Below, in pieces: positions 1-33,161 of a stretch of DNA of 33,161 bases (positions are counted from its first letter, which is position 1; every line of letters begins with the position of its first letter). The stretch spans positions 1 through 33,161 of the forward strand of contig CALFSX010000070.1 in the NCBI GenBank assembly GCA_937916515.1. Reading direction: 5' to 3'. A program made the position numbers and the translations under genes. Source of the stretch: an uncultured Planctomycetaceae bacterium (GTDB lineage Bacteria; Planctomycetota; Planctomycetia; Planctomycetales; Planctomycetaceae). The notes under the pieces were generated by a model. It saw only the letters and a program-made list of their open reading frames with translations. It was not told the origin of the DNA and did not search any database.

Positions 1-19
1 AACCCCTCAACCCCTCAAC

Positions 20-1525
20 TCAACCCGTTCCCAGTCCGCGATCCATTGCTTCCAGTTCTCGAGCGTAGCTTTCCAGGCTGGTTTGCAAGGTTTCGTGAGT
101 GATCTTCCACTGCGGATTATCTTCGGTCGACTTGTTGCAGTGGTCTGTCAGCAGGCGATAAAGAAATCGAAACAGGTGCCGAGGAACTCGCAGTTTTTGA
201 AACTTGCTGATGAGTTCTTCCGTTTTAACGTCATCGGCAAACAGGTCCTTGATCGTAATTTCCTGATTGCCGCCTTCTGCCTGGCACGCTCGCAAACGGT
301 TGGTCGCCATGTCGTACAGCGATTCACCCGTCCATTCCAATCCCTTGATCAGGTTTTGTTTGTCCAGGCGAGATCGTTCGTAGAACTCTTTTTCTTCACG
401 ATCCAGAAAGAACACCACGTCTTTGGGCAGCAGCATTTTGAAGCCGATGCCTGGATGTTTCAAAAACTTATTGTCGAACATCGACCACAGGAAGTCTTTC
501 ATTCGTTGAGCCGAACCGTTTATCAAATGCGGTTCGTCAACTCGGTCAACCAGCACCATGATGCTGGTGAACCCCAGTGGCTTCAGAATTCGTTGCAGCT
601 TCGACAGCAATTCATACCGGTCGTCGCTGCGATCGCGAGATGGCATGGGTTGATCGTCGATTTCTTTGGGAGGAAAATTCGACAGAATGCGTCGCATGGC
701 TCCGGTTCCGTGGTCCAGAATCCTAACCTGTTTCGCAATCTGGCGGCCTTTCCACCACAACGACAAATACCGCTTCGCCCAGGGAAGCCAACCTGCCGCC
801 GCAACAGCATAAATCCACCATTGCTTCAGCACTGCCAGGCCGTTTAGTCCTTCTGCAGGCAGGTTGCGTAAAGCGAACGCCAAAGTTGAGATGGTGACGA
901 TCAAGCCCAGAAAGAATCGCCAGTGAACCGTGGGTGTGAAAAATCCCAGACGCCATTTGATCTTCTTCCAGCGACGAACGTGCGACTGATCAGACGACTG
1001 ATCGTAGAACGCGGCCAGCATCAGCAGGTCGCGTTTGCGTAGCCGTGGAAGTTCTTTCAACTGCTGCATGTTGAAGTCAGGGTCGGACGCGTGTTCGTCG
1101 GCGATGACGTTGCACAGGCGTCTGGTGGAAAGCGTCAACAACGCGTCCATGTGGTCCCACAGTCGCCATTCCTGAAGAGCGTGATCTGGCTGGCGTTTTT
1201 TACCGTGCAGGCGATCTCGAAACGTATCCAGAAACGGGTTCAGGTCGTCATAGCTAATGACGAATGCACGTTTTTGAGGAAACTTGCTGTTGTGTTCCTT
1301 CAGAGCATTCACCAATTGCAGACGGATGGCCGTTTTGCCGGCTCCCTTTTCTCCAAAGACGATCGACGTCGAAGGATTGCCAAGGTCGCCCACAACTTTG
1401 TCCCACGCCGGATGATAAATATCCGTGGCGCAATGGCGCTGAAAGATGTGGTCAGACTGAGCGTCTTCCTGACTGAAGGGGTTAATTTTCACCCCGTAGT
1501 GTTCAAGTAACTGTTGAATCTTCAT
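20..1525 (-). CDS. Membrane-spanning P-loop NTPase (AAA/KAP-like)
   Basis: Predicted ATPase of 501 residues. A Walker A motif GEKGAGKT lies at residues 58-65. A Walker B-like strand, IMVLVDRVDE, is near 322-331. Between them are two hydrophobic segments (about 204-221 and 236-252) followed by basic residues, so the protein probably forms a membrane hairpin with the nucleotide-binding parts on the cytoplasmic side. An NTPase split by two membrane helices is the arrangement known for KAP-family P-loop proteins; assignment to that family is inference. The N-terminal NPF motif before the P-loop resembles other AAA-type ATPases. The ATG at the right end is the only good start; no strong ribosome site is visible. 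It is divergent from the next gene and has no visible partner, so its substrate is unknown. Confidence 0.85.
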   Translation of the reverse strand: MKIQQLLEHYGVKINPFSQEDAQSDHIFQRHCATDIYHPAWDKVVGDLGNPSTSIVFGEKGAGKTAIRLQLVNALKEHNSKFPQKRAFVISYDDLNPFLDTFRDRLHGKKRQPDHALQEWRLWDHMDALLTLSTRRLCNVIADEHASDPDFNMQQLKELPRLRKRDLLMLAAFYDQSSDQSHVRRWKKIKWRLGFFTPTVHWRFFLGLIVTISTLAFALRNLPAEGLNGLAVLKQWWIYAVAAAGWLPWAKRYLSLWWKGRQIAKQVRILDHGTGAMRRILSNFPPKEIDDQPMPSRDRSDDRYELLSKLQRILKPLGFTSIMVLVDRVDEPHLINGSAQRMKDFLWSMFDNKFLKHPGIGFKMLLPKDVVFFLDREEKEFYERSRLDKQNLIKGLEWTGESLYDMATNRLRACQAEGGNQEITIKDLFADDVKTEELISKFQKLRVPRHLFRFLYRLLTDHCNKSTEDNPQWKITHETLQTSLESYARELEAMDRGLGTG

Positions 1526-2014
1526 AATGTCAAAATGATCTGAAATTGCCTGTCAGGGCGAACTGGTGGCGGAATCGATTCCGAAACCGTGTGGGTCAAT
1601 GTCTGAACGTATGTGTGTTGGTGTGTCGGCACAGAATCCTGAGCAACAATATTCCGAGGTTCAGCCGTTCACTACGGATGGCTTATTCGGGCGTGGGAAG
1701 TTCGACATTCAGCTTCAAATTTCGTAACCGTGCTGAACTTACGTCTTCAAACGCAGGCATGATGTTTTATCAAGCCGAACGCTTTGGTGCTCGAACCTTC
1801 TGAATACAGTGTTCATCCGTCCTTTTGTTGCGGCAATGGTGAACTGCTGCGAAACATGGAAAAACAAACGCGTTAAGGGAATATAGCAGTTCTGCAACGC
1901 CGGGCGATTGCGACGACATGCCACTTATTGGCAACAATCCTGAAAACCGCGACCAAAGCTGTGCCTTCAGCATTTTCGAGATTGTGGTTTTCCAAAATTG
2001 AACAGAGGTTTCCC
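1526..2014. other. Divergent intergenic region
   Basis: This 489-base gap lies between the divergent NTPase and DUF1598-type genes and should hold both promoters. Short open frames on both strands have no ribosome site and unconvincing composition. The downstream gene could start at the ATG at 1928, but the ATG at 2015 is better supported. I see no RNA gene or clear repeat here. Confidence 0.4.
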
Positions 2015-3457
2015 ATGCATTTAGCCACAGGCCCAATTCGAACCCGGCGTGTACTTCTGCGGCGTGGCGATTGCCGTTTGGATTACCTGGCAAAATTCAT
2101 AATTTTGCTGCCAGTGCTTCTGTGCGTTGGCCCGAATTGCGTCGGGCAGGTGGGGGGAGGCAATCAAGGTGGTGGAAACCAGGGAGGCGGCAATCAGGGC
2201 GGATTTCCGGGAGGCATCGCAATTAACGCTGAAGGAGTCATCAGCAGCGTGGCAGCTCGGCAGATCAATCCGGCTCTGGAACAAAAACGGCTGAAGGCGG
2301 TGGCGGCGAAGTCACTATCCAGTGAAATCAGCAGTGTTAGTGAACTGCGAAAGGTTTCTTTGGTTCGATTGGAAACCGAACTGCAAAAGGCAGTCGACGA
2401 CGAAAAAGCGATTTCGCCTGAACTGAAATATCTGGCCGGGATTACTCAGATTCAATACGTGTTTGTGTTACCGGAAACCGGCGACCTTGTTATTGCAGGG
2501 CCCGCAGAAGGATTTGCTCCCTTGCAGGATGGTCGGGTGGTTGGTGTGGAAACCGGACGGCCAACGTTGGTACTGGACGACTTGCTGGTGATGTTGCGAC
2601 TGGCCAATATCAATCAAACACTGGGATGTTCGTTCGATCCGGATAAGACTCGTCTGGCAAACGCCAATGCGTGGAACAGCGCCAACAGTTCTCCATCAAC
2701 ACTGGCCGTCGCTAAACAGCGTTTTTATCAGATGGCGTCTGTACTGGGTAACTGGGACGTAACCGTGTTTGGACTTCCCGAATCAAGCCACGCGGCCGTT
2801 CTGACCGTGGAAGCCGACTATCAACTAAAGCGGCTGGCACTGGGGTTGGATCGGCCAAAGATTCGCAGCTTTCGCAGTCATCTGGATATGGCTCGCCCGG
2901 GAGAAAACACCATGCGACGCTGGTGGTTCGCTCCACATTATGATGTTATGGAACGATCCGCCGACAGCAACGTCTATCACATTGCGGGCCCGCGATTGCA
3001 GTTGTTGTCTCAGGAAGAACTGGTGGACGCTCAGGGTAATCGAGAAGACGCCGCCTTCACAGAAATCAGTGCTGAAAAGTATACTCAGCAATTCAACAAA
3101 CACATCGAAGCTCTATGCCAGCAGTTGCCTTCGTTTGCCGCTGTGCAAAATCTGTTTGACGTTGCCGTTGTGGCGGCTCTTATTCGTAGAGACAACATGA
3201 ATGCCAAGGTGGGTTGGCAACCGAATCTGTTGCTGGACAACGACAAGTTGCCGGTTCAAGCTTACAACGTTCCCACTGAAGTGCCATCTCTGGTGAATGT
3301 GAAATCGGCCGGACGCAGCTTGTTGATTGGGCTGATCGGTGGAGGCGTCACCATTTACCCAGCAAGCGTCATTCGTCGCACCAACGAACTGCCGCCGGAC
3401 AGTATTCCAGAATTAGCCGTGCCACCCAAAGACAGTGGCAAATGGTGGTGGGATTGA
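2015..3457 (+). CDS. Exported DUF1598-type protein
   Basis: Secreted protein of unknown function, 480 residues from the chosen ATG. The start at 2015 has an AGAGG ribosome site 6 bases upstream and places a hydrophobic signal segment at about residues 25-38. An in-frame ATG at 1928 would add 29 residues with no ribosome site. After the signal comes a glycine-rich linker with three GGGNQ units (47-61), then a globular region. A GRPTLVLDDLLVMLR stretch, a GCSFDP motif and the terminal WWWD resemble the DUF1598 family, which I know from planctomycetes; that assignment is from memory of the family's look. No catalytic motif is recognised. It converges with hemW, and a strong inverted repeat lies between the two stops. 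Confidence 0.82.
   Translation: MHLATGPIRTRRVLLRRGDCRLDYLAKFIILLPVLLCVGPNCVGQVGGGNQGGGNQGGGNQGGFPGGIAINAEGVISSVAARQINPALEQKRLKAVAAKSLSSEISSVSELRKVSLVRLETELQKAVDDEKAISPELKYLAGITQIQYVFVLPETGDLVIAGPAEGFAPLQDGRVVGVETGRPTLVLDDLLVMLRLANINQTLGCSFDPDKTRLANANAWNSANSSPSTLAVAKQRFYQMASVLGNWDVTVFGLPESSHAAVLTVEADYQLKRLALGLDRPKIRSFRSHLDMARPGENTMRRWWFAPHYDVMERSADSNVYHIAGPRLQLLSQEELVDAQGNREDAAFTEISAEKYTQQFNKHIEALCQQLPSFAAVQNLFDVAVVAALIRRDNMNAKVGWQPNLLLDNDKLPVQAYNVPTEVPSLVNVKSAGRSLLIGLIGGGVTIYPASVIRRTNELPPDSIPELAVPPKDSGKWWWD
2153..2197 (+). repeat. Three 15-base coding units for GGGNQ
   Basis: Three consecutive 15-base units encode GGGNQ three times. The codons differ between units (for example CAA/CAG and AAT/AAC), so the protein repeat is kept while the DNA has diverged. 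It probably acts as a flexible linker between the signal segment and the folded domain. Confidence 0.8.
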
Positions 3458-3513
3458 CTGGTTTTGTTCGCAATCAAAAAAACAACAAGGCCTGTGATGT
3501 CATGCAGTCGAAG

Positions 3514-3593
3514 TTTAACCGCAAAGTGCGCAGAGGAACGCAGAGTGATTTCAGACAGAACTCTGCGTTCCTCTGTGACCTCGGCGGTTAAAA
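3514..3593. repeat. Long imperfect palindrome between converging genes
   Basis: Two arms flank a 13-base loop (3547-3559). The inner 16 bases are perfectly paired: cagaggaacgcagagt at 3531-3546 against 3560-3575. The outer 9 bases, tttaaccgc, also pair with the right end. The 8 bases between these blocks do not. It fills most of the gap between the DUF1598-type gene and hemW, which end facing each other, so it could act as a bidirectional transcription terminator. I recall similar aaccgcaaag/cgcagagg palindromes scattered in many environmental bacterial genomes, so it may be a mobile repeat. Confidence 0.8.
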
Positions 3594-3601
3594 AACTGCG
3601 A

Positions 3602-4789
3602 TTAAAGAAAATCGACCACAACGCTATCCGCAAGAAAGCGACCTTCTGAAGTGAGTCGCAGCATTCCACCGGAAATTTCCAGCAGGCCGTTACCGATGTT
3701 TGAATCCACGGCTTCAGGGAATTCAGTTCGCAGATCCACACCGTGAACGGTTTCAAACAGATCCAGGTCGATTCCGCCGATGCGTCGCAGTCCGAGAAAG
3801 ACGGCTTCTTTAATTTTAGCCGCAGCATCCAGAGTTTCTGAATCCTGTAACGCCGGTTGATTTTGCAGCCAGCTTTTCACCCAACGCGTGACGCTGCGAG
3901 CATTCGTGCTGCGCTGTCCGTTGATGTAGCGAGCGGCTCCTGGGCCGAACGCGAAATATTCCTGAGCTGCCCAGTAGACCATGTTGTGGCGGCATTCGAA
4001 TCCTGGTTCAGCAAAGTTGGAAATTTCGTAGTGCTGAAAGCCGAGTGCCGAAGAGTTTTTTTCAGTAAGACGCTGCATGGCCAGAGCATACATTTCTCGC
4101 TCCAGTTCATCCGGCACGGCAGACAGGTGACCGCTGTTCTGACGTCTGAAAAAGTCGGTGCCTTTCTCGAACGTCAAACCGTAAGTGGAAACGTGCCGCA
4201 GCGGCAGGGTTTCCGCAATGCTGAGCGATTCGCTCCAGGCATCCAGAGTTTGGCCGGGCACTCCAAAGATAAGATCCAGCGAAACATTGTCGACAATCGC
4301 TGCCGCTCGTTGCACTACGTCGACCGCTTCGTCCGGCGAATGGTGGCGTTCCAGCGTTTTTAAGATGTCTGGATCAAAAGACTGAACGCCAAGACTTAGT
4401 CGGTTGACGCCCAGTTCTGCCAGCGCGTGCAGCATTTGATCGGTGAGACCGTCGGGATTGCCTTCCAGAGAAAATTCGCCATCTTCGACCAGGACGAATT
4501 TTTCACGAATAGCGGCGATCAACTGCTGCAGCTGATCGATGGACAGATGAGTGGGAGTTCCGCCGCCGATGAAGATTGTATCCACTTCGGTGACGTCGGT
4601 TTGCATCGCCAGTTCGTTGCGAATGGCTTGCAGGTAAGACGGGATCAAATCGTCTTTTTGAGCAACCAACGTAAAATCGCAATAGCCGCAGCGATGCAGA
4701 CAAAACGGAACGTGCACATACACGGCTCGCGGAGCAGTGCTGTTTGAATTCGGTTTGTAGACGTTCAAATGAAGCGGAACTGTTTGCAA
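3602..4789 (-). CDS. hemW: Radical SAM heme chaperone HemW
   Basis: Cytoplasmic radical S-adenosylmethionine protein of 395 residues, the usual length for HemW. The iron-sulfur motif CxxxCxxC is present as C30, C34 and C37. The next residues are DF, as in HemW, whereas true coproporphyrinogen oxidase HemN carries a fourth cysteine there. GGGTPT (75-80), EGNPDGL (110-116), RLSLGVQSFD (131-140) and YEISNFA (255-261) are conserved family motifs, followed by CRHN. The C-terminal HemN-type domain (about 325-395) is complete. HemW proteins bind heme and are thought to deliver it to respiratory enzymes. It may be annotated elsewhere as an oxygen-independent coproporphyrinogen oxidase. It stands alone, divergent from the large permease. 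Confidence 0.92.
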   Translation of the reverse strand: MQTVPLHLNVYKPNSNSTAPRAVYVHVPFCLHRCGYCDFTLVAQKDDLIPSYLQAIRNELAMQTDVTEVDTIFIGGGTPTHLSIDQLQQLIAAIREKFVLVEDGEFSLEGNPDGLTDQMLHALAELGVNRLSLGVQSFDPDILKTLERHHSPDEAVDVVQRAAAIVDNVSLDLIFGVPGQTLDAWSESLSIAETLPLRHVSTYGLTFEKGTDFFRRQNSGHLSAVPDELEREMYALAMQRLTEKNSSALGFQHYEISNFAEPGFECRHNMVYWAAQEYFAFGPGAARYINGQRSTNARSVTRWVKSWLQNQPALQDSETLDAAAKIKEAVFLGLRRIGGIDLDLFETVHGVDLRTEFPEAVDSNIGNGLLEISGGMLRLTSEGRFLADSVVVDFL

Positions 4790-5106
4790 CGAACTTTGCC
4801 TGCTGTGCCTGAAAATCTAGGTCAAGGAAGTTGACAGTGTAACGTCTTTGGAAGTTGGGATGTTTCGTGCGAGGCCGAAAGGTCAGGTTTTTGATGGGCT
4901 GCTCTCAGAAACGGATGGTAGTTGAGACCCGACACGGTGCATTTCCGGTTTCTGATTGGTTGCTGTGGATGGTGTGTTGTTGCCGCTGAAGATATTCTAC
5001 AAGCTAACAATTATTCATCGTTGCAGAAGGCTGGCAAACGCGACTGTGTCGCAGTTTGCCATTCAACAGTATTCGCCGTGATGTCGTCGGCCACCTGAGG
5101 TTCGAA
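4790..5106. other. Divergent intergenic region
   Basis: This 317-base gap lies between hemW (-) and the permease gene (+). It should contain both promoters but no convincing -35/-10 pair or dyad was picked out. A short minus-strand open frame at 4822-5010 has no ribosome site and looks random. Confidence 0.35.
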
Positions 5107-8100
5107 GTGTCAGTAAATCAAAATATTCGTGTCAGCCTGTTTCGTTATGTTGTCCGCGGAATCTGGTATTACAAACGCATCAACCTGGTGGTGTTGCTGG
5201 CGGTTGCCATTTCGACGGCTGTCATCGCCGGATCACTGATCGTTGGCGATTCTGTGCGCCACAGTTTGCGGAAGATGACAGAAGAGCGTTTGGGGCGGAT
5301 TACTCATGTCTTGAATGCCCCTACGTTTTTTCGGCAAGAGCTGTGTTCTGAACTGCAATCGGAAAAAGACAGCAAGGCCGATTATGAACAGGTCGAAGTA
5401 TTCGCTCCCGCAATTTTGGTGACCGGCAGTGTTGAAGCCCAAACGAAAAACGATCAGGGTGGATTGCGGCGAGCTGGTTCGGTGACAATTGTGGGGCTTG
5501 ACGACAGCGGCTGGCAGTTGCTGGAAAACGGCGGCATCGCGGCACCTGCAGATCGCGAAGTTGTGCTGGGGTTCCGGACGGCTCAGGAACTGCAGGTGAA
5601 GGTTGGTGGCGAAGTTTCGGTTTGGGTGGAAGTGCCGACTTCGATTCCGAGAGACAGCCTGCTGGGAGAACGCGATGATGTTAACGTCGAACTGGTGCTG
5701 TCTGTTGCGGCCATCATTCCGGAAGACGTGGGTGCTTCTCGCTTCGATCTGAATCCAGGACAGCAATTGCCGTACAACGCTTTTCTGCCGCTGGCGACGT
5801 TACAGTCGCGTCTGGGACTGGAAGCCGTCGAAGCAAATCGCCGCACACCCGTGGCCAAGCTGGCGAAAATCAATGCTGTGCTGGTTGGTGGCCTCGATTC
5901 CGCCAATTCACAGTCTACGAAAGCGACGACTGCTGAATCAATGACGGCAGAATCCATTGCCGCCGACATGCAGCGTCTTCAGGATAATCTGAAGACGCAC
6001 ATTCAGCTGACGGACGTTGGTCTGCGTTTAAGGCCGATTGTCGATCGAGGCTATATTTCGGTCGAAAGCGAACGCATGATTCTGGAAGACTCGCTGGCGA
6101 CTTCCACAATGCAGGCTGCCAAAGATATGGGCTATGCCACAGCACCAGCTCTTGTGTATCTGGCCAACGAAATCTACGCCACGGAGCGAGCCACAGATTC
6201 TGAACGCTATTCGATGTATTCCATCATCGCCGGAATACCTCTGGACAGCCCAGCTCCGCTGGGGCCGTTGACGCTGATGGATGGCACTCACCCGGCCGAG
6301 CTGGCTGGGGACGAAATTTTGCTGTCGGCCTGGCTGGCCGAAGATTTAAAGGTGAATGCTGGTGATTCTGTAAGTTCCAAATGGCACGAAGTGGGTAGCC
6401 ATGCGGAATTGCCGGAGATTGAAAAGACGTTTGTTGTAAAGGGCATTCTTTCCGCAGACGATCCAGTCACGGTCGATCAAAATCTGACGCCCACCGTGGA
6501 AGGCATTACCGACGTTGATTCATTCGGCGAATGGGATCAGCCGTTCGACATGGACATGACGCGGATTACTCCTCGCGACGACGATTATTGGACGGCACAT
6601 AAAGCAACGCCAAAAGCATTCATTGCACTGGCAACGGCGGAAGACTTGTGGAACAGTCGCTACGGCAAGTATACGTCAGTGAGAATCGCATCCGGGGCGG
6701 AAGGCACGTTGCTTTCTGAAGAACAGCTGACAACCGGCGTTGAACGTTTGACGTTCGAAATTCAGCAACGACTGAATCCTGCGGCTCAAGGCATGATCTT
6801 TCGTCCTGTGTTGGCACAAGGGTTAAAAGCCGCCGTCGGAGCCAACGATTTTACTCAGCTGTTCGTCGGCTTCAGTTTCTTTCTGATTCTGTCGGCCATC
6901 ATTTTGGCGTCGCTGATGTTTCGGCTTGGAATTCAAACACGCATCAATCAGTTAGGCCTGATGAACGCCGTCGGGTGGCCTCAGGCAACCAGCCGCCGCC
7001 TGTTTCTTTCTGAAGGGCTGTCGGTGTGTGTGGCGGGCGCAATCGTGGGGGCTGCTGGTGGAGTCTACTTTGCAAAACTGATGATCTATGGGCTGACGAC
7101 GTGGTGGATTGGTGCCGTTGGTACAAAGTTTCTACAACTGCAGGTGGAACCGCTGCGACTGGTTATGGCTGCCGCAGTTTCTGTGACGCTGGCCATGATT
7201 GTGATTCTGTTGGCACTGCGTTCGTTTCGGCAAATTGGCATCCGCGACCAATTGTCCGGCAACAGCCAGGCGGCTGAAGATCTGGCAGGCCGTTCTGGCT
7301 GGTGGTCCCGACTTGTGAATCTGGCGGGAATATCGTCAATCATCGCCGCAATTGCAGTGCCTGTTGCCGTGTTGGCAGACGTGATTCCCAGTGGTGTGGC
7401 CTTCGAAGGGTTGACGTGGCCGATGATCTGTTTCTTCATCGGCGGATTTGCCTGCCTGATTGCCGGGCTGTATGTACTGAGCCTGTTGCTTCGCCGTCGC
7501 AGCCGAAGTGCGACAATTTCAACGTCTGCTCGAGGTCTCGGCAGTCTGGCCATGGCGAATGCGGCTCGCAGTCCAAGTCGTAGTTTGCTGACGACTGCTT
7601 TAATTGCGTTTGCTACCTTCGTAATTGTGGCGGTCGGTGCCGGACGAAGAAATCCGTTGTCCGAAACGCCTGACTTCAGCAGCGGCAATGGAGGCTTCTC
7701 ACTGGTGGCAGAATCCGCTCAACCTGTGCTTTACGATCTCAACACAACCGATGGCCGAACGCGACTTGGCTTCGTCGACGACGACAATTCTCCACAGTTG
7801 CCCGCGGATGTGAATGTGTTTCCGTTCAGCATGAAGCCCGGCACTGATGCCAGCTGCGTCAATTTGTACCAGGCCACTGTTCCCACACTGCTGGGAGCTT
7901 CGACAACTTTTGTCGAACGCGGCGGTTTCCGTTTTGCAAATTCAAAATTACCGAATCCATGGCAGATGCTGAACGACAAGCTGGATGACACCGTGCTGCC
8001 TGACCCTGATGGCTCGCTACCCGACCGAGTGGTGCCAACCATTCCGGTTATTGGCGACGCCAACACCTTGCAGTACAGCCTGAAGACGCGCGTTGGTGGT

Positions 8101-8757
8101 GATGTTTTTGTGCCCGATAAAACGAATCCGGAGTTTGCATTGCGAGTGGTCGGAATGCTGGACGGCAGCGTGTTTCAGGGAGTGCTGGTGATGTCTGATC
8201 TAAACCTGAAACGCGTCGATCCGTCAGTTGCCGGTTCACGGTATTTCCTCATCGAAACCGCATCGCTGCAGGACGCCGACACGGCTGCATCGGTCTTCGA
8301 AACTCGACTAAACGACTATGGGTTGGACACAGAATTGGTGAGCGAGCGGCTGTCGGGCTTTCTGGCAGTGCAAAACACTTATTTATCGACGTTTCAAATG
8401 CTGGGAGGTCTGGGGTTGCTGGTCGGCACGTTTGGCCTTGCGGCAGTAATGGTTAGAAACGTGGTGGAACGACGACGCGAAATCGCCTTGATGCGAGCTG
8501 TCGGATTTACGACAGGGCGAATTTCCAGGCTGATATTGTACGAAAATAATGTGCTGCTGATGTGGGGAATTCTGCTGGGGACGGGGTCGGCGTTACTGGC
8601 AATGTCGCCGCATCTGCGTTCGACCGGTGGAGACCTGCCGTGGCAAAGTCTGGCAATCACTTTAGTGGCGGTTGCCGTTATCGGATCTCTGGCGTCACTG
8701 TTCGCAGTCAGAACGGCATCCACTGTTTCTATTCGAGAAAACCTGGCTGCGGAATAA
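5107..8757 (+). CDS. Large FtsX-type ABC transporter permease
   Basis: Inner-membrane permease of 1216 residues from the GTG at 5107, which has a TGAGG ribosome site 6 bases upstream; an in-frame TTG at 5056 lacks one. I count about ten membrane helices: one near 25-46, a block from about 585 to 846, and three at the end (about 1096-1116, 1148-1166 and 1181-1201). A large extracytoplasmic domain of about 530 residues follows the first helix and another of about 245 residues precedes the last three. Each FtsX block has the expected loop, with NQLGLMNAVGW after helix 2 and VVERRREIALMRAVGF after helix 8. This duplicated layout matches MacB/LolC/YbbP-like permeases that use a separate ATPase for lipid, lipoprotein or drug export. 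No ATPase gene is adjacent, which is unusual. Substrate unknown. Confidence 0.9.
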   Translation: MSVNQNIRVSLFRYVVRGIWYYKRINLVVLLAVAISTAVIAGSLIVGDSVRHSLRKMTEERLGRITHVLNAPTFFRQELCSELQSEKDSKADYEQVEVFAPAILVTGSVEAQTKNDQGGLRRAGSVTIVGLDDSGWQLLENGGIAAPADREVVLGFRTAQELQVKVGGEVSVWVEVPTSIPRDSLLGERDDVNVELVLSVAAIIPEDVGASRFDLNPGQQLPYNAFLPLATLQSRLGLEAVEANRRTPVAKLAKINAVLVGGLDSANSQSTKATTAESMTAESIAADMQRLQDNLKTHIQLTDVGLRLRPIVDRGYISVESERMILEDSLATSTMQAAKDMGYATAPALVYLANEIYATERATDSERYSMYSIIAGIPLDSPAPLGPLTLMDGTHPAELAGDEILLSAWLAEDLKVNAGDSVSSKWHEVGSHAELPEIEKTFVVKGILSADDPVTVDQNLTPTVEGITDVDSFGEWDQPFDMDMTRITPRDDDYWTAHKATPKAFIALATAEDLWNSRYGKYTSVRIASGAEGTLLSEEQLTTGVERLTFEIQQRLNPAAQGMIFRPVLAQGLKAAVGANDFTQLFVGFSFFLILSAIILASLMFRLGIQTRINQLGLMNAVGWPQATSRRLFLSEGLSVCVAGAIVGAAGGVYFAKLMIYGLTTWWIGAVGTKFLQLQVEPLRLVMAAAVSVTLAMIVILLALRSFRQIGIRDQLSGNSQAAEDLAGRSGWWSRLVNLAGISSIIAAIAVPVAVLADVIPSGVAFEGLTWPMICFFIGGFACLIAGLYVLSLLLRRRSRSATISTSARGLGSLAMANAARSPSRSLLTTALIAFATFVIVAVGAGRRNPLSETPDFSSGNGGFSLVAESAQPVLYDLNTTDGRTRLGFVDDDNSPQLPADVNVFPFSMKPGTDASCVNLYQATVPTLLGASTTFVERGGFRFANSKLPNPWQMLNDKLDDTVLPDPDGSLPDRVVPTIPVIGDANTLQYSLKTRVGGDVFVPDKTNPEFALRVVGMLDGSVFQGVLVMSDLNLKRVDPSVAGSRYFLIETASLQDADTAASVFETRLNDYGLDTELVSERLSGFLAVQNTYLSTFQMLGGLGLLVGTFGLAAVMVRNVVERRREIALMRAVGFTTGRISRLILYENNVLLMWGILLGTGSALLAMSPHLRSTGGDLPWQSLAITLVAVAVIGSLASLFAVRTASTVSIRENLAAE

Positions 8758-8803
8758 ACGGCGAGGTTTGCTGGTTGACCAAAACTTGATCAATCTTGCT
8801 AAC

Positions 8804-8935
8804 AAGGGCTTCGCCCTTGACCCAGTGGCGTGGTTGGCTCAAAGACGTAGGACGTTCGAACCGCCAAACCGCTCCGTTGTCGCTACGAGCAACATGTGCG
8901 CACCGTGCGCACCGTGCGCACCGTGCGCATCTTTT
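8804..8935 (+). repeat. Dispersed repeat, copy A
   Basis: The first of three related elements in the window. It opens with a small perfect hairpin, aagggc-ttc-gccctt, and ends with GTGCGCACC units. Its first 24 bases are identical to copy C at 27030, and a later block (ccgctccgttgt.gct) is shared with it. It also shares cgctacgagcaa with copy B at 19323-19424. It lies between the permease stop and the mutarotase-like gene, and the open frames crossing it are products of the repeat and not genes. Confidence 0.85.
8896..8929 (+). repeat. Nine-base tandem repeat GTGCGCACC
   Basis: The unit GTGCGCACC is repeated 3.8 times without a mismatch. GTGCGCAC is itself a palindrome, so the array can form many alternative hairpins. 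Copy C has one full unit plus a partial one. Copy B has a 12-base inverted hairpin in the same place, so this end of the element is the variable one. Confidence 0.92.
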
Positions 8936-9021
8936 AAGTATCACTCTAATGCGGCGTGCGGTTGATGAGCTTCAGCGCCGGAAAACGCAAAAGATTACCT
9001 TCGAAATTGGAAATATTGAAC

Positions 9022-10014
9022 ATGACGGGAACTCGATCACTTTCGTATTGGCTTTCATTGGCGTTGATGCTTTCGGTGACGTCTTCAGCGTCCTGTGCAG
9101 AGATTGTGCAGTACCTTGGATATTCGCAGGCCGTTCAGCTGAAGAACGAAAACACGACGGTCGTGCTGTGTCCGGAAGTTGGTGGTCGAGTGCTTGAGTA
9201 TTCACTGAATGGAAAGAACGTATTGTTCATTTCCGATTCTGAAAAGAACTGGAAACCAGGCGACAGGCCGGAATCGTCAGCAGGACGATTTGACATCGGC
9301 CCGGAACTGGTGATTCCCAGACGCGACGTATCGTGGTCGGGGGCCTGGTCCACTGAGATTATTGGCGACCTGCATGTGAGGCTAACCAGTCAAAAAGACG
9401 AAGCCACCGGTGTTCAGCTCGTTCGCGATTTTGAACTCGATGCCAAAACGCCAAAACTGCTGTGTACGCAAACAATCGTCAACGTATCCAGCGAACTGAA
9501 GGAGTGGTGTCATTGGAGCCGCACGTTTGCAGTTGGTAAAGGTGTTTGCGTGATTCCGCTGACAGAAGCAGGCATTTCGCCAATCAGCCGTTTCCCAAAC
9601 AAGTATGTGCTGTATGAAGAAGGTGGGCTCATCAACATGAAACCCGAAGATCCTCAGGTCAGACGCCACAACAACACTCTGCAGATTTTCCCCACACCAC
9701 GAAAACCCAAGCTGGGCTTTGACAGCTATGCCGGCATCATCGGCTACGCTGCCCCCAATGATCTGTTCTTTTTGAAACGCTTCAAAACGCATCCCAATCG
9801 AATTTACAACGAAGCCGCTGGTCTGACAATTTCCGTTTGGTATCCCGATAACCAGATGATCGAACTGGAACCGATAGGGCCGCGAGAAACTCTGAAACCG
9901 GGAGAATCCGCCAGCTTCACGGAAGAATGGTGGCTGGCCCCGTTGGAGTTTCCAGGTACAGAAAAGGTCCTGGATTCAACGACGCTGGACCGGCTGATGG
10001 ACTCACTGAAGTAA
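9022..10014 (+). CDS. Secreted galactose-mutarotase-like protein
   Basis: Exported protein of 330 residues from the ATG at 9022. That start puts a clear signal peptide at the N-terminus (hydrophobic core about 8-20, likely cleavage near SCA at 24-26). The open frame reaches back to 8956, but those codons lack a signal and a ribosome site. The mature part begins with a beta-rich segment including PEVGGRVLEYSLNGKNVL (51-68), typical of the aldose-1-epimerase/carbohydrate-binding supersandwich fold. Later EFTEEWWLAPL-like residues resemble the end of such domains. The catalytic histidine-glutamate set of true mutarotases could not be placed with confidence, so it may be a sugar-binding protein. 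A weak GGAAA ribosome site precedes the start. Confidence 0.78.
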   Translation: MTGTRSLSYWLSLALMLSVTSSASCAEIVQYLGYSQAVQLKNENTTVVLCPEVGGRVLEYSLNGKNVLFISDSEKNWKPGDRPESSAGRFDIGPELVIPRRDVSWSGAWSTEIIGDLHVRLTSQKDEATGVQLVRDFELDAKTPKLLCTQTIVNVSSELKEWCHWSRTFAVGKGVCVIPLTEAGISPISRFPNKYVLYEEGGLINMKPEDPQVRRHNNTLQIFPTPRKPKLGFDSYAGIIGYAAPNDLFFLKRFKTHPNRIYNEAAGLTISVWYPDNQMIELEPIGPRETLKPGESASFTEEWWLAPLEFPGTEKVLDSTTLDRLMDSLK

Positions 10015-10039
10015 CCGACTGACAGTCAGGCATCGACGT

Positions 10040-10098
10040 GGCCGGTGGAAACGGGCCCTACGTTCGCCGCAGCACCGTAGGGCCGGCTCCCACCGGCC
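10040..10098. repeat. GC-rich inverted repeat, possible terminator
   Basis: Two 23-base arms (10040-10062 and 10076-10098) pair with mismatches only in the middle, around a 13-base loop. The outer ggccggtgg and inner gccctacg blocks are perfectly complementary. It starts 25 bases after the mutarotase-like stop and lies before the GntR promoter, so it may end transcription, but no T-run follows. The sequence looks like a repetitive planctomycete palindrome. Confidence 0.78.
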
Positions 10099-10147
10099 GC
10101 GTGTGCGGCATGGCTGGCAGGAACCGGCCCGGCACTTGAAATTTCAC

Positions 10148-10175
10148 TTGACAGCCTCGCCGCCTGTTGTATTAT
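10148..10175 (+). promoter_or_regulatory. Sigma-70-type promoter of the gntR-ABC operon
   Basis: A perfect -35 box TTGACA (10148-10153) is followed after 16 bases by TATTAT (10170-10175), one base from the -10 consensus. It lies 38 bases upstream of the GTG start of the regulator. This is the best promoter match seen in the window. Confidence 0.8.
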
Positions 10176-10188
10176 TGCATTAATACAA
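10167..10188. promoter_or_regulatory. Perfect dyad over the -10 box, likely GntR operator
   Basis: TTGTATTA (10167-10174) and TAATACAA (10181-10188) are perfect 8-base inverted repeats around a 6-base spacer. The dyad covers the -10 box and the probable transcription start. Dimeric GntR proteins bind such dyads, and YtrA-type members often repress their own operons, so autorepression is the likely meaning. Binding by this protein is inferred. Confidence 0.72.
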
Positions 10189-10213
10189 GAACGGCGTCTG
10201 GGAGGCTCGCGAG

Positions 10214-10621
10214 GTGCAGATTCGTATCAACACTCATGATGGCGTGCCGATTTATCTTCAGGTGGTGAATCAGATTAAGTATCTGGTAGCCGCAGGAAGG
10301 TTGTCGGGCGGTGATGAGCTGCCTGCGATCAGAACTCTGGCGGAAACGCTGATCGTAAATCCCAATACGATCGCTCGAGCGTATCGCGAATTGGAACATG
10401 CCGGTATTGTCGAAAAACGCCGCACGGCTGGTACCTTTGTGACAGATCAGGGATCCCCGCTGGCTCGCAAAGAACGCATGAAGATTCTGACGGAACGCGT
10501 TGATCAGCTGTTGGCTGAGTCTGAACAGATGAACGTGGGTCTGGAAGAAATCGTCAAGCTGCTGGGCCAACGCCATTCTGTGATCACGAAAGCGAAAAGA
10601 AAGGAAGGCTCTGATGACTGA
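10214..10621 (+). CDS. GntR-family regulator, YtrA type
   Basis: Transcription regulator of 135 residues. The GTG start has a GGGAGG ribosome site 8 bases upstream. Residues 10-70 form a GntR winged helix-turn-helix (IYLQVVNQIKYLVAAGRL, GDELPAIRTLAE, NPNTIARAYRELE, RRTAGTFV). The tail of about 50 residues is only a short helical segment, as in the YtrA subfamily, and has no effector-binding domain. YtrA-type regulators usually sit in front of ABC transporter genes and respond to cell-envelope stress or antibiotics. Here the next gene overlaps by 8 bases, so translation is coupled. The dyad over the promoter suggests it represses its own operon. Confidence 0.93.
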   Translation: MQIRINTHDGVPIYLQVVNQIKYLVAAGRLSGGDELPAIRTLAETLIVNPNTIARAYRELEHAGIVEKRRTAGTFVTDQGSPLARKERMKILTERVDQLLAESEQMNVGLEEIVKLLGQRHSVITKAKRKEGSDD

Positions 10622-11516
10622 CTCCTTTTCTGAATCAAGCACTCCCATTGTTGAAGTGCAGGGATTAACTCGACGATTCGACGACAAAGTGGCGCTTAAC
10701 GACCTTTCGCTTACCGTTCATCGAGGCGGCGTGTTTGGACTGATCGGGGGCAACGGAGCTGGAAAAACGACCTTAATTCGCCACATTTTGGGCATGTTTA
10801 AGGCTCAGTCCGGCAGCGTGAAAGTGTTCTCACTGGATCCAGTGAAAGATCCCGTTGGCGTGCTGGGGCGAATTGGCTATCTGTCAGAAGATCGTGATCT
10901 GCCTGACTGGATGCGAGTTCACCAACTGGTTCGCTACAGCCAGGCGTTCTATCCCAATTGGGATTCGGCTTATGCCAGCGAGCTGATGGATGCGTTTGAT
11001 CTCGACCCCAAAGCGAAGGTGAAGTCGCTTTCGCGCGGGCAGCGTGCCAGAGCTGGTTTGTTGGTTGCTCTGGCACATCGCCCGGAACTGTTGGTGCTGG
11101 ATGAACCGTCGTCCGGGCTTGATCCGGTGGTGCGGCGCGACATTCTGGGATCAATCATTCGCACGATCGCCGATGACGGTCGAACGGTTTTCTTTTCATC
11201 TCACCTTCTGGACGAAGTTGAACGAGTGGCGGATCGTGTGGCCATCATTCATCACGGCCAGATTATGCTGAATGCAGGCATGGATGACATTAAACAGTCT
11301 CATCGGCGTGTGACGTTTCGCTTTAACGAATCGACTTCCGAAGCACCGGCAATACACGGAACACTTTCCTGCGAAGGATCGGGCCAGGAATGGACGTACG
11401 TTTGCGACGGTCAGCTGGATCAATTTCGAAACGCAGGCCAGGCCATCGGCGCCGCTGTTGTTGACGAGGCGGCGTTAACTCTGGATGAAATCTTTGTCGC
11501 TCGCGTTTCCGGATAG
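10614..11516 (+). CDS. ABC transporter ATP-binding protein
   Basis: Cytoplasmic ATPase subunit of 300 residues. Walker A is GGNGAGKT (45-52), the signature is LSRGQ (139-143), Walker B is LLVLDE (159-164) with SSGLDP after it, and the H-loop histidine is H197 in SSHLLDE. The expected Q-loop position reads YLSEDRDL, without glutamine, as in several YtrB-like ATPases. The last 90 residues form a small C-terminal domain. Its start overlaps the stop of the GntR gene, and the permease follows 33 bases later, so the three genes form one operon. It likely energises that permease, for export or for envelope stress defence; the substrate is not shown. Confidence 0.95.
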   Translation: MTDSFSESSTPIVEVQGLTRRFDDKVALNDLSLTVHRGGVFGLIGGNGAGKTTLIRHILGMFKAQSGSVKVFSLDPVKDPVGVLGRIGYLSEDRDLPDWMRVHQLVRYSQAFYPNWDSAYASELMDAFDLDPKAKVKSLSRGQRARAGLLVALAHRPELLVLDEPSSGLDPVVRRDILGSIIRTIADDGRTVFFSSHLLDEVERVADRVAIIHHGQIMLNAGMDDIKQSHRRVTFRFNESTSEAPAIHGTLSCEGSGQEWTYVCDGQLDQFRNAGQAIGAAVVDEAALTLDEIFVARVSG

Positions 11517-11549
11517 TCGTCCACGCTTCTGCACTGCGGAGAACACATT

Positions 11550-13199
11550 ATGCACAGGATTCCTCTGGCATTGCTGTGGGAAATGAGCGTCAAGGGGCGT
11601 TGGCCATTGCCCGGCTTTTTTCTGCTCGGCAACCTCATGCCGATGTTTATCTATACGGCACTTTCGCAGCTTGCCGTTGATTATGATGATCCTGCATTGC
11701 TGAACATGCACATCATATTTTTGCCGTTGGTGATGTTTCAGTGCGCGATCGGAATCGTTGCCGCACAAGGAACTCTCTCCCGACTTTATGCGACCCCGAT
11801 ATCAACAAGCATGTTGGTTGCATGGCACGGAATGTCAGGCGGCTTGCTGCTGGCAATGGAAATCGCCGTTGCTTTGTGGTTACAGAACCTATTATTCGGC
11901 TTTAGCTATCCCATCGCCGGCCCATCGTTGTTTGCCGCGACTGCCTGGATGGCCGCTCAACCACTTGTCTGCACTTCGCATAGAACGATTTCCAGTTTTT
12001 GTGTGATTGCTTCGCCATCTGTGTTGCTGTTTTTGTGGTTGCATTCTCGGTACGGAAGCTGGTTCGCCCAGCCGACTCACTACTGGTCGCCCGTGTCGAT
12101 CGCAGACGCCTGCACCTTGCTGGCAGTGGCAACAGTATTCCATTTCGTAACAGTGACCGTCGTTAAAAGAGATCGTTGCGGCGAACGAATGCCGTCGCTG
12201 AACGGATGGAAATGGCTGGTTCAAAAATGGGAAGCTCGCGGTCGATCTGCATTGATTCCCGATCGGCCGTTTGCTTCACTGGAGGAAGCTCAACGATGGT
12301 ACGAATGGCAACCCAAAGGAATCGCATTTCCGGTGATCGTGCTGTTGGCCGTATCTGCGGGCGTTGTGGCGACCGTAGCGAGAATCGTTGCATTGGGAGA
12401 CGCTGAGACAAATCTTCGCGATTTGCACGAAGGGCTACTGGGTGGTGGCGGCATTCTGTCGATCATTGCTGGAATCGCCGGATTGCTTGTGGGAAGCACG
12501 GCAACTGGCAAGACGCAACGTCATCGCGAAGTCACTATTCGAGATCTCGCGGACCAGACGGAGTTCGAAAGAATGGGCGATTTCCTGGCAACGCGCCCCT
12601 TTGATAATGCGACGTTCGCTCACGCGATTCTAAGCACTGCTGCCAGAAGCACGATCATTGCCTGGGGCTTTTGGGCGACTGTTTTAGCGGCGGTATTTGT
12701 CGCTCGCCTGTTTGCAGGAGGCGCATGGGAGCCGATTCTGCCTGCGGAAGTGAGATATTGGTACCTACCACTGACGCTGTTGGGAGCATGGGTTGTGATG
12801 ACCAATATTTCAACCGTCACTATGACAGGTCGTGGTTCTAAGTTTATTTTTACTGGTGTCATCAGTGGTGTAGCGCTGTTGGTGGTTTCTTCGATTGCTC
12901 GAAGCGGCGCTTCGCAGGCAACGGAAGCCCTGGTCGTTCCATTTCTATGGTCGATTTCCGTGTTAGTCGTTGCCGGGACTGTCTGGGCATTCAAAATCGC
13001 TACGGAACGAAACATGGTGACCATGTCTTTGTTGATGAAACTGACTTTCGCAGCAGTGCTGGTTACCGCTGTTGCCGTGGCGCTAAAGCCGGCTGACATG
13101 CACAACGTGGGCTACATGCTGATTGTGGCCTTTGCTTCGCTGACGATTCTGCCCTTTGCCACAGCACCGCTGGGGATCGCATGGAATCGACATCGATGA
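11550..13199 (+). CDS. Multi-pass membrane permease of the gntR-ABC operon
   Basis: Integral membrane protein of 549 residues with about fourteen hydrophobic segments: six in the first 205 residues and eight from 257 onward. A soluble stretch of about 50 residues (206-256, including ASLEEAQRWYEWQPKG) separates the halves. The two-part architecture suggests a duplicated or fused ABC-2-type permease, so one protein could provide the whole membrane channel. A CGGAG ribosome site lies 8 bases before the ATG. It is the third gene of the operon and the only membrane partner for the ATPase. I do not recognise a named family; the role is inferred from position and topology. Confidence 0.85.
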   Translation: MHRIPLALLWEMSVKGRWPLPGFFLLGNLMPMFIYTALSQLAVDYDDPALLNMHIIFLPLVMFQCAIGIVAAQGTLSRLYATPISTSMLVAWHGMSGGLLLAMEIAVALWLQNLLFGFSYPIAGPSLFAATAWMAAQPLVCTSHRTISSFCVIASPSVLLFLWLHSRYGSWFAQPTHYWSPVSIADACTLLAVATVFHFVTVTVVKRDRCGERMPSLNGWKWLVQKWEARGRSALIPDRPFASLEEAQRWYEWQPKGIAFPVIVLLAVSAGVVATVARIVALGDAETNLRDLHEGLLGGGGILSIIAGIAGLLVGSTATGKTQRHREVTIRDLADQTEFERMGDFLATRPFDNATFAHAILSTAARSTIIAWGFWATVLAAVFVARLFAGGAWEPILPAEVRYWYLPLTLLGAWVVMTNISTVTMTGRGSKFIFTGVISGVALLVVSSIARSGASQATEALVVPFLWSISVLVVAGTVWAFKIATERNMVTMSLLMKLTFAAVLVTAVAVALKPADMHNVGYMLIVAFASLTILPFATAPLGIAWNRHR

Positions 13200-13345
13200 G
13201 TTTTAACTCCGGGGCTGCCGCGTATTACGCTGACTTGTGGCCGCGAATCACGCTTTTCGGCCTGCGGTGCATGTTTATCGCGAGCCAGAACCGTCTGCAT
13301 CTTTTAGCAAGTTGCTCTACAGCTTCGTCACCGCTCAATCATGGA

Positions 13346-13401
13346 GTAGTAGACCGTGTTAAAGATCCTCCGACACTGGGATCTTTAACAAGATCCACTA
13401 C
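13346..13401. repeat. Inverted repeat between converging genes
   Basis: Two 23-base arms (13346-13368 and 13379-13401) match at 20 positions as inverted repeats. The inner 12 bases, TGTTAAAGATCC and its complement, are perfect, around a 10-base loop. The element lies in the 315-base gap (13200-13514) between the permease stop and the hydrolase stop, which face each other; the rest of the gap shows nothing recognisable. It may be a bidirectional terminator or a dispersed palindrome. Open frames crossing it are not genes. Confidence 0.8.
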
Positions 13402-13514
13402 CAGAAATACCGGGGTAGATTTGAGCCGTGTACAAGACATTACGAATTTCCCGTAGCGGTTAACTCGCCCCGCGATTGATGCGGAATGGCACGGCAGATC
13501 TTTGCCGCAAAGAA

Positions 13515-14303
13515 TTAATCCTGTGGCGACGTGCCTTTGGCCAGTTCGTCGTCCCATTCGTCCAGGAGTGGCCAGTCCAGGGCACACGTGCCGAAGTCGG
13601 CCATGTGCTGGTAGCCTTCCAGTCGTTCAATGGTTGCCTGCAGCAGCTTGTGGTCGTTGCGGAAGGCGGGACCATGACTGGGCAGCAGCCAATCGACGTC
13701 GCTGCCTTGAATTCGTTTCAGTGATTCGATGAAGGCAGGAATATCTGAACCGTGGTGAGCGTCAATGCCGCCGACGCAGCCGTCGCGAAAAATATTGTCG
13801 CCTGACAGAAGCAGGTTTCCGAAACGAAGTGAGATCTGTCCGGTGGCATGTCCGGGAGTATCCCAGACTTCCAGGTGGGTGTCCCCAAGTTCCAGTTTGT
13901 CGCCCTCAGAAATCGTCTTCTGAATATCGAAGATGGGCATGTTGATCGAAATCTGCTGAGCCGGAATTTCTGCATAAGCGGCAATGCGATCGCCGTCTTC
14001 CAGAATCTTTTTTGCGTCCGGGTGAGCGACCGTTACGGCTGCCGGCAGCAGTTCAGAAGCTCGTTTCAGGCCTTGCACATGATCGGCATCGGCGTGAGAT
14101 GCAATCAGATAGCGACAGTTAGCCAGCGGGAAATCCATATCGCGAATCAGGTCGATAATTTCATCAACCGTGTCTTCGTATCCAATGTCCATCAACGCCC
14201 AATCAGTTCCCGAATGAACCAGATACACGCAGCATCCAAAACGTCGGCGTGCCTGATGGTTCATTTCAATAACGTTGGGAAACAATTCTCGACGGGCAAG
14301 CAT
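13515..14303 (-). CDS. Metallo-beta-lactamase-fold hydrolase, variant metal site
   Basis: Cytoplasmic hydrolase of 262 residues. The fold is shown by DIGYED (39-44), the metal motif at 69-75, TPGHATGQ with H152, LLSGDNIF with D169, and LPSHGP with H210. The main motif reads S-H-A-D-A-D-H. The second histidine of the usual HxHxDH is replaced by aspartate (D72), while H70, D74 and H75 remain. This should change metal binding at the first site but keeps most of the second. The family includes glyoxalase II, lactonases and sulfur dioxygenases; substrate cannot be told. The ATG at the right end is the natural start. Transcribed in the same direction as the CopD-like gene upstream, 129 bases away. 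Confidence 0.9.
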
Positions 14304-14432
14304 AGTTCAGGCCGAAACTAAGAAAGGTCAGCAGACGAAAACACAAAAGATGGGTGGCAGAAGTCTAGAAGGCGTTCGATTGGCAGGCAATAAACAACAC
14401 CCGCCAATCACGATTCGCTGAATCGCAGCTGA

Positions 14433-14924
14433 CTACTCTGCAGTGGGTTCTGCAGTGGCGTCAACGACAGGAACGTCACCAGAACTCGGTATGCCACGCA
14501 CTTTCGCGAATCCCGAAATTCCAACAATCAAAGCAGAGACAAGCAGCATGATGCCGGTCCACTTTTTCGCATCGTCGCGGAACTTCTGAGTTCCCGGCTT
14601 GTTGCCGACCAGGACCGACGCCAGGAAAAAGACAAACAATGCCAGCAGAATTTTTGTGCCAATCAGCCCATGATAAAGCCCGTCGCCTTTGTGCAGCGGC
14701 ATGGCTTTGATGTAGTTGTAGAATCCGCTGATCAGAAACAGAGCGATGCCACCGTGTACGAATTTTTTCCAGCGTTGGCGAATTTTGCCCAGCAGTTCTG
14801 AGTTCTCGCCTTCCAACGCTGGAATAACGGCCAAACGCAGAAAAGCGGTTCCACCAACCAGCACAATGGCTGTACCGACGTGAGCCCAGCGAGAAATCAG
14901 CGGCAGAATGAGTTCCGAATCCAT
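14433..14924 (-). CDS. Small CopD-like four-helix membrane protein
   Basis: Integral membrane protein of 163 residues from the ATG whose complement lies at 14922-14924. Four helices are predicted (about 15-36, 54-73, 86-106, 121-140), and the tail is proline- and acid-rich. Histidines H15, H57 and H85 sit at or near helix ends, an arrangement compatible with heme or copper binding as in CopD-related proteins; this is inference. The open frame extends upstream to 15146 but those 74 codons are arginine-rich and have no membrane segment or ribosome site, so I reject them. The chosen ATG has no strong ribosome site either. Could also be an uncharacterised DUF2269-like protein. Confidence 0.7.
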   Translation of the reverse strand: MDSELILPLISRWAHVGTAIVLVGGTAFLRLAVIPALEGENSELLGKIRQRWKKFVHGGIALFLISGFYNYIKAMPLHKGDGLYHGLIGTKILLALFVFFLASVLVGNKPGTQKFRDDAKKWTGIMLLVSALIVGISGFAKVRGIPSSGDVPVVDATAEPTAE

Positions 14925-15453
14925 GTGGTCGAGTTTCGTTTGATAATTGAGGACAGGCTTGAGCCCGTGAAGTTTAACTGTCCGTTTATAGCCAGGGACT
15001 CCGAAAAGGCGATTCCTTCGCCAATTCCTTGCCTCGGGGGAACGTTTTTCAATCTGCGAGACAAAATGGCCAGTGTGGGGTGACTGTGAGAATTGCCTCA
15101 GCCGTAGATCCGCGTCAAAAATTCGGGCCCTCAGTGATGACCCCAATCATCAACCGTGGCCGGAAAAATAGCGACTCGCCCTCCATCCTTTCTAAACCTG
15201 TTTCGAAAAATGCCCGTTGTGCCAGCGATTTCCAGACAACTCTTTACGCGACCTCAAGTGAGACAGTTGCTCTCAGAACATTCCTTAGATTAGCTCGATT
15301 GGATTAAACTAAGATCCAACTGCAAGATTTGTGATTCTTGCCGCGTAAGCTTCCAGCTTGCGAAAGACGTCGCAGGGAACATGACAAACAGAATGCTTAT
15401 CGGATTTGTTCGCTGATCAAAACCACTGTCGCCGAAATCGAAGATTATCAAGC
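14925..15453. other. Divergent intergenic region with one small hairpin
   Basis: This 529-base gap separates the CopD-like gene (-) from the unrecognised ORF at 15454 (+). It holds a small hairpin at 15344-15362 (separate entry). Plus-strand open frames here are short and lack ribosome sites. No other signal was seen. Confidence 0.4.
15344..15362. repeat. Short hairpin, cgtaagct-tcc-agcttgcg
   Basis: The 8-base arms match at 7 positions around a 3-base loop. I recall near-identical AAGCTTCCAGCTT-type hairpins as common intergenic repeats in planctomycete genomes, but only one copy was noticed here. Confidence 0.5.
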
Positions 15454-16170
15454 ATGATTCAGGCACTCAGGCAATTTGAAATCAGGCGACTCGTATTTCA
15501 GTATGCGGTTACCTCTGGTTTGCGGGCTGTCTTGAATCGGCGGCAACATCGGTTGATTGACCAAACTTTGATTCAGAGTCTGCGATTGCCATCGGGAGAT
15601 TTCGATGCTGACACATCAAAGGGGCTTGCGAAGTTGAGGTTTTGGCATAGAAAGCCGAACGCAGCAGCTGTCTGCTCAGACGACAAAAACGATCTCGCGT
15701 GGCAATGGGGATTTCTGACCGCGCGGTTGGTAGATCCTCCGGTGTCCCGTGCCGACTATCAGCGAGTTTGTCGAACCAGCCACTTTGGCGACGCTCACTT
15801 TGAGGCCGCATTTCGCTATCGACAGAGCGAATGCCGAGTCTTTGCGATCAAGAATACTGCTCGAGATTATTGCGGCTGGGTGAATCGTTTGTCGCTGTCC
15901 GAAAAACTGAGCTTTGGCAGTCGACGTGCCGAAGCGGTTGAGCTTTTCAAAATCTTCGCCGCAGAACTGGGGCAACACTTTTCATACGTTTCGCTTGAGC
16001 ATCCATCAGTCTGCGTTGAACTGGCTGTGCAACCAGGATTACTGGCGGGCAACGCACCACTTCGTCTCGAAAGCTTCCGGCAGCAGTACGAACAGCTTCA
16101 CTTCGATTTGCACAGGGCAGAACAAAGTGAGAAGCAACAGCATATCTGTGCCATAAATCTGCAAGAGTAA
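15454..16170 (+). CDS. Unrecognised protein, 238 residues
   Basis: I do not recognise this protein. The open frame extends upstream to a TTG at 15406; the ATG at 15454 gives 238 residues. Codon use looks natural (many GAA, GCC, GAT and CTG codons) and the frame is long for chance at this base composition. The product is arginine-rich, with no signal peptide or membrane helix. The stretch at about 135-175 (CGWVNRLSLSEK and following) is the most protein-like part. There is no clear ribosome site, and a partial open frame exists on the opposite strand in the same codon phase, so it could be a shadow of a decayed minus-strand gene. No partner gene is adjacent in the same direction. Confidence 0.45.
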   Translation: MIQALRQFEIRRLVFQYAVTSGLRAVLNRRQHRLIDQTLIQSLRLPSGDFDADTSKGLAKLRFWHRKPNAAAVCSDDKNDLAWQWGFLTARLVDPPVSRADYQRVCRTSHFGDAHFEAAFRYRQSECRVFAIKNTARDYCGWVNRLSLSEKLSFGSRRAEAVELFKIFAAELGQHFSYVSLEHPSVCVELAVQPGLLAGNAPLRLESFRQQYEQLHFDLHRAEQSEKQQHICAINLQE

Positions 16171-16613
16171 ACGCGGAAGTCATTTCGCCGTTCGTGGCAA
16201 TGCCAAGGAGTTCGACAGTATCCGCCTCACTAATCTTGCGTCTTCCATGATGCCTGTGATGCTTCTTTACCCGCGATTTTGAACACGCGACGGTGTTTGT
16301 CGATACTGAGGGGCGAGTGAGTAAGATCGATTGGAAGTAGAGCAAGGTTCTATGAGACGATGATCACGAACGTTAGAATGTCGATCCGGCCTCAACCATT
16401 CCGGAAATCGTCGAAACGTTTCGATCAACGTGGCATCATTGGATTCAGGAAACCTGAAACGATGGCGGTTTTGAGGATCCGGAGATACTTACGAGATCGA
16501 TCGTCGCTGGAATGAGATTGCTAAAGAGAAGAGAATTGGGAATGAGCAGTGACGACAAGAATGCGACCCGCTGAGACAGTCCCATCTTCCAAATACAAGC
16601 AGAGGTTTATGAA
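16171..16613. other. Intergenic region, no gene recognised
   Basis: A 443-base gap before the tri-modular enzyme. Several short open frames on the minus strand are arginine- and histidine-rich and without ribosome sites. No hairpin or promoter stood out. The promoter of the downstream gene should be near its right end. Confidence 0.4.
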
Positions 16614-18923
16614 GTGTGCAATTCAGCCATGAAATCACTCGGCTATCGAAAGTTTGTGCTTTCGATTGCGATCGCCAGCATTCTGGCGACAAACGCATTT
16701 GCCCAGCCGCCTGAAATCGCGAGCGATCCGAACTATGCGAGCGTCTATGCTGCCCGCAAGATGGCTCAACTTGACTCCAATCGCGATGGGCGGTTTGAGA
16801 AATCTGAAAGCGAACGACTCTGGAGGGCAATGAAGGCTTTCGATCGCGACCGGGATGGTGTTCTGACGCTCAGCGAAATTCAGTCATCGAAAATCAGCTA
16901 TCTTGACTGCCCTGGTCCCAAAAAACTCAACTTGCTTTACAAGCAAACCACTGAGGAAGACCTGCATCTGGATATTTACTATCCAGCCGATCAATTCCGC
17001 AGACCGCTTCCAACCGTGATTTACACTCACGGCGGCGGCTGGGTAACGGGCAGCAAACATGGGATCACGACGGGCTCGTTCAAAACGGTTTATACTCAAC
17101 TTCTGCAGCAGGGATTCTGTGTCGTCGCTGTCAATTACCGATTGTTTCGCAGCGAGGGAACTGTTTCGATTCGTGACTGCGTGGTTGATTGCAAAGACGC
17201 AGTGCGTTACCTGTCAAAGCACAGCGTTGCACTGGGTGTAGATCCGCAACAGTTCTTCGTTAACGGAGATTCCGCTGGCGGCCAACTGGCACAAATGTTG
17301 TTGCTGTCTCCGCCAGAAGCTTTGCCGGGAGATCCAGCCCTGAACGATGCGAGCTATCGTATGGTTGCCGGCGTGTCGTGGTATGGACCGTGCGACTTTG
17401 AAAAATCCGAGCTGTTCAATCATGATGGTCGCCCAGACTTTCGAGATCGATTTGGGGATCGAATTCTGGCTCAGGATTCTCGTCCCGAACAAAAGCTACA
17501 GCGTTATCGCGAGGTGAGCCCCGTTAACTATCTGAACGCCGCATCTCCTCCGTTGTTGATGATTCAGGGAGACCAGGACGAGACGATTCCAGTTCATCAC
17601 GCGAACTATATGAAAGAGCGAGCCGAGATGGCGGGTGCGCCCGTCGAAATTTTGATAGTGAAGAATGCGGGGCATAACTGGCGGCAAGCCGGTGGGCCCA
17701 TCAAGCCAGATCGAAATTCGATTATCCAGCGGACCGTTGATTTTCTAACATCCCATCTGAAGAGTAAGTCGACCGCACAAGCGACTCAAAGCGGTACGCA
17801 CCAAGTCGCTGCACCGGTGAAACAAAATTTCATGCCAGCGTTTTCGTGGGATACGATTCCCAGGTATGCGCACATTCGCAAGGTTGAAAAATTCACGGAA
17901 GAAGAGCTTGAATATCTGGCCACGTTTCCACTGATCACCCTTGAAAAGACCACGGGCAGCAAAAGCTATGGATCGACCGAGCGAGGCTCAATCGAAGCCG
18001 CTCGGGCGATCAAACGAATCAACCCAAATTCGAAAGTCCTGTTCTATCGCAATGTGCTGGTTCATTACGGCGGCTACCAGTTCGACGAAGATCTCAGCAA
18101 AATCCGCTCGCCTTTTCTGGAAAATAAAAGCGGACAGGACAAGCTTGTTCGCGGTCGTGTGCAGGCGTACGACTTGTCGAATCCGCAAATCGTCGACTGG
18201 TGGGTCACATCGATGGCGGAAGTCTGCAATGACGATTCGATCGATGGTCTGTTTCTGGATGGCAATATCAAGGTTCTTAGCTCGTACCTGCAAAACGAAC
18301 TTCCCTCTGGAAAGAAGCAACAGGTCATCGACGGATTCGAGCAGATGATCACGCAAACCCGTCAGGCCCTCAAACCAGGCAAGCTGATGATTGCCAACAT
18401 TTTGCGAGCGAGATTTCGCGACGGAGGCATGGAGCACATCGGCCCGTTTGACGGTTCTTATCTGGAAGGCTTTGAGCACCCGGTTGCTGGCATGACACGT
18501 GCAGACTACGTCGCAAAGGGAATTCAGACGGCGCGAAAGGCGGCCGAACAGGGAAAAGTGATTGCGATGACACTCAATATCAATCGAAGCAGACTCGATG
18601 CCAATGTGGACGAACAGTCGTCAGTATTGGCCAGCATTGAAGATGTTTCACAAGAACGACTCAACTACTGCGTCGCTCTTTTTCTGATCATCGCGGAGCG
18701 TTACAGCTACTTAGACATCCACGATGGCTATGACGTGAATCCGAAAGATGAACGCGGAGCCGTCAGTAAATTATGGCTTCACACTTTCCCGCAATACACA
18801 AAGCCATTAGGCCCTCCTAAAGGACCACCGAAACAGGATGGTTATCGATACACACGCGAATTCGAGCATGCTTCTGTGAAGCTTGACATTGAATCCGCAA
18901 CAGCCGAGATCCAATGGAAATAG
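16614..18923 (+). CDS. Secreted tri-modular enzyme: EF-hands, esterase, glycosidase-like barrel
   Basis: Exported protein of 769 residues. A signal peptide covers about 1-30 (FVLSIAIASILATNAFA). Two EF-hand loops follow, DSNRDGRFEKSE (54-65) and DRDRDGVLTLSE (77-88), which should bind calcium. An alpha/beta hydrolase of the BD-FAE/esterase-lipase type spans about 105-385: HGGGW (139-143), GDSAGG with nucleophile S220, acid D322 in GDQDETIP, and H354 in AGHNW. After a linker, residues 408-769 (starting FSWDTIPRYAH) look like a GHL15-type putative glycoside hydrolase barrel. The combination suggests deacylation and cleavage of a marine or plant polysaccharide outside the cytoplasm. The GTG start has AGAGG 8 bases upstream; an ATG at 16629 is the alternative. 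Substrate is not shown. Confidence 0.88.
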   Translation: MCNSAMKSLGYRKFVLSIAIASILATNAFAQPPEIASDPNYASVYAARKMAQLDSNRDGRFEKSESERLWRAMKAFDRDRDGVLTLSEIQSSKISYLDCPGPKKLNLLYKQTTEEDLHLDIYYPADQFRRPLPTVIYTHGGGWVTGSKHGITTGSFKTVYTQLLQQGFCVVAVNYRLFRSEGTVSIRDCVVDCKDAVRYLSKHSVALGVDPQQFFVNGDSAGGQLAQMLLLSPPEALPGDPALNDASYRMVAGVSWYGPCDFEKSELFNHDGRPDFRDRFGDRILAQDSRPEQKLQRYREVSPVNYLNAASPPLLMIQGDQDETIPVHHANYMKERAEMAGAPVEILIVKNAGHNWRQAGGPIKPDRNSIIQRTVDFLTSHLKSKSTAQATQSGTHQVAAPVKQNFMPAFSWDTIPRYAHIRKVEKFTEEELEYLATFPLITLEKTTGSKSYGSTERGSIEAARAIKRINPNSKVLFYRNVLVHYGGYQFDEDLSKIRSPFLENKSGQDKLVRGRVQAYDLSNPQIVDWWVTSMAEVCNDDSIDGLFLDGNIKVLSSYLQNELPSGKKQQVIDGFEQMITQTRQALKPGKLMIANILRARFRDGGMEHIGPFDGSYLEGFEHPVAGMTRADYVAKGIQTARKAAEQGKVIAMTLNINRSRLDANVDEQSSVLASIEDVSQERLNYCVALFLIIAERYSYLDIHDGYDVNPKDERGAVSKLWLHTFPQYTKPLGPPKGPPKQDGYRYTREFEHASVKLDIESATAEIQWK

Positions 18924-19322
18924 TGCAGGATGCTTAACGAGTTACAGAAAGTGCGTTGCACGTTATTAGACGGTTATTCAGTAACGCTGTTCCAGCACGA
19001 AAGTCACAACCATGAGATCGCTGGACCAACCCATTATTTGAATTCCTGTTTTGCTAGCGATCGTTGCCACACTGGCCATACTCGGCAGGTTCCAGTCGCG
19101 AGGCGTTACGTGTGTGATGCTGGTTGGCGTTGCCACGATATTCGTGCCGGCTCCCGTTCATCTGCTCGCCGCAAGTGTATGCCCCGGATTGCTCGACGCC
19201 CGGTATCGCGTTTACCACGCCTTCTACAACAATATCGAGGTCGGCATGACGCGCGAACAAATTCCTGAACAGATGAACAACCAGGATTCAACAGGCTGCC
19301 CAGCAAGTTACGGATAATCTTG

Positions 19323-19349
19323 AATGATGCGCACAAGGTGCGCATCATT
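19323..19349. repeat. Perfect 12-base hairpin at end of copy B
   Basis: aatgatgcgcac (19323-19334) and gtgcgcatcatt (19338-19349) are perfect inverted repeats around a 3-base loop. It takes the place of the GTGCGCACC tandem units of copy A. Confidence 0.9.
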
Positions 19350-19424
19350 GCTCGTAGCGGCTCGGGATTGGAACTTCCCACGTCTTTCCGCTTGCCACGC
19401 CAGTGGCGCAAGAGCGAAGCCATT
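19323..19424 (-). repeat. Dispersed repeat, copy B (inverted)
   Basis: Read on the minus strand it begins aatggcttcgctctt, like the opening hairpin of copies A and C but with mismatches, and contains cgctacgagcaa as copy A does. It lacks about 11 bases (around tccgttgtcgc) present in copy A. It interrupts the broken gene at 19012-19662. The seven bases TTACGGA occur at 19308-19314 and again at 19423-19429, which could be a target duplication. Confidence 0.8.
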
Positions 19425-19645
19425 ACGGAGACTGCCCGAGCACAGTTTGCGCTACAGTCCCATCGGAAATGGTTTTCTGGAAGTCAGGTATCTGGAAATA
19501 ACAAGACCAGCTGTATTTGCGCCACGTACGGTCTGTATTTATTTTCTGGATGGAGGCGTCTCACAGTTGCTGGCCGAAACCGAATTGAAGAACGACGGTA
19601 AGAATCCCGGTGAGCATAACGTCAGGTTTGTCGCACCATTCGTAT

Positions 19646-20158
19646 TCACTTGCTCGAAGTGAGAGTGAAGTCGAATGTGTTTTCGCCAGCCTTCACGTCT
19701 GCTTCCAGTTCTGTTTGTGTGTTGTATCGAGAAGGAATCTGACCATCCTTTGGTTTGGTCGATTTTTGGGGGGACGGTTCCTGCACAAGATCATCGCCTT
19801 CCAGAAGCGGCTCGACGCCTAATTCTTCTGCAAACTGATCGATCGTTTCTTCGGTGTTGCCGATTTGCACGCGACAATGCCCGACCTTACATCCGAGCGT
19901 ATCTCGAATGTACGTAAGTTGGTAATGGCCATCTGAATCAGTCTTGCCCATGGCTGGCCGACCGTCGTCGGGGACAAATGAGACAGCAATGCCGGACAAC
20001 GGAGTACCGTCAAGTGTAACGGTGCCAGACACAAGTCCAAGTTCCGGCTCGTCTGTGCCGCCGCTGCAACCGATGGTGCCTGTTAGAAATGCTGCAACGG
20101 CAGTCACAAGAAGTTTGTTAATGATTTGTGTGCTGGTAAATGCTGTTGTGCGAGCCAT
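19646..20158 (-). CDS. Carboxypeptidase-regulatory-like exported protein
   Basis: Short exported protein of 170 residues from the ATG whose complement is at 20156-20158. A hydrophobic segment (15-29) is followed by a cysteine, C31, in the context TIGCSGG. This resembles a lipoprotein signal although the -3 residue is threonine, so lipidation is likely but not certain. The mature part, VSGTVTLDGTPLSGIAVSFVPDDG (44-67) then GKTDSDGHYQLTY, is a beta-sandwich of the carboxypeptidase regulatory-like type common in planctomycetes. Upstream in-frame ATGs at 20239 and 20191 would add residues without a signal. It follows the DUF1559 gene on the same strand, a pairing seen often in planctomycetes, and probably forms an operon with it. 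Confidence 0.85.
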   Translation of the reverse strand: MARTTAFTSTQIINKLLVTAVAAFLTGTIGCSGGTDEPELGLVSGTVTLDGTPLSGIAVSFVPDDGRPAMGKTDSDGHYQLTYIRDTLGCKVGHCRVQIGNTEETIDQFAEELGVEPLLEGDDLVQEPSPQKSTKPKDGQIPSRYNTQTELEADVKAGENTFDFTLTSSK

Positions 20159-20269
20159 TGAAGGTTGAATCTCCAGAGCAGATTTCGTCATGAAAAATTT
20201 GAAGACCGCCGCAACCTGTATTCGGCTGCGGCGGAGCATAAGAAACGAAAGCAGACACGCTGCTAAGCA

Positions 20270-21235
20270 TTAAAATTCGCCAATCACTTCGCCACCGGCT
20301 CGAGTGCTGATGCCCTGATAGATGGACATACTGATGTTCTCTGAAATGAACCTCACGCTGCCGTCACCCAGCGCAAACTGAGCACCACCCACATGGAAGC
20401 TGCCAGCCGCTTCTTCGGTGTACTGGTTAATGGGGTCATTGCTTTCGGCCGCAATCAGGTATTCAGACATTTCTGTTGGTGGATTGCTGTCTGCACCGCC
20501 GGAAAAGCAGTGTTTGCGATCGCTTCCGCCACCACCCAGCCTGCCTGCGTCTCCGCCTGAGTCGATCACTTCACTCACAAAGATTGTGTTGCTAAGACCG
20601 TCAGTAACGTCTCGAAATTTAACGCTGCTGCTGATGAAGAAGATTCCGTTTGCATTCATGCATCCACCGGGTGCTCGCATGCCGGCTGCAGTTGTGACGC
20701 TTCCGCCGTAGCAGTTGTCGCCGCTGTATCCGATCAACGTTCCCATGTTGCCGTTGTAGTTTGACGGAGAATAGCCGCCCTTTTGTACTCCCTGAGTAAC
20801 GTCGGGCTGCGATGGACACCAGAATACCGACATGACAGTCTTGCCGGCCAGCATCTGTTTGGGGCTGGTTGTGCCGCCCAGTTCCGCTCCAAGACCACCA
20901 TCGTTGGGGCCTTGAATCTGCTCGTACATGTTCGCCTGATCCATATAAGGAAGAATGCTGGCGTGCCACGTCCAGCCATGTCCATAGTACGTTGTTCCGG
21001 CAGCGTTAAGCAGAACAATGCTGCCCGAAGGTAGTGAGTTGCTGGTGTCGTGATAGTTGTGCAAAGCCAGCCCAATCTGCTTCAGGTTGTTTTTACATTG
21101 TGTACGTCGAGCAGCTTCGCGGGCCTGCTGGACGGCAGGAAGCAATAGCGCAATGAGAATAGCGATGATGGCAATGACCACCAACAGTTCAATCAAAGTG
21201 AAACCACGGGTCCGTTGAATGGGTCGTACAGGCAT
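20270..21235 (-). CDS. DUF1559 protein with pilin-like N-terminus
   Basis: Protein of 321 residues. The N-terminus [17 protein letters not shown] is a type IV pilin/type II pseudopilin cleavage and methylation motif, so a prepilin peptidase should cut after the glycine and the helix should assemble in a filament or the membrane. The DUF1559 (SBP_bac_10-like) domain follows, ending in [21 protein letters not shown] and the terminal GGEVIGEF. These features are diagnostic of the large planctomycete family, whose function is unknown but probably extracellular or surface-related. AGGAAAA precedes the ATG as ribosome site. Its first 43 residues from GFTL are identical to those of the second DUF1559 protein at 32046. 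Confidence 0.95.
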
Positions 21236-21865
21236 TGAATTTTTCCTAAAAAGTGCTGAGTCACTGCAGGCAATTGAGCGATCGCTCGGAATTTCGTCCG
21301 GATGCGAACACCATGCTCGAATCCGTCCAGTGACCTCTCAAATTTATGTTTTGGCTGAAAAGTTTTGGCTGACACTCGCCGCGACGCGGACGTATCCAGT
21401 AAATCGCCGTTGAGCATCGACAGCTGTCATAGAAGACGTTCGTTTCAAAAACTTATGGTGTCTTCACAGACGCTCTGTGTTCTGTCGCGGTAGTGTCGAA
21501 GCAGGTGTTAAGTTCCGGTTAGCATTTGAGGAGATTTTCAGGTGCCTCAAAACGGTCGCATGTTGAGAAGACTTAACCAACCTGAGATCAGTCGTTTGCA
21601 ACTGTTCGTGCACGGAAAGCAGCAACAATCATCATTGCGAATGAACCGGTTGCGGGTGAATTGACAGCTGTTCGGCAGTTTCTTTTCCAACAGACGAAAT
21701 CTGGCCACGCTCCGGAAACTTAAATCACGCCTGTACGTTTACCGAGCCTTTGTCACTTTCACGCAAAGCGTGCCGTGGCTACGATCATCGTTGAAACGTT
21801 GACAAGAAGCCTGCTCAGGCTGTTCAGACTGTTGCCAGCCTCAAAAAAGACCACGGAGTTGTCCG
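21236..21865. other. Divergent intergenic region, possible tiny ORF
   Basis: A 630-base gap between the divergent DUF1559 and sulfatase genes. A possible 40-codon frame runs from the GTG at 21542 to the stop at 21662-21664, preceded by a good GAGGAG ribosome site with 8-base spacing; the product is arginine- and glutamine-rich and not recognised. Otherwise no RNA gene, repeat or clear promoter was seen. Confidence 0.35.
21542..21664 (+). CDS. Possible 40-residue small protein
   Basis: Short frame starting with GTG behind GAGGAG at 21528-21533 (8-base spacer). The product is basic and glutamine-rich (for example MLRRLNQPEISRLQ) with no membrane segment and no recognised family. Only the ribosome site supports it, so it may be chance. 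Confidence 0.2.
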   Translation: MPQNGRMLRRLNQPEISRLQLFVHGKQQQSSLRMNRLRVN

Positions 21866-23485
21866 GTGAAAAAACGATGCATGCGATTGGTTGGAGTGTT
21901 GTTACTGTTCGTACTACGATTGGAAAACAACGGCTCGATTGTGTTTGCGAACGATGTGACAGACGCAAAGTCACCGACAAACGTGCTGCTGATTCTGGCA
22001 GACGATCTCGGTTATTCGGATCTTGCCTGCTACGGAAGCGAAATTGAAACGCCCAACCTTGATTCATTGGCAGCCAATGGGTTGAGATTCACTCAGTTCT
22101 ATAACACGGCCCGATGCTGGCCAACTCGAGCCGTGTTGATGACCGGTTATTACGCTCAACAGGTCGGCCGCGATGCACTGCCGACCAAGCGTGGCGGCGG
22201 AGGCGGCAACCGCAACCCGCGACCGGAATGGGCTCGGCTGCTGCCCGACATGCTGCGGCCGGCCGGTTATCGATCGTATCATTCCGGCAAGTGGCATATC
22301 GATGGCATGCCTCTGGAAGGTGGTTTCGACAAGTCCTATTACATTGGCGACCAGGGACGATTCTTCAATCCAACCAGGCACTGGAAAGATGACCAGCCGC
22401 TGCCGAAGGTCAAAAAGAATTCCGGTTACTATGGAACAACGGCCATCGCTGACCATGCCGTCGAATGCCTGAAAGATCATCAGCAGAATCATTCTGACAA
22501 GCCGTTCTTTCATTATCTTGCATTTACAGCTCCCCACTTCCCACTTCAGGCGTTGCCACAGGATATCGAAAAATATAAGCAACGATATCTCAACGGATGG
22601 GCGCAACTGCGAGCTGAACGCTGGAACAAACAGCTGCAACTGGGATTGCTGTCGGGCCAGCTCTCGGCCGTGGAAACAGAACTGGGGCCACCCTATGACT
22701 TTCCTGAACATCTTAAGATTCTGGGCGACGTGGAAGTGAACCGCCCGGTTGACTGGAGTTCACTGAACGGGAAGCAGATCCTGTTTCAGGCTGAAAAGAT
22801 GGCGATCCATGCGGCCATGATCGATCGCATGGATGTGGAAATCGGCAAAGTGTTGCAGCAGCTTCGCGATATGCAGCAGTTTGACAATACGCTGATTCTG
22901 TTTCTGTCCGACAACGGTGCGAGTGCTGAAATTATGGTTCGTGACGACGGGCATGATCCTGCTGCGAGTCCTGGGTCTGCAGAATCTTACTTGTGCCTTG
23001 GGCCGGGTTGGTCGAACGCCTGTAACACTCCGTTTCGCCGGCACAAGACATGGGTTCATGAAGGCGGTATCTCGACTCCTTTGATTGCTCACTGGCCAAA
23101 CGGAATTTCGGCGAAGGGTGAACTGCGTCGCAGTGCTGGTCACGTGATTGATGTTGTTCCCACTATACTGGAAGTGTGTGGAGCAACTCCGTTCAGCGAA
23201 TGGAAGGGAACGCCGGTGCCGGAAGCTCCTGGAAAAAGTCTGCTGGCGGAATTCGCCAAAGAGGGCAGCTTGGCGCACGACTATTTGTGGTGGTTTCATG
23301 ATGGCCACAAGGCGGTTCGCATGGGCAACTGGAAACTGGTTGCGGCGAAGGGGGAACCCTGGGAACTTTATGACGTCCGAATTGATCGAGCTGAACAGAT
23401 CGATCGGGCTGAAGAATGGCCGCAGATCGTTGAACAGCTGGAAAAACGCTGGAACGCGGCCGCCGAAGAATTCAGCAAGTTGTAA
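21866..23485 (+). CDS. Secreted sulfatase (formylglycine type)
   Basis: Exported sulfatase of 539 residues. A signal segment covers about 7-28. The signature CWPTR (84-88) is a CxPxR site, so C84 should be converted to the catalytic formylglycine by a sulfatase-modifying enzyme, which is not in this window. Metal ligands are visible as D46 and D47 in ADDLGYSD, and D349 N350 in LSDNGAS. K142 and H144 (SGKWH), H224 (TAPHFP) and K394 are likely sulfate-binding residues. The C-terminal subdomain with WWFHDGHKAVRMGNWKL and WELYDVRIDRAEQ is typical of arylsulfatases. A GGAG ribosome site lies 7 bases before the GTG start. It likely removes sulfate from sulfated polysaccharides, as many planctomycete sulfatases are thought to do; the substrate is unknown. 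Confidence 0.93.
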   Translation: MKKRCMRLVGVLLLFVLRLENNGSIVFANDVTDAKSPTNVLLILADDLGYSDLACYGSEIETPNLDSLAANGLRFTQFYNTARCWPTRAVLMTGYYAQQVGRDALPTKRGGGGGNRNPRPEWARLLPDMLRPAGYRSYHSGKWHIDGMPLEGGFDKSYYIGDQGRFFNPTRHWKDDQPLPKVKKNSGYYGTTAIADHAVECLKDHQQNHSDKPFFHYLAFTAPHFPLQALPQDIEKYKQRYLNGWAQLRAERWNKQLQLGLLSGQLSAVETELGPPYDFPEHLKILGDVEVNRPVDWSSLNGKQILFQAEKMAIHAAMIDRMDVEIGKVLQQLRDMQQFDNTLILFLSDNGASAEIMVRDDGHDPAASPGSAESYLCLGPGWSNACNTPFRRHKTWVHEGGISTPLIAHWPNGISAKGELRRSAGHVIDVVPTILEVCGATPFSEWKGTPVPEAPGKSLLAEFAKEGSLAHDYLWWFHDGHKAVRMGNWKLVAAKGEPWELYDVRIDRAEQIDRAEEWPQIVEQLEKRWNAAAEEFSKL

Positions 23486-23797
23486 AGCCGCAAGGTGAAG
23501 TCAGTATGTATTCACAAGAGCGACTTCTCGTTTCTGTTATGTGAATGCTTGCTGTTTTCAGTTTTCCAGGTGTTTTTCCGCCGGGATTACCACATTCCGG
23601 AGTCCTTCTATTCATACTTTTTGATGCATGGCAAATTGACGCGTAACGCCTAGAATTGCAGCATGATGCTCGTCTTTCAGGTGGGTTCCGCTTATCGCGG
23701 GCGTTTTGTAACGTCAATCATGGCTCTCGGAGCAATTTTCTGCTGCCGTCAGAGCATTTGTTAATTTTTTGGACCACGATAACAGGAGTTTACCAGA
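23486..23797. other. Intergenic region upstream of sodA
   Basis: A 312-base gap between the sulfatase stop and sodA. No terminator was seen after the sulfatase. The sodA promoter should lie here but no convincing box pair was identified. The gap contains only short random-looking frames. Confidence 0.4.
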
Positions 23798-24409
23798 GTG
23801 GCTTACTCACTTCCCGAACTACCATATGCCTATGACGCCCTTGAGCCTCATTTTGATGCCAAGACGATGGAAATCCATCATACGAAGCATCATCAGGCAT
23901 ACATCAACAACGTCAACGCTGCTCTTGAAGGCACCGAATACGCAGACACCTGCATCATCGAACTGATGAAAAAACTAAGCAGCCTGCCCGCCGACAAGCA
24001 GGGTCCTGTTCGCAACAACGGCGGCGGACACGCAAACCACTCTTTGTTCTGGACGATCCTGTCACCATCCGGTGGTGGCGAACCAACAGGCGAACTGGCT
24101 GATGCAATCAATGCCGCCTGTGGCAGCTTTGCTGAATTCAAAGATGCCTTTTCCAAGGCCGCCGCAACTCGATTCGGCAGCGGCTGGGCGTGGTTGTCAG
24201 TTAACGCTGACGGCACTTTGATTGTTGAAAGCACGGCTAACCAGGACACTCCGCTGTCTGACGGCCGAACTCCAATTCTTGGCCTGGACGTGTGGGAACA
24301 CGCTTACTACCTGCACTACCAGAATCGTCGACCAGACTACGTTTCCGCGTTCTGGAACCTTGTTAACTGGAACGAAGTAGCCTCGCGATTTGCTGCAGCC
24401 AAAGGCTAA
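23798..24409 (+). CDS. sodA: Superoxide dismutase, Mn type
   Basis: Cytoplasmic superoxide dismutase of 203 residues, full length. It converts superoxide to oxygen and hydrogen peroxide. Metal ligands are H27 (in MEIHHTKHH), H81 (in [11 protein letters not shown]), D164 and H168 (in LDVWEHAYY). [11 protein letters not shown] and the glutamine in STANQDTPL are typical of manganese enzymes; iron or either metal cannot be excluded. An AGGAG ribosome site lies 9 bases before the GTG start. It has its own terminator downstream, so it appears to be a single-gene unit. Confidence 0.96.
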
Positions 24410-24425
24410 GCAAACCTGATTACTT

Positions 24426-24460
24426 AAACCACTGGCAGAATCTCTGTCAGTGGTTTTTCT
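24426..24460 (+). terminator. Intrinsic terminator of sodA
   Basis: AAACCACTG (24426-24434) pairs with CAGTGGTTT (24448-24456), extended by three more pairs including one wobble, and is followed directly by a T-rich run. It starts 17 bases after the sodA stop. Confidence 0.88.
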
Positions 24461-24569
24461 ATTTCCACACCTCAAAATTGACCAAAGCCTGCAACTGTAG
24501 CGATCAACGACTCGCAGCGGCGACGTCGTGATTTGCTATCATTAGCCAGGCAATTGAAGACCGAACAGA

Positions 24570-25997
24570 ATGGCGAAGGATTTTCTAAAGGACGCCAAAG
24601 ACGAATATGACGTCGTCGTTATTGGCAGCGGTTTGGGCGGACTGACTTCGGCCAATATTCTCGCTCGCCAGGGCTATTCTGTTTTGTTGCTGGAACATCA
24701 TTACCAGCTTGGTGGCATGGCCACATGGTTCAAACGCAGAGGCGGCCATATCTTTGATATCTCGCTGCACGGCTTTCCTCACGGCATGATCAAAAGCTGC
24801 CGGAAATACTGGACGAAGGACATTGCCGATTCCATCGTCCAGCTGAAGGGCGTCCGGTTTGAGAATCCTCAGTTCTCTTTGCGAACCACGTTCGATCGCC
24901 AGGACTTTACTCGCATTTTGCAGGAAACATTTTCGGTTCCCAAAGAAACGGTGGATGCGTTCTTCGACAAAGCTCGAAGCATGAACTTCTTCGACGAACA
25001 GGAAAAAACGGTTGGCGAACTATTCGAAGAATTCTTTCCTGGTCGAGGCGACGTGGTGCGCCTGCTGATGGAACCGATCACGTACGCGAATGGTTCGACT
25101 TTGGAAGATCCGGCGATTACCTACGGAATCGTTTTTTCAAACTTCATGCAGAAGGGCGTGTATACGTTCGAGGGTGGCACCGATGCTCTTGTGGGCAAGA
25201 TGAAGGACGAGCTGATTCGCAATGGAGTTGATCTGCGGATCAGAACGCTGGTTGAAAAGATTGAAGTGACAGACGACCGCAAGGTTCAGGCCGTGGTGGT
25301 GAACGGTCGGCGCATCAAGTGCAGAGCGGTTGTGTCCAACGCGAATCTGAAATCCACCATTCTAAACATGGTGGGCGAAGAGCATTTTGACAAATCGTAC
25401 ATTGAAGAAACCAACGCAGTTCGATTGAACAGCAGCAGCTGTCAGGTTTACATGGCGCTTAAGCCCGGTGAAGGCTTCGACGAAAGTTGCGGCGACCTGC
25501 TATTTCATTCAGAACACAATGGATTCGACATCGACGCCATTCTTAGCATGGACGTCAGCAGCCGAACATTCAGCTTCTACTATCCCAATACGCGGCCTGG
25601 CAGTGATCGCTGGATGATCGTGTCTTCAACGAATGCCAATTACCGCGACTGGGCCGATCTGTCAGAAGAAGACTATCAGGCCGCGAAAAAACATCTGGAA
25701 GAAACGACACTGGATTGTCTGGAAAAATACGTGCCAGACATTCGTTCAAAGCTGGATTACATCGAAGCGGCCACGCCAAAAACATTCGAACGTTATACTC
25801 GCCACATCGCTGGTTCATCGTTTGGCACAAAGTTTGAAGGCCTGCAGGTCAGCAAAGATCTGCCAACTCAAATCAACGGTCTGTATCACGCAGGTTCCGT
25901 CGGCATCATTATGTCCGGCTGGCTGGGAGCGGTAAATTACGGAGTGATCGTCAGCAACGACGTCGACAAATACCTGACGCAGCCAGAAGTGAACTAA
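24570..25997 (+). CDS. FAD oxidoreductase, phytoene desaturase/RetSat superfamily
   Basis: Flavoprotein of 475 residues. The N-terminal dinucleotide-binding motif is [14 protein letters not shown] (15-28), followed by [16 protein letters not shown], the second conserved FAD segment. The C-terminal FAD motif [22 protein letters not shown] is intact. The layout matches the carotenoid-type desaturase/isomerase and retinol saturase group (CrtI, CrtISO, RetSat), which add or remove hydrogens on polyene lipids. No phytoene synthase or other isoprenoid gene is adjacent, so the substrate is unknown. The ATG at 24570 is the natural start; the ribosome site is weak. It is not clearly in an operon with sodA because a terminator lies between. 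Confidence 0.88.
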
Positions 25998-26362
25998 TGC
26001 AGGAAGCGGCCATTGCAATTGGCGCGATAAGGCTTCGCGGGATTGTTGCTTTGATGAACGTGCAACGTAGCCGTGATTGCTGACATTGCAATGCATGCAA
26101 TTTGCGGCACGAAGTATCACGGGGATGGTTGAAATGCTTGATGCGTGTTCCCGCTACGCCACATCACGACGGAGCGTGACGGCTACTCTGGCCGGCTCTT
26201 TAGTGATATCTGATTGAACGGGGCGCTTTTGCTTGCCTCGTTTCCAGGCTGTGTTTGGAAACGCCTGCGAACAGGGATGGCGGCTTGTTGGCTCGCGTCG
26301 GTTTGATTGCGCGATTAAGATTCACGGGCTTCGTATTCGTCGATCAGAAATCAAATACTTCA
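25998..26362. other. Intergenic region with a small hairpin
   Basis: A 365-base gap before the sigma factor. It contains a small hairpin, tcacg-acggag-cgtga, at 26164-26179, whose surroundings (gacggagcgtgacggctac) resemble a repeat I recall from other planctomycetes. The open frame running into the sigma factor from the TTG at 26255 is not used as its start. No promoter was firmly placed. Confidence 0.4.
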
Positions 26363-26923
26363 ATGACCGATGTGACCATTATCCTGAAAGAGATCGCGTC
26401 GGGGGCAGCTCGAACGGAAGATCTGCTTCCGCTGGTGTACAGTGAATTGCGCCGATTGGCCGGTGCAAAATTGCAGCACGAACCGGCAGGAATCACGCTG
26501 CAGGCCACGGCTTTGGTTCACGAAGCGTTTCTGCGTTTGGTGGGTGACGAAAACGCGACTTGGGAAAATCGGCGTCACTTTATGGGAGCAGCTGCGATTG
26601 CCATGCAGCGGATTCTGGTTGAGCAGGCTCGGCAGCGTCAGCAACTGAAGCGAGGCGGTGGGCGACAGCAGGTTGAATTGATGGACGTGGCCATCGAAGT
26701 TAACAGTCAGACTTCCGACGCGGACCTGTTAGCCCTTAACGACGCTCTTGACGAATTCCAGGTTCAGGAACCTGCGAAAGCCGAATTAGTCCGGCTGCGA
26801 TATTTTGCAGGGCTTAGCGAAGAAGAAGCCGCAGAAGTATTGAATATTTCTCGAGCAACCGCGTCACGCTGGAGGACGTTCGCCAAGGCATGGCTGTATC
26901 AGCGGATTCAGGGTGCGGATTAA
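26363..26923 (+). CDS. ECF-type RNA polymerase sigma factor
   Basis: Alternative sigma factor of 186 residues from the ATG at 26363; an upstream in-frame TTG at 26255 would add 36 residues with no homology to the family. Region 2 covers about 20-90 (LLPLVYSELRRLA, ALVHEAFLRLV, WENRRHFMGAAAIAMQRILVEQ) and region 4 about 125-180, with a helix-turn-helix near LSEEEAAEVLNISRATASRW (151-170). The wording matches the planctomycete ECF group (sigma70_ECF). Such sigma factors are commonly encoded directly upstream of a membrane Ser/Thr kinase and may be controlled by it. Here the kinase gene follows on the same strand after 259 bases containing repeat copy C. Confidence 0.92.
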   Translation: MTDVTIILKEIASGAARTEDLLPLVYSELRRLAGAKLQHEPAGITLQATALVHEAFLRLVGDENATWENRRHFMGAAAIAMQRILVEQARQRQQLKRGGGRQQVELMDVAIEVNSQTSDADLLALNDALDEFQVQEPAKAELVRLRYFAGLSEEEAAEVLNISRATASRWRTFAKAWLYQRIQGAD

Positions 26924-27029
26924 CGACCGAATCGCAGTCGATCGTGAGGGAAAAACGGATTTGGAATATTCTTTGAGTTTTCCATGAGGCGCTTCGAACG
27001 CGGATCTCGCATGGTCTTGAGAGCCTAAT

Positions 27030-27146
27030 AAGGGCTTCGCCCTTGACCCAGTGACGTGGCATGCGGAAAAAAGTGGGGCGTTCAAACCGCCGAGCCGCTC
27101 CGTTGTTGCTCTGAAAAAAGGCGTGCGCACCGTGCGCGCATCTTTT
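27030..27146 (+). repeat. Dispersed repeat, copy C
   Basis: The first 24 bases are identical to copy A, including the aagggc-ttc-gccctt hairpin, and the ccgctccgttgt block is shared. It ends with one GTGCGCACC unit plus a partial one and gcatctttt. It lies between the sigma factor and the kinase and ends 36 bases before the kinase ATG, so it is probably within the kinase leader RNA. Confidence 0.85.
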
Positions 27147-27182
27147 CCGTAAGCCGCTATGATTTTCCCGCAGGAGCCAGCC

Positions 27183-30100
27183 ATGACAGACCCCGAAAAA
27201 GAAAATTCAAACGCATTCAGTTCGTCGAATGCGGACGCTTTGGGGCCGACCATTGGCGGGCAGAGTTCTGCAGAGGACGTTTCTGTATCGCCGCAATCTG
27301 TTGAAGGGATTTTTCTGCAGGCTTTGCAGATTGAAGATCCGGGGGCTCGAGAAGAATTTCTTGTGCAGCTATCGAGCGAAGATCAGGATCGTGGTCTTCG
27401 AGTGCGCGCTCTACTGCGAGCCTACGATGACGCGGGCAGCTTTCTGGAATCACCCGTTGGCGGAACAAAGCCGTCCGAGGACATTTCGCTTGGTTTTCTG
27501 AAGCCTGCCGACAAAGAAGGCGTATTGGGAACGATTGGGCCGTACGAAGTTTTAGAGGTGATTGGTCGCGGCGGCATGGGAGTGGTCCTGCGAGCGGTTG
27601 ATCCCAAGCTGAATCGCGTTGTCGCGGTGAAGGCCCTGCTTCCGGAACTGGCCGCCAATCCAAATTCACGACGGCGTTTTCTGCGAGAAGCTCAGGCGGC
27701 CGCGGCCATCAGCCATTCTCATGTGGTCACCATTCACGCGGTGGATGACGCTCACCAGGACGTCAACGGAAAACCGGTGCCACCCTATCTAGTGATGGAA
27801 TGCGTCGTCGGGCAATCACTGCAGCAGAAGCTGGATCGAGTTGGCACGCTGCGACTGGCGGAAATACTTCGTATCAGCCGGCAGATCGCTGAGGGCCTCG
27901 CGGCCGCTCACAAGCAGGGGCTGATTCATCGCGATATCAAACCTGCGAATATTCTGTTGGAGAACGGTGTTGAACGAGTCAAAATTACAGACTTCGGTCT
28001 GGCTCGCGCCATCGACGACATCACCGTCACTCGCACGGGAGAAGTTTGCGGCACGCCTCAATACATGTCACCCGAACAGGCTGGCGGCGAGCGAGTCGAT
28101 CATTGCAGCGACCTGTTCAGCCTGGGCTGCGTGATGTATGCCATGTGTACGGGACACAGTCCGTTTCGTGGCGACAGCATTGCTCACGTGATTAAGCGAG
28201 TTACTCAGGACGTGCCGCGATCCATCGCCGAACAAAACCCGGAGATTCCCACATGGTTGGTGGAGATCATTACGTGTCTGCTGCAAAAGAATCCGGAACA
28301 TCGGTTTCAAAGTGCGGAAGGTGTGGTGGCAATTCTGGATCAGCATTTGTCGAGAATTCAGCACCCAACGGAATCTGGTTCGCATTCAGCAATCAATCAA
28401 CATGTGCCGAAAGCTGATGCGGCCGAAGATCCGTTGTTGGCCGCTGCTGCACACTCCGCAGGGAAGCCCTCGATCGCGAAGTCAGTGAGCGACGCAGCGG
28501 AAACATTTGTCGCCGCGTCAACATCGTCCGCAAAGGTGTTGGTGCCGAACTGGATGCGGTCTCTAAGCCGAATTTGGCTTATGTTGGCGTCGGCTTTTGT
28601 TGTCATTCTGCTGATTATCCAGAACACGCCCAACGTTGGAATCGGATCGGCAGAATTGATGATCGTATTCACGATCGGCGGCTTTGGCTCCATCCTGATG
28701 GCGATTTTGCTGTCACGCAAAGCTGTTACACGAGAAGTGATGGCGATTGCTTTGTTTCTGGGACTGGGGCCTCTGGGCTTGCTGCTGTATCTGTTAATCA
28801 AGGATGGCCTACAGCCTGTACCGTCGGATGAGCCAGAGCCACCAGTCAACAACTTCGGGATGCCTTCGCCAGAACTTGAGCGACCATTGCCGCCACAAAC
28901 ATCGCCGGCACAAACATCGAAAACAGTTGGTGTGCAGTTTGGAGAAGTGCATGTTCAGGTGCCAACTGAAAACTATCTGCACTACGCGGCCACCAAACGT
29001 CTGGGCTTAGTCTGCATTCTATTTTTTCTGGGCGGTGCAATCTATTCACTGACTTCCGTGCCGGCAGATGTACTGAAGGCCGAGTCGGTTGATGGTCGTC
29101 TTGTCAGTCGCATTGCCATGTTCGCCGTCGCGCAGCTGGCGGCGTGGGGTGGAGCAACGCTGGCTGTCTGGTATGCAGGGAGATTTCCGTTGCGTAGCTG
29201 GGGACTGCTGAGTTCCGTGATGTTTGGTTGTATCTTTGGAGGATATTTCTGGGCGACCGCTTTGCGAACGCCAGCTTTCAGTCAGACTCTGATAGGGATC
29301 GCCCTTCTGCCCACAGCTGGCTGGATTCTGTACGCTGGATTTGTGCTGCGTCAGTGCAGAACTCTGCCGCAGTTCCGAACATTGTTCGTTCCAACATCAC
29401 AAAAAGCAGGGTTGCAAAAATGGTGGTTGCCCGTGCTTGTGATGGGATTTTGCGGTTACCTGCTGTTTATTAGTTCAGCAAAACAAACGGTGGTGCTGTC
29501 TAAGGAAGACAGCCATAAAGCCGCTGAGTTTGTTGCTCAACGATTTCACAAACCGGTTTCGGTACAGTCGATCGGCAATAATCAGGCCGTCGTTGCCATG
29601 CGGTCTGGATCGGCAGCCGCTGTTCTTATTCACCTGGTGAAGAAAGCGAACGGCTTATGGGATCTCGACCCCGCTCATCACGCCACTCAGATTGAAATCG
29701 GCAAAGGCGACACTTTGGGGCCAGCCAACGATGAATGGGGCGGTCTTATTCTGGATTGCGGCGATCCCGGGACTTTCGTTGCGATTGTCGGAATGGGGCC
29801 GCGCATTATCGAATCGAGTTATGAACTGCTTCCGGCAGGGCGACATAAGCTGCCGGTGGGGACATACGAAGTTTTAATTCTTGACACACAAGCTGGTTGG
29901 TTACGCGATGTGAAGTCTAATTCAAAGGGGGATTATGAGAAGCTCTATCCACGAATTGAGGAGCAATTCGAAAACGTGGAAATTGGAAGAAAGCCTTATG
30001 ACGCTGATTCGGGTGCCTTTACATTTTCAGAATACAGCCCGTCATCGAAGGGCTCATTGGTCATCATCAAGCCCGGTGAATTCACATCAGTGGTCGCGAA

Positions 30101-30521
30101 ACGCAATCTGAAGGAAATTTCTTCTGGAAGCTGGCAGTTCAATCGTGACGGGGCCGAACGATTTTTGCAGGGCCAGTTTTATCGATTTCTATGGAACGGT
30201 ACCAAGTACTCACTGTCGGCCAACCAGGCAAAAGTGGTTGATGTGCTGTTGAAGCATCTTGCCGATGGACAACCGGCCATGCCTGAAGCAGACGTGATGG
30301 CCGCAGTCTTCGATCAGCCAGACAAACGCCCTGTCAGCGTGAAGGCTGTCTTCAACGATGGATCGCATCCAGCCTGGGAAATGGTCGTCACATCAACCGC
30401 CGGTGCAGAAGCGAATGAGAGCAGCATCTCGCTGATTCCGCTACTGCCAGAGCCACCGACTGCTGGCGAAAAGGCAAAAGCGGTGCCAGCTTTGTCAGAT
30501 TTCGCAGCGGATGTTGAATAG
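27183..30521 (+). CDS. Membrane Ser/Thr protein kinase, PknB type
   Basis: Protein kinase of 1112 residues. The ATG at 27183 has AGGAG 6 bases upstream and is preferred over the ATG at 27159. The kinase domain covers about 120-385: glycine loop GRGGMG (128-133), lysine K150 in VAVKAL, catalytic HRDIKPAN (249-256), DFG at 270-272, and GTPQYMSPEQ. All key residues are present, so it should be active. About eight hydrophobic segments follow (from about 464 to 765), and a soluble tail of about 350 residues ends the protein. The N-terminal 115 residues before the kinase are typical of planctomycete kinases encoded after ECF sigma factors. It probably senses a signal through its membrane or tail part and controls the sigma factor; this is inference. 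Confidence 0.92.
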   Translation: MTDPEKENSNAFSSSNADALGPTIGGQSSAEDVSVSPQSVEGIFLQALQIEDPGAREEFLVQLSSEDQDRGLRVRALLRAYDDAGSFLESPVGGTKPSEDISLGFLKPADKEGVLGTIGPYEVLEVIGRGGMGVVLRAVDPKLNRVVAVKALLPELAANPNSRRRFLREAQAAAAISHSHVVTIHAVDDAHQDVNGKPVPPYLVMECVVGQSLQQKLDRVGTLRLAEILRISRQIAEGLAAAHKQGLIHRDIKPANILLENGVERVKITDFGLARAIDDITVTRTGEVCGTPQYMSPEQAGGERVDHCSDLFSLGCVMYAMCTGHSPFRGDSIAHVIKRVTQDVPRSIAEQNPEIPTWLVEIITCLLQKNPEHRFQSAEGVVAILDQHLSRIQHPTESGSHSAINQHVPKADAAEDPLLAAAAHSAGKPSIAKSVSDAAETFVAASTSSAKVLVPNWMRSLSRIWLMLASAFVVILLIIQNTPNVGIGSAELMIVFTIGGFGSILMAILLSRKAVTREVMAIALFLGLGPLGLLLYLLIKDGLQPVPSDEPEPPVNNFGMPSPELERPLPPQTSPAQTSKTVGVQFGEVHVQVPTENYLHYAATKRLGLVCILFFLGGAIYSLTSVPADVLKAESVDGRLVSRIAMFAVAQLAAWGGATLAVWYAGRFPLRSWGLLSSVMFGCIFGGYFWATALRTPAFSQTLIGIALLPTAGWILYAGFVLRQCRTLPQFRTLFVPTSQKAGLQKWWLPVLVMGFCGYLLFISSAKQTVVLSKEDSHKAAEFVAQRFHKPVSVQSIGNNQAVVAMRSGSAAAVLIHLVKKANGLWDLDPAHHATQIEIGKGDTLGPANDEWGGLILDCGDPGTFVAIVGMGPRIIESSYELLPAGRHKLPVGTYEVLILDTQAGWLRDVKSNSKGDYEKLYPRIEEQFENVEIGRKPYDADSGAFTFSEYSPSSKGSLVIIKPGEFTSVVAKRNLKEISSGSWQFNRDGAERFLQGQFYRFLWNGTKYSLSANQAKVVDVLLKHLADGQPAMPEADVMAAVFDQPDKRPVSVKAVFNDGSHPAWEMVVTSTAGAEANESSISLIPLLPEPPTAGEKAKAVPALSDFAADVE

Positions 30522-30593
30522 AGAACGCACCAGGCGATCGCAGGCGAACTGTTAGATGAGCACGTTGACTCAATCGCGTCATATGAATCACAG

Positions 30594-30615
30594 CCCGCCT
30601 GGGCCGCGAGGCGGG
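30594..30615. terminator. GC-rich hairpin after the kinase gene
   Basis: CCCGCCT (30594-30600) and AGGCGGG (30609-30615) pair perfectly around an 8-base loop, 72 bases after the kinase stop. There is no T-run after it, so it is a possible terminator or a repeat. The rest of the 336-base gap 30522-30857 shows nothing recognisable. Confidence 0.5.
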
Positions 30616-30857
30616 TGGCCCCACTTCCTCTGTGAGTAGACGATGACAATATTGATCTGATTTCCATTTATGTATCCGTCGATGGCTCGTGCGAGTTCCG
30701 TTTGCAACGGGCAAGTTCTTTTTTAGGTGTGATTTTGAAACGCTTTCTATTCCTGAGAATCTGCGTGTTCAGAGTGATCGGCAGACCCGATGGATGATTG
30801 GTTGTCGTAATATGCGATTGTGGAGAGCGAGACATTTTACCTTTGGGCGGATGTTTC

Positions 30858-31649
30858 GTGGCAAAAAGGCTGACAGCCTTCAGAAATCGCGGATGGCGGA
30901 TCGCAACAACGATCCTGCTTGCGGTTGGCTGTTGCGCGATGTGGCTGCCTGTGCCTCAGGTGAGTTCGCCGGGAAAAGACCGGTCCGAACCCTATCCCTG
31001 CATGGATCGCCCGTGCGGCTGTGCATCAGCCGAACAGTGCTGGAAGAAGTGCTGCTGTTTCACCAACCAAGAAAAAATTTCCTGGGCAGAACGAACCGGC
31101 GTGAAGGTGCCCGAATACGCTGTTGCCGCCGCGGGTCGAGAAAAAGCTCAGAAAACCGCGGCTACCGCTGCTCCAAAGTGCGAGCATTGCGTCGCCGCAT
31201 CTGCAGATTCAGCGGCTTCGGCAACTACAGACGCTGCGGTGACGTCGAAGAAGACGAACTTGAATCACAACGCGGCGACACCGGAATTGTGTGGCGTGGC
31301 GTCAGAAACGAATGTCGTTCGCGTCGATGATGAACCTTCCTCAGCATGCTGCGACGCCGAACAGACAACGCCCGTTAAGGAAGCCACAGCGAAGCGCCGT
31401 CAGGATGCTGATGAACGTGCTCCGAGCTACTTCTGTGGAATTGCTGCATTGGAATGTCAGGGGCTGACGTCGTTGTTTCAGATTCTGTCGCTGACGATGC
31501 TGCCTGAAAAATCCTGTCCCGAAATCGAGGGCGAAGACATGTCATCGAACGTGCCTGCGTTCGACGTGTTGGTCTGCAGTTGCGAATGGCCTCCCCCTGA
31601 GCCTCCGCCGCGCATAGGCGTTGCAGGCTTCCGCGCTGTTCAGGCCTGA
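30858..31649 (+). CDS. Cysteine-rich exported protein
   Basis: Protein of 264 residues from the GTG at 30858. A hydrophobic segment (14-32) follows basic residues and could be an uncleaved signal anchor. A compact cysteine cluster comes next: C48, C53, C55, C61 and C65-C67, in the wording PCMDRPCGC, EQCWKKCCCF, then WAERTGVKVPE. I recall similar CGCxSAEQCWxxCCCF modules in other bacteria of unknown function; binding of copper or another metal is plausible but not shown. The rest is alanine-rich and low-complexity with further cysteine pairs (CEHC, CC) and ends in CSCEWPPPEPPP. The frame opens upstream at 30798 with a TTG, but the GTG fits the signal better; the ribosome site is weak. Repeat-like DNA lies downstream. 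Confidence 0.75.
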   Translation: MAKRLTAFRNRGWRIATTILLAVGCCAMWLPVPQVSSPGKDRSEPYPCMDRPCGCASAEQCWKKCCCFTNQEKISWAERTGVKVPEYAVAAAGREKAQKTAATAAPKCEHCVAASADSAASATTDAAVTSKKTNLNHNAATPELCGVASETNVVRVDDEPSSACCDAEQTTPVKEATAKRRQDADERAPSYFCGIAALECQGLTSLFQILSLTMLPEKSCPEIEGEDMSSNVPAFDVLVCSCEWPPPEPPPRIGVAGFRAVQA

Positions 31650-32045
31650 TTCTTACAGCACCGTTGTGCTTTCATAGAACGCTGCCCGCTGCGCGACTTC
31701 TGCAATCAATACGTGGACGGCACTTCCAAAGTGCGACTCGTGTCCGCGCGCTCACGCTCAGTTTCAGCTCGCTCTCCACAAAGCAGCCTGTTCTGCATCG
31801 TGAGCGCGTGATCACGGGCCGCGCAGCTGGAGTCGTGCCGCAAAGCTTAACCCGTGGCCGAAAGGCCAGGCCGTAACAGCAACCAAGAACAAAAACCTGG
31901 CCTCTCGGCCACGGGTTAAACGAGTTGGTTTGGGACTTAAACCACCGTTATCTGTTTCATTGCACACATCGTAAATTGTCGCGGTCGGTGAATTCTGTTC
32001 ACCGCTGCAGTACGCCGCGAATTTTTAGTGAAAGACAATTCCTTC
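31650..32045. other. Intergenic region containing a large palindrome
   Basis: A 396-base gap between the cysteine-rich gene and the second DUF1559 gene. It contains the palindrome at 31847-31919 (separate entry). A 70-codon frame at 31664-31876 runs into the palindrome, has no ribosome site and is rejected as a gene. The DUF1559 promoter should lie between the palindrome and 32046. Confidence 0.45.
31847..31919. repeat. 24-base near-perfect palindrome
   Basis: The arms ttaacccgtggccgaaaggc... (31847-31870) and 31896-31919 are complementary at 23 of 24 positions around a 25-base loop. The inner block (ggccagg/cctggcc) is exact. It sits between two genes of the same direction, so it might stop transcription from the cysteine-rich gene, or it may be a mobile repeat. 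It differs in sequence from the other palindromes in the window. Confidence 0.85.
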
Positions 32046-33149
32046 ATGGCTTCATTCAAGCAAAACAAAATCCGCAAACGCGGCTTCACTCTGATCGAAC
32101 TTCTGGTCGTCATTGCGATCATCGCCATCCTGATTGCGTTGCTGCTACCGGCCGTGCAGCAGGCGCGCGAGGCAGCTCGGCGAACGCAGTGCAAGAACAA
32201 TCTGAAGCAATTCGGGCTGGCGCTGCACAACTATGAAGGAACATTTGGCATGTTCCCGATGACAAACGCTCAGAACTATCTGCCGAACACTCAGGGATTT
32301 TCTCCTCAAGCTCGTCTGCTGCCTTACATGGAACAGGCGAACCTGCAGAATCTTCTCGACTTTACTCAACCAGCCTTCACCGGCCCCTTCAATGCGCTGG
32401 TGCCGAATCCGCAATTTGCATCTGCCTTCGCAACACCGCTGCAGGTGATGCTGTGTCCAAGTGATCCGGCCGAAACACAAAACACCGGAGCTGGCGGAGC
32501 TGTTTATTCGGGCCTGAACTACATGATCAGCTATGGCAGCGGCACCAATGCCAACTATGACCTGCGCTGGCGAACTGACGGGATCTGCTATGAAAATTCC
32601 AACGCGAAGATTCGAGACATCACGGATGGCACTTCCAATACGGTCATCATGAGCGAATCCATTCGCAGTGTTGGAGCCGACTTCACTCTGGCAGCTGGCA
32701 CTCTGCCGAAGTTCAACTACCAGGCGACGTTGAATGGTTCGTCCGGCGTCAGTGCAGCTCGTCAGCCCGTTCAGGGACTTGCAGGATCAGGCGGCGGCTG
32801 GGTCAACGGGCCCGCTGGTGTGATCAACAACCCTGACCTCGCAACGATCTGGCCAATGAAGTCAACGTGGCGAGGTGCCGCAAGCGCTGCGCTTCGCGGT
32901 CGAGGCACATCGTGGGCGCATTCCGGTGCGATCAGCACATTGACGAACGGCTACAACACGCCCAACAGCAAAATTCCGGATGTCGTCATTCACTTCACCG
33001 GCTTTTTTGGCCCTCGAAGCTGGCACGTCGGTGGCGCGCAAGTGCTGTTGGGCGATGGCGCGGTCAAGTTTCTGAGTGACAACATCGACACGGTGCTGCA
33101 TAGAGGGATGCACAGTCGCAACGGCGGTGAAGTGCTGGGTGAGTTTTGA
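32046..33149 (+). CDS. Second DUF1559 protein with pilin-like N-terminus
   Basis: Protein of 367 residues from the ATG at 32046; a GTG at 32028 would add six residues. [18 protein letters not shown] (residues 12-29) is the prepilin cleavage and N-methylation motif, followed by [18 protein letters not shown]. The body has the DUF1559 features, including DGTSNTVIMSES and the C-terminal HVGGAQVLLGDGAVKFLSDNID and GGEVLGEF. Probably exported and filament- or surface-associated, function unknown. It is complete; the stop lies 12 bases before the window ends, so any partner gene is out of view. No strong ribosome site was seen. Confidence 0.95.
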   Translation: MASFKQNKIRKRGFTLIELLVVIAIIAILIALLLPAVQQAREAARRTQCKNNLKQFGLALHNYEGTFGMFPMTNAQNYLPNTQGFSPQARLLPYMEQANLQNLLDFTQPAFTGPFNALVPNPQFASAFATPLQVMLCPSDPAETQNTGAGGAVYSGLNYMISYGSGTNANYDLRWRTDGICYENSNAKIRDITDGTSNTVIMSESIRSVGADFTLAAGTLPKFNYQATLNGSSGVSAARQPVQGLAGSGGGWVNGPAGVINNPDLATIWPMKSTWRGAASAALRGRGTSWAHSGAISTLTNGYNTPNSKIPDVVIHFTGFFGPRSWHVGGAQVLLGDGAVKFLSDNIDTVLHRGMHSRNGGEVLGEF

Positions 33150-33161
33150 GTTGGAAGTTGG

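Follow-up and report, generated by a model that had tools for sequence, protein, structure and literature searches.

A modular family of about 132-bp elements, probably mobilized in trans, inserted behind CTAA-like tetranucleotides and stop codons in a planctomycete genome

The closest described systems are the PATEs of Haloquadratum walsbyi, the REP/REPIN/BIME sequences with their RAYT proteins, and the MITEs. PATEs carry palindromes that they have in common with IS605-type transposons (PMC3119063). By the portions of that report that describe them, they resemble the repeat studied here in lacking inverted terminal repeats and target duplication, in near-terminal palindromes, in being too short for a transposase, in a short 5' targeting sequence, and in occurring in many copies and shortened forms. 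The present repeat differs in three respects: a partner transposon sharing its ends was not found among 16 Y1 loci, the spacing from palindrome to end is reversed (about 1 nt separates the head hairpin from the left edge, whereas the PATE 5' spacing is longer), and it inserts at stop codons, which the portions of the report on PATEs do not mention (PMC3119063). It resembles REP sequences in its mosaic arrangements, in its high copy number and in hairpins that stand on a tetranucleotide foot, but it is about 132 bp long with several hairpins against 20-65 nt for REPs, and its foot is host CTAA, TAG or TGA instead of the fixed GTAG, CGTC or CnGA given in the relevant parts of PMC3733652, PMC6006769 and PMC8266576. 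Moreover, no RAYT gene stands beside the element in the 16 Y1 loci, and inverted arrangement is seen in 2 of 9 close pairs (less than 500 bases apart). In the part of PMC6006769 that treats it, a Y1 group of class 3, with CnGA as its foot, is placed mainly in Planctomycetes, Acidobacteria and Proteobacteria. As for MITEs, by the definition excerpted from PMC3119063, the repeat is likewise short, non-coding, present in many copies and presumably moved in trans; neither terminal inverted repeats nor a target duplication were found, and the MITE label was dropped on these two counts.

The window analysed here is a stretch of 33,161 nucleotides from an uncultured Planctomycetaceae bacterium. It holds all three copies reported in an initial annotation, whose locations stand but whose limits were too short: 8804-8935 becomes 8803-8949, and 27030-27146 becomes 27029-27159/27160. 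Copy 1 (8803..8949, plus strand, 147 bp; left edge from a profile match, both edges read in the sequence) ends in ...ATCACTCTAA. It follows the target-side tetranucleotide CTAA at 8799..8802 (plus), which is read from the sequence and from the left-edge profile of 109 copies. It opens with a predicted head hairpin, CAAGGGC-TTC-GCCCTTG (8803..8819, plus), and slippage has turned its tail hairpin into 3.8 tandem units of GTGCGCACC (8896..8929, plus). Copy 2 is inverted (about 19308..19425, minus strand; a profile match without the full tail) and worn at both edges, with CTCCG instead of CTAA at the left edge at 19425 and an approximate tail edge at 19308; in the sequence and the fold its tail hairpin is a perfect 12-bp stem, AATGATGCGCAC-CTT-GTGCGCATCATT (19323..19349, minus). 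Copy 3 (27029..27159/27160, plus, 131 or 132 bp) was delimited by the left-edge profile and by congener comparison. It is preceded by the target-side tetranucleotide CTAA at 27025..27028 (plus, from the sequence) and carries a single tail hairpin, GTGCGCACCGTGCGCGCA (27123..27140, plus; sequence and fold). The three differing GTGCGCA ends, namely 3.8 units, a 12-bp hairpin and a single hairpin, are thus as the annotation had them. The neighbour of copy 3 is a Ser/Thr protein kinase gene (27183..30521, plus; Pfam PF00069, E 3.3e-51), whose start was set by congener alignment at 27183, downstream of the copy, as against the longer ORF start at 27159. When up to 2 mismatches are allowed, GTGCGCACNGTGCGC has 8 matches on the two strands of the window, compared with a mean of 0.66 and a maximum of 4 in 100 shuffles.

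Is the family as large as three copies in one window imply? In the 8.33 Mb genome there are 536 head matches against 5 for the reversed control pattern, and 222 tail matches against 1, far above what chance would give. The many genomic copies expected by the annotation are therefore present, and the opposite outcome, a genome without further copies, was checked for and did not arise. Edges and ORFs were counted in a 1.56 Mb sample of the 8.33 Mb, on contigs picked as long and known to bear matches. The sample (1,559,689 bases) gives 123 profile matches, 75 of them full, 37 head-only, 8 tail-only (two at the ends of available sequence stretches) and 3 middle; 18 of the 37 head-only matches stop at model position 85-95. 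The general layout is a host target (C)CTAA followed by about 132 bp, which start with C-AAGGGCTTCGCCCTT, a hairpin, and end with a second hairpin plus CATTTTGAGTAAGACTCTAA. The consensus tail hairpin is ATGCGCGCACCGTGCGCGCAT, and the variable GTGCGCA end is this hairpin, either intact, worn or slipped into 9-bp units. On both sides base composition is flat outside the edge and sharp inside it (left-edge profile of 109 copies). The left edge is mostly YYTAAC; slightly more than half of the copies have CTAA as the foot and the others different bases or host stop codons, and the right-end CTAA is retained in 41 of 83 tails. No terminal inverted repeats were found, since the two ends of the consensus, CAAGGGC... 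and ...GACTCTAA, show no complementarity, and no such pair occurs at the edges in the window. The far ends fall into a few classes, with tails A, B, A+B or none, and tails are exchangeable between head types. Tandem or composite units are joined at a single CTAAC, and congeners as well as one other genus carry related head and tail modules that are in part shuffled.

Where does the element insert? The left edge lies exactly at the stop codon of a same-strand ORF in 28 of 109 cases (19 TAA, 7 TAG, 2 TGA), and the distances to the stop codon show a spike at zero while every other distance has at most 2 cases. Because the edge falls exactly behind the stop codon in about a quarter of the copies, the gene is left intact there. 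CTAAC edges are at stops in 16 of 54 cases, compared with 38 of 272 background sites (14.0%; p 0.0022), so the enrichment beyond target availability is modest, about twofold. No sign of target duplication was seen in 74 copies with both edges. In the 29 of these with a left tetranucleotide other than CTAA, the right tetranucleotide is identical in 1 and CTAA in 11, and the idea that CTAA is a target duplication was dropped. The base 3' of the right CTAA is C in 22, A in 21, T in 15 and G in 7 of 65 copies without a following unit; it is thus free, and site choice would depend on the 5' side only.

Congeners were compared at 5 of the 28 stop-codon sites, taken from three stretches selected for holding several copies, and at copy 3 of the window. 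At all five sites the congeners lack the element, and at four of them the stop codon is at the same place: in 4/4 readable orthologs at C215:31903 (L202 is unreadable at the gene end), in 6/6 at C91:22356, in 6/6 at C91:25373, and in 5/5 readable ones at C214:69232 (L265 is unreadable at the gene end). At the fifth, C214:73035, gene ends vary between species, which blurs the exact place, and L267 is mismatched there. A further copy, C214:70757, is not at a stop-codon site. Copy 3 itself is a clean insertion of 131/132 bp: the gap measures 28 nt in two congeners, both without the copy, and 159 nt here. As the congeners at the four sites have the stop codon at the same place without the element, the stop codon there is host DNA. 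There are many copies, sharp and asymmetric ends, a CTAA of the element's own at the right end and empty sites in congeners. The copy number, the sharp edges and the empty sites support the annotation's idea of a small structured non-autonomous mobile element. Insertion takes place immediately 3' of a (C)CTAA-like tetranucleotide, which is host DNA where compared and in many cases serves as the upstream gene's stop codon. The annotation's REP-like alternative is not borne out in the strict sense of a REP: the four bases on which the hairpin stands are host target DNA at the compared sites and lie outside the repeat.

Folded as single-stranded DNA, copies 1 and 2 are better than all 200 shuffles (z -4.30 and -3.70), while copy 3 has z -0.85 with 38 of 200 shuffles equally good. 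The head of consensus A gives z -5.8 and its tail z -4.3, both better than shuffles; the whole consensus, as single-stranded DNA, gives z -3.77. Type A has hairpins near both ends in the consensus, as PATEs do. Better than 95% of shuffles are 12 of the 23 heads and 8 of the 9 A-type tails, but only 1 of the 11 B-type tails. The head hairpin varies by type (AAGGGC/GCCCTT, GAGGC/GCCTC, GCGGG/CCCGC) with pairing retained. In 112 type-A heads, each of the six pairs is broken in 5 to 15 copies and paired changes total 2. Because pairs break almost without paired changes, a conserved RNA function of each copy is unlikely. RNAalifold gave no structure from a global alignment of 23 representatives, since the head types fail to align column by column. 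A described structured RNA was dropped too, with 0 Rfam matches at gathering score in the window and, at copy 1, a single match of chance level (E 0.9).

Taken together, we favour, with somewhat better than even confidence, a non-autonomous element of about 132 bp, belonging to a modular family of this planctomycete genus and moved in trans by an HUH-type transposase. The element would move as single-stranded DNA, and the enzyme, Y1 or a relative, would recognize the terminal hairpins, select its target from the 4-5 nt YTRR on the 5' side only, and cut behind YTRR. The same CTAA would be left at the target and at the right end, and the host stop codon would thereby survive. Insertion at stop codons may then be a by-product of the target sequence together with selection against insertions inside genes. 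Several observations count against this explanation. No Y1 gene lies between element ends in 16 loci of three draft genomes (6 of the own genome, 10 of G005 and G012), several of which end at contig ends; in G005 and G012 the Y1 frame was located in 4 of 10 loci, and element ends were scanned in all 10 to the locus limits. In these loci the connection to a REP-associated or IS200-like transposase proposed earlier thus found no support. Visual inspection of the representatives' alignment showed no conserved guide tetranucleotide on the 5' side of the tail hairpin. The element strand has positive GC skew in 46 of 120 cases (p 0.013); among the 83 with skew above 0.03 the count is 30 (p 0.015). 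Insertion of the presented strand into the lagging-strand template predicts the opposite bias. The hairpins are uneven, as in the B-type tails and in copy 3 as a whole, and the head hairpin is close to the left edge. The head-only matches, with about half of them ending in one short interval, are not predicted by a strict two-ended mechanism.

Could another mechanism explain these ends? IS91 and Helitron elements serve as the anatomical model for a one-ended, rolling-circle-like movement, which we hold to be clearly less probable. On the other strand, the hairpin head would be the origin end against host TTAG, and the far end would be any stop signal met, giving tails A, B, A+B or none. The excess of head-only over tail-only matches, the clustering of their ends at 85-95, the exchangeable tails and the skew bias, which fits activity of the other strand, speak for it. 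The right-end CTAA kept in about half of the tails speaks against it; Y2_Tnp (PF04986) has 0 matches in the own genome, but this is of little weight since the control genomes are equally silent (14/14). At a similar level of doubt we place a distinct class of bacterial mobile elements, underived from known insertion sequences, whose enzyme would target stop-codon-like YTRR and park hairpin modules behind genes, with 3' ends as reusable landing sites for the exchange of heads and tails. A REP/REPIN system that relies on a Y1 (RAYT) protein of the same genome is rather unlikely. It would account for the hairpin with its tetranucleotide foot and the high copy number, the own genome has 6 Y1 matches (L071-L076), and a class-3 group is credited in PMC6006769 with about 600 copies in one host. 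However, five of the six Y1 genes (L071-L074 and L076) stand amid other palindromes and L075 is cut by a contig end, the foot is host DNA where compared, and close pairs are seldom inverted.

Spread through RNA, in which a structured transcript would be anchored at its head end and copied by reverse transcription, seems improbable: it agrees with one end being better preserved than the other and with insertion at gene ends, but both edges are sharp and the far ends fall into few classes. Integron cassettes recombine at attC sites of the consensus GTTRRRY / RYYYAAC, and the mostly YYTAAC (CCTAAC) left edge and the single CTAAC shared by tandem or composite units recall this. The distal end of the consensus shows no GTTRRRY partner, however, and the right CTAA is followed by C in 22 of 65 copies without a following unit and by other bases in the rest, so that a defining feature fails; this origin was dropped as very improbable.

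Copy 1 had no blastn match to plasmids and phages, two scans of viral contigs gave 0 matches, and no paper on such an element was found in the open-access literature. If the favoured explanation of a trans-mobilized element is right, nature offers here a clear example of an element that multiplies to hundreds of copies and does little harm, since it often targets a stop codon. The 3' ends of a set of genes are altered in one species, by hairpins and a terminator-like tail, and unaltered at the same sites in congeners, so effects on transcript ends are directly testable. The tandem tail of copy 1 (8896..8929) also matches a terminator-like pattern.

The window holds three copies of the element, at 8803-8949 (copy 1), about 19308-19425 (copy 2, inverted) and 27029-27160 (copy 3), which have the head hairpin, the internal blocks and the tail hairpin in common; between copies 1 and 3 the identity is 83% across 86 nt. 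The three differing GTGCGCA ends reported in the initial annotation are indeed present, and all are forms of one tail hairpin (consensus ATGCGCGCACCGTGCGCGCAT) that is intact, worn or slipped to 9-bp units. Folded as single-stranded DNA, copies 1 and 2 did better than 200 of 200 shuffles, and copy 3 was not better than all 200 (z -0.85). Outside the element, two strong inverted repeats lie at 31847-31919 and 3514-3592 (24 nt with 96% and 33 nt with 85% complementarity). The stretch 21047-21208, inside a minus-strand ORF (20270-21235), has matches of about 80% at many places in all seven congeners; since the product is a DUF1559 protein that carries an N-terminal methylation motif, the matches probably reflect a large family of paralogs with a common start and not a DNA repeat.

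Do three copies in 33 kb imply many in the genome? They do. In the own genome (8.33 Mb in 343 contigs, the window being C70), a 19-nt head pattern with up to three mismatches gave 264 + 272 matches (reversed pattern: 1 + 4), and a 20-nt tail pattern gave 108 + 114 (reversed: 0 + 1). A profile made from 43 copies and run on 1,559,689 bases of this genome gave 123 matches (75 full, 37 head-only, 8 tail-only and 3 middle), split 63 to 60 between strands. As the 75 full copies diverge from the consensus by 3.7%-37.5% (median 14.7%), the spread, taken whole and dated by divergence, is not very recent.

The edge profiles (109 left, 83 right) are random outside and conserved inside. The left edge reads C.61, C.80, T.73, A.83, A.82, then C.89, A.95; the right edge closes with GTAAGACTCTAA, with CTAA in 41 of 83. 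The modal length, leaving out the left tetranucleotide and including the right one, is 132 (31 of 75 full copies). Copy 3 is flanked by genes for an ECF sigma factor and a protein kinase (Pfam; kinase start 27183), where two conserved words are separated by 159 bases in the window and by 28 in the congeners G004 and G007. By this comparison its insertion added 131 bases, as 132 would leave 27 and a 4-base duplication 31.

Where does the element insert? The distance from the left edge to the stop of an open frame on the same strand, 120 codons or longer, was zero in 28 of 109 cases (19 TAA, 7 TAG, 2 TGA; one of them, C214:6098, is a weak head match). Every other occurring distance was found at one or two edges, and 35 of 109 had no qualifying frame within 400 bases. 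At right edges, CTAA contains the stop of a converging frame in 4 of 82, which would be expected if the right end bears the same word as the target. If the element brought the stop with it, this would be TAA in every case, yet TAG and TGA were seen; the stop is thus, on sequence grounds, the host's own, and the congener comparison agrees. In the own genome, C215:31903 has TTTATTCCATAG and then the element start CAAGGG, while the ortholog in G007 reads TTTATTCCATAG with the next gene's ATG 2 bases on; in G002, G004 and G006 the stop is likewise followed by the next gene. The element is absent and the gene ends in TAA or TAG in 6 of 6 orthologs of C91:22356, and absent behind the gene's own stop in 6 of 6 of C91:25373 (presumably the elongation factor Ts gene, from its sequence) and in 5 of 5 readable ones of C214:69232.

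Is this preference more than target availability? In the same 1.56 Mb, and not counting the elements' own edges, CTAAC occurs 38 times at a stop, 234 times outside long ORFs and 560 times within them. Stops thus make up 38 of 272 harmless sites (14.0%), against 16 of 54 CTAAC left edges (one-sided p 0.0022). This roughly twofold excess could be due to selection. At nine left edges stands CCAAC, where no stop is possible, which indicates that the enzyme recognises sequence and not codons. Of 19 elements in other species, 6 (hand count) have at the edge an in-frame stop preceded by at least 120 codons; in G012, from another genus, CCTAA stands at 11 of 13 edges, one of which closes a frame 120 or more codons long.

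A search of related genomes, as proposed earlier, found the element in some of them. DNA matches at E <= 0.001 occur in 6 of 39 genomes, the own genome included: with 22 candidates scored per genome, at least 22 in G012 and 10 in G005, and one each in G004 (one contig, 8,920,478 bases), G011 and G013. Any tail match occurred in 18 of 150 family genomes (own genome 222, G005 7, all others at most 2), and a shorter head pattern matched in 59 of 397 class genomes, a set without G012 (own genome 428, all others at most 3; reversed control up to 9 in one genome). A pattern fitted to the G012 variant gave 12 stretches in named GTDB genomes, own-genome records possibly excluded, all from the MAG Planctomycetaceae bacterium HKST-UBA52. 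In 10 of 12 it falls no more than 150 bases from an end of the stretch, and in 7 of 7 complete contigs near a contig end, as a repeat that breaks assemblies would.

The unit described so far is type A. A type B unit is C-GAGGCTGTGCCTC, then hairpin TGAGCTGACGCTCA, CGCTCCGTTGTCGCT, CTTGACTCAACGTGAACAAG and TTTAAGAAGTCTAA. It follows type A, joined at the common CTAA, in 17 of 18 B-start matches, the 18th being a chance match within a gene; since these loci were mostly retrieved via type A, some lone B units may have been overlooked. There is also a third kind of head, type C (GCGGGAGGCCCGC), seen with an A tail in G005 and in the own genome; A heads are joined to B tails (e.g. at loci L003, L047 and L085), and contig C62 has tandem head units of 88 bp. 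B- or C-type elements were seen in G001, G004, G005 and G007 (G002, G003 and G006 lay outside this look). With such types in congeners and heads and tails shuffled, the type A burst probably grew out of an older modular family of the genus. Pairing in the head hairpins is mostly kept despite their differing sequences; of 23 representatives, 12 fold better than 95% of shuffles and the others are worn or short. At C91:58413-58756 of the own genome a type A head stops short and gives way to another palindromic repeat, TCGCGGAGCGACGTCATTTGTC..., which also follows the head-only copy at C91 minus 27544. An inverted, face-to-face, REPIN-like head pair at C62:26466-26561 is of a kind rare among the copies.

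How does the element move? Its anatomy suggests a single-strand mechanism, because the short target is at the 5' side only, there is no duplication, hairpins are present, inverted ends are lacking and the right end equals the target. The reversed hairpin-to-end spacing, the lack of a visible guide sequence, the weakness of the B tails and a slight strand bias in the wrong direction (46/120, p 0.013) speak against it. Heads without tails are in excess, which allows for a one-ended, rolling-circle variant. As for the enzyme of single-strand movement, the own genome has six matches to Y1 transposases, a HUH-type class. Five loci (L071-L074 and L076) are surrounded by palindromes of their own (e.g. 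CCACCGGCTTCAGCCGGTGG and GCCGCAGGGCGTTAGCCCCGG), unlike those of the element, and L075 is truncated by a contig end. Beside these genes there is no A, B or C motif except one 15-base match in L072, where two worn A-like heads, inverted to face each other in REPIN-like fashion, lie about 1.4 kb upstream (L072:16-175). Ten more Y1 loci were scanned from G005 and G012: in L326 there is one B-tail-like word and, toward the far end, a weak A-like stretch (E 2.6e-4); L327 has a match at E 0.044, and the others have no element match. The matching REP-associated or IS200-like transposase that the initial annotation suggested looking for did not emerge, as none of the 6 own and 10 other Y1 loci is bracketed by head and tail. 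A search for the Y2 class, made without effective control, gave 0 matches.

The same annotation had proposed a small mobile or REP-like element. REP identity is ruled out, since in the published descriptions REP feet are fixed and belong to the repeat (PMC3733652, PMC6006769, PMC8266576). The mobile part of the proposal stands: closest in working are the PATEs of Haloquadratum (PMC3119063), whose descriptive features the element shares, with the difference that its ends are common to no transposon found here.
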